Shown: piece after piece, positions 1 through 64,000 of the stretch | Layout of the letters: each line of letters starts with the position of its first letter | Numbering within the stretch: position 1 is the stretch's first letter | From: Micractinium sp. NFX-FRZ | Taxonomy: Eukaryota > Chlorophyta > Trebouxiophyceae > Chlorellales > Chlorellaceae | Length of the DNA stretch: 64,000 nucleotides | Reading direction: 5' to 3' | Assembly (NCBI GenBank): GCA_029339195.1 | Contig: JAPTJF010000312.1 | Coordinates: 1 to 64,000, forward strand | Translations under genes and position numbers: made by a program | The notes under the pieces: generated by a model | Databases searched by the model: none | What the model saw: the letters and a program-made list of their open reading frames with translations, nothing else | Told to the model about the DNA's origin: nothing

Positions 1-76
<76 letters not shown>
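1..76. repeat. 76-base poly-C run at the window edge
   Basis: Uninterrupted run of C from base 1 to 76, followed directly by unique sequence. It is not a plant-type telomere repeat (TTTAGGG/CCCTAAA). It sits where the upstream exons of the lipase should be, so either a true homopolymer in an intron or, more likely, an assembly artefact or contig end. Confidence 0.9.
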
Positions 77-79
<3 letters not shown>

Positions 80-198
80 CACAACATCCTGCCCACTGGT
101 GTACCATGCCCCCGCTCGTCTCCCCCACCCGCCCCTTTTCACCCTGCCCTCCCTGGCCCCCCTTGCCCCCCCACCCCGCATCCTCCCCCCCCCGGCAG

Positions 199-3148
199 GA
201 CATCCTGACCGACCTGCGCCTGGTGCCCGCCTCGCTGGACCCAGAGGGCCTGGCGGAGGCGCCACCCCCGTGGAAGCGCCGGCAGCCGCAGGCGGGGGCG
301 CAGGAGGGGCCCAGCGTGGAGGCGGCCGTGGTGGGTGGGGCGGGGCGGCATTGCTTGGGGCGTGTTGGGAGGTGTTGTTGGAGTTTCTGGACAGTCAGCC
401 GGAGGCGGAGGGGCCCAGGAGCGGCCTAGTGGAGAGGCGGCTGTGGTGGTGGGGGCCGCAGGGCAGGGCTTGGGGCCCCGCCTGTCCGCCAAGTATGTCA
501 TGCGTGCGCATGTCAATGGCAGGCAGCTGCATGCGTAAGCACGTTGTGCAGGCCCAGCTTGAGCGCCTGCAAGCACTAAGCACTCCATGCGTCTGATGCA
601 CAGTCTCATGTGTGGCGCCCTGAGCCCCCGGCCCCCACCCCGCCCCCCTCCTCCTCCTGCAGGCCGCGCTGCAGAGCAAGCGGATGGAGCTTCGTGCCAC
701 CGTGGCAGAGGGTCTGCAGGCCCGCCTGCAGCAGCGCTTTGGCGACAAGGCAGCCGGGGCGACCGCGGCGCTCGCGGCAGCCGCCGCGGCGGCGCGTGCG
801 GCCAGCGGCGGCAGCGATGCCGTGGCACAGCAGCGGCAGCAGCAGCAGCAGCAGCAGCAGGTGGTTGCAGGCGGGGATGAGGAGCCTGTGTGGGTTCACA
901 GCGGCTTCCTGGATGCCTACGCCTCGGTGCGCCCCGTTGTGCTGCGCCTGCTGGACACGGCGCTGGCGGGTGAGGCGCGGGGGGGGGGGGGAGAGGGGAG
1001 TGTTTTGGGGGAAAGGGGAGGGGCATGGGGCGTGGTAGGGTGACAGCTAGGGTGCTGGCGGGTGGCCGCCGCTCCCACCCAATCATCACACTCCCTCCTC
1101 CCTGTGAACGCCCCTGCTGCTCCTCATATCCTACTGTACCAAACGCCCGATTGGCAGGCGAGACGGAGCCGTGGACGCTGTACGTGACCGGGCACTCGCT
1201 GGGCGCCGCGCTGTCCACGCTGTGCGCCTACGACTGCGCGCGCCGCGCCTGGCGCACCACCGCCCACCCGCCCCGCCTGGTGCACTACAACTACGGCTCG
1301 CCGCGCGTGGGCAACCGGGCCTTTGCGCAGGAGGTCAGCCTGAGTGGGGTTGGAGGCAAATGGGATGTGTGGAGTCAAAGGGGCATGTGTGCGTGACAGG
1401 CGTGGGCAGTACCTGTTTGGTCCGTTTGTAACTGCAGATGGGACTGCCGCGAGTGCAAATCAGGGCGTTCGTCGGGGGAGGTGTGAGCAAGAGCAGGGCC
1501 TGGTGCAGATTACCCACCGCTGTATTCCCCCCCTCCAACCCCACCCGCCCCTATCCCAGCGCCACGTTCCCCTCCCTCTCCTTCCTCCCCCCCCCCGCTC
1601 CACCACTCCCCCTGCCTCAGTTTGATGCTCTGGTGCCCAACGCCTGGCGCGTGGCCAACAGCAACGACGCAGTCACCCTGGTGCCGCGCATGCTGGGTGG
1701 GCCCCTGAACACTCGTAACAGCAGCCCCGCCCCTCTTGGCTTGGCACCCTGCTTGGTCTCTGACCGTCCCCCGTTGCGTGCTGTTGCCGTGCTGAGTCCG
1801 GCTGCCTGCCTTGCCTGCATGTGCCTGCCCGCTCGCGCTGCCTGCCTGCCTTGCCTGCATGTGCCAAGCGGAACGGGACGCGAATGATGCCTGGGCTGCG
1901 CTGACGTCTACATGGTGCCACTGACTACACGACGCTTCCTTGCCGCAAACTGTTCCCTGCAGGCTGCCTGCCTGGCAGCATCCAACCTGCTGCACTGCAC
2001 TGTGCGGCTGTAGCTTGAGAACACAGCAATTGATGCAATTCTCTTCGCTTTCCTTTTGTTGCAGGCTACTGCCACATTGGTCACAAGGCGGAGCTGGGGC
2101 CGGAGGGGCAGCTGGACCTGACACGTGAGCAGGGGGTGCGGAGGGGGAGGGGGCGCAGTGTGGCATGTGCTGCGCTGCGCTGTGCTGCAGTGCTGCTCCA
2201 TGCCCCCCTGCTCCTGGTCCCGTGCCCCCTTGACCTGTGCTGTGTCGGTGTCCTGGCCTGCTTCTTTACCTGGCCTAGCCACCGCCCAATCCGACAACCC
2301 AATACACACCGCTCCTCGCCACCGTGCGTCCTGCAGGCCACAGCAGCCGTGGGCTGGGAGAGGGCGCCGACGCTGGAGCTGTAGCCCTGGCCGCAGCCGT
2401 CAACCTGCCAGCCCTGGCGGAGACGATGCTGGCGGCGCAGGAGGCAGCAGGGGAGGCGGCAGCGCAGGGCAGCGGCGGCAGCAGCAGCACGGACGACGCC
2501 CTTGCCGCCAGCAAGCCGGCGCTGCTGTCGGCGGCCGCGGCAGTGGCGTCTGCGGCGGTGGCGCTCAGGGCGGGGCAGGCGGCGGCGGATGGGGAGGTGG
2601 AGGAGGGGCACAGCGCTGACGATGTGAGGTCGCTGCTTGAGGAGGAGATGCAGGCGATGCAGCGGCTGCTGGACGGCAGGTGCGCCTGGGGGGAGGGGGC
2701 GGGTGCCAGAGGGGATGATGCAGTGTGGGGCAGGGCGAGACGGGCGGGGGGCGGGGGAGCACGGCGGGGCGAGATGGGGGCAGAGACGTGCAGCAGGTCT
2801 GTCCCTGCACGATGAACGCATGGCTTCCATCCTCCAGCCAGCACAGTGCCTGCCCCCCACCCTGCCCCACCCCTCCCTGCAGTGCACACCAAATGGGCGA
2901 GCCCATGCGGCCTCCATGCTCTGCCCTCTGCTGCTGCTGCTGCTGCCCAACTTGCATGACGCATACACCTGCCCACAGAACACCCATAATTGCAGGTTTC
3001 TTCATATCATGCCAACTCATGCGCCCTGCCCCCCTGTGCCCTGCCTCTGCGCCCCCCCTGCAGCGCGCTGACTGAGCACCTGGAGCCTCTGTACCTCGAG
3101 AACCTGAAGGCAGCTATCATGAAGCTGGGGGAAGCTGACCAGAAGTGA
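199..3148 (+). CDS. Class-3 lipase (triacylglycerol lipase-like), 5' partial
   Basis: Alpha/beta-hydrolase of the lipase class 3 family, expected to hydrolyse acyl esters of neutral or membrane lipids. Exons: 199-330, 663-969, 1158-1333, 1621-1696, 2065-2124, 2337-2679, 3064-3148; all phases agree and give 392 residues to the TGA. The exon at 1158 carries the nucleophile elbow GHSLG followed by the family motif YNYGSPRVGN. The exon at 1621 has VANSNDAVTLVPRML, where the Asp fits the acid of the triad; GYCHIG follows at 2065. LTEHLEPLYLENL in the last exon offers the catalytic His. An Ala/Ser-rich insert (2337-2620) lies between the last two motifs. The N-terminus, with any targeting signal, is missing: it lies upstream of 199, where poly-C interrupts. 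Its first intron holds a decayed copy of the preceding exon end. Family assignment is firm; substrate is unknown. Confidence 0.9.
394..454 (+). repeat. Exon ghost: decayed copy of lipase exon end plus donor
   Basis: Bases 394-454, inside the intron after exon 199-330, align by eye with 281-340, which is the end of that exon and its GTGGGT donor. Identity is roughly 80% with small gaps; the block CAGGAG-GGCC-AG...GAGGCGGC-GTGGTGG is shared. The copy would encode SGEAAVV against SVEAAVV in the exon. Confidence 0.75.
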
Positions 3149-4033
3149 GGAGGTTGAAGAATGGGTGGGCAGCTGCGATGAATCTGGAGGAAGCTGGTGG
3201 GGGGAGCCAGAGGCACTGCAAGCATGACATACCCCTCCCCCGCTTCGCCCGCCCCACGATGCACATTGTCATGCCACCCCCCACGCACCTGTTGCCTCAA
3301 GTGCCCTGTGCTATATTATTGAGTGTTACTGGACGAGATCTGATTGAGTTGGGCTGGACCTCTTATCATGCTTTGTCAACCCTGCAATGCCCCGCACTGG
3401 CTAGTAGGGAGGGTGGACAAGTGGGCCGGGCGGACAGGGCGCTGGCGGTAGCCTGCTGCACCCGCTGTGCATGCGGCATGCTGCCCACCTACTTGAGCCG
3501 CAGGGGAGGGCGGTCATGGCAGGGGTGTTGGTGCATCCGAGGGATGTGTGACAGGCGGCGGGGCCTGCCTGCCTGCCTGCTATGCACAACACCATCGCCT
3601 GAGAATAGCAGTGGTTGTTGCCGCCATTGTGGTGCGCCACCATGTGGTGCCTGGTTTGAGTGTTCTGTTCGGGGTCAACACAGGTCAATGGGGTTTTGAA
3701 CATTGCAAATTGCCCTCAAAGTCACTGCTCGACGAAAGACATGAACGAGTGAATTGCAAGGTCGGCCACACATGCAGGCACATGGTGAGTTATCAGCCAG
3801 GACCAGCAGGACCATCATGCTGACGTCAGCAGACAGCCCCTGGACTCCCCTGGCATTCGCGGCCCCCTTCCTCGGTCCAAGAATGGAAGACTGCGCACAG
3901 TTGAGCTTCCCTCTCGAGCTCTGCCAGTGGTTCCATCGCCCCCGTACCACTCGTCTGCTGGTGGCTCAGCGACCAGCACCAGCCTCCAGCTGTAGCTCAT
4001 AGGCACCATGAGATAATTCCTCTTGTCATCGCG
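3149..4033. other. Intergenic: lipase 3' UTR and upstream region of next gene
   Basis: About 0.9 kb without a convincing exon on either strand. It should hold the lipase 3' UTR and the promoter of the membrane protein gene. I see no TGTAA signal close behind the lipase stop. Confidence 0.6.
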
Positions 4034-4040
4034 TATATAG
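4034..4040 (+). promoter_or_regulatory. TATA box of the membrane protein gene
   Basis: TATATAG at 4034-4040, 57 bases before the chosen ATG at 4097. The expected transcription start near 4065 leaves a short leader and supports this ATG over more upstream non-ATG extensions of the frame. Confidence 0.55.
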
Positions 4041-4096
4041 GCACGGGAGGGACCCTGACACCCGAAGGCACAGAATTGGCCCTTGCCCTGGCGGCG

Positions 4097-5923
4097 ATGC
4101 TGGTCGCCAGCTTCCACAAATGGCGACAAGACCCATACCGCAGGCGAGCGCGGACTCGGCGACACTGCCCCATCAACCCCGTTACCGCTGCCGCCGCCGC
4201 CGCCAGTGCGCCGGTGCCCGTTGGCACCCCCGCCCACCTGCCCTGGGCTTCCTTCACCCCTCACACCCTGCACTGCAGGCTGGCCAACGAGCGCGGTGCA
4301 GAGGTGGATGCGCAGGGATTTGCCTTCTTTGTCCCCTTCTTCCTCTACTTCCTGCTGGCACACACCGTGCTCAAGCAGGGCAGCCCAGGTGAGAGGCGGC
4401 ACGGCGCCACCGGCTGCCCCCACTGCCATGCCGGTGCGGCGCTTATAGCGACTCGACAACGCAGCGCTGCCACGCTTGAGCCGTGCGCGGGCACCCACCC
4501 TGGGCATGCACCCACCCCAATGCCTCCCCGCCCCTGCAGGGCTCGCGCTGCGTGCCGCCTCATTGCCCCTCTACGCCCGGGGCATGCTGGTGCTCATCCG
4601 CCGGCGGAGGGCGGTGTACGTGGCGTGGCGGGAGCCTTTGGTGGCGGGGCTGGTGGGGCTGAGCACCGCCGTCGCCGGAATCATGCGTGAGCTCCCACCC
4701 CCCTGCTGACTGCTTCTGCTTCGCCCCCCACCCTCACCCCACACCCCTTGGGTGCCCATCGCTGCCTCATCAGCGCTGTGCCCCATGTAGGCACCGAACT
4801 GCTCTCACAGCCGACCGCCCGGCCCCGCCGTGGGGCCCCCACTCACCCCACCCCTGCAGTGGCCGAGAGCACCGTGAATGTTGCCAAGTACCATGGCGGC
4901 TCCGCACTGCGGCTGGCGCTGCTGCTCCCGTGCTTCGCCCCCACCTTCTACAGCTCCATCCTCTCCATGCACGGCTGCGTCTCGCTGGCCTGGAATGCGG
5001 TCACCCTGCCACTCCTGGTGCTGCCCTCGGTGTGTGTATGTGTGTGTCTGCCGCTGTCATGCGGCTACTGTTGCCCCCACGGCTACTGTTGCCCACTCGC
5101 TGCTGCTGCTGATGCAGCTGCTGCCGCTGCCTGCTAGTGCCGCTGCTGCTGCCGGTGCCTGCTAGTGTGCTGCCGCCCTTGCTGCTGCCTGCCAGTGGGC
5201 TGCCGCCCCTTCTGAGCCGGCAGCCTGCCTGGGTTGCCCACCAGCCCGCTTGTGACCCCTGCCTTTCCGCCGTGCGCCCCCACCCCACGCCTGCAGCTGC
5301 TGTTCACTGGCAGCATCTGCGGCAAGATGCTCGCAGCCCCGGGCGTTGCAGGCCCGCTGCAGGCGCTGTACAGCTGGCTGGCTTTGCTGCAGTGAGTGCC
5401 GTGGGGGTAGGTGGGTGGGCCAGGCGGCCCTTCTGTTTGGAACCCGCTCCCCATTGCCTCTGCCGCTAACTGCGCCGGTAGTGCTGCAGCCTGCCTGCTG
5501 CCTGCCTGCCTGCCTACCCTCCTCCTTCCTGCCCATGGCTGCATTGATGCCCCTGCCTGCAGTGGCGCGCCCATTGCCCCCGCGCCGCTCCTGCTGTGGT
5601 GGTACAGCCCCACCCTCCAGGGGCAGTGCCACACCCTGCACTCCTGGCTGGCAGTGGAGTGTGGAGTCTTCATCCCGCTGCTCTACGTGGCTTGGCTGGA
5701 ACGCCTTGGCCGGCAGCGGTTTCGTGAGCAGCAGCAGCAGCAGCAGCAGCAGGGTGCCTCCACAGGCGTTTCGGGCCCCGGGGATTATGGGGCCGCAGGG
5801 CCTGGTCTCCAGCGGTGGGAGGAGGAGGCGGAGCAGCAGCGTGACTGGGTGGGGCAGCGCTGGCGCGACCTCTACCTCTCCAGCTGCCTCTGCTGGGTGG
5901 TGATCAGTGCGGTGCTCAAGTGA
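4097..5923 (+). CDS. Multi-pass integral membrane protein, unknown function
   Basis: Not recognised. Exons: 4097-4388, 4540-4686, 4860-5029, 5297-5391, 5563-5923; 354 residues, phases consistent. About six or seven hydrophobic segments are visible: near GFAFFVPFFLYFLLAHTVL, PLVAGLVGLSTAVAGIM, two in the exon at 4860 (ALRLALLLPCF and AWNAVTLPLLVLP), one at 5297, WLAVECGVFIPLLYVAW, and a final DLYLSSCLCWVVISAVLK that ends at the stop. Between the last two lies a hydrophilic loop with a run of eight Gln and a Glu/Trp-rich stretch. The N-terminus is basic (KWRQDPYRRRARTRR). The ATG at 4097 is the first in frame after a TATA box. An alternative acceptor at 4790 for the third exon also keeps the frame but has a poor pyrimidine tract. 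It could be a transporter or an algal-specific membrane protein; the sequence does not decide. Confidence 0.75.
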
Positions 5924-6416
5924 CAGCCCCTCCCCTGTGCCTGCCCACCCACACTCAGAAGCTCTCATGCCTTTGGGCTGCACATCCCTGCCTGTGATCA
6001 GCACACACACAGACACACACACATGCTGCGTTGGGCAAGGACTCGTACAGTGGGTGGGCGGGGTGCCGCCCACCACCCTCCACGAGATGGAGGGCAGGGT
6101 ATTGCACACGTGGACATTCGACATGGAATTCTTGGTTCAAGGGGATACATAGTGGCTACCTGGCAGTCTCTCTCGCCTCTCGGCCACTCAGGCAGGCATG
6201 CTGGCCGTGAGGGGCAGCCCTCAAGCACAAGCAGGGCGGCCCCGCAGCGCAGCAGGGGGTCCTGCCGCCTAGTACGGCAGTCATGATACCAAGGACTGAC
6301 TGCTGACGCCACGGCGCACTCTCAAGGCGGGCCAGCAGGGGCTGGCAGGTGCTGGCGCGCGCACGCGTCGGTTGTTTTGGTCAGCGAGCAAAGAAGAGGG
6401 GCGGGCCGGGTCCCTA
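5924..6416. other. Convergent intergenic region
   Basis: About 490 bases between the stop codons of the membrane protein gene (+) and the peroxidase gene (-). It holds both 3' UTRs. A short CA/ACAC tract lies near 6002-6022. Nothing coding is seen. Confidence 0.6.
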
Positions 6417-8965
6417 TCACGCCCAGCGCGCCCCCAGGCTGGCCATCTTTGCGTACGCCTCGGCAAAGTGGGCGAAGAAGAGGGGCTGGTCGTCGGCGTA
6501 GCGCTGGATGAGGGGGCGCAGCACTGGGCTGTCCGGCAGCACATGGTCGGTGGGGATGCCTGCACCGGGTATGGTAGGGTGGGTGGAGGGTGTGGAGGGG
6601 TAGGAGTAGGTTGGGTGAGGGGTTTGGGAGAGTGTGGGTGAGAGAAGAGCAGGTGGTCTGGTGTGCAGGGGCGTGGCACTTGGCTGGCTGTGGGGCAGCA
6701 CGTGGTTGGTGGCAAAGCACCCCGTGCATCCCAAGCATCCCACAAGCACCCCACCACCTCCGGCCTGCACGCACGCACCCGCCCACCCACCCGTGTGCTG
6801 CGCCATCTCGTTGCTCTTGTCCACCCAGGGGGCGGCCAGCAGCGTCTTGAAGTAAGTGTTGTCAAAGGTCACGGGGTCGCCGTACCCCTTGCTGCCCAGC
6901 TGCGAAGAGAGGAAGCAGGCGAGGCAGGGTGGAGGGTGGGGGGTGGAGGGTCAGAGGTTGACCAAAATGGTCGCAACCCCTCGCCTCCCAGTTGCAACAC
7001 GACAATAAAAGAGAAGGAGCAAGGGGCATTGCCACGAGGCAGGGCAGTGGCCATCAAACCCAGCTGCGCATCCCCTGCCTGCCTTCACACGAGCCATGGT
7101 GCACCCGGTTCCCAAGCCACCCATTGCAGCCGCACAATGCACGCCGCGTCATGCCTCCCTCTCACACACGCATTCAAACATGCCTCTCCCCCCGCTCCCC
7201 CACCCGCCCACCCACGCACCGTGTGCGACCCCGACAGCACCAGGAACTCCCGCTCATTGAGCCCCTTGGCAGCAAAGTTGGCAATCTGCTGCTCCGCGCT
7301 GGCGTCTAGGGCGGGCATGCGGCCGTCGGGGTCGGGGCCCGCAGCGTCGCGCCGCCCCACCGGCACCTGGGGCACAGAGCAGGGGGTGGGAGCGGGTGGG
7401 AAGGGAATGCGAGGAGGGGCAGAGCCAGAGACGCCGCGCGAGCCAGTGCGCAGCAGTCTTCAGGCCGCAACCGCAGGCAGCAGCCCACCCGCCGTGCCCG
7501 TGCGCAGATGTGCAGGCACTTGTGCCAAGGCTGCCCCAAACCGCAGCCCGGGCGTCACACCTGTATCGTGGGCCCGCCGGTGATGCGCACTGCATACGCC
7601 CCCGCCAGCGCAATCAGGTCGGCCTTGGACACCGCCCCCTCCGCTGCCGTCCCTCGCAGCTTCTTGTCTGCCGCCTCTATCACATTCCTGCAAGGCAAGA
7701 AGAACAAAGTTGGAGCAGGTACTGTTGAAGAAGCAGTACATCTGCAGCAGGAAAGCAGCAGTTGAAGGTGCAAGGGAGCTCCTTGCCTCAAGCCCCAGCC
7801 ACGTGCCTGCAAAGCAAACAGTGGGGGGGCGCCTCTAAGAGGTGAACCAGCAGCAGGTTGGCGGGTGAGCGAGCGAACAGCTGCTCCTCCCTCCGCCGCA
7901 ACCACGTCCTTATGCTGATGCAAGAGGGGCGCAAGCAGGGTGTGTGGACGAGTACATTGTACAGCAGCCGAATGCTCAGGCGTGCAGAAAGGAGGGGCAC
8001 GCTTCGGCGGTCGAGAGGGCGGCGGAGCAAGCGCAGGGTCTCATTCAAGCAGCGTACCAGCCCCGGCTTCAGCGTACCAGCCCCGGCTTCAGCGATGTAC
8101 CAGCGCTAATCCAACCCCGCAAAGAGGGCAGCACGGATCGGCCCCAATGCTGCGCCAACCGCCACCGCCTGCTGGAACAGAAGGCAGGTGCTAGTACAGC
8201 ACAAGGCAGGGCGCCGTGCCGCTGAATCCATACCCACCCTCCTCGCGCGACTCACCAGCCCCGCTTGAGCCCAAAGTTGTCGGGCCGGTCCAGCTCGTAC
8301 TGGATGGAGGCGTTCACACCCCCATCCCCGGCAGCTGCGTCATAGGAGCCGGCGTCGTGGAACACCAGGCGCACGATGACCGGGGCCTGGGGGGAGCGGG
8401 TGGCGGGAGGGTGGGGGAGGGAAGGGGGACTGCGAGTGAGGGCGAGGTGGTAAGAGCAGGGCTGACCGCGCCTCGAATGGTGTTCACATGACTTGCTGCT
8501 TGCCTGCATGCGACACCTGCCCAAATGCGCCCACACCGGACCCTGCCGCCTCACCTTCGCCTTGGGCAGCACAGCAGCAAAGGCGGCATCCACAGCGGCC
8601 GCCTCCTCAGGGGTGAGGTAGCGGGGCGCACCGGGTGCCGCCGCCGCCGCTGGCCGCACGCCCGGCGTGCTTGCCAACAAAAGCTGCAGCAGCGGCGCGC
8701 TAACGGCGGCTCGCAGCACCTCCCGCCGGCTGGGCGGGAGCGCTCCAGCGCTGGGGCCTGCAGCACGGAAGGCAAGGGGCGGTGAGAGTAATGGGAGCAG
8801 CCGGGGAGTGCCGAGGAAAGCTCGATGACTGCACCAAGTACATCGAATTGCATCCGGGCCCTTACTTTGCGAAGCGGTGCACAAAACAGCGCGCGCTGCG
8901 GAGCGTGGCGCCCTGGGCGCGCATCGCGGTGCTTGGGCTGCCTGTACACACGCCATGGCTCGCAT
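6417..8965 (-). CDS. Class I haem peroxidase, APX-like, predicted thylakoid-lumen targeted
   Basis: Peroxide-reducing class I plant peroxidase closest in motif pattern to the APX6-like ascorbate peroxidases. Exons in transcript order: 8965-8866, 8757-8555, 8386-8256, 7687-7561, 7366-7220, 6899-6791, 6559-6417; 319 residues. The distal pocket is RLVFHDAGSYD: Arg and His are kept, but the usual Trp of RLAWHDAG is Phe. The proximal His is in LSGSHTLGSKG, and the Trp that normally follows it in APX and cytochrome c peroxidase is absent (GYGDPVTFDNTYF). GGVNASIQYELDRPDNFGLK and a RYADDQPLFFAHFAEAY helix complete the fold. The N-terminus looks bipartite: a basic Ala-rich transit peptide, then SRREVL plus a hydrophobic stretch ending in AAAA before the mature part, a twin-arginine lumen signal. 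It shares a 232-base promoter region with the kinesin gene. Ascorbate use is inferred from the family, not shown. Confidence 0.9.
8051..8090. repeat. 20-bp tandem repeat in a peroxidase intron
   Basis: Two perfect 20-base units at 8051-8070 and 8071-8090, followed by a partial third. On the minus strand the unit resembles the end of the upstream exon with its donor (8253-8273), so it may be a duplicated exon-end ghost. Confidence 0.7.
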
Positions 8966-9197
8966 GATAACCCGATCAGGGCACCCAATTTGATGGAAGG
9001 GAACGAAGCTGATGTGGCCGCTGAGGTGTCGCTATGTTCGCCCTGGCTTCAAACGGCTTGCACTGTAGCAGGTGGGTGCGCAATCTACACTTCTGCTGCC
9101 GCAAGCGCCCCAGGCGGCAGCTGTCAGCCGGTGGCGGCGGCTGTCAGCAGCAGCAGTGGACGCTGTAGAGCCGCAGCCAGGTCTGAACGCAACCAGC
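8966..9197. promoter_or_regulatory. Divergent promoter region, peroxidase / kinesin
   Basis: The 232 bases between the two ATGs must contain both 5' leaders and both core promoters. I see no clear TATA box for either gene. Confidence 0.5.
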
Positions 9198-12100
9198 ATG
9201 GCGCGGCAGCAGGACTCGGAACTGCGGCGCGTCGCCAGCAGCAGCAGGGGCCCGTCAGCGCCGTCGTCGCCCCGCAGGGCGGTGCCCTCGGTGGGCACAC
9301 CCCGCAAGGTGAGCCACAAATGTTGGCCAGATGCATCCCTGCACAGTGCAGCATCGGCAGCAAGAGTTGTCCGCGCTCCCTGGCTGCTCCGTCGATGTCA
9401 CCTCACTCTTCTGCCTTGCAGGCGCGCGCAGCAGCGGCCACCCCCGGCGGCGGTGGCGGCACCCCCTCGGCGACCCCCGGCGGCCGCACGCCCTCGGTGC
9501 GCACGCGCAGCATCCTGGCAGGCGGCGGCGGCACGCGCCCCCGCATCAGCGCCCGCATCCCGGGTGGGATCCACAGCGAGCCCTGCTCTCCGCGCGGCGC
9601 CGCCAGCCTGGCAGACAGCTGCGAAGGCGGGCTGGCTTCCCTGGAGGCGCTGCTGCCAGCGGGGCTGGCGCTGCACGACGACGCATGCAGCAGCGGCGGT
9701 GGTGCAGCACCCACCAACGGGGTAGACACGATCCACGTGTTTGTGCGTGTGCGGCCGCTGAGCACGCGGGAGCGTGGGGCCGGCGGCGCCGCCGCCCGCC
9801 CCTGCGTGGCCGTGGCCCAGGAGCGGGCAGTGGTGCTGTCTGACCTGGCACGCCAGGGGCAGGGGCAGGAGCCCTTTGTGGCCACCTTTGACCGCGTGTT
9901 TGGTCCAGAGGCGGACCAGGAGGATGTGTTCACTGCGGTGGGGCTGCAGGCGGTGGACAACTGCATGGCGGGTGAGCTCATACTCAGGCTAGGGTGCAGG
10001 GAGGGATTGGGATCTGGCTGCAGGTTGACTGCTCGCCGGCACATATGCATGTGGTTGCAGGCATGCACACAGAGCAGCTGCTGGGCTCTCCGTGGGCTGG
10101 ACTGCACATCACATGCACGCCTCCCCGTGCCCGCCATGGCAGCTTCCCCCCTCCTGATGACGTGAACCATGCCCCCCTGCCTTCCACTTCCCTGCCGCAG
10201 GGTTCAACTCCTCCGTCTTTGTTTATGTGAGTCTTTTATGTGAGGGTGTCGAGGTGCAGGGGATGCGGGCTTTGCCCTGCACCGGACCGTGCACATGCAA
10301 GTGCGTTTGACTGAATGCCAAGCCGCCAATCCCCTCTCCCATCACGTCTCTCCCTCCCTTCTTGTCGACCATCAGGGGCAAACCGGGGCAGGGAAGACGC
10401 ACACCATAACCGGAGACGTGCAGCGCGGCGATGACGGATCTCTGGCTGAACAGGTGCGACCGTGTGCTGCCGGCATGCTGGTGCTGCCTCCCTATATCTG
10501 CTGTGCCTGCTGTGTTGGGTAAGCTGCTTGCCACGTGGCAGCGCGCAGGCTGCTGGTTAGCACAGCAGGCATACCTCGCCAGCGTAGCTCCCGCTGCTCC
10601 CTCCCAAAGACCCACCTCGCCCCTGCCAGTGCAGTGCGGCCTCACGCTGCGCGTCTTCCACCGCCTGTTTGAGCGCATTGCTGAGGAGGAGCATGACAAC
10701 GTGCGCTACACCGTCAAGTGCTGGTGCGCTGGGCAGGGTGGCGAGGGGGAACGGGTGGGGAAAGCGGGAGCCGCTCCTGATCTGTGCGCTTCATTCACCA
10801 GTGGCGAAGATGCTGTCAAGGTGGCTTCCGCTTCCCATGCCTCATATGCGTCTCCCTTGCCTGCCACTCTTCGCCCGTGGCACCCCTGAGAGGGAGGCCT
10901 CCCTCCCTCATGCCTGAGCATGTTTGCTCCCCTGCTTCTGCTCTGTGCAGCTATGCTGAGATCTACAATGAGGACATCACTGACCTGCTGGCTCCCGGGG
11001 GCGGCGGGCTGGCCATCCGCGATGGCGACGCCCACCGCGGCATCTGGGTGGAGGGGCTGTCGGAGCAGGTGGCGGTCAACGGTGAGCGCTGGGGGCAGTG
11101 CGGGGCATGGAGGGCAGTGCAGGCAGGCAGGGCAGTGCTGGATGGTGCAATGGCGGCTCTCAAGGTGTGGGTGAAGAGAGGCGGGGCAGTGCAGTCAGTT
11201 GGCTATTGTGGGGGCCCTTGCTCACCTTGCCAAGTTAACAGCTTGCAGAGTTAACAGCCTGGACAAGCCCTGCGACAGTGTCTCATGCCGTCCGCATTCC
11301 CAGCCAACGTGCATTGTGCAACCACAAAGTGATGCTACCAATTCAGAAGGGATCCGCCAACCTCACGCTTGCTCTGTTCATTGTTCTTGCCCATCCCTGT
11401 GCCTGCAGCTGATGACGTGATGCGCATCATCCAGAAGGGGTCCGCCAACCGGCACACCGCTGCCACACGCATGAATGAGCGCTCCTCACGCTCACACAGG
11501 TGCAACTGGCTGCCGAACATCTGTCACTTCCCACTTGGCTTAGCTGTGGTGTGGTGCGACCTGCGTGGGGCAGAGCTGCACTCGCCAGGTCTCTCTGACT
11601 TGCTCCCCCTCTTCCTCACCCCCGTGTTCTGCCCCCGTCCTCCCCGCAGCGTGTTCACCGCAATAGTCGAGGCCCACGAGCAGCAGCCTGACTCTGGTGT
11701 CACCAACGTTCGCTTCGCCAAGCTCAACCTGATCGACCTGGCGGGTGAGCGGGCGTGGTGGGGTGGTGGTGGAGGTGGTGGATGGGTTGGCCGGTGTGGC
11801 GGGCAGTGAGCGTGTGGGTAAGGACTGGGCAGTGGCGAGCAGCCGACCGCGACCGAAGAGCATCAACCAACAACCCTTTCCTTTGCACACTGACATCTGG
11901 CGCACTGACATGGCTGCCCTTGTGCTGTGGCAGGCAGCGAGCGTGTGGGCAAGAGCGGTGCCACCGGCGACCAGCTGACCGAGGCGAAGAGCATCAACAA
12001 GAGCCTGACCACGCTGGGGCGGGTGGTGACGGCGCTGACGGAGCGCCACCCGCACGTGCCCTACCGCGACAGCCGGCTCACATTCTTGCTCAAGGAGTCC

Positions 12101-15100
12101 CTGGGTGGGTGCCTGGGGTGAGGGTGAAGGGCAGGGAGTCTGGGGCAGGTTTTGAGACAGGGGCAGGAGGGGCCTGCGCCAGGGCAGCGGGGCAGGCGCG
12201 CTTTCGGCTGACGGGTCAGGGGCGTGGTAGGCTCGTGCAGGGCACGGGGAGAGCAGCGGGCACCTGCAGGGGCTGCCACCCAATAGGATGGCGGGCAGTG
12301 CGGCAGAGCTGGCTGTTCAGAGCTGCAGACTTGCCTGCGCCTCCACCGCCTCCCTGCCCTGGCCACATTTGCTCGCTCCACTGCTGCAGGCGGCAACTCC
12401 AAGACCTCGCTGATTGCCTGCATCTCCCCCAGCGAGGAGAGCGCGCAGGAGACTTTCAGCACGCTGGTGTTTGCCGCGGGGGCCAAGAAGATCCGCAACC
12501 GGGTGAGCCGGGGCGAGGCTGGGGGGTGGGGGAGCAGGGCCACGTCGGCATGTGTTGTGGAGGCCTGCTGCTGCGGCAGCAGGAGCACAGAATCCATGCA
12601 ACACTAATGCACGCGCGCCAGATGAGGTTGTGCCCCAGGGCATGGTGGACAGCAAAAAAACTCCGTCCCTGTTGCCACGTGTGCTCGGGCTCTTGTCAGC
12701 CCGTATCAACCGCCCTCCCGTCTGCCCTCTCCCCCGCAGGCCGTGGTCAACCAGGACACCGTTGGCAGCATGAAGGCGCTGCAGCTGGAGAATGCGCGGC
12801 TGCAGCGGGAGCTGGCCAAGAGGGAGGTGCGCAGCAGTGCGGTGCACAGCACCTGCAGGGTGGGGGTGATGACAGGGAGAGGCAGGGGTGGAATTGAGCG
12901 AGGAGAATCTTGCGCTGCAGCGGAGCTGGCATTTACTTTGTTGGGAACGCTTGCAGGCGGCAAGCAGGGGAGGTACTAGCTGGGCAGCGGCACGCTGCCC
13001 CGATGCTGTGGGACTTCAGCGCTGGGCCTGCTGGCCAGGGCCAGGGCCAGGCCAGGCTGAGATGTGGTGATGATGATGGTGGCCCACGCTGTGCACCGGC
13101 ACCTGCCCCGGGTCACCCTCCCCCTGCAGGAGGCGTTGCTGGCGGACCGGCGGCAGGAGCTGGCGGCAGCGCAGGCGGCTGCGGCGGCCGCAGAGGAGCG
13201 CATGGGTGCTGCGGAGGAGCGGCAGCAGCAGCTGGAGGTGGCGCTCAATGAGAACCACTCGGCGCTGCAGCAGCGCAACGCTGAGCTGGCGCTGGTGATG
13301 AAGGTGCTGGGGGGTGGGGTGGGGATGTGGGGAGTGGGGAGCCCTCACTGACAGAGGGAGGGAGGGGCAGGGTCGCATGCTGGGCTGGGCATCCCTGCCA
13401 CAACATCAGGCTGCAGGTGGGCGGTCATAAACGTGTGCTCTGCCAATGGCCTGCATACAACAATTTCTTGTCACCTGCCTGCCTGCGTTGCCTGAACACC
13501 CCATCCCGCTCCATCCGCGCCCCGCGTGCAGGAGGTGGAGGACACCAAGGCGACCTGCCAGCTGCTGCAGAAGGACCGGGAGCAGCTGATTGACCACAAC
13601 GCGGCGCTGACAGAACGGGTGGGCCTGGGGGGCAGCAGGTGCAACAGCAAAAGGGATCGGGGAGGCGCCAGGGGAAACTTGCAGCAGCAGCAGCAGCAGC
13701 AGCAGGATTTGGGCGGGTGGGTGGCACGTGCGGCGGGTGGGAACGTCCTCTGGGACGCTTGCCTGCATGCCTGCCTGCCTGCCTGCTTGCCTGGTGGTAC
13801 CGGCCTGCTCCCACCCCCCTGCCTGCCTGCCTGCCGCTGCAGGTAGACCAGCTCACCTCTCAGCTGGAGCGCAGCGAGCACGCCTTGCGACGGCTGCAGC
13901 AGGAGGCAGTGGCGGCGGGGGAGGTGAGGGGCACGAGAGCATCTTGCCCTGCACAAGTGGCAGTGGTCCAGCTGGCCTGTGTGCTCTCATCACTCTCCCC
14001 TCGTCGTTTACAAGCATGATTGCCTGTCTGCCTTGCTTACCTCTGCCTGCTGCCCCCTTTCTTCCCGACGGATGCAGCGCTGCGAGGCGGCGGCGGCGGG
14101 GCAGCGCGCTGCCGAGGAGGCAACACGCACCCTGCAGCACGAGCACGAGTGTGTGTCGTCTGACCTGGCACGCGTTAGTGCTGAGCTGGCACAGGCCAAG
14201 ACGGTGAGTGAACCGAGTCGTGGCTGTTGCAGTGGGGTTCCAATTCCTGGGCAGATCGCGGGTGCATGCGCTGCCTTACTGGTATGTGGTAGGTGCCCGC
14301 TGCTGTGAGTGGTCGTGTCATCATGTTTTGTCGCACCCAATGGACGATCTCCGCTCGCATGCCGCCTCCTGGCTGCTGCCCGCAGTGCCTGGATGAGGAG
14401 GAGCGGGCTAAGAAGTCGTTGAAGCGGGAGGTGGAGCAGGTGGGTGCGGCTGCAGGGGTCTGTGGTGCTGGAGAGCCCCTGCAGCAGGACAAGAGGAATC
14501 AGCAGGACTGTCGCCGCAGCCTGTGGAAGCAAGCACCCACACACGCTGCTGCTCTGTTGCTCGCCGCTCCCTGCCTCTTGTGCCCGCCCTCTGGCCCCGT
14601 GAATGACACTATTCCACCGCACCCCACCCCCACTGCCCCCCTCTGCACTCCAATGCAGCTGCTGGCCGACCTGCGCAAGCAGCAGCGGCAGGCAGCGGAC
14701 AGCCAGGAGCTTGCGGCGGCGCGGGAGGACCGGCTGCGGCAGGACGTGGCGCAGCTCAGCGAGGTGGCTGGGGCGGAGGGGCAGCGTGCGTGCTGGGTGG
14801 CAGCCTGGGCATATTCGCTGGGCAGCTGGCATGCCTCGTGAAGGCAGCGCCTCTACCTTGGCTTGCCTGTACCTTGGCCTGTACCCTGCCTGTACCTTGG
14901 CCTGTACCTCGGCCTGCCCTGCCTGCAGCTGGCGTCCTCCGTGCAGGATGCTGGCCCCTCTCAACCCCCACCCCCACCCACATGCACACGCCTCCAAAGT
15001 CTCGACCTCTGCTTGATCAAGTCAACTGACGGTCCCAAGTCTCGACCTCTGCTTGATCAAGTCAAACTTGCTGTTGCTCCCTGCAGCTGGCCTCCTCCCG

Positions 15101-15825
15101 CGCCTGCCAGCTGCACGAGGCCGAGGCCAAGCTGGCGTCGGAGACGGTGGCCACAACAAAGTACCGCCGCATGGTGGGGGGGGGCGGGGCCGGCTCTACG
15201 GTTGCAGAGGGCGATTGATCGGTGGTGCGTACAGCAGCAGCAGCAGCAGGGCCTCTGCCAGCAGGCAGTGGGGGCTGACTGCGCGCCTGCTGCCGCCCCT
15301 GCCCGCTCCCCTCCCTGCAGGTGGGCGAGATTGGCAAGCTGATCGACTGGGTGCAGTCCACGTCGCCCCTCCCCCCCACACTGGGCGGCCGCACCAGCCC
15401 CGCTGGCTACCCCTCCCTCAGCAGGTGGGCTGCCGGGCTGCTGCTGCTACGGTTGTGTTGGCAGTGTGGCAGTGCTGTAATTTGTGCCCCCCCGCAGGGA
15501 AGCATGCCTTGGCTTGCTGCGCCCTTCAGCCTACCATTGCCCCTCCACCAACGCAACCAGCCTGTTTCGCACCTGCTGCTGCTTCCCTGCCCGCAGGCTG
15601 TCCTTTGGCGGCGGCGACCGGGCCAGCGGTGCAGGCCCCATGTCGCCGCTGGGCGACACCTCCAACCAGCTGCGCGCCTCGCTTGGGGGGGCGGCGGGCA
15701 TGCCCCTCTCTGCCTCCCGCAAGGCGGCGGGCACCTCTGGTGTCTCACCCGTTGTGAAGCCGCAGGTGCAGGTGGCCAGCCCCTCTGGGCGCAGCCCGCA
15801 CCCCTCGCCCAGCAAGGTGCGGTGA
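9198..15825 (+). CDS. Kinesin motor protein, kinesin-12 (KIF15/PAKRP) type
   Basis: Microtubule plus-end motor. Twenty exons: 9198-9308, 9422-9971, 10201-10226, 10376-10453, 10635-10723, 10951-11081, 11409-11499, 11650-11744, 11934-12104, 12390-12502, 12740-12826, 13130-13303, 13532-13618, 13843-13923, 14078-14203, 14386-14439, 14659-14763, 15087-15173, 15321-15424, 15597-15825; 862 residues. A Gly/Ser/Pro-rich N-terminus (about 1-125) precedes the motor (about 128-485). P-loop [10 protein letters not shown] starts at residue 230, switch [10 protein letters not shown] at 351, switch II DLAG at 388. [22 protein letters not shown] and the neck [21 protein letters not shown] match kinesin-12. 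A Glu/Gln/Ala-rich coiled coil runs from about 490 to 770, then a Ser/Gly/Pro tail. Introns after the motor are almost all phase 0. In plants the family organises phragmoplast and spindle microtubules; that role is inferred here. Four introns carry decayed copies of neighbouring exon sequence. Confidence 0.92.
11328..11373 (+). repeat. Exon ghost A in the kinesin gene
   Basis: Intron sequence just upstream of exon 11409-11499 repeats about 45 bases of that exon (11418-11463) with scattered changes. The shared core is AGAAGGG-TCCGCCAACC, preceded by GTGATGC in both. Confidence 0.75.
11793..11874 (+). repeat. Exon ghost B in the kinesin gene
   Basis: About 80 bases of intron repeat the start of the next exon (11924-12006), including the GGCAG acceptor. 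Conceptual translation gives GSERVGK, then divergent sequence, then PKSIN, against [14 protein letters not shown]...AKSINKS in the real exon. Indels disrupt the reading frame in the middle. Confidence 0.85.
12894..12932 (+). repeat. Exon ghost C in the kinesin gene
   Basis: Intron sequence downstream of exon 12740-12826 repeats about 40 bases of that exon (12781-12820): GGAGAATC-TGCGCTGCAGCGG-AGCTGGC against GGAGAATGCGCGGCTGCAGCGGGAGCTGGC. A lost G shifts the frame, so it is not a usable exon. Confidence 0.7.
14921..14955 (+). repeat. Exon ghost D in the kinesin gene
   Basis: CCTGCAGCTGGCGTCCTCC matches the acceptor and first bases of exon 15087-15173 (15080-15098) with one change, then similarity fades. 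It directly follows several imperfect CCTTGGCCTGTA units (about 14870-14915). Confidence 0.55.
14998..15065. repeat. Direct repeat, 40-base period, in a kinesin intron
   Basis: A block of about 28 bases beginning AAGTCTCGACCTCTGCTTGA occurs at 14998 and again at 15038 with no mismatch, separated by 11-12 bases, just before an exon acceptor. Confidence 0.9.
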
Positions 15826-15956
15826 GGGCGCGAGACGCGCTTCCATTCCGGCCGCGTGGTGCCTCAGCAGACATCAACCCCACACTTGAACAGGCAGATT
15901 GGAGATAGCCACAGCTGCTGCCGCCTGTTGTACATTATCAGTTGCACACTTGCGAA

Positions 15957-15961
15957 TGTAA
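15957..15961 (+). terminator. Poly(A) signal TGTAA, kinesin
   Basis: TGTAA lies 132 bases after the kinesin stop codon. TGTAA is the established chlorophyte polyadenylation signal. Confidence 0.6.
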
Positions 15962-16165
15962 AGGGCCAAATTCTTGATGAAATCACAACTTCACAAGGCG
16001 CATGCGAACAGGCAGGGTGTGGGGGCAGAGCAGGGAAGCCCAGTGCACGGAAAGCAACCAGTTGTGAGGCTGCAGGCGTGCCGGAAGCAGACCAATCGGC
16101 TTCCAAACGTCGTATCCGCTGCAACCATGTGCTGCTGCTGCAGCCGCCGTTTGCAGCAAGCCGGG

Positions 16166-17739
16166 CTACTCGCGAGCTCGCCAGGTGAGGTCGGTGAGCA
16201 GCGGCAGGGCGGTGACAGCCGGGGGCAGGTTGGACAGGTGGCGGATGTCGTGCAGGCGCAGGCGCCTGAGCCGGCGCAGCGGCAGCAGGGCGGCCTGCAC
16301 TGCTGGCAGCACGTCCTCCGGGTCTGCCTGCACCAGGGAGCGCTCCAGCACCTGCGGGGAGTGGGGGGGCGGGCGCAGGGGTGGCAGGCGCCCCGTCAGT
16401 TCAGTAAGTCGACAAGTCGACAAGGAGATGTGCAGGGGCAGGCAGCTCCCTCGCATGCGGCAGTGCCAGAAAACCGCACCCCTGGGTCCACTGTTTCAAG
16501 GCAAGGCCCTGCCCCAGACCGCACCAGCTCGCACCAGCCACAGGCGCACCAACCACGTTGGGTCCCACCACCCCACCAGGGTCGCACCAGGGAGGCCAGC
16601 TGCGTGAGGGCGGGCAGGCAGGAGGGCAGTGCGCAGTCGTGCATCTCCAGGTGGCTCAGCCTGGCCAGGGCCGTCAGGGCGCTGTAGCCGGCGCTGCCGG
16701 GCGCCGCCTGCCGCAGCACCAGGCTGCTGAGGGCGGGGAGCAGCGCCAGCTGTAGGCAGGGAGGGAGGGTTGCACAGGCTCAGGCAGCCAGTTCGTAGGG
16801 ACGTGTGGGCTTGGGGGCGGCAGCAGAGGGAGGGGGGCTGGCTTCAGGAGCACGTGCCAGTTGCAGAGGGAGGGAAGTCTGGCATGATGTACTGCAGTAC
16901 CTCTGCCAGTTGAAAGCGCAAGCACAGCATGCCCAGCGCGCACCTGCTGTGGCAGGCTGTCACCGGCACAGCGTGCCATCACCAGGTGTGTGAGAGCGCC
17001 GGGCAGGCGCGCCGCCGGCTGCAGCTCCACCTGCCGCCCAGCCAGGGTGCAGGAGCGCAGCGCCGTTAGGCTGTGCAGCGGCTCGGCCAGCGCCAGCCTG
17101 GCCTCGGCAGTTATGTGCAGCTCCCGAAGGCGGCCCAGGGCGCCAACCCAGGCACCCAGATCGATGGCCCCCCAGCCCTTGCCGCTGCTATCAAGTGAGC
17201 GCTCCAGCGTGAGATTCAGGTGTGTGAGCCTGCCGCAGGCTGCCAGCAAGCCCTGTGCTGCCGCCGCCAAGGCGCCGGCACGGTTGTCGCTGGCAGGTCG
17301 GACTATCAGCAGTGTCAGGAGCTGCAGGCGGGGCGCTGCATACGCGGATAACCACGCCAGGACGTGCTCCGCGCGGTCGTCGGCGCGGCCGCCGATGCGG
17401 GCGCCGATGCTGAGCAGGCACAGCGGGCTGTGGCGCACCACGGCACGCCAGCGCCGGCACACGCATGCAATGGAGGGCATGCTGCATTAGGGGGCAGGGT
17501 GGGGGGGCCGGGCACGGGGCGTGAGCAAGGCACGGGCACGGGCATGTCAGCATCCAGCAGTGGCACAGGCAGTGGAGGGCAAGCGCACGGCACCCAACCA
17601 TGCCTTGAAGCGGCCCGCACGCAGCGCACCCGTGTGCCCCCCAGCGTCCGACTAGGCCTCACCAGAGCCACTTCAGCTTGGAAAATATGTGGCCCAGCAT
17701 TTCATCGGGCAGGTCTTGGAACGTGGCCTGCCCAGGCAT
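16166..17739 (-). CDS. F-box / leucine-rich repeat protein
   Basis: Probable substrate adaptor of an SCF ubiquitin ligase. Exons: 17739-17663, 17481-16944, 16749-16588, 16351-16166; 320 residues. The first exon opens with an F-box start, ATFQDLPDEMLGHIFSKLKWL, continued in the next exon by CVCRRWRAVVRHSPLCLLSI, which together match an F-box (about residues 6-45). The rest is a series of irregular leucine-rich units such as LTHLNLTLERSLD, LRELHITAEARL, LTHLVMARCAGDSL, LSHLEMHDCALPSCLPALTQLASL and LRRLRLHDIRHLSNLPPAVTALPLLTDLTW. The protein ends shortly after the last unit. It faces the kinesin gene tail to tail, 340 bases apart. The substrate cannot be inferred. Confidence 0.85.
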
Positions 17740-18696
17740 TGGTGCAAACCACGGAGGCGGCGCGGAGGGCGGCAAGCCGGCGGGGCGCCTTCCAGTGGCG
17801 GCGGTGGGGCCGTCGTTGCTATCTGGCGTGCCACTTTTCGACTTTTCGACTCAGTGGCATGCAGGGAGTGGAGGGCGAGCGGTTGCTCTGCAAGCACTCC
17901 TGACCGGCGGTTTCAGCCGCGTGGGACAGAGGTCGCACGCTTGGATGGGGCCCACCGCCAGCCTGCGTGTATTGTAAGTGCAGATCAGCGCCAAATTGCG
18001 TACCAAATCTCCCGATCCCGACTGCCCGGCTGATGTGGCCCCGCCGCTGCCGCCGCCCATGGCCATGCCCATCCCGCAGAGCATTCTGCATGCGTACGCA
18101 GCACCTTTTCGCCTACGCTTTGTTCTCAGTTCCCCAAAGCACCCACCGCCAGAATCACCTCCCCGCTGCCCTGATTGACGCCTGCTTGCTGTGCCGCGCT
18201 GCGCACTGGCAGCACGACTTAGCACAAACTGTTTGGCAATTGCAACGGAAGGAACGGCACTGCGTGTTGTCACAGGTCAGATCAATATGAATGAATGAAA
18301 GGAAACTAACATATATAGTTCGAACAAGTGAAGATTTGGCAGGGCATAAGCTTGGCTGGAGTGTGGTTGCATTAACGGGGAGAGGGGGGCAGTAGCCAAA
18401 GCAGCGAGTGCTGAAGGCGAGGCGGCCAAGGGGCAAGGAGCGGGACCGTTCTTGGGGGCAGGCAGCAGGGGAACGCAATTGGCAACGCGCGCTTGTTGGG
18501 ATGCAATGCTAAATTGATGTAACGAAAACATGGTTGGCGGTGGCTATACACATCTGCTGTTTCTCAAACAGATACAATCTACTAGCCAGCTGGCACCAGG
18601 AGTGTGTTGCGGCCTCTGTACCGGCTGACACGGCGGCGGCAGCACTAGGCCCAGGCCCGCCATTGGTGCCAGCAAAGCCCCGCGAGGCCAGCAGCT
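17740..18696. other. Intergenic: F-box promoter and 3' region of the barrel protein gene
   Basis: About 960 bases, less GC-rich than its surroundings. It should hold the promoter of the F-box gene and the 3' UTR of the next minus-strand gene. No supported exon is seen. Confidence 0.6.
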
Positions 18697-21548
18697 TCAG
18701 GCAAGCTGCCACTCGATGGCAGCAACGTCGGGCACGTCCTTGCCCCAGAACCGGCGGGCGGTGTGCCACTCCAGGTCGACCAGCTGGCCGCCGTGCTTGC
18801 TGGCGTTCTCGGTGCAGCAGCCGTCGCAGTCGTCGTCATCACAGGTGTCGTAAATGGTGACAGTCATGGTCTTACTGGAGCCGGGGGCGCGGATGCGCAG
18901 CTTCTTGCCGCTCCACTTGCGGTCCCACTCCTGCGGGGGAGGGAGGGGGGAGAGGACGTGCGGGGGTTGGATGAGGGGTGAGGACGGTGGATGGAAGGGT
19001 AGATGGGGGAGGGGAGGGGAGGTAGTGGGCACCGGGCAGCAAATGCAGGTGTGGAAGGGAAAGCACAGGGGGCACGTGGGAGGGGGGAGTGACGGCAGGA
19101 GATGGTGGGGCACCCCTCATGGGCACACCACCCACAGGCCTCCCCTCCCCACAGCCCACCTCCACGCCCCCCGCCTCCCCCTCACGACCCCTTGCATGCC
19201 TGGCGGTTGCGGTTGTTGGGTGCCTCGAAGAAGGCCGCAATGTTGGTGGAGCTCACCCACGACTTGGGCTGCTTGCCGTTCAGGCCCGCAAAGTAGCCCT
19301 GCAGCAGGCAGGCGGCAGAGGGGGCGGAGGAGGACGGCACAAGTGTGGTGTGTGAGAGGCTGTTTTGCAGAGCAGACGATGATGTGCATGCGTAAATGTG
19401 AGCACACAGCCCATGTGCAGGGGCACTGCAGCTCTGTGCCGCTGCTGCCTGGGCATACTCTAATGCGCCCCTTGCATTGACGGGTCCCGCCATTACCACT
19501 ATCCCAACAGATGCCCACCGCACCTCTCACTTTGCTGCGTGGGTAGATGGTGCACTTTTGCCCACCCATGCCACACTCCCACCCAGCACCCACCCACTTT
19601 CCAGCCCCAGCCCAGCCCCGTCCGCCCCGCCACCCACCCACCCACCCACCTCCCACTGGCAGCCCGAGTAGTCGGTGCACTCCGACTGGTCGGCGCTGGA
19701 GTCGTGGCAGCAGTCGGGGTAGGACCAGTACACGGTGGCAGAGGCCTTGTTCCAGCTGCCGCCGCCCTCGCCATCACTGCCATCCTTGTCGCTGCTGCCC
19801 TTGGCACGCTCCTCCTCCTTCTCCTGCTCCCCCTGGTCGCTGCCCTTGCTGCGCTTCCCCTCCTTGTCCACCTCCTCCTTCTCCTTCTTGCCCTCGCGGC
19901 TGCCGCCCTCCTCTGCGCCCTTCCCTTGTGCCTCCTTCCCCCCGCTGCCGCTGTCGCTGCCGCTGTCGCCGCCCTCACTGCTGCCGCCCTCCTCGCCGCC
20001 TGCCAGGTCACGCCCCATCCAGCTGGCGGGGGTGTCCACGTCACGCCAGCGCCGCAGGCGGGTGCAGTCCTTGCCATTGGGCTGCAGGCAGCACGAGTCG
20101 CCCGCCTCGTTGGCGCACTGGTACCCCCAGCTTGCCAGGAAGGTGGAGGGGCACCGTGGCCGCCCGTCTTCGCAGGCCACCACCCAGTCGGTCTGCCCGC
20201 CCGCCTTCCCATCTGAACGCTCCAGCGCACGCTTGGTTGCCGACGCAGTGCCCAGCAGGCGGCGGCTGGAGCTGGCTGCCTTGCTGCCTTGCTTGCTGGC
20301 AGGGGTGGTGGTGGTGGAGGTGGCTGTGGCAGTTGAGGCGGAGGAGAGGGCGGGGCTGGCGCGCTCGTTGCATGAGGAGGCCCATTCCCATGAGACGCTG
20401 TGCAGGCCGGAGGCGGCGCCGGTGACGGCGCTAAACGCCTGCATGGGCCACAGGCGGTGGGGGGGGAGGGAGGTGGGGAGGGGGAGGGAGCCCAGGAGGG
20501 CAGGGCCGAGCGACGCAAAGCACAGCACAGCAACCCGGCGCCACATGTGTCTTGTACAAGACACCACAGGAGTGAGAGGCAGCATTGCTCCCCCTGTCCC
20601 TGCCCCTGTGCGCCCCACGCCACCGCCCCCTCTGCCGCTCTCACCGCGGAGGCCAGCCGCAGCTCCCCCTGGGCGCAGGTGGGGCAGTCGCCCTCGACAC
20701 GCACAATGAAGGGGGTCCCCTTGGCGCCCCGCACCCACAGGCAGCGGCCGCAGGCATCAGGGGTCTGCAGGCGTGGTGTCGCAGGGGGGGGGGGAGGCGG
20801 GGGATGGTGGGAAGGAAGGGGATCAGGAGCGGTGCCCCGGATGTGCACGGAAGCGCCCAGGAGGCGGTGCCAGGCAGCAGCCAGAGCGGGCGGCAGGACG
20901 TAATTGCTGGTGTGTGTGGCCAGTTCAGTTGCAGCGCCAGCTGCTCTGCCAACACTGTACCGCTGCATGGCCCCGGCCTCCCCCTGCCGTCCTCAACCGA
21001 CCTCAACCGACGTCGCCCGCAAGCAGGCGCCACATCCACTCCTTCTCCCACGCAAGCCAGTCTGAAGCCAGTGGTCTCACCTTCTGAAGGTTCATAGCCG
21101 CACGGAAGCGGTCAAAGTAGGGGAGCGAATCCAGGAAGCAGGCATTCTGCAGACCAGCGGCATCCTTAACACCTGCGGTCGGCGTGGGGCGGTTGGGTGG
21201 GGCAGGCGAGGAGGGCAAGAGGCACCGTAAGCTGTGAAGTGCTACTGCACATGAGGTGCATGGTTGGGCGAGGCGGTCAACATACGGTGATAAATCGAAC
21301 CCTTACAGCAGTTAAACAGCTGTAAGGGATGCCAGGGCGGGAGAGGCAGTTACGGGCGGGGCCGCCAGGCAGAGTGGCGGGCAGCGGTTTCGCCGGCGGC
21401 GCCCAAAGGGAACTCCCAGCCCCCAAATGCTGTGCTTGGACACGCTCATTGGCTCACCGATCATGATTGAAGCGTCTCCGACGTTGATGGCCAGGGCCGC
21501 ACGTGCCAAGAAGAGACAGCATACCGCTGCGCTAATGCGAGTCGTCAT
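18697..21548 (-). CDS. Secreted protein with two expansin/RlpA-like double-psi barrels
   Basis: Predicted extracellular or wall protein. Exons: 21548-21458, 21172-21081, 20764-20645, 20438-19650, 19298-19200, 18930-18697; 474 residues. Residues 1-20 form a signal peptide (MTTRISAAVCCLFLARAALA). The first barrel (about 35-125) has DACGRCLWVRG, VRVEGDCPTCAQGELRLA and AFSAVTG...SVSWEW, typical of expansin-like DPBB domains. A Cys-containing stretch follows, then a long Gly/Ser/Lys/Glu linker (KKEKEEVDKEGKRSKG). The second barrel (about 340-474) has DCCHDSS...CQWEGYFAGLNG, KLRIRAP, VTIYDTCDDDDCDGCC and a final AAIEWQLA. The intron 19199-18931 joins the frames only if its donor is GC (CAG|GCATGC), so it is a probable GC-AG intron. 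Cell-wall loosening or polysaccharide binding is inferred from the fold only. Confidence 0.82.
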
Positions 21549-22964
21549 GTCGGCCAGGATGGCTGGCAACTTGACAGGGTAAATCGAGGGTTGAAGTAAC
21601 GTGCGAGATGATTCGAAACAGGGAAGCGGGGCGGTTTTTTAAGCGCACGTCGCCGAAACGCCAAGCTGAGCTGGCGCCCTGCTGGCGGGTTGACGGCTTC
21701 ACCGGTGGGCGGTAGTCCGACGGAGTGGAGGCGACCCATGTATTGCCTGCGACACGGCCGTCGGACAGCGCGCCCCATCGATATGTAACTCTCCAGCAGC
21801 TTGACGGGCAAGGCCGCTAGTTCCGATTCAGAGCACCTGCTGCCAGCGGCAGGCTGATGCCAAGCTGCAACCGGTCTGTAGCCGTGTGTCTGTATCCCCG
21901 TGCCTGCGACTGTACACAACCCGCTTCATTCCAGATTACGCACCACATTTATCGCAACGTTTGAATTTCATACACCACACTGGTTACAACAGCTCCGTGC
22001 AGCGGACCACGCCGCTCAGCACGCACTGCCGCTCCCGTGCCCACGTAGCTCTGCCATTGTGTGCCGCATCCAGCATTTCTGCACGCCTCAGAATGGCGGC
22101 AAGCAACCTGAGTCGTCAATCTACATCTTGGTGGATCTTGAGGAGGCGGCCTTGCTGTTGGAGCCCTTTGCACTCTGTTGAGCCCCAGCTGGTAGGGGCC
22201 ACCCTGCGCAGCAGCAATGCCCTGCTCTTGCATGGGTCAGGGGCGTCCCGCTACATCCCTGCACCTTGATACGTAGCCAAGGGTCGTTCTGCTCGCAGTT
22301 CGGCAAGGCATGAAGTGCTGCACCAGTGTCATGCCACCGCCCCCACCCAGGTCATGCTGGCTTGCCCGCCAGCCCGCTAGCCCGCCAGCAGTCCCAGAGC
22401 TGGGCAAGTTAGCTTAACATCCCAGTTTATTGGTGCCGCATTCAGGATGCTTGCCCCTTGTTGGCCACCTCGCTGCCCACAGGATATGGGCTGCTGCGGC
22501 TGCCTGCACCCACACTGGGACACGGCTGGTGGGGGGCGCATGTGATGCTCAGTAGCCTTTGCGAGGTCATGGCCGCGGAGGTAATGCACCCATCACTTAT
22601 GGGGTTTGATTGACACTACAGAACATGGGCAACACGGCAGACAGGTCTGGCTTCTGCCGCGTCTTCTGTCCAACCGGCATACGGCTTGTACGGTACTGTT
22701 GGCCGGGTGTACGGCAGCCGTCTGCCTGCGTGCCGTGACGTGCTCATCGGGTCATGAAAGCGGCAGGTACATGCGTGTGCCATTGTGCAACAGATGCCGA
22801 GGGAGAGGATGCCCGCATTTATTGGGGTGGCTTGTGCACTGGCGGCAAGCGACCTATGCGCTCCGCCCGCCAGCCTGGCAGGTGACTGGCAACTTCTTGA
22901 ACGCGGTTTGGGCAGCGCCGATATTTCTTGCTCGCTCGCTTCCTTCGCTGACCACACAAACAAC
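21549..22964. other. Intergenic, divergent promoter region
   Basis: About 1.4 kb between the ATGs of the barrel protein (-) and the first six-cysteine protein (+). On the minus strand TTAAAAAA near 21635-21642 could be the TATA element for the barrel gene. The stretch 21900-22100 is less GC-rich than its flanks. No exon is supported. Confidence 0.55.
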
Positions 22965-24921
22965 ATGCGCCGCTCCGCCGCCGTCTCCGCCCTGCTGTTG
23001 GGCTGCCTGCTCTTCGCGGCAACGCGGCCTGCGCAGGCAAGTTTTCCAAGCCGCTGCACGCGGGATGTTGGGTGGGACCGGTCTTCCGAGCACGGCAACA
23101 TGCGGGTCGGGTCGGCAGAATGACAGTTGGGGCTGGCGGTGCCGCTGGCGGTGCCGCCGCCGCAGCCCGCAAGCACACTGCTGGGCTATCGTTGTCTCAA
23201 CGGCTCGTTGACCCCGCTTGCAGGCCAACATCATCGACACCGTTGTGGGTGGCGTCACCAGCGCATGGGACTCGGTCAAAGATGCGGTGACCGGGGTGTA
23301 CCAGTGAGCGGGGCGCTGGGGAGGGGGCGGGTGGGCGGCGCGGCGCGCCAGCTGGCGGGTCGCTGGCCAGGGAGGGCGGTTTGCGGCGGACGCGCACGCG
23401 CACCCGCCGTCTGCAGCCTGCTGCGTGATGCACAGCTGGCAGGGGTACGAGAAGCCTGTGCAAACACAGAGCCACGGGGCTTTCCTGAGTGGGTTCTGCG
23501 CCAGCTGGCGGTTGCCCTACCACCCATGCCTGACCACCGGCCATTGGCCCGCGCCCGTTGCTGCCCGGCTGCTGCAGGTCTGCAGAGTGCAGCGTGGTCA
23601 AGTGGGCGGACGTGAATCTTGAGACGTGCACCGCGCCCTCGGTCAACGGCACGGTGCAGTGCACAGACGAGTGCAAGGCAAACCTGGAGAAGGTGGCGGG
23701 CGCCTCACGCTCCTGCGTAAGTGGCTGTGACAGAGCTAGGGCTGGGTGGGCAATCACAAACAGAGCATAATCAAGAGGCCGGGCAGACGGCACAGACGGG
23801 TGCAAGGCGGTTTTGCACAAGGTGGCAGGCGCATCGCGCTCCTGCTTGCTGAGGGCGGGTGGTGTATGTGTGGGGGTCCCACCTCCTGGTTCGGCGTTGC
23901 ACCTAGCAGCTGCCCTGCCCGCCGCCTGCCTGCCTGCCTGCGCCGGCCGCCTACTGCTGGCGTGGCAGCAAGCTGTGCCCACGGTTGCAGTGCATTTGAG
24001 AGGAGCCCCGCATAGCTGCTTTGGCGGTCGCCGCTGTCTGCACTTCTCCCTTGCCCCACCCTACTCTTATCATCCAACCTGATGCTTTGTTCGGCAAGCG
24101 CTCAAGTCCGGCATCGCCCGCACTTCTTGCCCCAACCTTTCTCCCTCGTGCAGCGATCACCCTCCTCTTCCCTTCCGCAGCTGGACACGCTCGTCTCCAG
24201 CAATGCCGTCCCTCACTCCATCATCCTCATTCAGCACACCCGCCCCACCCCACTTTACTTTCCTGTCCCTCCCGCCTCCTGCCCGCATCTTTGCAGATTG
24301 ACAAGCTCATCTCCAGCATCGCCGGTGCGGGCAACGCCAACACCACGCAGCAGTGGGAGGACCAGGTGGGTGGGTGGGCGGGGGTAGGAGGGGCGGGGGT
24401 GCGTGCTCCAGCTTCTGCGTGGCTCAGGCAGGGTGCTGGGCAGCAGGCCCACACACAAGACTGCAGATGGAGGGCAGCCGCCACAAGTGGTCGCCTGCCA
24501 CTGGCCACGTGGAAGCTGGAGCACGCACCCCCGCCCCTCCTCCCCCCGCCTGTGGCACCGCCTTGCACCACGGCTCTAGTCCACCAGCGCTAATCTCCCC
24601 ACCTTGTGCAACATCCTTATGCGCCACCCACATGCCTGCGCACTGCGCATCTACTCCGCTTCCTGTGTGTTCTCCCGGCTGGCTGCCCTCGCCTACCCCC
24701 CACCCAAGCCGTCATCGCCCTCCCAACCATGCACATCAGCTCACCCACCCGCCCGCCCATCCGCCTGCCTGCCCCGTCTTCACAATCACCTGCAGCTGAC
24801 CGCCTGCGGCATCACCTACACCATGCCCACCAACGGAGCCCTGGGCTCCTACGGCAGCCTGGCCCTCCCACTGCTGGTCGTGGCCGCCTCCATGGCCCTC
24901 ACCCAGCTGCTGAGCCCCTGA
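22965..24921 (+). CDS. Small secreted six-cysteine protein, GPI-like tail (paralogue 1)
   Basis: Family not recognised. Exons: 22965-23036, 23224-23303, 23578-23716, 24297-24365, 24796-24921; 161 residues. Signal peptide MRRSAAVSALLLGCLLFAAT...AQA is split by the first intron. The mature part has six Cys spaced C-x12-C-x10-C-x3-C-x13-C-x26-C, and the amphipathic start IIDTVVGGVTSAWDSVKDAV. The C-terminus is SLALPLLVVAASMALTQLLSP, a hydrophobic tail ending the protein, as in GPI-anchor signals. The first intron has a GC donor (CAG|GCAAGT), the consensus for GC-AG introns. TGTAA at 24985 lies 64 bases after the stop. The paralogue at 29957 keeps all six Cys and the tail but lacks the first and last introns. 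Two introns contain ghosts of neighbouring exons. Function unknown; a surface or periplasmic role is inferred. Confidence 0.85.
23781..23858 (+). repeat. Exon ghost E in six-cysteine gene 1
   Basis: About 75 bases of intron repeat the end of exon 23578-23716 and its surroundings (about 23650-23727). Shared blocks are ACAGACG-GTGCAAGGC, AAGGTGGC-GGCGC-TC-CGCTCCTGC. Identity by eye is over 80%. The copy lacks a GT donor at the equivalent point (CTGCTTGCT). Confidence 0.85.
24173..24212 (+). repeat. Exon ghost F in six-cysteine gene 1
   Basis: TTCCGCAG followed by 30 bases repeats the acceptor and start of exon 24297-24365: CTGGACACGCTCGTCTCCAG against ATTGACAAGCTCATCTCCAG. It retains a plausible acceptor (AG at 24179-24180) but no clear donor. 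Confidence 0.75.
24386..24545. repeat. Inverted repeat (fold-back) inside an intron
   Basis: An arm of about 35 bases at 24386-24421 (GGAGGGGCGGGGGTGCGTGC...) reappears as reverse complement at 24508-24543 (...GCACGCACCCCCGCCCCTCC) with about three mismatches, separated by about 87 bases. It lies wholly in the last intron of six-cysteine gene 1. It could be a MITE remnant or an RNA hairpin. Confidence 0.85.
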
Positions 24922-24984
24922 GCAGGAGGGCAGCGGCGGCGCGCGCGTGACACGACCCGACAGGCTGGCTCCGTGGACTTGAAA

Positions 24985-24989
24985 TGTAA
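24985..24989 (+). terminator. Poly(A) signal TGTAA, six-cysteine gene 1
   Basis: TGTAA 64 bases after the stop codon, in a locally AT-richer stretch (GAAATGTAATGATAATGATG). Confidence 0.7.
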
Positions 24990-25784
24990 TGATAATGATG
25001 ATGACAGGTGCTGCTGAGTCCGCTGACATGCAACAGGCCACGAGAACACGAGAGTGGGGTGACCCTCGTGGACGCAAAGGGCTGCTGCTGCGGCTTTGAA
25101 GCATGCCGGGCGGGCTGGATCCCGCTGCGACGGGGCACAGCTGGTGCGGTGCGCACTGGAGGAGCTGTGGGCGCGGGGTGCAGGCAGCCTGTGCGGCCAG
25201 CCGCCTCACTCGTGCTGATGCGGTTCAGTTTTCCTTTGCCTGTGCAATGCCGCCTCTATGCGCGTTTTTCCTTCCCCTTTTAACTATGTTTGCAATGTAA
25301 GCACCTCACGCCCTCAGCGCCGCCTGCACAGCGTCCAGTTTGGGTGGCGATACCTGCGTGTAGCCCGCCCCCACTCACCTCAGATAGAGAGCACCTTGCT
25401 GTCTACCAGGTGCACATGCTTTGAATACAGGCATCTGCGTTGCAAAGATGCAATATGGCAACCACAGCACAGTGCTCGCATGCCAGCACCGAGGTACGCC
25501 CTGAGGTACAAGGCCCCAGACTGTGTGCGCTCAGCGGCGAAACATGCCCACCTGGGTGTCGTCAGGTCATCAGCGGCGCAATGTTGAAGGAGGGCAGTCA
25601 GCAGACCTTCCATGGCTCCGAGGGTTGGCGAATGTGCAAAACTCGACGCGTCCAGGGCTAGCTAAAACCTTATTGCCAATGATCGATGGGTGTCGTATCG
25701 AGGATGTCGCAACGGCACGCCGTGAACCCGCCGGTGCAGCAGAGGCGGCGACAACAAGCAGCTTCTGCTCCCGCCCAGCGCGCG
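24990..25784. other. Intergenic between six-cysteine gene 1 and the repeat array
   Basis: About 0.8 kb with no supported exon and moderate GC. It ends where the first array unit becomes alignable with later units. Confidence 0.55.
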
Positions 25785-28700
25785 CCGCCGTCCGCCGCAT
25801 CGCTGTCTGTGCAGGCTGATGAGCAGGGCTCTGTGCCCGCTCAGTCCCTGTCCCAGCACAAATCCAGTCCCCCTGAAAGCAGCAGCAGCGGCAGGGGCGG
25901 CAAGTGCAGGGGAGCGGCGGTGGGGTCCGGCGGCGGTGCTGTGCCGGAGCCTCTGCAGCGAGGCTCACACCACGTTTTTTGTCAGGTGAGACCTGAGGAG
26001 GCATAGCTAGTGGGCAGTGGTGCCCTGGTCTGGTAGCCCCCACTGCACATGTGTGCGGCCCTGGGGGGTGGAGGTATCGAGCGGGCGTAGGTGGGCTGGG
26101 GGGGCCGCGGGAGTCGTTGGCGGCGGCATGGTGGGTGCTGCATGGCGGGTGGGTGGGGGTGGGCCCGGTCGCAGTGGTGGCTGTGTACATTCTGCTGTCC
26201 GGCAGTATATGGATGCCAGATGGGGTGCTGGACTGAAGAATGAGATGGAGCAGAAGCTGTAACTGCCGCCTCGTGCCCCACCCCTGCTTGCCTCTGCAGC
26301 GCCTGCGCTCACAAATGCCCCGCTGCGTCGCCCCGCCTGCAGGCTGTTTGACCGAGGTCTGTGCCCGGTTGCCTCGCAGCCCAGCAGCAGCCCACTTCCT
26401 GCCCAAGTGGCAGCGGCGGCGGGGGCGGCAGGCGCAGGGCTGCTGCCAAGGGAGGCGGTGCCGGGCGGCTGTGCCGCCGCCGGGGGAGTGTGTGCTCAAA
26501 GCACATTTTCATCGCTGCCATGCTGATGAGGGCGAGCAGGTGAGCGTTTGTGTGGTGGCCTGGGGGGGCCATGTGTGGGGGATTTATGCCCCAGGAGGCG
26601 GCTTGATTGGGCAGCAGGGCGTGGGTTTGGGGGCTGCTCGAGTCGACACTGCCGGCGGGTGGTTGTGGTGTTGGTTGGGGGTGGGGGGCGCATTGACAGG
26701 TTCTTTGCTGCGGATGCTGCTTGTCTTGCTGTGCGTGTGTTCCGCCTCACGGTTGGTGTGGGAATGGGTGTTGGGGCAGGTGAGGGTCGGGCCCTTACCA
26801 GCCCTGTTTGATGAGGGGCAGACGAGGGTGTGGGTGATGAGGCGGCGGCGGGTCGAGGTGAGTGCTTGCGACTGTTGGAGTTGTTCCTCTTCTGCTTTGC
26901 CCTCTCATAGCTGGTTGCTGCGGCGAAAGGAAGGTGCGGGTGCAGAGCGGTTGCGCCGACAAGGCACCTCTCTCCTGCCTCCCTGTGCCCGCTCACCTCC
27001 CTCCCCGCCCCCACGACCACCCGCCGCATCGCTGCCTGTGCAGGCTGACGAGCAGGGCGTTGTGCCCGCTCAGTCCCTGTCCCAGCACGAATCCAGTCTG
27101 AAAGCAGCAGCAGCGGCAGGGGCGGCAAGTGCAGGGGAGCGGCGGTGGGGTCCGGCGGCGGTGCGCTGTGCCGGAGCCTCTGCAGCGAGGCTCACACCAC
27201 GTTTTTTGTCAGGTGAGACCTGAGGAGGCATAGCTAGTGGGCAGTGGTGCCCTGGTCTGGTAGCCCCCACTGCACATGTGTGCGGCCCTGGGGGGTGGAG
27301 GTATCAAGCGGGCGTAGGTGGGCTGGGGGGGCCGCGGGAGTCGTTGGCGGCGGCATGGTGGGTGCTGCATGGCGGGTGGGTGGGGGTGGGCCCGGTCGCA
27401 GTGGTGGCTGTGTACATTCTGCTGTCCGGCAGTATATGGATGCCAGATGGGGTGCTGGACTGAAGAATGAGATGGAGCACACGAAGCTGTAACTGCCGCC
27501 TCGTGCCCCACCCCTGCTTGCCTCTGCAGCGCCTGCGCTCACAAATGCCCCGCTGCGTCGCCCCGCCTGCAGGCTGTTAACCCAGCTGGGTGGCCATTGG
27601 CCTTGCAGTCCAGCAGCAGCCTACTTCCTGCCCAAGTGACAGCGGCGGCGGGGGCGGCCGGCGCAGGGACGGCAGGATTGGGAGGCGGCGTTCCTTGGCT
27701 GTGCCGCCGCCGGGGCAGCGGGTTGTGAAAGCACATTTTCAACGCTGCCATGCTGAGGAGGCAGAGCAGGTGAGTGTTTGTGTGGTGGCCTGGGGGGGCC
27801 ATGTGTGGGGGACTCATGCCCCAGGATGTGGCTTGATTGGGCAGCATGGCGTGGGTCTGGGGGGTTCCTCGAGTTGACACTGCCTGCGGGGAATGGTGGT
27901 GTTTGTTGGGGGTGGGGGGTGCATTGACAGGTTCTTTGATGCGGCCGCTGCTTGCCGTGCCGTGCGTGTGTTCCCTCTCATGACTGGCGGTGGTGGGGTG
28001 GGTGGGTGGTGGGTCTGGTGAGGGGCGGGCCCTTACCAGCCCTGGTTTGATTGAGGGGGAGGAGGTGGGCGAGTGTGGTTGATGAGGCGGCGCCGGCTCG
28101 AGGTGAGTGCTTGCAAGTGTTGGAGTTGTTCCTCTCCTGCTTTGCCCCCTCGTAGCTGCATGCTGCGGCGAAACAAGGGTGCTGGTGGAGAACGGCTGTG
28201 CGCGCAGTGCGCCTCTCTTCTGCCTCCCTGTGCCCGCTCAACTCCCGCCCACCTCCACGTGCCCCGCCGCATCGCCATCCGTGCAGGGTGATGAGCGGGG
28301 CTTTACGCCTGCTTGACCCCTGCCCCAGCACAAGTCCAGTTGCTCTTCAAATGGCAGCAGCGGCAGGGGCGGCAAGTGCAGAGGAGCGGTAATGGGGGCT
28401 GGCGGCGGTGCGCTGTGCCGGAGCCTCCGCAGCGAGCGGCACAACCGAATTTTGTGAGTTGAGACCTGAGGAGGCATAGCTAGTGGGCAGTGGTGCCCTG
28501 GTCTGGTAGCCCCCACTGCACATGTGTGAGGCCCTGGGGGGTGGAGGTAATGAGCGGGCGTAGGTGGGCTGGGGGGCCCACGGGAGTCGTTGGCAGCGGC
28601 GTGGTGGGTGCTGCACGGCAGGCGGGTGGGGGTGTGGGCCTGGTGGCAGTGCTGGCTGTGTGCATTCTGTTGTCTGGCAACATATGCATGCCGAAAGGGG

Positions 28701-29815
28701 TGCTGGGCTGAAGAATGAGATGGAGCAGAAGCTGTAACTGCCGCCTCCTGCCCCACCCCCTGCTTGCCTCTGCACCGCCTGCACTCACAGCATGCCCCGC
28801 AGCGTCGCCCCGCCTGCAGGCTGTTGACCCAGCCGCGTGGCCGTTGGCCTTGCAGCCCAGCAGCAGCCCACATCCTGCACGCGTGACAGCGGTGACGGTG
28901 GCAGCAGGCGCAGGGCTGCTGCCATGGGAGGCGGTGCCGGGCGGCTGTGTCGCCGCTGGGGCAGCGGGTTGTCAACATGCGTTTCTGGGCACGCCGTGCT
29001 GATGAGGGCGAGCAGGTGAGCGTTTGTGTGGTGGCCTGGGGGCACCATGTGTGGGGGACTCATGGCCCAGGAGGCGGCTTGATTGGGCAGCTGGGCGTGG
29101 GTTGGGGGGCTGCTCGAGTTGACACTGCCGGCGGGGAGTGGTGGTGTTGGTTTACGGGGGGTGGGGGGCAGGGGGTAGCGGGTACGCTGCTTCCGCCGTT
29201 TTGTTGTGATGCACGGTTGTCCCTCCCTCTCGGAACTGGTGGTTGTGTGCGGGCCCGAGGTAGGGAGGATGGGGAGCTCGCAGGATGCCCCGCCATGCCC
29301 CGCCATGCCCCGCCATGCCCGCTCGATTCGCGTCTCTCGTGCACACAGCGCGTCGGCAGGTAGTGGTTGGCTTGGCGCCTGCAGGGAGACATTACCCTGG
29401 TGTGTCCTCTTTTGTGGGTGCTGATGATATGATGACGGTGGGGCGAGGGTAGGTGGGTGCTGCGAGCCGCCCATTCTCTCGCCCGCCCCGTCACCGCCCC
29501 CACAGCCCCTGCCCTTCCTGCCACCGGGCCCGGCCCACAGCCCAGCACGAATCCAATGCCTCTGCACCTAGAAGCAGCGGCAGGGGTGGCAAATGCAGGG
29601 GAGCGGCGGTGGGGGCTGGCGGCGGTTGTGCTGGTGTCCGCGCATGAGCGGCACAGCGTGTATTTTGTCAGGTGCGACCTCAGGAGGCAGCTCTGGTGGG
29701 CACTGGTGCCCTGGCCTGAGAGTAACCACCCCTTATATGTGAGGCCCTGGGGGGTGGAGGAATGGGCGGGTGCACGGGGCTGGGGGGTCTGCGGGAATCG
29801 TTGACAACGTTGTGC
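25785..29815. repeat. Tandem array of about 1.23-kb units (three full units plus a remnant)
   Basis: The same landmark, beginning ACCT(G/C)AGGAGGCA, occurs at 25991, 27218, 28464 and, diverged, at 29677, giving periods of 1227, 1246 and 1213 bases. Units 1 and 2 are nearly identical over long stretches (for example 25985-26330 and 27212-27560); unit 3 is clearly diverged; the last unit is a remnant that stops just before the TATA box of six-cysteine gene 2. Each unit repeats splice-like signals on the plus strand (GAGCAG|GTGAGCG; CTCGAG|GTGAGTGCTTGC...TAG; CTGTGCAG|GCTGA). Open frames exist on both strands but none is conserved in frame through units 1-3. It may be a duplicated non-coding or formerly exonic block; no transposase or terminal repeats are seen. 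Confidence 0.92.
29285..29320. repeat. Decamer repeat ATGCCCCGCC
   Basis: Three perfect direct copies plus a partial one, within the third array unit in a segment not shared with units 1 and 2. Confidence 0.85.
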
Positions 29816-29892
29816 TGCGCTGGCGGCAACAGCTGGCGGCTTCATGTTGACCCACCAGCGCCTTTCAGTTGCGACGTCACACTTTGCCGACA

Positions 29893-29898
29893 TATAAA
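29893..29898 (+). promoter_or_regulatory. TATA box of six-cysteine gene 2
   Basis: TATAAA, in context CATATAAAACC, 64 bases before the ATG at 29957. This places the start of transcription near 29923. Confidence 0.75.
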
Positions 29899-29956
29899 AC
29901 CATTGGCAAGCCCCGATTTCGCTGCTCTCGGAGATTGTGGCTTCGGAACTCGCGCG

Positions 29957-30682
29957 ATGTGCCCTTCAACGCTCTTCCTTCTGTGCCTGCTAGTGGCGGC
30001 TTCCAGCCCTGCGCCTGCTGCGGCCGGCGTTCTTGACACCATCAGCAGCACGCTGAAGGATGCCTGGGGGACCGTATGGGGCGCCGTCACCGGTCTTGCA
30101 CAGTGAGGAGTCGCCGCCGCCTGCTGCCCTTCGCCGCCTACCCCCTACCAGCTGCCTGTGCATCCCTCCTCACTCTGTGCTACCCTGATCCCACTGACAT
30201 GCAGGACCGTCGAGTGCAAGGCTGTGGATTGGGCAGCAGTGTCCCTCTCACCCTGCCTCCTCGCGCCCGAGGACAACCTGTGCACCCCGCAGTGCAAGTC
30301 CAACCTGCAGGCCCTCAGCTCGGCGGGCCAGGCCTGCGTGAGTTTCTGTGCTGTTAAATGAGGTTGCTATCGCACTGCATTGCCCCCAACCGTTGCTTCC
30401 CCTCTTCCCTGCCCCGAACGGCTGCTTCCTCCTCCCCCGCGCCCCCAACCGCTCCTCTCCTGCTGGCCTGCCTGCCTTCCCCTGGTGCAGATCGACCGCA
30501 TGCTCACCGACATCGCCAAGGCCGGCAACGAGACTGTCACCGACCGGTGGGAGGAGCAGCTGGGGGCCTGCAACATCACCTTCACCCCTCCCAACGCTGC
30601 GACGCCCACCTTCGGCAGCATTCTGCTGCCGCTGGTGGTGGTGGCTGCCAGCATAGCAGTCGCTGAACTGCTGCGCCCGTGA
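29957..30682 (+). CDS. Small secreted six-cysteine protein, GPI-like tail (paralogue 2)
   Basis: Paralogue of the gene at 22965. Exons: 29957-30102, 30205-30337, 30491-30682; 156 residues. Signal peptide STLFLLCLLVAASSPAPAAA, then VLDTISSTLKDAWGTVWGAV, and six Cys spaced C-x12-C-x8-C-x3-C-x13-C-x26-C, the same pattern except two residues fewer in the second loop. The tail GSILLPLVVVAASIAVAELLRP aligns with that of paralogue 1. NAT/NET-type sequons (AGNETVT, CNIT) are present. The two internal introns sit at the same codons as in paralogue 1, but the intron in the signal peptide and the one before the last Cys are absent. A TATA box 64 bases upstream and TGTAA 91 bases after the stop frame a compact gene. 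The array remnant abuts its promoter. Function unknown. Confidence 0.88.
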
Positions 30683-30772
30683 GCGGTGCAGCACCCACAG
30701 GGTTGGTTGGAATGCCCTGTATGTGGCCACCTTGCCTCCCGAATTCCTGCTTCCCTGTGATGGCTGGCTTGC

Positions 30773-30777
30773 TGTAA
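30773..30777 (+). terminator. Poly(A) signal TGTAA, six-cysteine gene 2
   Basis: TGTAA 91 bases after the stop. The convergent SRPBCC gene ends at 30958, so the two 3' ends are about 180 bases apart. Confidence 0.7.
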
Positions 30778-30957
30778 TCCCCATTCATACGGAAAAGGAC
30801 GCCAGAGCGAGTGGGGGAAGCAACTGGCCGGCAGTGCTTGCAGGTTGCAACTTGAAGAGCCAAGAAGGGCAGCAAAATTGAGAGCAGAGAGTGGGTGAGC
30901 AAAGGACAGACGACAGAAGAAGGGGACAAAGGGGCGGGCTGCAGCTCAGCTGCAGGC

Positions 30958-33900
30958 TCACTCGCCCGCCTTGCGTGCACCCCGCCGCCCTTTTCCTGAC
31001 GACACAGTGGGGCCGCCCGCCTTCCTGCCCCGCTTGCCCTTGGGCGCTGCCGCTGCTGCCTGTGCCTCCTCCAGGCTTGCCGCCTCTGCCGCCGCTGCAG
31101 CCGCCGCTTTACTGGCCTCCTCAGCCGCTGCTGTCGCGGCTTCCAGGTCGGCTGCTGACTGCGCGGCCGCTGCAGCCGCCGCCTGCTGCCGCTGCTGTGC
31201 CGCCTCGTACCGCCGCTTCTCCGCCTCCCACTGCACATCGTACTCCTCCTGCTGCCTCTTGTGGTCCGGAAGGCCTGCAGACAGGGGTCGAGGGCACGCG
31301 GGCAGCGGGCCGGGCGGGGTGGGGCGGGTGAGCAGGGCCTAGGGGAGGAGACGAGGGAGGGACTGGACATGGAGGACAGCAGACGAGGGAGGGACTGGAC
31401 ATGGAGGAAAGCAGTGCGTGCCTTCGCGTCGGGCTGCTCAGGCTGACGCCAGGCTGCCTGTCACCCGCCCGTTGCGCCTCCCCTTCACCCCGTCTGATAC
31501 ACCTGGCCTGCCCCACCCTCTCACCCGCACGGATCTCCTCCATCGCCGCCTGCCCCGCCGCAATGACCGCCCCCGCATCCGCCCCCTCAATCGTCTCCTT
31601 CATGCGCGTCATGCACCGCGCCAGCTTGCGGTCGACGTCGCCGTACACGGCCGTGCAGCCCGCAAACTCAAACAGGACACCTGCACCATGTATGAACAGA
31701 GGAGAGGAGCGGGGCAGGGTGCGGCAGGTGGGTTGGGCACTCGGCGGTAGGGCGCAGTGAGCGCGTGAGGATGGTGGGAGCAGGGGCGGCAGAAACCGGT
31801 GCACCGCACGCTGCCCACAGCAGCACGCACCCTTCTGCCAAGGCATACCGCACACCGCTGCGTGTGCCCGGGCCCCCCGCATCCCACCTCCTGCTCCCCA
31901 CTCACGCGGCACCAGGTATGAGATGCGCAGCGTGACCAGCGTGGCGCCGCCGCCCTCGGCCTCCTGGAAGAGCACGGCCGCCACAATGGGCGCCCCATCC
32001 TCTGGCTCCTCCACAATGTACTTGTTCACCTCCGCCTTGGTGCGGCGCAGGGCGACGTACAGCTCAAGCCAGGGGGTCATGGCTGCAGGGAGGGGGCGGG
32101 CGGCAAGGTGTGTGTGCTCAGCGGCCGTGCGCTCAACATCGGTTTCGGGCGACATACAGCTCCAGCCAGGGTATCGTGGCTGCAGGGGGGGCGGCAGGCA
32201 GGCAGGCGGCAAGGGGCCGTGGGCGGATGCAGGCATATGCTCAGTCGCAGGGCGCTCAAACTGATCCACCCCCGCCTTGGTGGTGGGAGCATGCGGGCGA
32301 CGTATGGCTCCAGCCAGGACAGGTCCGGGCCGCTGGCGGCGGGCGGGTGGTGGGACAGGCGAGGCGAGTGCGCAGCGACGGCGGCAGGTGGGCAGGGCAC
32401 CCAGCTTGCCATGCCCCTCCGGCTGGCCCCGCCCTGCCCCCGCTGGGTCCCAGGCGGCCTGCACCAGCGGTACCACAGCCGTGCACTCACTCCAGAACCA
32501 CCAAGGCCACCAAGGCCGTGCCCTCTCCCTACGCCGTACCGAGGCCCTGCAAACACCCCCAGGCAGTACCACGTCCCCCTGCGCTCACCCCAGCGGTACC
32601 AGAGATTGAGGGCGCACAGGTCTTCGTCCCCCTCAGTGAAGCCCACCTCCTCAATCATGCCAAACCAGTGGGGCCAGTTGAGGCGGTCAGCCCACAGGGC
32701 ATACACCTCGCTGCGAGCAGGGCAAGGGAGCAGGGGAGACGGTGCAGCGTGTGAGGAGCCCAGGTTGTGCGGCAGGCAGGGAGTCGTTGCAGAGGGGTGG
32801 GGCGGCGCAGGAGGCGGGGGTGGGGTGCCGCCGGCGTGGGGGCGGCAGGTTGCCTGACGAGTTGATGCACCTGGGGCATCAGCTAGTATCGCGACAGCAA
32901 GCCACAGCCCCACTCACACTCATAAAAGGAAACATTGCCTGCAATCCAAAACAACCACTCACCTGACGTGCCGGCCCAGCTTGGCCGCCAGCCATTTCCA
33001 CATCCATAGCCAGCCATGTGCAGCCACCCACCAAACCCGCTGCATCCATCCACCCACACGGTTGGGATCAGCTGCTCACCTCACGGGGCGGTCCACCTTG
33101 GCCACCAGCTCGTGCTTGAGCGGGACGTCGGTGAAGTCGATGAAGTGGTAGGGGGTGTAGCCTGCAGTGCAGTACAGACAAGCAATACTGTTGTGATGTC
33201 TGGAAGCCAAGGGTAACGAGCATGCCCAGGAGCGGGCAGGAGGTGAGGGAGAGCTGTGCCGGAGTGATGTGGCCTGGGGGGTGGGCAGTGCCCGCGTGGC
33301 CAGGAGTTAGAGAGCAGAGGGCGATGCCCATCACATGGTGGGGTGGCGCAAACACCCTGCAGTTGCCTACCTGACACCGCCGCCGCCGGCCCAACCTGTC
33401 TGCCCACCGAGGCGATCCTGCCGTCCTCCTGCCGCACTCGGTGCACCCGCCTTGCCACCCCCCGTCGGCTCCTGCCCGCACCTGCTTTGCCCTCCAGCCC
33501 ATCGGGCAGCCCGTGCTCAATCACCAAATCCTCGTCATCCAGGAAAGCCACCTCGTTTGCCGCCAGCGGCTCGTCCCCCCACACCTCTGCTGGGAGCTGC
33601 TGCCGCTGCTGCTGCTGCCCCTGCGGGGCCGCCTCGCCCGCCGCCGCAGCGGGTGCCACGAGCGCACGGCGCCGGTGAGGCCGCTGCTGGGGCTGCCTTC
33701 GCGGCAGCGCCCTGAATCAGATGGAGGCCGAGAGGAAGAAAGTGGCCGCAGGTGGGTAATGGCCTGGGACGCAGCAGCAGCAGCACCAGTGGCAAGGCCA
33801 GAGGTGGACTGGCGGCAGCGGCGGTGGCGGTAGCGGTGAGGTGCTCGACCTCATCCTCTTCGCATGCATGTCGCTCGGCAGGGCGCCCGTCTGAGCCATA

Positions 33901-34038
33901 CCACCCGGCTCACCTGCTGCTGCAGCTGCCACTGCCGCTCTCCGACCCGCTGCTGCATGCTCCTCCGCTCCGGGCTGCGGTGCGGGAGGCAGCTGCCGGC
34001 GGCCTCCCGGAAGAGAGGCTAGCGGCGATGGACTGCAT
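30958..34038 (-). CDS. SRPBCC (polyketide cyclase / START-like) protein, probably plastid
   Basis: Member of the SRPBCC/polyketide-cyclase and lipid-transport superfamily. Exons: 34038-33914, 33711-33482, 33161-33080, 32710-32589, 32082-31906, 31680-31525, 31274-30958; 402 residues. The start MQSIAASLSSGRPPAAASRTAA is Ser/Ala/Arg-rich like a chloroplast transit peptide. After a Gln-rich acidic linker the domain begins with FTDVPLKHELVAKVDRPVSEVY, then ALWADRLNWPHWFGMIEEV, LWYRWAMTPWLELYVALRRT, LVTLRISYLVPRVLFEFAG and a long final helix GDVDRKLARCMTRMKETIE. The C-terminal 100 residues are an Ala/Glu/Gln coiled coil ending in a Lys/Arg/Gly-rich tail. The ATG lies about 255 bases after a minus-strand TATA. 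An intron holds two degenerate copies of the start of exon 5. The ligand is not predictable. Confidence 0.83.
32117..32320 (-). repeat. Exon ghosts G and H: two decayed copies of an SRPBCC exon start
   Basis: On the minus strand the exon 32082-31906 begins with TPWLELYVALRRTKAEV. The upstream intron contains two further copies in tandem about 124 bases apart: one near 32188-32140 reading IPWLELYVA and one near 32320-32266 reading SWLEPYVAR with the CCGCCTTGGTG block kept. The nearer copy keeps a CTGCAG acceptor-like site. Both are interrupted by stops or frame changes. Confidence 0.85.
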
Positions 34039-34290
34039 GCTGTTGCGTAGAGGCTCCGGGAGGTTGAGAACGCTGGGGCTCCGACTGGCTAAACAAGTCT
34101 TCCACAAAGGAAGGCCTGCTGTTGCGTAGGCGAACGACGCACCGCAACGGGCGATCTGGCTCGCCGGTACCCGCAATGCGGCAAAGACATGGCAGGCAGG
34201 ATGGCGCCAGCGCAGCGGGATGGGGCGGGGGCAGCGGCGGCACGATGGTGGGAAGCAATATTGAAGGCAGGGTGTGAGCTGAACCCCTGC

Positions 34291-34297
34291 TATATAC
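34291..34297 (-). promoter_or_regulatory. TATA box candidate of the SRPBCC gene
   Basis: TATATAG-type element on the minus strand (plus strand CTATATAC). It predicts a start near 34265 and a leader of about 225 bases to the ATG at 34038. Confidence 0.45.
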
Positions 34298-34315
34298 AAC
34301 ACGTGTCACGGAGGT

Positions 34316-34320
34316 TTACA
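34316..34320 (-). terminator. Poly(A) signal TGTAA, small basic protein gene
   Basis: TTACA on the plus strand is TGTAA on the minus strand, 242 bases after the stop at 34562 and only about 20 bases upstream of the TATA candidate of the next minus-strand gene. The two genes are packed head to tail. Confidence 0.6.
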
Positions 34321-34561
34321 CTTGTGGGCAAAACTGATCAGGGGCAAGTGGGTGTGTGGAGCAAGGGGAGCACTGGGTCGGTACGGAGGGGCCAACCAGC
34401 AACAGCAGAGGATGTAGAAAAGCGAAGCAGCAGTCAAAGAAGCAGGGACAAGTATTCTCACACAACTCTCTCAGAGGGCGTTCAATTGTACAGGGCCAAT
34501 GATCTGTCGGAGCGTGTAGCCAGCGGGGCTGGTGGCCCGCCGCCACGCCGGCCTGTCCACT

Positions 34562-35283
34562 TCACCTGCCGCGCCGGAACTGCAGCAAGCAGTAGGGACA
34601 CATGTTTGTTACCCAAAGGATAGAGGCAAGCACGCTTTGCAAATGGTGCCTTGCATGGAAGGCTCGAGTTCAGCCGGCCGCCCCAGTAGCGGCAGACGCG
34701 GCGCAGCACCCAGCTCACCATCTGGCCCTCCTTGGCGCCGCTGCCGAGCAGCTTGCTGATCGCCTCCCCCAGGTTTGAGAAGGCCTGCTGGATGTTGTGC
34801 TGCCAGTCCGGCGGTAGCGGCCGCAGCAGCGCCTCGCCAACACCTGACCACGGCTGCAGTACGGGCCACAAAGTGCAGGGGCGGCAAGAGGGTGAGTCCG
34901 CGGCGCAGGGCGGGGCGGCAGGAGGGGGAGTCAGCCGGCTGTTCAGCGCCAAACAGTGCAGATTCGGAAGGCCAACTCCTTATGCAGCAGCCCTTGGGTT
35001 GGGGCTGCAGAGTCCAAGGGATTCAGGCTTGGGAAGCATGCAGGAGGAAGCAGGGGTGGGCAGGCGGCGGCGGCCAGGCAGCGGCGTTAGGAGCAACACT
35101 CCCTGGGCGCACAGCACTCACATGGCTGCCCGTTGCCTGAAGCTCAGTTTGCGCTTTATCGCTCATCGAGTGCTGCAGCCTGCCCGAACTCAGCATTGTC
35201 TTCTTCTTGCAGCCGCCGTCTGCGCTCTTCGAGAGCTTGGGCGGCTTGCCCGCCTTCTTGCTGCGGGGTAGGACGGCAGACAT
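34562..35283 (-). CDS. Small basic protein, unknown function
   Basis: Not recognised. Exons: 35283-35122, 34853-34719, 34579-34562; 104 residues with both introns in phase 0. The N-terminal half is Lys/Ser-rich (RSKKAGKPPKLSKSADGG, then CKKKTM). The second exon is compact and amphipathic (PPDWQHNIQQAFSNLGEAI, SKLLGSGAKEGQM), and the last exon adds only FRRGR. A clean TGTAA follows. The start is uncertain: CCCCGCAG at 35258-35265 on the minus strand could be an acceptor, in which case a first exon lies further upstream. The regular phase-0 junctions and the conserved-looking helix make a real gene more likely than a chance frame. Confidence 0.55.
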
Positions 35284-36436
35284 GGTGGGCAACGACCAAA
35301 GGCTGAGCGGGCGGCTTCACTGGGCCGTTTGGAGGAGAGGTTGGCGAGGTGCTGACGGGGCAGGGCGGGGTGCTGCGGCTGCCAGGGGCGCACGAGTACA
35401 AACACGGTAGAGGGCCATCGTGAGGGCCTGAGCTCTAGGCCTCAGGTTGCAGTTCCTCCTCTCATGTGAAATTCAAGGACAAAACCTCACGGTGGCAATT
35501 CAATGAAGCAAACAAAGCTTCTCAGGTAGCAGCAGTGATACTGCCACGTTGGCACCACTTTCGGCCCTGCCTGGGCTGGTGCCAGCACTCTCTGGCTGAC
35601 ACAGGAAGTTCAGGTGCATACCTGAACTTTAATTAAGACAAGGAGCATATCTCTCCTGACCTGGCGCCAAGCGTGCCTGGTGGATGAACAACTGGGGATG
35701 CTTATCGGCACCCACAGCCTTATCGTCATCATGACGCTGAATCGGGCCAAGCCCATGGCGCGTTTTCTGGGGCAGACGCTGCCCAGGAGCTTGAAGGAAC
35801 TTCAGCACGGAAGCAGCGTATGCGCACCTGTCAAGCTGCCGGTTGCAGGGGTGGGTGCTAGAGCAAGGTGCATCGATCGCCGGACGATTGGTGCTACTGC
35901 AACCCCTCGTGATACTCCCATGATACCCGTCCTCCCTTGCCCCACTTTTGATGGCACAGCACAGCCACAGCATATCCTGACTGCCATTGCAAGTGTACCC
36001 CTGTGAACAGACCCGGCAAGCTCAGGCATGGTCGGAAACCGTGTGACCGCGCCCGGCATGGGTTTCCCAGGGGTATACCGGCTGCGGCAGCGTTGCCCGC
36101 TCAACCGATGCACTCCCAAGCCATGATGGCAGCATGGTTGGCTGCGCGGCATTATGTAGCACGCCCTTGATATAACACGACTGCCGGCATATCCAAACCC
36201 CTAAGAGAGACACTCATCCGACTCGAGACTCCGGCGGAGGCCGCAGGGTGCCCCGTTGGTGGGCACGCTGCGGCGGCATGCTGCGGCGCCTTGCTCTGCA
36301 GCCGCTGCAACAGCCGGCCAAGGCTTGTCACACACGGAGTCGCTTCCTCTTGACGCTCTGGTTTTCGTGCAGAGACAGTAGAGGGACAGCAGGGTGCAAG
36401 CGAGGGGTCTTTCCCTCCGCGCCGCCCGGCCAAGCT
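35284..36436. other. Intergenic divergent region with hairpins
   Basis: About 1.15 kb between the small basic protein gene (-) and the GARP gene (+). It is less GC-rich than its flanks, notably near 35460-35650 and 35900-36200. It contains a perfect hairpin at 35606-35629. No exon is supported. Confidence 0.55.
35606..35629. repeat. Perfect hairpin, 10-bp arms, 4-base loop
   Basis: AAGTTCAGGT and its exact reverse complement ACCTGAACTT flank the loop GCAT, followed by TTAATTAA. Just upstream, GGCACCA and TGGTGCC (about 35551-35583) form a second, looser inverted repeat. Confidence 0.9.
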
Positions 36437-39400
36437 ATGTCGGCGGGGGCTGGCGCAGCGCCCCAGCAGCAGGATCTACCGGCGCTGATAGGTAGGTTGC
36501 AGCCGCGCTCATGGCCTCCGGTTTCTTGGGCGCCCCCGCTCGGCCGGCGCTCCAGGCTGGGCCTGGGTGCCGCCATGCACGGCCGGAGGGCGCCCCGTCT
36601 CGCGCGGCTCGCGCGCCTAGCCCCCTCCTCACGCGCCCAGCGGCCCCACTCCCTGCGCTTGCTTGCAGAGTCCGCCTTCTTCGGGCCCAGCAAACAATAT
36701 GTTCGGTGGGACACGGGCCTCCATGAGGTGTTTGAGGCCGCAGTGGCCGAGCTGGGCGGCCCTCACGCAGGTGCGCCGCCCGCCCACCGCCCGCCAGGAC
36801 CCTGCGCTCTCTGGTGCACTACCTCTGCGCTCTGTGTTCTGATGCAGCAATGGTGCTGCTTGCAAGGTACACTTGCAAATGGCAGATCATGGGTGGAAGT
36901 GTAGGACATTGCCGGGCATGGCCTCACAGAATGCCCGCCCGCCCGCTGACCGTGATGCTCACGCTTGCTTGCTGTGCTGTGCTGTGTGCCGCTCCTGCAG
37001 CCAAGCCTGCGGTCATCCGGGAGCGCATGGGCATCTCGCTGCTGACCACCGCCCAGGTCAAGTCGCACCTCCAGAAGTACCGCATCCGCGTGGTGGCGGA
37101 GAAGGGGTCGGAGCATGCGACAGAGGCACAGGTGGGGTTGGATGCATCGCTCGTTGCAAGCAGGCAGGCAGGCATGCGGTTGTTTGCAGCTGGGGAAGCT
37201 GGCGGCTTTTGAACTGCGGGATATGTCGGGGCTGGAGTGTCACTTGAATGCCCTCGCTGTTCGCCACGTCACCACATGCAGGCACGTGCCGCTGCACAGC
37301 TGCTGGAGCGGCAGAAGCGGCAGGGTGCGGAGGGCGGGGTGGGCAGCAGCGTGGCGCCGCGCCCCCGCAGCAAGGTGCCCATCCGCGGCAGCCGGCAGGC
37401 CAGCGTTGCCAGCGGCGGCCCTGCGGCTACCGGCGTGGGCAGCAAGCGGGCGTCGGTGGGCGGGCGCATCCGGCGCAGCAGCGCACGCAAGCGGCGGCGC
37501 ATGGGCAGTGTCGGGTGGAGCGATGAGGATGAGGATGAGCAGGACGCTGACATCAGCCTGAGCGAAGGGGAGGAGGATGGGGAGCCGGGCAGCAGCTATG
37601 GCAGCGAGGGCGGCAGCCAAGAGGAGGGCCGCTCTGCCAGCACAACCACCACGCGACGTGCGGGCACGCGGCAAGCGGCTGCCGCTGCCGCCGCCGCTGC
37701 AGCAGCAGTACAGCAGCAGGCGCAGACGCAGCAGCAGCACGGGCTGCAGCTGCCAATGAATGTGAGCGTGCAGGAGCTGGAGGCGGTGCCGCTGGCTGAG
37801 CTGTCGCGACGGCTGAGCCTGGAGGGGGTGCCTTTGGATGCCGTCACCATGGCAGGCCTGGCCTCACGCCAGCTGGGGCTGGCGGCCGTGGCCGCAGCTG
37901 CAGCAGCCACCGGCAGCGTCGCCACTGGGCGCCTGCCATCGGCAGGCAGCGCCGAGCAGGGCTCCACGGCGCAGCAGGGGCTGATGGCGCCACCGCCGCC
38001 GCCGCCGCCGGCAGCCTCCGCCGCGGCGGCGGCAGCGGCGGCAGCGGCGGCGGCGGCGGCGGCGCAGCTGCCGCCCCCCATGATGGCCCCTGACCCCATC
38101 TTCTCTGCCAGCAGCGTGTTTTCCTCTACGGGCGCGGTGGCTGCGCTGAACCGGCAGGTGCAGCTGGAGCAGGCGCTGCTGGAGCAGTCGATGTGGGTGC
38201 AGAAGCTGGCGGCGGAGGTGCAGGTAGGCAGCGGGCGGCGGCGGTCGCCTTGCCTCAGCGGGGCCAGCAGGGGCTGCCCCAAGCAGGGCATGTTGGGAAG
38301 CAGCAGCAGAAGAGTGGGCTTGGGATGCCTGGCCTGCCCTCGGTTTGCGTACCTGCATCCTGCGGCCAGCCAGCACTGCATGCGTCGTGCCTGCTCCCCA
38401 ACGCTGCTCACTGCGCCAGCGTGCTGCGCGCCACCACGCCCGGTCCGCTGCCGTCTCCGGCCGTCTCCTGACCCTGTGCTGCTCTGCGCCTCACCTGCGC
38501 CTGCCCCCGCAGGACCTGCGCAACCGGCAGCGGCTGGGCCTGCCCCCACCGGTCGGCGACGCGGCCGCCTTTGCCACGCCGTTTGCGGCCATGGCGCAGG
38601 CGGCGTTCCCGGGCCCCCTGCCTGAGGCGGACCCCCGCAAGCCCTCTGGCGCCCCCACAAATGGCAACCTGGCGACGTGCGACAGCACGCTGCTGCGCCT
38701 GCTGAGCACCACGCTGGGCCAGGCGCCGTCGTGGCGGCTGCAGGAGGCGTCGGATGCTGTGGCGGCCATGCTGAGGGAGAACGATGGCCCGGGGGCGGCG
38801 GAGGCGGCAGCGGAAACCATGGCAAGCCTGCAGCGTGGCAGCAGCATGCCCGCACCCAGCCAGGCATCCAAGTCGCAGCAGTCGCAGCAGCAGACGCAGC
38901 AGCAGCAGAGCCGGCAGCAGCAGCAGCAGCAGCAGCAGCAGGCAAAGCCGCCCCAAGCGCAGGCACACGCCGCAGCCAGCGATGCCATGGCTGCTGCTGC
39001 TGCGGCGGCGGCGGCGGCGGCGGCGACCAACCCACTGTCGACGTGCGATAGCGGCCTGCTGCGCATGCTGAGCCGGTCGCTCTACGGGGACTCCCTGCCT
39101 CCGCCCGGTGGCATGCCCCTGCCGGGCCTGGGTGCAGACATCTTTGGCTCCCTGGCTCTGAGCGCAGACGTGCAGGCCACGATTGCAGCAGCGGCGGCAG
39201 CGGCAGCAGCCAGCATGGGACCAGCAGCGGCGGCAGCTGCCATCGGCCCGGCTGCGGCTGCAGCGGCAGCAGCTGCCGCAGCAGCAGCCGCGCCGGCGCC
39301 AGCAGCAGCAGCGGCGGTGGCCATCAAAGCGGAGCCGAGCACCGGTGGCGCTTCAGGCGCGCCGCCGCGCCCCCCTAGCGGCGGCGGGCGAGCAGTCCCC

Positions 39401-39706
39401 TCGCCGCCCGCGGCCCCCACGCCGTTTGCGGCCGCGGCAGCGCAGGCGCTGGCTCCGGCGCTGGGCATGGCGGCGGCGCCGCCGCCGCCGCTGCCCTTCA
39501 TGGGTGCCATGCGGCCGCTGCTCCCGCTGCCGGCTCAGACCTCGCTGGACGCGTTCAACAGCAGCCTGTTTACGCTGGGCCTGGCGGGCGGGGGCAGCGC
39601 GGCCGCAGGGCTGGGTGGCGCCGGGCTGCCGCTGTCCACCGCCGAGTTCCTGCGCCTCTGCTCCCTCCCCAACGCTGCCGACCTGCTGCCGCAGACGTTT
39701 GAGTGA
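36437..39706 (+). CDS. GARP (G2-like, SHAQKYF-class Myb) transcription factor
   Basis: DNA-binding regulator. Exons: 36437-36491, 36669-36770, 37001-37131, 37282-38223, 38513-39706; 807 residues. The single Myb-like GARP domain spans about residues 29-82: YVRWDTGLHEVFEAAVAELGG, then AVIRERMGISLLTTAQVKSHLQKYRI, with the diagnostic SHLQKYR motif at 74-80. It is followed by basic stretches, including KRRR, an acidic region DEDEDEQDADISLSEGEEDG, and long Ala, Gln and Pro tracts typical of activation regions. The element CDSxLLRxLSxxL occurs twice, near residues 466 and 588. The C-terminus is LSTAEFLRLCSLPNAADLLPQTFE. Plant relatives include PHR1, GLK and KANADI types; the N-terminal position of the domain and absence of an obvious MYB-CC coil leave the subtype open. 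Confidence 0.9.
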
Positions 39707-41987
39707 GGCGGCGCGGCGCAGCAGCGCCCTGGGCAGGGGGGGGCCCCGCCAGCTGGCAGTGCACGCCGCCAGCAGGCCGTGGCTGGTGTGAAGCCCCGCC
39801 AGCAGCCGCTGCGAGCTGGCACCCTCCCTGCCCCAGCCTTGCTTGCTTGCCTCTTTTAAACCGCACGGTCGGTCTTGACCGCATAACACAAGCTTGCCGC
39901 ACGCGCCCCAGCACCACCGGCATTGACACTACACTGAAGCTCTTCCTTCTATCGCTGCCCGCCGCCAGGCCGCCGGCCCGCCCCGGCTGGCCTGCAGGGC
40001 GGGGCCAGGCTATTGTTTCCGTTTACCCTTGCCTCAACCCCTTCCCTCTTGGCTCTCTCCCCCCACCTTTCCTACTCTGCCTGCCCTCTCCTCCTCACCG
40101 TTGCCCATCATCTTCCCAAGCTATCCCCGTCTGCCCATTCTGGCCCAATGGGCCATCCCTATCTGTTGCGCACCTTCCCCGAGGCTCTGCCGTTTTGCTA
40201 TCCGCTGTCTCCCCCTGCTCCCCCTCCCCCCTCCCGCACAAGCCCTGGGGCCTTAGCTTTTCCTCACCTCTGTACCCCCCCAACCCGTAAGCCTTTTCGG
40301 TATGCATCAACACCCTGCACCTGCTCTCTCGCCTCTCCTCTCCTCTCCCACCAAGCCAGCCAGCCCCAGCGCTGGCATGCAACACGTCATCTCACAGCCA
40401 CACCCTTGCTTGGCCCACCTCCCCATGAGGCCCAGCAGCTTGTGCCGCACCTCCTCCCACCCGTAAGCGCTCCGTCGTCTCTGCCACCAGCGGCCCCCGC
40501 GCCCTGTGCCACCTGGCGGTGAGCCCCCATTGGGCTGCCCGCTCCCCGCCTACCCTACTGACCAGCACGGGCTGCTGCCGCTGCCTCAACACGCATGGGT
40601 GCGCCCGCCTCCCACCTTCTATAGGCCCTGCACCCCACCCGCCCCTCATGTGCTGCCCAGTTGGTGGGGCTTTGTGACTACAAGAACGTGCAGCAAGGGC
40701 AGCAAGCGGCACAACATTGGGGAGGCTCCAGAGGCACGCCTGAGCCGGCTGCGCAGAAGTGCCATGCCTGCAGATACCAATTAAGCACCTGGCAGTTGCT
40801 GGCGTGGCGACACACGCTTACATACTCAACGTTGTGCGGGGCCGTTCCCGCGGTGGGGGGAAAGGGCACAAGTGCCGCGGTGTGGGGAAGTGTGTAGATG
40901 CCGGGTGGGCTAGGCAGGGGGCGCAGAATCGCAGCAACCGCAATGTTTGATCCAATCAATTGCAATGGGGTCGGGCTGGCTGAGCCTGCTGGCTAGCATG
41001 AATGAGAATGGGAGGAGGGTGCGGGGGCTATGAAAGGAGGGCTGGGGGGTGGGGCATGAATCAATCGACAAACCAAACGGGCGAGGCGGGGGGGAGGGGC
41101 AGGCCCTGGGCAGCCGTGGGACACGGGGCAGGGACTGGGCAGGGGGTAGTGGCAGAGAAGGGGGATTGGGGAGGAGCGGGATGGCGGTTGGTAGTACAGG
41201 GCTGCAGCGGAGGGCAGGAAAAATGGGGCTTGGGGGGCGGCATCGGTTGGTTGTCTAAAACTGGGACAGCAGGGGCAGAGAGCACGTGAGGTTGGGGCAG
41301 GCCTCGAGGGGCGGCAGAGTACTTCATTCAGAGCCCAGGGCGGGGGCGCAGGCCGGCAGGGCCTCAGGGCGAAAACTAGCAAGCTTGGCGATACGGAAAG
41401 GGGGGGGGGGGGGGTTGAAGACATGGATACGCACAAAACCGGGGGGCGTGGGGAAAGCCGCAAGGGGCGTGGGGGAGGGCGCAAGGGGAGTGCAGGCATG
41501 GGCTTGGGCCGGCACTGCATGCAGGAATGAGGTGCACGACATGAACTGAGGGGCCGTGTGAGACAGGAGGGGGCCTGGTAGAGCGGCAGGGCTGGAAACG
41601 CTTTTTATGGTGTAGGGCTAGAGAGGGCGGTGTCAGGCAGCTGGCTAGGGAGGGGGGTGAAGGGGACAGGGGGACAGCTGTGCGGTGTCGGCTTGATGTG
41701 CTGAGGGCAAGCTGGACAAGTGTTTGGCGGTCCTAACTGAGAGGGCATACATACATGGAAAGTTTTTGTGGAAAGTGAGAAAAAAGGGAGGGGGAGCAGC
41801 GGGTAAAGCGGGGCGCGCCACATGTGCAGCGTGGGGCGTGCTGGGCCCCCAGGTGACGGCACAGGCTGGCCCCAACGGGTGGCACCAGTTCCTGGGGACA
41901 GGGTGGGCGCCAAGGCTTCTGAGCGGTTTCAGCCCAGCGCCCCGCTCCAGGCCGGCGCATCCAGCTCAGCGCCAGCTCAGCGCCAGC
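39707..41987. other. Long convergent intergenic region with mirrored strand bias
   Basis: About 2.3 kb between the stops of the GARP (+) and glyoxalase (-) genes. From about 39900 to 40640 the plus strand is strongly C/T-rich; from about 40990 to 41720 it is strongly G/A-rich, including a G run at 41401-41414. Both 3' UTRs would therefore be pyrimidine-rich in the sense of their own mRNA. Only low-complexity frames are open; I support no gene here. Confidence 0.6.
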
Positions 41988-42000
41988 TCAGCGCCAGCTC
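41961..42000. repeat. 11-bp tandem repeat across the glyoxalase stop codon
   Basis: CCAGCTCAGCG is repeated three times with a fourth partial copy. On the minus strand each unit contains CGCTGAGCTGG, so the stop TGA at 41990-41988 lies in one unit and further TGA triplets follow in the others. Confidence 0.9.
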
Positions 42001-44306
42001 TCCATCTGCACCACCTCCAGGCAGTTGGCGTCTGCAGGCGGGCAGGGGGGTGGGGGGAGGCTGCAGTGTTGAGTAATAGGTAGATGAGGCTCAGCAAGGC
42101 CCCCTTGCCACTCGCTCCCACCACTCGCACGCCCACCCAGGAGATGACCAGGTGGTGTCGGCTGGCTGGTTCAGAGGGGTGACCAGGTGCCGCCCGCAGG
42201 CAGACGACGGCACGCGCACCCAAGCAGCCCACCCGGCCAACTTGCCCCAGGCAGCCTCACCCAGACACCCCATGCCACCCCGCGCCAGCCACACTGCAGG
42301 AGCACGGGCTGCCCTTCAATGCCCCGCACGCCACCTCATGCCACTTTTGCTGCTATAGGAATAACGCTGTCCTACGGCACACTGTGAGGCAGGCAGGCAC
42401 CCACCGGGGTCGCGGAAGAAGATGGCCGGGCGGCCGCTCATGGAGCGCGTGTACTCCACGCCCGCCTCCTTCAGGCGCGCCTCCAGCGGCTCGATGCTCT
42501 CCACGCCTGCGGGGGGGAGGAGGGGGGAAGGGGAGCGCAAGAGGGGGACGTGAAGTGATGGGATGGAATGGCGAGGGACTGGGATGGAATGGCGAGAGAA
42601 GGCAGGGGAGAGGGGTGGGGCAGCTGGCGGCATGCCCAGAGTGGAGGCCCTCCAGCCAGACACCTGCTGTGCTGTGCTGCGCTGCGCTGCGCTGCGCTGT
42701 GCCGTGCTGAGCCACCTGCCATTTCTGGTCACGTGCTGTGCCACCTGCCATTTCCGGTCACGTGCTGTGCCAGCTGTCATTCCTTGGTTCCCCTCTCACC
42801 CACGCAGGTGTGACGGTCGCGCCCGCCGTGCTCGGGGCGCCCCTCCTGGGGGTCGGGGTTGGGCAGCTCCTGCAGGCGGGGCGGAGGGAGCCAGAGGTCA
42901 GGGCATGGGAGGGGGGGAAGCAGCACTGGCAGGCAGGGGGGCTGGCAGGCACGGATCCCACTCCATGAGCAGCCCTGCCCCAGGCTGGCAGCAGCACAGT
43001 ACAGGCTGCCCCATGCTGCTGGCAAGCCACGGCATGCTGTGCTGCGCTGACCCACCGCAGCCCAGCAGCTGCTAACTGTACATGAGCGGTGCAACTGATC
43101 CACGTTATGCTGCCGCTGCCTGATCCCTGCTGCCTAATCCACCTCCTGCTGGGCCATCATGCCCTGCTGTGCCTGCTGTGCCAGCTCACCATGAGGTGGA
43201 TCATCTCGGGGCCGATCCACAGCCAGGCGCCCCGGTAGGGCAGCTTCTCGTGCGGGCGATCCGGGTTGATCTGCACTCATGCGGGCAGGGCAGTCCACAG
43301 CTCAGCGCCGTTAGTACGGAGTAGCTGGGTGCGAGACGGCGCACTACAGCAACAGCACAAACAGCGCACGAGCAGGCCGGCAACCAGTGCCGGTGTGGCA
43401 TGTGCCGGAGCAGAAGGCTGAACCCGCCCCGCCAGCCAGCTTGTGGCATTCACTTAAACCCACGCCCAGCAGGGGGAGATGGGAGCGCGTGCCACCCGCA
43501 CTGGCCATAAGCCTCGCCACGCACTGCTCCCATCCCTGGCACCAAGCTTGTGGCGTGCCATGGCAAACAGTGCACCACCCGCTGCCCCCTGCCCGCCGCC
43601 CACCCAGCGCCCGCGCCCGCGCCCACCTCCAGGCCCAGCACGCCGCAGTAAAAGTCGAGGGAGCGCTCCAGGCTCTCACACAGCAGCGCCACGTGGTGCA
43701 CTCCGTGGAACAGGATGCGGCCTGGGGAGGTGGGAGGCAGGGGAGGGTGGATAAGGGAGATGCGACGAGGCACGTGGTGCGGCACGGTGCCGCACGTTTG
43801 AATGTGCGGCGAGGCAGCTGGATGGTGGCAGGCGGCTGCACAACCCGTGCTGATATACCCTGCTGCCCCCCCAGGTTGTGCTGGTTTAAGAAAGTCGTGA
43901 CCAGGCATTCCCAGCGGAGCAGCTACAGTGGCTTGCCCAGGGCACTCCGTTCGACTACCACCCCGCCCGCTGGGTGCCGCCCGCCCGCGGCGTGCTGCCC
44001 ACCCAAGCCCCGCGCACCCTTGGTCACGTTCTGGTTGTACGCCTTGAGCGCATAGGGCGAGTTTGTGGCGTCCTTGGGCAGGCCGACAGCCTCAGAGGCG
44101 TAGACGCGGGAGCGCGCGGCCTTGGCCTCCACCCGAGAGCACAGAGCCCTGCCGCTCCGCTGGCAGGTCCTGCAGGCATGGTACAGTGATCAGCAGGGGT
44201 TCGCGAGGCGCTGCGCCACGGCCGGGCACCACCACACAGCGGCGCTGACCCACCTGCGCTGCTGGGGGACGGAAATGCCGGCGAGGGACTGAGCGAGGGT
44301 CGTCAT
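41988..44306 (-). CDS. Glyoxalase/VOC-superfamily protein, plastid-type N-terminus
   Basis: Vicinal-oxygen-chelate fold protein of the lactoylglutathione lyase-like group. Exons: 44306-44254, 44169-44018, 43721-43627, 43270-43190, 42869-42800, 42506-42405, 42031-41988; 198 residues. The first 50 residues (MTTLAQSLAGISVPQQRR, then Cys/Arg/Ser-rich) look like a chloroplast transit peptide. The domain carries the expected metal-ligand positions: His in FHGVHHVALLCESLERSLDF, His/Glu in EMIHLMELPNPD, His in GRDRHTCVG and Glu in PDANCLEVVQM, with RPAIFFRDPDAN typical of the family. Methylglyoxal detoxification is one possibility; plant plastid members of unknown substrate have the same pattern. It shares a 157-base promoter region with the PIG-S-like gene. 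Confidence 0.87.
42711..42768. repeat. 29-bp tandem repeat in a glyoxalase intron
   Basis: Two 29-base units (42711-42739 and 42740-42768) starting GCCACCTGCCATTTC, one mismatch, plus a partial third. It follows a CTGCG/CTGTG pentamer run at about 42666-42705. Confidence 0.9.
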
Positions 44307-44463
44307 GAGGGGCAGGAAGTCGGGTGTAGAGTGTGCAGAAGGAGAGTGGGAGCCAGATTCAAGATGACTTTTTAGGGTTTCCAGGCTGGCAGTACCTTAG
44401 CATGGCAACGTCTTTTCAGGCATTTCGGGGCTATTCCGTCATCCTAAGCCTGCAGAAGGGGCG
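44307..44463. promoter_or_regulatory. 157-bp divergent promoter, glyoxalase / PIG-S-like
   Basis: Only 157 bases separate the two ATGs, so both leaders and core promoters share this segment. TTTTTAGGGTTT near 44370 is AT-richer than its surroundings; no consensus TATA box is clear. Confidence 0.55.
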
Positions 44464-45433
44464 ATGGCGCCGACGAGGGGCGCTGCAGACCGGGGCTATG
44501 GGGTTGCCTCCTCGTCTCGCTCTCTCGCGCTCCTGGTGCTCTTGACGTTCTATCTGGGCGGTAAGTGCGACATAAGGGTGGCTAGGTGGCTTCACCCCTC
44601 CTGGCTTGATCTTCCTCCGCTTGCTCGATCGCTTCCGCCGATCGCTTCCGCCGCTCCCTTGCCTCTCCAGGCGCCCTTCACGCCTACCGAGCAATCTCAG
44701 TGGAGCGGCATGGGCTGCCGACCGCCGCAGAGGCGCAGCTCCAGGCGGCCGCCTTCCCCGCCGACGCTGCCGCCTGGGTGGCGGCGCGGGGGCTCTGCGC
44801 ACGCCCAGCCCGCCTGCACCTGGTGCTGCTGCCGGTGCAGCCTTCAGTTGGTCATCCGCCATTTGATGCAGCAGTGCTGGCAGAATTGCAGCTGCAGCCC
44901 CTGTTGGCCGCCCTGGTCGGCACGGCGGCAGGGGGCACACCGCTGGTCACCACCAGCCGGCTCCTTTTCGCGCCGCTGCTTCCCTCACAGCACCTGCGTT
45001 GGGATATGGAGCTGCAAGCACACGTGGTGCCCGCTGGCCCCGCCGATGCATGGGCACGGCAGCTGCACCAAGCATCATGGGCACACGCTGCCGGCAGCTT
45101 CGTCGAATCAGAAGAGGCGGCGGCAGCGCCCGTGGTGCTCCTCGTCTACCCGCCACCTCAGCACCAGCCGCTGCTGCTGGAGCGGCCCGACGGCAGCCAC
45201 GGCAGCAGCCTGCAGCCAGAAGAGGGCAGCTTGGTGCTTCTGGCGCCCAGCCAGCAGCCAGCCCAGCCCAGCAACAGCAGCAGCAGTGGGGATCGCGATG
45301 ACGGCAGCAGCAACAGCAGCAGTGGCAGCAGTGGGAGCGGCGATGGCAGGACAACCGGCAGGGGCACGCCTGAGGAGCAGCTGGCTGGTGCCATCCTCAC
45401 ATGGCTGCTGCAGCCTTTAGAAAGCAGCAGCAG

Positions 45434-45473
<40 letters not shown>

Positions 45474-46058
45474 TCGACCAGCGATGCCCCTGTCACCCTG
45501 CACCAGCTACGGCAGCGCCTCGCAGCCGCCTGTGCGGCAGATGCGTCGGCAGGCGTACAGCGGTTTGTGGCCGCAGCAGCTGCTGCTCCCGACCAGCCAG
45601 TGTCGGCGGCCGCGTCCGAGCATGCTGCGCGGGCAGTGGAGCTGCTGCGCCAAGCGGCGGCGGCGGCGGCGGCAGCAGACGTTCAGCAGCAGCAAGGGCG
45701 GGAGCAGCAGGGGCAGCAGCAGGGCGGTGAAGAGGAGGCAGAGGCCACGACAGGCGCTGCCCTGGCTGCTGCCTTGGATGCCTGGGCTGCCGCCTGGGCA
45801 CTGCACAGCGACCCTCACACAGGCGCCCACCCCGCCTTCCCACCTGAGCACTCGTTGGCAGTGCTGCTCCCGCTGGCACTGCCGGTCACGCTGGTGCTGG
45901 CGCAGGCGGTGGGGAGGCAGGCGAAGGGGTGGCGCGCGCGGCGGCGGCAGGGCGCAGGGGGAGCAGCGGCGGCGGCGGTGGCGGCAGCAGCGGGCGCCGC
46001 AGGCGGCGCGGTTGCGGCGGCAGATGTGACAGCAGAGGCGCATGACAAAGACTCTTGA
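44464..46058 (+). CDS. PIGS: GPI transamidase subunit PIG-S-like
   Basis: Probable component of the ER complex that attaches GPI anchors to proteins. Exons: 44464-44560 and 44671-46058; 494 residues. Topology fits PIG-S: an N-terminal membrane segment (RSLALLVLLTFYLGGAL) followed directly by HAYRAISVERHGLP, comparable with the YRA-LPY start of the lumenal domain, and a C-terminal segment FPPEHSLAVLLPLALPVTLV followed by basic residues. The stretch before it, ALDAWAAAWALHSDP, matches the family pattern of small residues and a helix leading to the last membrane span. A mid-domain VVLLVYPPPQHQPLLL also fits. Insertions include a run of Ser (about residues 321-338, AGC-encoded) and Gln/Ala tracts. 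Overall similarity is modest, so the call rests on order of motifs and topology. Confidence 0.62.
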
Positions 46059-46732
46059 CCCCTCTGCATGTTGGCTTGCCTCTTCCTGCATGTTTCTTAC
46101 GTAAGACCGTGCAAATTGTCACTCACAACTTGAGGCAGCCGGCTTGATGTTTGGTCACGGCCCACAAGGGAGGCGGGCGGGCACTGGCAGGGTGGGCACT
46201 GGCGTTTAACCTGCGTGCCTGCACCCCTGCTGCCAGCGAAGTGCCGCTTCCTGGCTGGAACCTCGTTCCTGCGCCCCTGCTGGCTCTGTGGATCTGAACT
46301 GTTGTGTGTTTCATAGTACCAGTCTGCGCTGCCGATGTGTTGCTGCCAGCTGCAGCCTGCCCCTGTGCCTTGGGCTGCTTCTTGGCGGCCTCCTTGCCAG
46401 GCTTGTTGGGCCTGCTCCGTCCCCGCCACCCCCATCAGCTCACGGGCGGCAGCGCTGGATGCACACGGCTTGCAGCCTGCCTGCTGCCAGCTGGTGTGAG
46501 TGCCACCAAGTGGCCTGCCTCTGAGTCACGTGGTACTGTTGAACCAACAGGCAGTGTGGGCTGTTTACAGGCAGTGGAGCGGCAGGCAAGGCAGCATGCG
46601 AGGCCCCAACACAGGTCAGGGGCACCACTCACGCCGGGCTGCTCCACCCACTCTCCCAAATAGCTCTTGCCCTGGCAGCATCCGCGTGCCCGCCAGCGCA
46701 CACCTGCTGCTGGGCTGCACGGCAGCAGCCAG
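46059..46732. other. Convergent intergenic region
   Basis: About 670 bases between the stops of the PIG-S-like gene (+) and the XRN gene (-). No exon is supported. TTACA at 46565-46569 is a TGTAA signal for the minus-strand gene. Confidence 0.6.
46565..46569 (-). terminator. Poly(A) signal TGTAA, XRN gene
   Basis: TGTAA on the minus strand, 164 bases after the XRN stop codon. Confidence 0.55.
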
Positions 46733-49700
46733 CTAGAAGGCGCGCAGCAGGCGCAGCCCCCCCAGCAGCCGAGCGCAGCCCTGCAGCAGCGTGGCGCGCA
46801 CCGCCGCCGCGGGTACCTGTGCCCGCACTGCCAAGCCTCTGCCGCTGCCGCCGCCGCCGCTGCTGCTGCTGCTGCCCATGCTGAGCGTGTGCAGCTGCGA
46901 CCGCTGCCCCTGCTGCAGCACCGAGGCAGCAGAGCCTCCCGCCAGGTGCGGCCGGTGCGAGAGGCTGCGGCTGCCGCCCAGGGCCGCCGCCCGGCCCGCC
47001 CCGTGCTGCGCCTGCTGCTCGCCGGCGTGCCCCCACCGCATGAGCTGGCAGTGGGCGGGCACGATGGCGGGGCGCACGCTGCTGCTGTCGGTGGCGCGCT
47101 GGCTGAAGGTCTGCTGCATGTAGGGGCGCAGGGGCAGCACGTCCCGCTCCACCCGCCAGTTCATGCGGCGGATGAACATTGGGTCTGCCGGGCAGGGGAG
47201 GGGAGGGGAGGAGAGGAGAGACGGGATGAGAGGTCAGCAGAGAAAGAGGGCGGACGGGGTGTGCAGCCGCAGGGTGGGGTTCAGAACCGCACACGTGAGG
47301 CGGGGTTGTGGTGAAGGGTGCCGTGCTGAGGCGGGAGTGCACTACACAGCGGGCAGCCAGTGTGCAGGGCAGCTAGTACCAGGGTTGTGGGGGCCACCAC
47401 ACATGCTCGCCGTCCAATGCGACCGCTAGCCACGGCTGCGGGTTTGCGGCCGTAGCGCAGTGCCGCTGGCTTCGAGCACCACTCCTCCTCGCTTCCCCTA
47501 TACACACACCCACGCACCTGCCACCCGTGGGTACGCCGCTGCAAACTTCACCAAGTCTGACACCCACGGCTGCATGCGCCTCCGCCGCAGCTGCTCCTGC
47601 GGCTGCTCCTGCACGCCGCGCGCCGCCGGCGCCGCCGGCACGCCGCCGCCTTCCTCTGCAACAGCCCCCGGGCCGGGGCCAGCGGCTGCCCCGACAAGCG
47701 CCGGGCGCACATCACGCTCCTGCCCCTCCTCCTGCTGCTCCTGCTGCCCCTGCCGCGGCCGCTGCTGCTGCTGGTTTGGCTGCCCCGGCGGCGCGCGCGT
47801 GAACACGAATTCGCGGCCAAACTGCGCCAGCTTGCGCTCCTGCTGGGGGTAGGCCTCCATAGGTACAGACGCCACCGCAGCCTCCAGCAGCTCGGTTGGG
47901 AAGGGCTTGTAGGGGTGCGCATCAATCAGGTGCTCCTGGTACCTGCGCCAAGGCGGGTGGGTGAGGTGGGGTGTGAGGGGGAGGAGGCAGAGGAGGCGGC
48001 AATTGGGACGAGGAGAGGTGGAGGGGTGGGGAGGTGGCGGGGTGCAAAGGATGGGGCGGGGCAGCGACAGGCAGGCAAGGCAGGCGGCTGGCAGAGGCCG
48101 GCGAGAGCAAGGGAGGGCTGTGCATGGAAACGGGGTACTGCATGGGTTTTGCCATACAACGTATCATTGAGATCGAACCTTTGACCCTAAGGCAGACAGG
48201 GACTGACCCTGTCCGGCTGTGCATGCAGCTCCTCCACGGCCACTGCTTTGCTTGGTTTCTCATTTCCCCCGCAGCCTCCCTCCCCCTGTCCCCTCCCCTT
48301 CCCCGCCCAAACCCAGCTCCCCCACCCCCTCCAGCGTGACGGCACCGACAAGAGCCCTTCTTCATGCCGTCCCAAAACTGGGCCCTGCCCCGGCAAACCA
48401 CCCCTGCCCCCACGGGAGCCATCTGTTGTGGTCTCATCCTGCAAACCCCTCCCGCCACCCAGCTTCTTATCTAGCCTCTCAAACCCCTCCCACCGCCCAG
48501 CTTTTCCATTTCAGCCTCCCGCCCTGCCTTCCCAGCTGTTCCTGCCCACTCCCACTGTGAAGCGCCTCACCTGCGGGACAGCGCCGACATGAGCACCTTG
48601 AGGCGGGACACCTCTGTGTCCAGCCGCTCCACCTCCGCCTCAACCAGCTCCAGAGCCTGGGGGGGGGGAGAAGAGGGGGAACGGGGGGAGCAGGGTTGAT
48701 GGGCGATGTGGTTGTTCTGCAGACGCCCCCGATCACTGGGAATGTCCTGGATTTGGGGGGACGATGGCGAGCGGCGCAAGAGGGGGGAAAGGGGGCAGAT
48801 GGGGTGGCGGGCGGGCGGGCGGGCATCGGGAGCCAATCAAGGGGGCCAACTACAACAGGGCCGCCTCCAACCGACACCCGCGCAAGCACGTGGCACGCCA
48901 CGTCGCACCAGGGTTCTCACCCGTGCCGCGCTCGCCCGCCCCGCCAGCGCCTCCTGGGCCAGCTCGTTCAGCTGCAGCTGAGCTGTCGCCAGCTCAGCAC
49001 GCGCGCCGTCCAGCTCGCGCCCCACTGCAGGCAGGGGGGAGGGGGGGAGTTAGGATCACGGGGGTCGAGTTTGGGCCGGGTGGAGCATCCAGCATTCAAC
49101 AGTCAGCATCCAGGGCTGCAGGACCAGACGACGAGCAGCAGGCAAGCAACGTGGGCAGGAAGAGCAAGCAGCAAGGGGAGAGGGCAGCAGGGCTACGCAC
49201 GCAGGCACAAACAACAGCCACTGCAATGGCAGCTGAGCAGCGCCGGCAGCCTTTGGGCAGCCTTTGGATGGCCGAACAGAGCGCAGTCAGGCAGCGTGGC
49301 AGCATTGTGAGGAGCAGCAGCAGCAGCAGCAGCAGCGGCGGCAGCGGCAGCAGCAGCAGGAGCAGGAGCAGCAGGAGCGGCAGCGGCAGCAGCAGCGGCA
49401 GCAGCAGCGGCAGCAGCACTCACTGCTGCCTTGCTGAATGCCCAGCTGCGTGCAGTCGTCGCAGGTGGCGTAGATTTCGTCCAGCGCTCCCCCCTCATCC
49501 ATCAGGTGCTGCAGCGCCGTGGCTGCAGAGGGCAGAGGGACACCCAAAGGGAGCTCAGGAGCAGGGGAGCAGTGCAGTACGGGGTGTGTGTGCTGCGGGT
49601 ACAAAAGTCCAGCTGTCGCCCGCTGAAGCGGACAGTGGGGCTCGGCCAAGCGACCAGTACACGAGCAATGCATGCTGCACGCTGCCCCAGCCAGACTTGT

Positions 49701-52700
49701 GGCCCCAGCCAACCCGGGGCTGCGCCCCCCACCTACCCACCCACCCACCCACCGGCGTGCATGCGCCCGTCGCGCGGCAGCAGCGCCATAGCGCACGCAG
49801 CAGGCACCAGCGGCTGCGTCGACCGCCAGTCGCGCAGCGGCCTCCGGTCCGCCGGCGCCGCCTCCCCTGCGCCCTCCTCATCCCCTTGCTGCCGCTGCTG
49901 TTGCTGCAACCCTTCCGCCCGCCGCCGCTGCTGCTGCTGCTGCTGCTCGCTGCCCCCGCCACTGGCGCTGCTGCTGCTGGCGCTGCCGGCAGCCACCACC
50001 CGGCCGTGCCGTGCACGCTTGGCTAGCGCCTCCAACAGCTCGCCGAAGGAGGGGGCTGCCAGGTCGTAGGCGAACCGGTAGTCGCGCACACCGCCGCTGC
50101 AGTACATCTGAAGCACCCACTCGAGGCCCTGCGGGGCGGGGCGGGCAGGGGGCGGGGCGCGGCGGGGCAAGGGTGAGGAACAGGCGCACGAGGCGGAAAG
50201 GCGGCATAAATAAAGAGCAGGCGCCCGCATGATGGGATGGATACATGTCAGGCCGCAGAGCAGAGCGCCGGGCGCATCGCCCACCCAACGATTTCACATT
50301 AGCTTCTCCCTGCCCTGACCTGTGCACGAGCCCTGCTGACGGCGCCAAGCCAAGCCAAGCCGTCAACCCTACAACCCAGCCCCTTACCTTGCCGTCTCTT
50401 CCCCTGACCTGCCCCCCTCCCCCCTCCCAGGGTCAAAGGTTTGCCCCAACCCACCTGCAGATAGTCGTCAGGCTGCGGCTCCATCCCTCTGAGGGCCACC
50501 CCCGGGCGGGTGCGCCGCTTGGAGGCCGGCGTCGGCTTCCGGTCTGCTGCTGCCGCCGCCGCCGCCAGGCCCTCCTCCCCCCACACCGCCAGATCCTCGG
50601 GGGCCCCGCCGTCTATGCTGCCGCCGCTGCTGCTGAGGCTGCCGCCGCTGCCCATGCTGAGGCTGCTGAGGGCGCCGTGGTCAGCGCCACCTGGCATGCC
50701 CTGGGCGCCCGGCCCGCCCTCCAGGATCACATACCGCTGGCGGTGGTACTCTGCCAGCAGGGCGGTGAGGAAGGGGTAGTTCAGCGTGATGCCTGGGCAG
50801 TCTCGGCCAACGGTGGCGTTGCCGAAGGCGCCGGTGCCGCCGCACCCGCAGCTACGCACGACCAGCTGCTGGCCGGCCCACTCGCCCTGCTGGCGCAGGC
50901 CGCAGTACAGGTCCCACACCCCCGGCCGGTGCTTGTTGCTCAGCTGCATGCCCTGCACGACAGCAGCGGTGGGGGGCGGGCGGAAGGCGGGGGGCGGGGT
51001 GGGCACGAGGCAGCCTGGCAGAGAGGTCTGAGCCAAGCAAAGCATGCATGCCAGGCAGAGCACGCATGCCAAGCAGAGCACGCATGCCAAGCAGAGCACG
51101 CATGCCAAGCAAGGCACGCATGCCAAGCAAAGCACGAATGCCAGGCAAGGCACGCATGCCAAGCAAAGCACGAATGCCAGGCAAGGCACGCATGCCACCC
51201 CACCATCCCCCACAAGGGGCACACAGCAGGACGCCCAACCTCAATCAGAGGCCCACCTGACCCCATCCCACACCACATGTACCATGCAGCGCACGGCACG
51301 GCACAACACGGCACGGCACACCACATGTGCCATACAGAGAACCACACGGCACGGCATGGCACGGAACGGCACGGCACAGCACAGCGCAGCACGTGCACAG
51401 CACATGCAGGCCCCCACCTGTATTGCGGGCAGGTAGTCGTTGCCGCTGGCCATGGTGGACAGCAGCATCAAGTCCAGAGCCAGCGACGTCATCTCCTGCT
51501 GCCCATCCCCAATGCCCGCCAGGTGCTGCTCCCGCCACAGCCGCTCCGCCTGGTCACGGCTGAAGGCCAGCATGGGAGCCGCCGGCGGCTCGTCTGCCTG
51601 CGCTGCCAGCGCTGCCACGGCAGCCAGGGCGGGCAGGCGGCGCAGGTCGGCGGGCGCCCCGAGGCGGGCCGCCCCGCCTGCAGCCACGCCCCCACCCTTG
51701 ATGTCATCAGAGTCAGAATCTGAGGATTCATCTGCCTCGCTGCCGCTGTCCTCATCGTCGGAGGATGAGCTGGCGCCACCTAGTGCCACTTCGGCAGGCG
51801 CTGCCGCCGCCGCCGCGCCCGCAGCGGCCCGAGGAGGCAGGCCAGCCCCTGGACGCCCGCCCGAGCCCCTGCCGTCCCTGCCGTATTGCTGCTGGAGCTG
51901 GCGCCGGCGTTTGCGCTGGTCACGAGGGATGGAGCCGGTCTCCAGAGCATCGCTCATGATGTACACCCCTCGCTGCACGGCAGGGCAGGGGGGAGGGGCG
52001 GGAGGAGGTTGCCAGTATGGCGAGGCAGGCGAGGCAGGCCAGGCAGGCCAGGCAAGAATGCCTGCCCAGCACAAGCGGGATAGACCCCAGATACAGCAGC
52101 GCTCACCAGTCCCACCCACCAAACTAAACCAGCCGGGCCAAAGCCCAAGGAGCGCAGCCGGCCCTTCCGATAGTGCAATCAGCTGCAAGTGAGGGTCGCA
52201 GCCTGGACACCAACCGCAGCCCCCCCTGCCCCTCTCTCCACTCGCAGCACAGCACCCTGCCCCGCCGTCAACTGCCCACAGTTCCCTCTTTCATCGGCCC
52301 TCCACCTGCCTTTGCCCAGCAGACACCCTGCCCCGCCACCATCTCCACAGCCCCATCAACACTCTTGTCTTCTGTTGCCTCGCCCACGGCCCCGCCACGG
52401 CACCTGCCCCGCCACCATCTCAACGGCCCTCCACTCTTCTGTTCATTTGGCACACACCACGGCCCCAGCACCGCCACCGCATCCCCACCACCGCACCTGC
52501 CCCGCCACCAGCGCCATGAGCAGCAGATCTGAGTCGGCACCCAGCACCAGGTGCGTCTCCTCCTGCCGCCGCCGCTCCCGCTCCGCCCAGCCGCCGCCGC
52601 CAGCGCCGCCGTCGCTGGTGCTGCTGCTGCCGCTGCCGCTGCTGTGGTCACCGCTGCCAGCTGGCGCCGCCTGCTCCTCCTCTGGGTCGGCGTCGGGGTG

Positions 52701-54078
52701 CAGCAGGCGGGACAGGATTTTGAGCTCCCCCTCGCCCTTCACTGTGGAGTCGGACATCTCAAACCTGCAGGCATGAGGTGGGGGGTGAGGAGATGAGATC
52801 GAAGTACATTGTGGAGATGAGAATTGCAGTACTATGATGGGCATTTCCACAAGCCAAAGAGGCTGCCAACAACGGGTCCCCGCATCTCGGCTCTCGGGCA
52901 CAACCAGCACACCCAGCCTGACATCCCCAGCACAGCATCGCTACGCCCATGCAGTACACCCGCCCACCCTCCCCCACACCACCATCCCCCGCGACTCAAC
53001 CGCCCGGTGCATGCATGCCCATGCACTGCACCTCCTTGCCCCACCCCACCCACGCACACACCTGAGGTGGGCGGTGGCCGGGTCTGCCAGCTTCTTGCAG
53101 ATGTAGGCCGCCAGCGAGGCGTGCACCTCCAGCATGAGCCGCGTGCCGGTGGTCAGCGCCAGCGTGGACAGCTCCGGGTTGGGGGGCCTGAAGCCGCCCT
53201 GCAGAGCCAGCGCATCCACTGTGGACGACCACGCCTGCTGGCTGCTGCCCGCGGTGAGGCCGCTGGGCAGCGGGCCGCCACCCGCGGCGGCAGCGGCGCC
53301 CGCTGCTGCCGACTCAGCAGCGGCAGCCGCGCTGCGCTGCGACCGCTCCACCTCCCGCCGCCGCCGCCGCCTGCAGCGCGGAGAGATGGGCAGGAGTGAG
53401 GCTGGCGGATGCTGGCAAGCCTGCCTGCCAGCTGGCTTGGCTGCCTGGTTTGGGTTTGGCTGCTTGCCTGGCGCGCATGGCCACTGCAGTATTCAATATA
53501 CATCCTCTCTGAAACGGGCAGGCAGCAATGCCTCCCAACGAACCAAACCGCCCAACCCTTGAGCTCTTCTGTAGTACGGCGAGGCAGCAGCCCATGCCCC
53601 AGCAGCACACATCTCCTCCCCCGCGGCACCAACCAGCTGCGGCGTGCATGCACTCGTGGGAGGCAGCATGCACCACCTCCTGCCCGCCTCACCGCTGCTC
53701 GAGCAACTTGGCCAGCGGTGCCGGCCCGTCCATTGCCAGCACCACCCGCTGCTGCGGCTGTGCCATTGCCAGGATCTCATCCAGGCGGCGGTGCAGCAGG
53801 TAGTGGAAGTAGGGTTTGGTGCGGGCTGCAGGGAGGGGGCAGGGGGCAGCAGAGTTGTTTGGCCTGGCAGGCAGCCTGCCGCCGCCGCCGCCGCTGCCGC
53901 CGCCATGGCACCGCCGGCAACACATGCATACCGCCGGCGCCTCACCCCGGCGTATGACTTGATGCAGGGTGCTGGACATGTCGATATAGACGTGGTCGAA
54001 GGCCATGCCTGGCGGCAGCGGAACGAAGGCCTCTGGGTAGCGCCGCCGCAGCCATGTCTGCAATCCAGGGACGCCCAT
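46733..54078 (-). CDS. XRN: XRN-family 5'-3' exoribonuclease
   Basis: Processive 5'-3' RNA exonuclease. Exons: 54078-53946, 53825-53693, 53370-53062, 52764-52497, 51972-51418, 50952-50455, 50128-49753, 49522-49424, 49024-48921, 48656-48571, 47942-47518, 47184-46733; 1145 residues. The start [18 protein letters not shown] is the XRN N-terminus. Acidic metal-site motifs follow in order: [27 protein letters not shown] plus an Arg run, [27 protein letters not shown] (from residue 195), LGADSDLLL (from 266) and ASGNDYLP (458). [19 protein letters not shown] and HPYKPFP mark the conserved second half. Family positions are altered in places (DMSSTLH for DMNGIIH). Low-complexity inserts (acidic DSDSDD near the middle, Gln and Ser/Gly tracts) separate motifs. 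It could serve nuclear or cytoplasmic decay; no clear targeting signal is seen. SEC11 is divergent, 417 bases away. Confidence 0.92.
51037..51200. repeat. 18-bp minisatellite in an XRN intron
   Basis: About nine imperfect copies of GCCAAGCAGAGCACGCAT in direct orientation with A/G variants. It is followed by an ACGGC/GGCAC pentamer-like tract (about 51285-51385). The repeats are contiguous with no spacers. Confidence 0.92.
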
Positions 54079-54495
54079 TCCGATGGCCTACGCAATGTCA
54101 CGCCTAAAACGAATATGGGGCGAGCGCTGGAATCGAGAGGTAAAATGTAGGGCCGCTTTCTTAAGGCGCTCGCCCATAACAGCGCCCTCTCCGTCACCGC
54201 ATCCTCGCCTGATCTACGATCGAAAGATAGGAAGACCAGCAGTGGGCGTTCAGCCTCAGCAGGCAGTGTGCTCCCCTCGGCCAGGGGCCGATCGCAGGCA
54301 CGTGAAGACAAAGGAGTGGTGCCGAGGCAGCGAGAAGAGCGCAGGGAGCGCGATCGTGGCAGGCCAGCACCGTTTAGTGCTCTGCAGGCAAGGGACCGCA
54401 GGCGGTGCCGTCGGGCGGTGGCGGCGCGCAGGCCAAATTGCTTACGCACCAGGCCGGCCTGCCTTTTTCATTGATTGGCCTCCCCCTTTGCAGCC
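54079..54495. promoter_or_regulatory. Divergent promoter region, XRN / SEC11
   Basis: 417 bases between the two ATGs. TTTTTCATTGATTGG at about 54464-54478, just before the SEC11 start, contains an inverted CCAAT box (ATTGG). No clear TATA box is seen for either gene. Confidence 0.45.
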
Positions 54496-56419
54496 ATGGA
54501 GATCTTCGGCGATCTAGCCAGGATGAACGTGCGGCAGTTCCTGATGCAGGCCATCAACCTGGGTGCGCCCCCGCCGCCGCCGCTTGGTGCCCGCTGCTTC
54601 GCCAGATGCTGCGCACCCTGCAAGCCCAGGCAATGGGCAACATAAACCAGCCAGACAGCCAGACAGCCTGGTCAGCTGACCAGCAGATGACCTGATGAGC
54701 TGCGCGCTCATATCAATCAGCAATGGCTCATGTTTCTGGCTGCAGGCATGATCATGACGAGCGCTCTCATGATTTGGAAGAGCCTCATCCTGGGCACCGG
54801 CAGCGAGTCGCCGGTGCGCCCCCCTGCCTGCCTCTGCTGTGCTGGCGCTGCCTGCCTATGCCACGCGTCCCTCCCTTGCTGCCACCTCTGTGTGCTGCCC
54901 GCTGCCGCCGCCAGTGCTGTTGCCAATGCCTGCCTGGCAGCAGGCACCGGCACCTGTGGGTGGCAGCCGTGCAGCCAAGAGCGGCATCAGGGCAAAGCAG
55001 CAGCAGCAGGAGCGGCGCCATGGCAACAGCAGCAGGAGCGGCGCCACAGCAACAGCAGCAGGAGTACCTCGTGGCAACATCAACGCCCGAGGCCAACAGC
55101 TCACTTGTTGCTGCAGCTGCTTCTGCCGAACCCGCCTGCCAGCTCATGCAAGTAAGCCTTGCTCGCTATTGGCTTGCCCTGCGCCTCATTTCAGCGCTCC
55201 CGCCTGTGCCTCCGCGCCTGCCTGCAGGTGGTGGTGGTGCTCAGCGGCAGCATGGAGCCTGGCTTCTACCGCGGCGACATCCTGTTCCTCTACCAGCCCA
55301 AGGCCCCGCCGCAGACGGGCGACATCAGTGAGGGGGCGCTAGGGGGGAGCTGGGCGATGTGCATGGCTGTCTGCCCTTGCTCTTGCTGCTGGTCTGCACA
55401 GGCCGGAGACACCAGCGGTGGTGCCAGTGCTGCTGCTGCTGCTGCTGCTGCTGCCCATCTTTAGATGGTCACCACGTGCACACCACAGGCAGAGTGCTTC
55501 CGCAAGTGGCGGGCGGCGGACATGGGGACGTGCTGGTGGAATGTCCGGGGCTGTGCACGCTTGCGTGCCTCCCCTCCCCTCCCTCCCTCCCTTGCAGCCG
55601 CCTTGACCACCAGCAGGCGTGAGTTCCCTGCACTCACCAAGGTTCCAAGCTCACCCACACATCCTGCCCCTCCTTTGCCTCCCTCCCTCTCTACCCGCAG
55701 TCGTGTTCAACACCAACGGGCGTGAGATCCCCATTGTGCACCGCATCATAAAGGTGCACGAGCGCGCCTCCAACTCCAGCAACCTAGACATACTCACAAA
55801 GGTGTGTGTGTTGGGGGGGGGCCCGGGGGACGGCTGGGCAAGGCTGAGCAGAGGGCGGGCTGCAGCGCCCAGGGCAGCCGGGCACCGTTTCCCTGAATGT
55901 AGGACTTGCCATTGCGGCAGCCGCCGGTGTGACCCGCAATCATGACTGACTACCCGCCTGCCTGCCTGCCTGCCGCAGGGCGACAACAACTGGGGCGACG
56001 ACCGCAGCCTGTACCCCAAGGGGCAGCTCTGGCTCAACAGGGGGCACATCATGGGCAAAGTGGTCGGGTGAGCGGGCGTGGGGTGCCATTTGTGGCGGGC
56101 TGGAACAGGGGCAGACCGGCACGAGCTGGGGTGGGGTCAGCCTGAGACACAGGCAGGGCCTATGGAGAAGCCTCTGCCAGCTGCATGGATCGTGACCCTC
56201 TGTGCATCCCTCTCCTGTCACTGTTTCCCGCACCCCCCCTCTCCCGCTGCGGTGAACACAACACAGACGCTCCCAACCCGCTCCACTTCCTCCCCACGCC
56301 CTCGCAGCTTCCTGCCCCACATCGGGCGCGTGACGATCATCATGAATGATTACCCCTGGTTCAAGTACGCACTCATCGCGGCACTGGGCGTGGTGGTGCT
56401 CACGAGTAAGGACGGCTGA
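54496..56419 (+). CDS. SEC11: Signal peptidase complex catalytic subunit SEC11
   Basis: ER membrane serine protease that removes signal peptides. Exons: 54496-54562, 54746-54813, 55228-55327, 55701-55801, 55979-56067, 56308-56419; 178 residues, the normal size for SEC11. A short cytosolic N-terminus (MEIFGDLARMNVRQFLMQAIN) and membrane segment GMIMTSALMIWKSLIL precede box VVVVLSGSMEPGFYRGDILF with catalytic Ser53. VVFNTNGREIPIVHRIIKVH gives His92, and GDNNWGDDRSLYP gives the Asp pair at 119-120. VGFLPHIGRVTIIMNDYP and a final hydrophobic segment ALIAALGVVVL complete the family pattern. TGTAA lies 137 bases after the stop. The third intron contains ghosts of both flanking exon ends. Confidence 0.95.
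55399..55428 (+). repeat. Exon ghost I: copy of SEC11 exon 3 end and donor
   Basis: CAGGCCGGAGACACCAGCGG aligns with CAGACGGGCGACATCAGTGA (55312-55331), the last bases of exon 3 and its donor. Similarity continues a few bases further into GGTGGTGCC / GGGGGCGC. Confidence 0.6.
55590..55645 (+). repeat. Exon ghost J: copy of SEC11 exon 4 start with acceptor
   Basis: CCCTTGCAG followed by about 50 bases resembles the acceptor and start of exon 55701-55801. The best block is CCAGCAGGCGTGAGTTCCC against CCAACGGGCGTGAGATCCCC. It carries substitutions and a deletion and is frame-shifted. Confidence 0.6.
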
Positions 56420-56555
56420 GCCTGGCCCCACAGCAGCAGTGCAGCAGCGGCACCCAGCTTCTGTACCGCCGGCGGCGCTGGCGAGGAGGGGTGCGAAGTT
56501 GCGGCACTGCACACCCCACTGTAGCTCTGTTGACCTGCTGATTATTTCATACTAC

Positions 56556-56560
56556 TGTAA
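56556..56560 (+). terminator. Poly(A) signal TGTAA, SEC11
   Basis: TGTAA in an AT-richer stretch (CATACTACTGTAAACTCG), 137 bases after the SEC11 stop and 174 bases before the ATG of the next gene on the same strand. Confidence 0.7.
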
Positions 56561-56733
56561 ACTCGCAAGCATATCTCGTGTGATCCAGGCACAGCGCTGT
56601 AGGTCTGAATGTCCGGGGCGCGACGGCAGCCCGCCTGCCACGCGAGCGCCCAGGTGGCGGCAGGGGAGTGCGGGAGCTGGATGCGGGCCTGCTGGACCCG
56701 AACGCCATATTGAAATTTGACTGACGCACCACC

Positions 56734-58829
56734 ATGAGCGATACAGAGCCTCAGACGACGCCAGGGGAGCCCCAGGAGGCGGCGGCGCTCAAGCCCAAGG
56801 CGCCGCGACTGCCCAGCTTGTCTTCCAAGAAGCTCGACAAGCTCAGAGCCAAGGACGCCAAGCGCGGAGTCGTCTACATCAGCCGCATCCCGCCGCACTT
56901 GGTGAGGCGCGAGCAGCGGCTGCCGCATGCAGCGCTCCCAGCCCGCCTGCGAGCCCCTAGACCTGAACCCCTGTCTCGCACTTCCGTGGTGCAGAAGCCG
57001 CAGAAGCTGCGACAGATGCTGGAGCAGTATGCAGAGATTGGGCGGCTGTACCTGGCGCCGGAGGGTGCGCCCGCCGGCCGCCGCCGCTGCTGCCTGCTGA
57101 CGCTTTGGGAAGCCTGCTGGCGATCATATAGCTGTATAGCCAACCGTGCCCTAGTATCTGACCGTTCCCGGCTGGCATCGCATATCTACCAGCACGACGC
57201 CTTTGCTCTGCTGCCGCCGCCGCCGCCGCCCGCCTGTCGGCGCACCCCTGACCCGCTCTGCTCTGCTCCCTGCACCCCCTGCCCCGGCCGCAGACCCGCT
57301 GCTGCGCAAGAAGCGCAAGCAGAAGGGTGGCAACAGTGGGAAGAACTTCACGGAGGGGTGGGTGGAGTTTGAGGCCAAGGCCAAAGCAAAGGAGGTGAGG
57401 CGGGGGGTGGGGGTGCCCGTGGGGTGGGGCTTGTGCAGGGGTGCACCGAGGGCAGGAGCACTGCGGGAGGCCGCGGGCTGGCCTCCAGACTCGCCTCCCA
57501 GCCCACCTTCCTGCCCACACCACCATTCTCCCTTCCCTGGAACCTCTACCTGATGATCCCCGCCGCTGCCCACGCCCGCCCTGCCCGCCCCTCTCCCGCT
57601 TCCACCCCCCCGCCTCCCTGCCCCCTGCCAGGTGGTGGCCATGCTGAATGGGCAGCAGATGGGGGGCAAGCGGCGGTCGGCTTACTACTACGACCTCTGG
57701 TGCCTCAAGTACCTGCCCAAGTTCAAGTGGGACCACCTGACAGGTGGGCGGGTGGTGGCAGGCAGGGCAGGCAGGGACAGACAGTGTGGAGAGCGGCCCA
57801 GCCCCTGGGACCAATCAATGCCCGCAGGCTCGCGCTCGCCCCCTGCTCTTCCTCCCCAGCCATTGCGGCCACTGCATGGTCCCCTGCTTCTTCTCGTGTG
57901 CATTCCCCACAGGAGGTCGAGTACCAGAGGGCGGTGGGAAGCGGCGCAGGGCGCCACCCCTCCCATGGCCTCACACACCTCCAACCTGTTGCCTCCCCTC
58001 TCTCCTCTCCCCCACCCCCCAGAGGAGGTCAACTACCAGAAGGCGGTGCGGGAGCAGCGCCTGGCGGCCGAGATCTCGGCGGCCAAGCGGGAGCGCGACT
58101 TTTACCTGGGGTGGGTAGAAGTCCAAACTACCTTCTTCTTTTGAATTCTTCTTTTCTTTTGCCCAGAAGGCAGCAGGCTTGGGAAGAAGGGGACAGGCAG
58201 GGGTTTGTTTCGACTGGCCTACGCCGATGGGGAGAGGCTTGGGGGCAGGCGAGGCAGGGCTGGACGCTCCCCTGTCGTCTGAACACAGCACGTGCCTCCC
58301 CCTGCACGCCACCTGGCTTGCCCCTCCTGTTCCGGTGTTGCTCATTTGGTGTGGCTCACCCAACCCCACCGCACCCCGCCCCACTTACCTCACCCACCAC
58401 TCCCCTCCCACCCCACCGTGTTTACCCCTCTGCAGCCGTGTGGACAAGGCCAAGGCGGTCAGCGCCATTCAGGAGCGCAAACGCAAGCGCAGCGCCGGCG
58501 AGGGCGGCGATGGGCAGCAGCAGGAGCAGCAGCAGCAGCAGCAGCAGGGAGGGCAGGCGCAGGGCCCGCCGTCAGCAGCAGCGGCGGAGCAGAGCGGGGG
58601 TGGCGGCAGCGAGGGCCGGCCGGTGAAGCAGGCCCAGCAGGGGCAGCAGGAAGGGGAGGCGGGCGGCGCAAAAGTGCTGCGGATGTATGGCCAGCGGCGG
58701 GCCAAGGCGGACCCTGTGACCGATGCAGCAGCCCCCAAGCTGTCCTCTGGCCTGCTCAAGCTGATTGCCGGCAAGAAGCCGCAGCAGCAGCGGAGTGGCG
58801 GCGGCGGCGGCGGCGAGGGAGAGGTCTGA
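56734..58829 (+). CDS. ESF2: Pre-rRNA processing factor ESF2 / ABT1
   Basis: Nucleolar RNA-binding factor for small-subunit ribosome assembly. Exons: 56734-56901, 56995-57064, 57294-57394, 57632-57743, 58023-58110, 58436-58829; 310 residues. An RRM-like domain starts at RGVVYISRIPPHLKPQKLRQ (about residue 48), continues with LEQYAEIGRLYLAPEDPLLR, a Lys-rich loop, NFTEGWVEFEAKAKAKEVVA, and ends in MLNGQQMGGKRRSAYYYDLW. LKYLPKFKWDHLTEEVNYQK and AVREQRLAAEISAAKRERDF are the signature C-terminal extension of ESF2/ABT1, followed by VDKAKAVSAIQERKRKR. The remainder is a Gln/Gly/Ala-rich, poorly conserved tail with a Lys-containing end. TGTAA at 59164 is 335 bases after the stop. The intron before exon 5 carries a ghost copy of that exon. 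Confidence 0.93.
57905..57955 (+). repeat. Exon ghost K in the ESF2 gene
   Basis: CCCCACAG followed by about 45 bases repeats the acceptor and start of exon 58023-58110. It would read EVEYQRAVGSG against EVNYQKAVREQ in the true exon. The block GAGGTC-A-TACCAGA-GGCGGTG is shared. Confidence 0.88.
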
Positions 58830-59553
58830 GCGCGGTGTCCCTGGCTGCTGCCATGCTGCGGCGTCTGGTGATTGATGTCATACACATCTACCACGTACGC
58901 TCACACCACGGTTCAATTGACATCAAACACACACACACAATGATGCAAACACACACAGGAGCAAAACAAGCCTTAAAAGACAGGGGCGTGCAGGTGAGGA
59001 CAAAGCAGGATGCAGTCTCAAACGGTCACAGAAAAAATGCTTTTCAGAACCATGTGTCAGAAAGCCATAGAGAACGCAATTGCGCAGTCACGGAGAGGGA
59101 GGGCAGATTAGCTGGCGGAATGGGTAGGTGCTTTCAGCCCGCCCCCTGCCTCCAGACACGTCCTGTAATGAGTGATATGTGTTGGAAAATGGCCATGCCT
59201 GCACTTTGGGGCACAGGTTCCGCACTAGGGTGTACAGGCACCACCTTGGGAAGATTCGTTTGCAAGGAACTCTCCACCAGCCTGTGTGCTTTCTCCACCT
59301 GCAACTGCAAACATTGACAGTTGATTTACAAGTCTATCGCACGGCGGCATGGAATGCATCAGGGGCATGGGGATCCCGTACCCGGCGAACAGGTACCACG
59401 CCCCCGCCTGAAACCCCGCGGCCGGGGGCCCTGGCCCACTCCCGGTATCTGCATTTCTCGCACAGCGCACCATGTGAGCCTGCCAGCGAGGCCGCTGCCC
59501 TACAACCCCCTGCTATCACAGCTGCCCTCCAGCTGTGCCGGTCCGTGCCCCCC
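58830..59553. other. Convergent 3' region with two opposed poly(A) signals
   Basis: About 720 bases between the ESF2 stop (+) and the stop of the next gene (-). TGTAA on the plus strand at 59164-59168 and TGTAA on the minus strand (TTACA at 59326-59330) suggest that the transcripts end about 150 b apart without overlap. A CA-rich stretch lies at about 58925-58960. No exon is supported. Confidence 0.6.
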
Positions 59554-62500
59554 TCACCCCTGCCAGCTGCCCACTGTCATGACGCTGCCCAGCTCTGCCT
59601 GCCCCCCTGCAGCCGCCAGGTGCTGCAGCATGCCCAGCCACACGCGGCTGGCTTCCTCCCGCTGCTGCATCATGTGGGCGTCCCAGGCAGCCAGGTCAAG
59701 GCTGGACAGCATGAGCGTGGGGGTCTTGGCCTTGCCGGGGGCGCGGTACTCCAGCCAGCAGCGGATGGGAGGATCATGCAGCAGCGCGGCAGCCTCCACG
59801 CCCCTGGGGTGCAGCTGCACGACGGGCAGAACGTAGCTGCCCTGCTGCTGCTGCTGGTGCAGCACAGTGGCGTAGTAGTGGGCGCTCGCAAAACGGACCG
59901 TGGTCATCTGCAGGGCGCGAGGGGGTGGAAGTGCCAGGGGCACGGGGCAGCTCAGCGCTGCTGGCGGGTGGGTGGGTGGGCGGGCGGGCTGCAGCCAGCA
60001 GATTTGCTGGAGCTGCAGTCAGGGTCGGCGCTTTGGGCATCGAGGACGTGCATGGCAGGCTGGGTGCAAATATCCAGGCTCCGTGCACATGTGTGCCCCA
60101 TGCGCACACTCAAGCCTGCCGCACACCCCGCTATTGCCACACAACCTCAGCACTCCACATCACGTAACCCCTGCACCCAAAGCACCCACCCAACAGCACA
60201 TCACTCCAGCCCTTCATCCCCACACCACACTCAACCGCACACTCACCAGCAGCCGCGCCGGCTCCCCCACTTTTGCTGCCACCATGATGCGCCGCAGTTC
60301 CGCGCCGCCAGCGAGGCCGGGGTGTGAGGCCTTGTCTTGCAGGCACGCCCCCTGGGTGGCCTGCCCAATCTGCAGGCAGGCGGTGGTGTGGGCTGGGGCG
60401 TTGTGCCTCACCACCGCACGGTACGCCTCCACTGCCTATGGGAAGGTGGAGGGCGGTGGGGGGCAGGGTGGGGCCATTTCGGGAGGTTAGAAAGTCACAG
60501 GATGCAGGATTCAAGAAAAGATATGCTGTGATACTGTCTGCTGGCCCTGCTGCGAGCAATCGTGTCGTGGTGTGAGGACGTGGACTGCTGCACCTCTGCT
60601 AGCTGCATCAGGAGCGTGGTCACACAGCCTGCGCCGGCGGACTCACCGGGATGACAGCAGGGCCGCTGCCGCCCGCTCCGCTGCCTGCTGCTGCGGCGGC
60701 GGCTCTGCCCCTGCGCCGGCCAGACGGACTGCCCGCTGCTGCCGGCACCGCTGGCGTCGCCGTCCCTGCTGCCGCGTGCACCGCCACTGGTGGCACCGCC
60801 GGCGTCGCAGCCCCTGCTGCCGTGTGCACCGCCACTGCAGGCGCCGCCGCCCCTTCCCCTGTTGCTGCCACTGCCTGGCTACGCGAGCGTGTCATTGGCA
60901 CCCTCACGCCAGGCATGGGCGGCTGGCCTGTCGCCCTGCCTATTTCCGGCGTGGACGCAGGCTGCAGCGGTTCCACCGCTGCCGTGTCGGGACCCACTGC
61001 CCCGCCAGCCAGCCGCTGCTCCAGTGCTGCCACAGCATCCTGGCGGCAGCGTGGGAGGGAGGCGAAGAGGCACAGCAAGAGGGAAGAGGAGGGGGAGTTG
61101 GCTCTGGTGTTGGGCCAGCACGAGGGTGCGCTCGGTGGGGCAGCAGCTGGGGGGGTGGAGGCAGCAGCAGCTGCGTCAAGCCCACGGAACCCACAGCGCC
61201 CACGGAACCCACAGCCGTCGAGCCACCCCAACAGTGTACTGTGCAGGGCCCGCTGCACATGAGGCAGCAGTGCTGCAGCGGCATTGCCGTACCTTGGGGA
61301 GGCTGTAGACTGGGTCGGCCAGCGTCAGGCGCACCTCGGCCGCCCTCTTCTCGTGGGGCAGCAGCCACCAGCGCTCCTTCTGGCCCCCGCCACCACGCTC
61401 CACCTGCACGTGCATGGCAGGTAAGGAAGGGAGTTCAGGCGCACAGGAGGCGAGCGGGGAGGGGCAGTGGCTGCAGGCCTCCCTCACTGCCTGTGCTCCA
61501 CCTGCAGGCCGATGGTTGTGATGGGGTCGAGTGCACACCAGGTTAGTGAGGAAGCAGGAGGCAGCGTGGCTTGAGAGCCAGCCTGGAGCGCCGCTGCCCC
61601 CAGCAGCCTTGGCACAACCAACGTGCCAAAGGTGTGTGCCTCACAGCAGCTCCAGCTGGCGTGCGCCCCGACCCGGTATGTGACCATCCCCCGCCCTGAG
61701 CACCCCAGCCCTCCCACGCACCCCAGGCGGCAGCACGACGGTGGTCTGCGCCTTCTCCAGAAGCCCCTGCATCAGCTGCACAAACGTCTGCAGCGGGTTC
61801 TGCCCAGCCGGTGCGCCCAGCAGCTCCCGCATGTGCCTGTCTCCAAGCATGCTCAGCGTGCGCAGCACGAGCTCATCAGCCGCCGTGCTCACCTCCAGCC
61901 CACAGCCGCCGCCGCCTGCTGCGTCCGCAGATGCAGCTGCTGCTGCTCCTGCTGTCGGCTGCTGCCGGCTCAGGTGCAGCAGCCAGGGCAGCGGTGCGCA
62001 GTTTGCGTACATGGAGCCCGCATTGATGGCAGCCAGAGTGGCCGAGGCCACCGGCCACAGCGGCGGCCACCCCAGCAGGCGGCGGCACGCCTCTGGCAGG
62101 TCAGTGGGGCAAGTGTTGCTGTCGTGCTGCCACATGCCCAGTAGCAGCAGCGGGCGCCGCAGCTGCAGCTGGTCGCTGGGGGGCGGCACGATGCTCTGCA
62201 CAGGGGCCCAAGCCAGGGTGGCAGCAGTCACGGCTTGCAGTCTGGGAGCTGGTCGGTATGCTGGTCTCCGCCACAGCACGTCAGCACATGCGCAGCCAAG
62301 GCAGCAGGTGGGGGGACGGCAGCGTGCAGCTCCGTCTTGCAAGCCAAGTTCATGAGATGCAAGCGAGGTTAGTTCAGATAAGATCTGGCGAGGTGAAGAA
62401 AGGCAATACAAGCAGCTAAGACAGCAAAACGGCAGGGAGGAAGGGGAGAGCGACAGCAGTGCGGGAGGGTTCTCACATAGGCGTCGGCGGTGCCTGGGGA

Positions 62501-64000
62501 CGGCGCCCCGCCCGCTAGGCTCTTGCTGCCGCGCACCAGGCGGTGGCTGGTGGTGGAGGGCGGAGGGAGGGGCCGGGACCCCAGGTTCAGCTGGGCAAGC
62601 CGCTTCATCACGTCCTGAGGGAAGGAGGGGGGAGGCAGGGTGGGGTGTGCGGGTGGGGAGCGAGGCATGCAGGGGCTCTGGGTCACACTGGCTGCCACCA
62701 GGCTGGGCCAGGTGCTGCAGGAGGGGAACGCAGGGAGGGTTGTGGAGGGTAAGGATCGAGGCATGCAGGATTGAGGCTACAAGGCATGCTCTGTAGTGGC
62801 ACTGCCCGTTGGATGGTCTGGCAGGGCAGGCTGGCTGGCGCTGCAGGGTGTGCGTGGCACATGCCAGAGAGCAGTGGAGGTGAGGCACTGTGGCTCAGCG
62901 CTGGGCTGCCGGCAGGGCAGACACCCTTGTCCCCACGCCTGCCCGCGCACCCCCATTGACGGCGGCCCCTGCTGCGGCGGCTGCTGCACCAGCTGTCGCT
63001 GCTGCCCAGCCTCTGCGGGCGTGCCAGCTGCCATGATCTGCTGCCACTGGTCCTCCCTGAACTGCTCGGCAGCGGCCACGCCGCCCTCCACCACCGCAAA
63101 GATCAGCGGGGCAGTCAGCAGGGCGCCCTGCGCGGAGGGGGCCAGGGGCGCACAGGTAAGGACAGCCGATGGGGGAGGGAGTTGTAGCCGAGGAGGGGGC
63201 CGCAAGCGGGCTGGCTGGCGCAGGCGCTGCAACATGTGGTGGGGCAAAGGGCAAGGGAGGCGCCACCGGATGCGCATGCAAAGCTGCCCCGGGACGGTGC
63301 GCTTCATTCTCCCAAGCCAGCTCACCGGGGGGATGGCGGCGCGCATGCCTGCCACCACCTGGGCCCGCAGGCCGGGCTTTGGCGATGGCTGCAACCACCG
63401 GAGGGCAATGCACGTTTGACAGTGTCAGGAAAGGTGGGAGCAGAAAGGAGCGGTCGGCAGGAGAGGATGGGCATGCGTGGTGGCGGTGTGAGCTCATCAC
63501 AACGGCGTGCAGAGGGAGAGGCACAAGCGTGGTGCGCTTGCTCATAGGCGGAGGCATGTGTTGGTGGGTGGGGTGGGGGGAGCAGGCAAGTGATGGAGGG
63601 AGGGCAGTGCAAGCGGAGCGTCGCCAATACCCTGGTTTGATGCGCAGAGCAGCAGCCACAAAGCGGCCCAGCAGGCAGGGCAGGGGACTGCGGCAGCAGC
63701 GCTCACCAGCAGGGCGGCCAGCGAGCTGCGGTGGATGCAAACAAACATCTCCCTGACCACCCGCAGCGACGTCAGCATGCCAAGAGAGCCCATGGCGTCG
63801 AATGAGGTCGGCAGGAGGCTCATGCCTTGGCGCAGCTGGGCCCCGCTGTGCTGCCGACCGCTGCCATACAGTGCCTCGATGTGCCCCGCCTTGACGGCCG
63901 GCTTCGCGCTGTAGCTGCGCGCCACCACCTTGCGGCCCTCTGGCCACGTGGCCGCCTCGAGCACGCCGCCAATCTCCTCCGCCACACACCTGGCCACATC
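59554..64000 (-). CDS. Large protein of unknown family, 5' partial
   Basis: Not recognised. Exons seen: 64000-63707 (open at the window end), 63388-63326, 63127-62951, 62614-62477, 62195-61722, 61403-61293, 61039-60647, 60435-60247, 59907-59554; 730 residues to the TGA. Every one of the eight introns is phase 0. Readable features: helical stretches SFDAMGSLGMLTSLRVVREM and GALLTAPLIFAVVEGGVAAA, a Gln-rich segment, LRRPLLLLGMWQHDSNTCPT, AGSMYANCAPLPWLLHLSR, DELVLRTLSMLGDRHMRELL, an Ala/Pro/Thr-rich linker encoded by exon 61039-60647, and a C-terminal part with VGEPARLLMTTVRFASAHYY and RCWLEYRAPGKAKTPTLMLS that may form a beta-rich domain. The mix suggests a scaffold or trafficking/transcription complex subunit, but nothing in the sequence fixes this. 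The start and N-terminus lie beyond 64000. Confidence 0.7.

Follow-up and report, generated by a model that had tools for sequence, protein, structure and literature searches.

Several unrelated genes in a 64,000-nucleotide stretch of the Micractinium sp. NFX-FRZ genome (hereafter the window; the opening 64 kb of contig C312) appear to hold, within their introns, decayed copies of the neighbouring exon ends. Given this pattern, we asked whether such "ghosts" are real, whether they extend beyond this locus, and what kind of event could have produced them. The sample comprised the window and 25 further stretches of the same genome (66 Mb, 838 contigs, GC about 66%), which after joining of neighbours gave 23 sequences totaling 306,494 bases. 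A two-strand gene finder trained unsupervised on these 306 kb returned 71 gene starts and 535 introns with a median length of 236 bp, a predicted donor consensus of CAG/GTG and a predicted acceptor consensus of TGCAG/G; all introns and exons counted below are unsupervised predictions from DNA alone. Across the sample, ghost-free introns measuring 150 bp or more are strand-asymmetric, with bases 9-68 being G-rich (skew about +0.24) and the last 70 to 10 bases being C-rich (about -0.41).

Pfam supported seven of ten predicted proteins (kinesin, lipase, RRM, Rab, Fe-hydrogenase, starch synthase and NADH:flavin oxidoreductase), among them the kinesin, the lipase (Lipase_3) and the RRM of ESF2, while the SRPBCC and SEC11 models gave no Pfam match and neither did a scan of ten raw open reading frames. 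The names six-cysteine, SRPBCC, SEC11 and peroxidase are labels taken from an earlier note on this DNA. We judged the predicted models of SEC11, L006 g1 and L017 g1 to contain false exons, and gene model g6 is wrong, being a doubtful 13-exon gene predicted across a repeat of roughly three to four tandem copies (25792-29763, unit about 1,210-1,250 bp). Over 43% of its length, the ESF2 protein shares 93% identity with a protein of Chlorella ohadii, and its identity to Micractinium proteins is 69-75%, in keeping with a Chlorellaceae green alga. SEC11 and ESF2 adjoin on one strand (54496-58829), and the public Chlorella ohadii protein P0037 fuses portions of the two, apparently through an annotation error; the fusion suggests that the gene order is conserved.

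The ghosts located in the window, each with the border that it copies, are as follows.

283..330, + strand: exon end of the lipase (class 3) gene (Pfam Lipase_3), source of the copy at 396..445
396..445, + strand: lipase, donor-side ghost of exon end 283-330; offset 115, score 46, p 0.002
3168..3196, + strand: second lipase-gene intron, strong copy of 3109-3137 (exon end) at offset 59, which falls outside the main class
6686..6712, - strand: peroxidase gene, ghost of exon start 6527-6553; offset 159, score 34, p 0.002 among 12 comparisons for this gene
11329..11362, + strand: kinesin, copy of 11417-11450 (exon start) at offset 88
11795..11867, + strand: kinesin, copy of 11926-11998 (acceptor plus exon start) at offset 131
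12902..12930, + strand: kinesin, copy of 12787-12816 (exon end) at offset 115
23790..23845, + strand: six-cysteine gene, copy of 23661-23716 (exon end with donor and intron start) at offset 129, homology continuing into the intron
24177..24208, + strand: same intron of the six-cysteine gene, copy of 24293-24324 (acceptor plus exon start) at offset 116
32147..32191, - strand: SRPBCC, ghost 1, a copy of 32050-32094 (acceptor plus exon start) at offset 97, score 41, p 0.002
32267..32318, - strand: same SRPBCC intron, ghost 2, again a copy of this exon start; offset 245, two-step array
32958..32992, - strand: SRPBCC, copy of 33075-33109 (exon end plus donor) at offset 117, p 0.017
55608..55628, + strand: SEC11, weak copy of 55711-55731 (exon) at offset 103, score 27, p 0.017, nominal only (hand-corrected model, one of 10 comparisons)
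57905..57953, + strand: ESF2, copy of 58017-58066 (acceptor plus exon start) at offset 112, relatives carrying the exon residues

The kinesin gene thus carries ghosts in three introns, a single intron of the six-cysteine gene holds copies of both its borders, and two SRPBCC introns have ghosts, one of them with two copies. Six of the seven genes named in the earlier note contain clear copies, SEC11 being the weak case, in agreement with its claim that introns hold degenerate copies of adjoining exon borders.

We then compared each intron with its own flanking exon ends by best local alignment with dust masking, taking scores of at least 28 as strong. A strong match was present in 36/535 introns (about 1 in 15), compared to 1.49 expected from the exon ends of other genes and 2.0 expected from non-adjacent exons of the same gene. 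Reverse-complemented exon ends matched in 5/535 introns at this score, a small number that nonetheless somewhat exceeds 1.5. These three controls (other genes, same gene, inverted) and the dust masking rule out chance and low complexity as the source of the set as a whole. The figure of 36 is likely a lower bound, as the lipase copy at 396-445 escaped the count, probably through masking. Border-spanning probes at score 20 gave 58 matches at donors versus 20.9 expected and 64 at acceptors versus 23.5 expected, an excess of about 78 among approximately 1,070 borders. Strong ghosts were found in 8/131 introns of the window contig and in 28/404 introns of the rest of the sample, so the observation replicates outside its place of discovery, as anticipated by the proposal of a process spanning unrelated genes. 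Ghosts occur in 14 of the 23 sampled sequences, and their load differs mildly between genes (p 0.028). We observed no significant relation of ghosts to exon length, splice-site strength or position in the gene; introns with donor-side ghosts were slightly more G-skewed (p 0.047, uncorrected). The phenomenon is confirmed as real and is not confined to the window.

The 38 strong copies divide evenly into 19 on the donor side and 19 on the acceptor side. Their offsets lie at 81-168 bp in 35 copies, and at 81-150 in 33, with the remainder at 59, 245 and 274, the latter two both in introns holding three copies; by inspection, three or more copies are present in SRPBCC, L002 g3.0, L011 g1.7 and L017 g1.13. 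The exon part of the copies measures 15-57 nt at donors (at most 45 in 17/19) and 19-65 nt at acceptors. Helical periodicity of the offsets reached best p values of 0.026 and 0.029 over eight periods and two sets, and we do not claim it. In the NADH:flavin oxidoreductase gene (L006:4285-4450, - strand), an apparent exon-start ghost was taken into the exon by the gene finder, where it repeats GYLIDQFLKD in frame at an offset of 84, perhaps as a young event.

When evaluating which member of each pair is the real exon, we observed that related proteins favour the exon in 20/23 amino-acid differences, the ghost in none and neither in three, the last being undecided because of a falsely predicted exon without counterpart in the relatives. 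This comparison covers two genes (the L017 helicase and ESF2), eight copies and three or four relatives each, and the 23 differences are partly non-independent, as two L017 rows share one ghost. Exon-ghost identity ranges from 0.75 to 1.0, with 22 gaps against 194 mismatches, and mismatch rates at codon positions 1, 2 and 3 are 0.11, 0.148 and 0.198, a spread that argues for ghosts without strong coding constraint. Many copies retain a spare splice site within a few bases, with GT kept in 12/19 donor ghosts and AG in 14/19 acceptor ghosts, as would be expected if ghosts served as alternative exons, alternative splice sites or conserved decoys. Such a function appears very improbable, however, since use of the ghost donor would break the frame or reach a stop in 17/19 cases, the offsets show no preference for multiples of three (10/12/9 by remainder), and the differences also fall outside third codon positions. 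Nor do the copies show the open frame and coding constraint of an alternative or duplicated exon.

An assembly artefact, in which diverged haplotypes or gap filling placed a second copy of the junction inside the intron, would fit an offset close to short-read length, and the contig opens with a run of 76 C (1-76) that is probably itself an assembly or sequencing artefact of the contig end. Against this stand the non-synonymous and frame-breaking differences of the ghosts, the relatives' preference for the exon in 20 of 23 differences, the identity range and the occurrence of ghosts in most sampled sequences, and we regard the artefact as scarcely plausible.

In our view the ghosts probably derive from small tandem duplications across an exon-intron junction, each ghost being the inner of the two copies; the duplicated unit would measure mostly 80-150 bp, around 110 bp, and the event itself is inferred. 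In the proposed sequence, a unit of 15-65 nt of exon plus the adjoining intron end would be duplicated, most likely through repair of staggered breaks or nearby nicks across the junction. The outer copy would presumably keep splicing and leave the protein unchanged, while the inner copy, an exon piece often with a spare splice site, would join the intron, lengthen it by one unit and then decay, with repeated events building arrays. A duplication that took in too little intron would leave two splice sites too near each other and be lost, whereas one with enough would carry a complete outer module and could survive; such selection, combined with a mutation spectrum falling with length, could yield both the 80-150 bp range and the short exon parts. 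By our own reasoning, donor exon parts (17/19 at most 45 nt) are shorter than breakpoints evenly spread over a 110-bp unit would give, a point against this account.

To measure what each event added, we compared 31 introns with a single ghost at an offset of 75-175 (mean 112, median 106, sd 21) with 499 introns lacking a strong ghost. Median length was 335 in the former and 232 in the latter; subtracting the offset brought the single-ghost introns to 233 versus 232 (p 0.78), while subtracting the copied piece alone left 308 and did not fit (p 4e-4). Each event thus seems to have added the copy plus a spacer, in keeping with the suggestion that introns lengthen through border duplication. The 60 bp beyond the ghost showed a strand skew of 0.30 (n=35), the same as real borders (0.30), compared to 0.06 at the equivalent place in other introns longer than 280 bp (n=306; p 2e-5). 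Together, the length step and the skew beyond the ghost point to duplication of the whole junction module, and both speak against a model in which just the exon piece was copied into an intron already present. Copies are also predominantly direct (36 of 535 introns, versus 5 with inverted ones), and the local tandem duplication of exon-intron borders proposed earlier is supported by these direct repeats along with the length step and the skew. The same proposal had offered border duplication as a route by which introns arise, a reading that the data do not support: it predicts an offset equal to intron length, and the two are more than 10 nt apart in 37/38 copies; the 38th (L017 g1.1, offset 104, length 96) we judged to be a gene-model error.

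The spacers also provide evidence against tandem duplication. A strict intron self-match was passed by 4/33 ghost introns, compared to a fraction of 0.41-0.50 predicted if all parts decay alike, and in simulation the intron parts would need to decay 3-4 times faster to fit. Homology of the intron part was also lacking for high-identity ghosts (L020 g0.10, L008 g0.0 and L006 g1.13). An insertion with a long flanking duplication, in which about 60-80 bp of unrelated DNA fills a break across the junction and roughly 40 bp of junction sequence ends up duplicated on either side of it, would lengthen the intron by one offset just as tandem duplication does, except that the spacer would be new. Consistent with this, 29/38 spacers, high-identity ghosts included, fail to outscore all mismatched partners when compared with the other unit, and the two spacers tested each occur once in the 66-Mb genome by a search that passes over very common words. 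However, 9/38 spacers outscore all 18 mismatched partners where about 2 are expected, although three of the nine (L002 g3.0, L011 g1.7 and L019 g1.2) hold a further copy or exon sequence that inflates the score. A new spacer would moreover have to serve at once as an intron end, and the spacers have the composition of one, being G-rich after donors and C-rich before acceptors. We therefore view the insertion as unlikely. Mosaic spacers were rejected as well, with matches to the rest of the own intron in 3 direct cases (0.1 expected) and 0 inverted ones (0.3 expected).

Direct repeats flanking a spacer are likewise what introner-like mobile elements would leave if they inserted at junctions and duplicated their target sites, and introners are known in some algae (PMC9860276). 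Comparison of 18 donor-side and 17 acceptor-side spacers nevertheless revealed no common element and no excess over control pieces, the exon parts of the repeats are variable and 15-65 nt long as opposed to the 3-9 bp given in the available text of PMC9860276, and the two tested spacers are single-copy. This explanation is hardly credible.

We also asked whether junctions are preferred sites for tandem duplication. With border probes at offsets of 80-140 and score 28, matches were found at 17/518 and 19/529 borders (36/1,047), compared to 2/1,854 for control probes in intron interiors, 1/839 in intergenic DNA and 1/521 in exon interiors; general local repetitiveness is rejected on these counts, with the caveat that junction duplications are more visible. 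The raw contrast between junction and intron interior is 32-fold, which is overstated because at a junction one of the copies is conserved exon. Simulations matched to the observed decay leave a contrast of about 3-fold (P 0.01-0.03), and none is left if introns decay still faster.

Banded self-alignment at score 28 found interior matches in 3/343 introns lacking a strong ghost (offsets 72, 76 and 141), in 4/33 ghost introns and at 41/1,070 borders. Simulated uniform duplications predict 28-50 interior matches rather than the 3 seen if all parts decay alike, falling to 12.5-23.5, 8.4-15.4, 5.8-10 and 4.4-7.6 when introns decay 2, 3, 4 and 6 times faster. Ghost-to-ghost comparison in three arrays, with segments chosen by eye, gave identical sites at 62/69 exon-derived and 117/150 intron-derived positions, which suggests that intron parts decay about twice as fast as exon parts.

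If small tandem duplications instead fell anywhere, and those at junctions merely stayed visible through their conserved exon reference, the account of ghosts as tandem duplications would hold unchanged. Uniform breakpoints with four- to sixfold intron decay expect 4.4-5.8 interior matches versus 3 (P 0.17-0.36), in line with such an absence of preference. The raw border, interior and intergenic counts speak against it, however, as do the two simulation settings that reproduce the 4/33 rate of intron-part homology, which expect 8.4 and 10 matches (P 0.033 and 0.01), and a decay factor of 2 fits far worse (P 0.0015 to 1.5e-7). We hold the absence of any preference to be a serious possibility, somewhat short of an even chance. 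A junction preference for duplication is likely; the more specific reading, that junctions are hot spots for duplicating a module of about 20-60 nt of exon and 60-80 nt of intron that forms a self-sufficient splice site, we advance tentatively and would not bet on at even stakes. Junctions might be favoured, for example, by being nucleosome-poor, R-loop-prone or polymerase pause sites. If the hot-spot reading is true, introns would lengthen in steps of about 110 bp, each step duplicating one of their own ends, and spare splice sites would remain in their interior.

Intron interiors are themselves dominated by short-unit tandem duplications. Young examples inside predicted introns lie at 31349-31414 (32-bp unit, 97% matches) and 42703-42781 (29-bp unit, 92%), and a predicted intron of the large multi-exon gene g11 contains an 18-bp minisatellite of about nine copies (51032-51197), followed by other short tandem repeats.

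Intron lengthening is usually ascribed to transposons and small insertions. Junction duplication would add to these a countable process of intron growth with a definite step size, and the spare splice sites left in introns may feed alternative splicing. Ghosts can also mislead gene finders, as they did the present one, and RNA aligners. The process further bears on whether splice junctions are mutational hot spots.

A literature search that covered few subscription journals returned no report of dense, regular junction copies in introns. The earlier statement that no named mechanism predicts this density goes too far, since small tandem duplications arising from break repair (PMC8355091) and a border-crossing case in potato (PMC4974935) are on record in the accessible portions of those sources; we found neither the density nor the regularity described. 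In the first, small tandem duplications form at breaks with 3' overhangs through CST and Pol alpha-primase, a plausible mutational source of short direct duplications; the system there used 43-base overhangs from paired nicks in mouse stem cells, and the accessible portion makes no mention of splice junctions. Repair-mediated duplication can also capture nearby DNA, splice sites included and in some cases with filler sequence (PMC2671141), and so resembles the algal ghosts in copying neighbouring splice sites; the excerpt of that source concerns vertebrate insertions of at least 50 bp with donors up to 5 kb away and describes no fixed offset. Introners, as presented in the partial text of PMC9860276, likewise add DNA to genes and can splice via their target duplications, but they form element families, whereas no family was found in the alga.

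The AGGT model (Rogers; Hellsten et al.; via PMC3443670 and PMC4974935) attributes intron gain to tandem duplication of an AGGT-containing exon segment and, so far as the accessible sections of these sources describe it, shares with the algal ghosts both a local tandem duplication and splicing that leaves the protein unchanged. It predicts a new intron whose length equals the offset (PMC3443670), which is not the case for 37/38 algal copies. The potato RdRp gene offers another parallel: according to the available part of PMC4974935, a tandem duplication across an intron-exon border, carrying a putative branch site, polypyrimidine tract, 3' splice site and exon start, is reported to have created a new intron. 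Both systems are tandem and border-crossing, but the potato case is a single event with a new intron, whereas the alga holds dozens in 306 kb, at donors too, with the inner copy apparently absorbed by the old intron.
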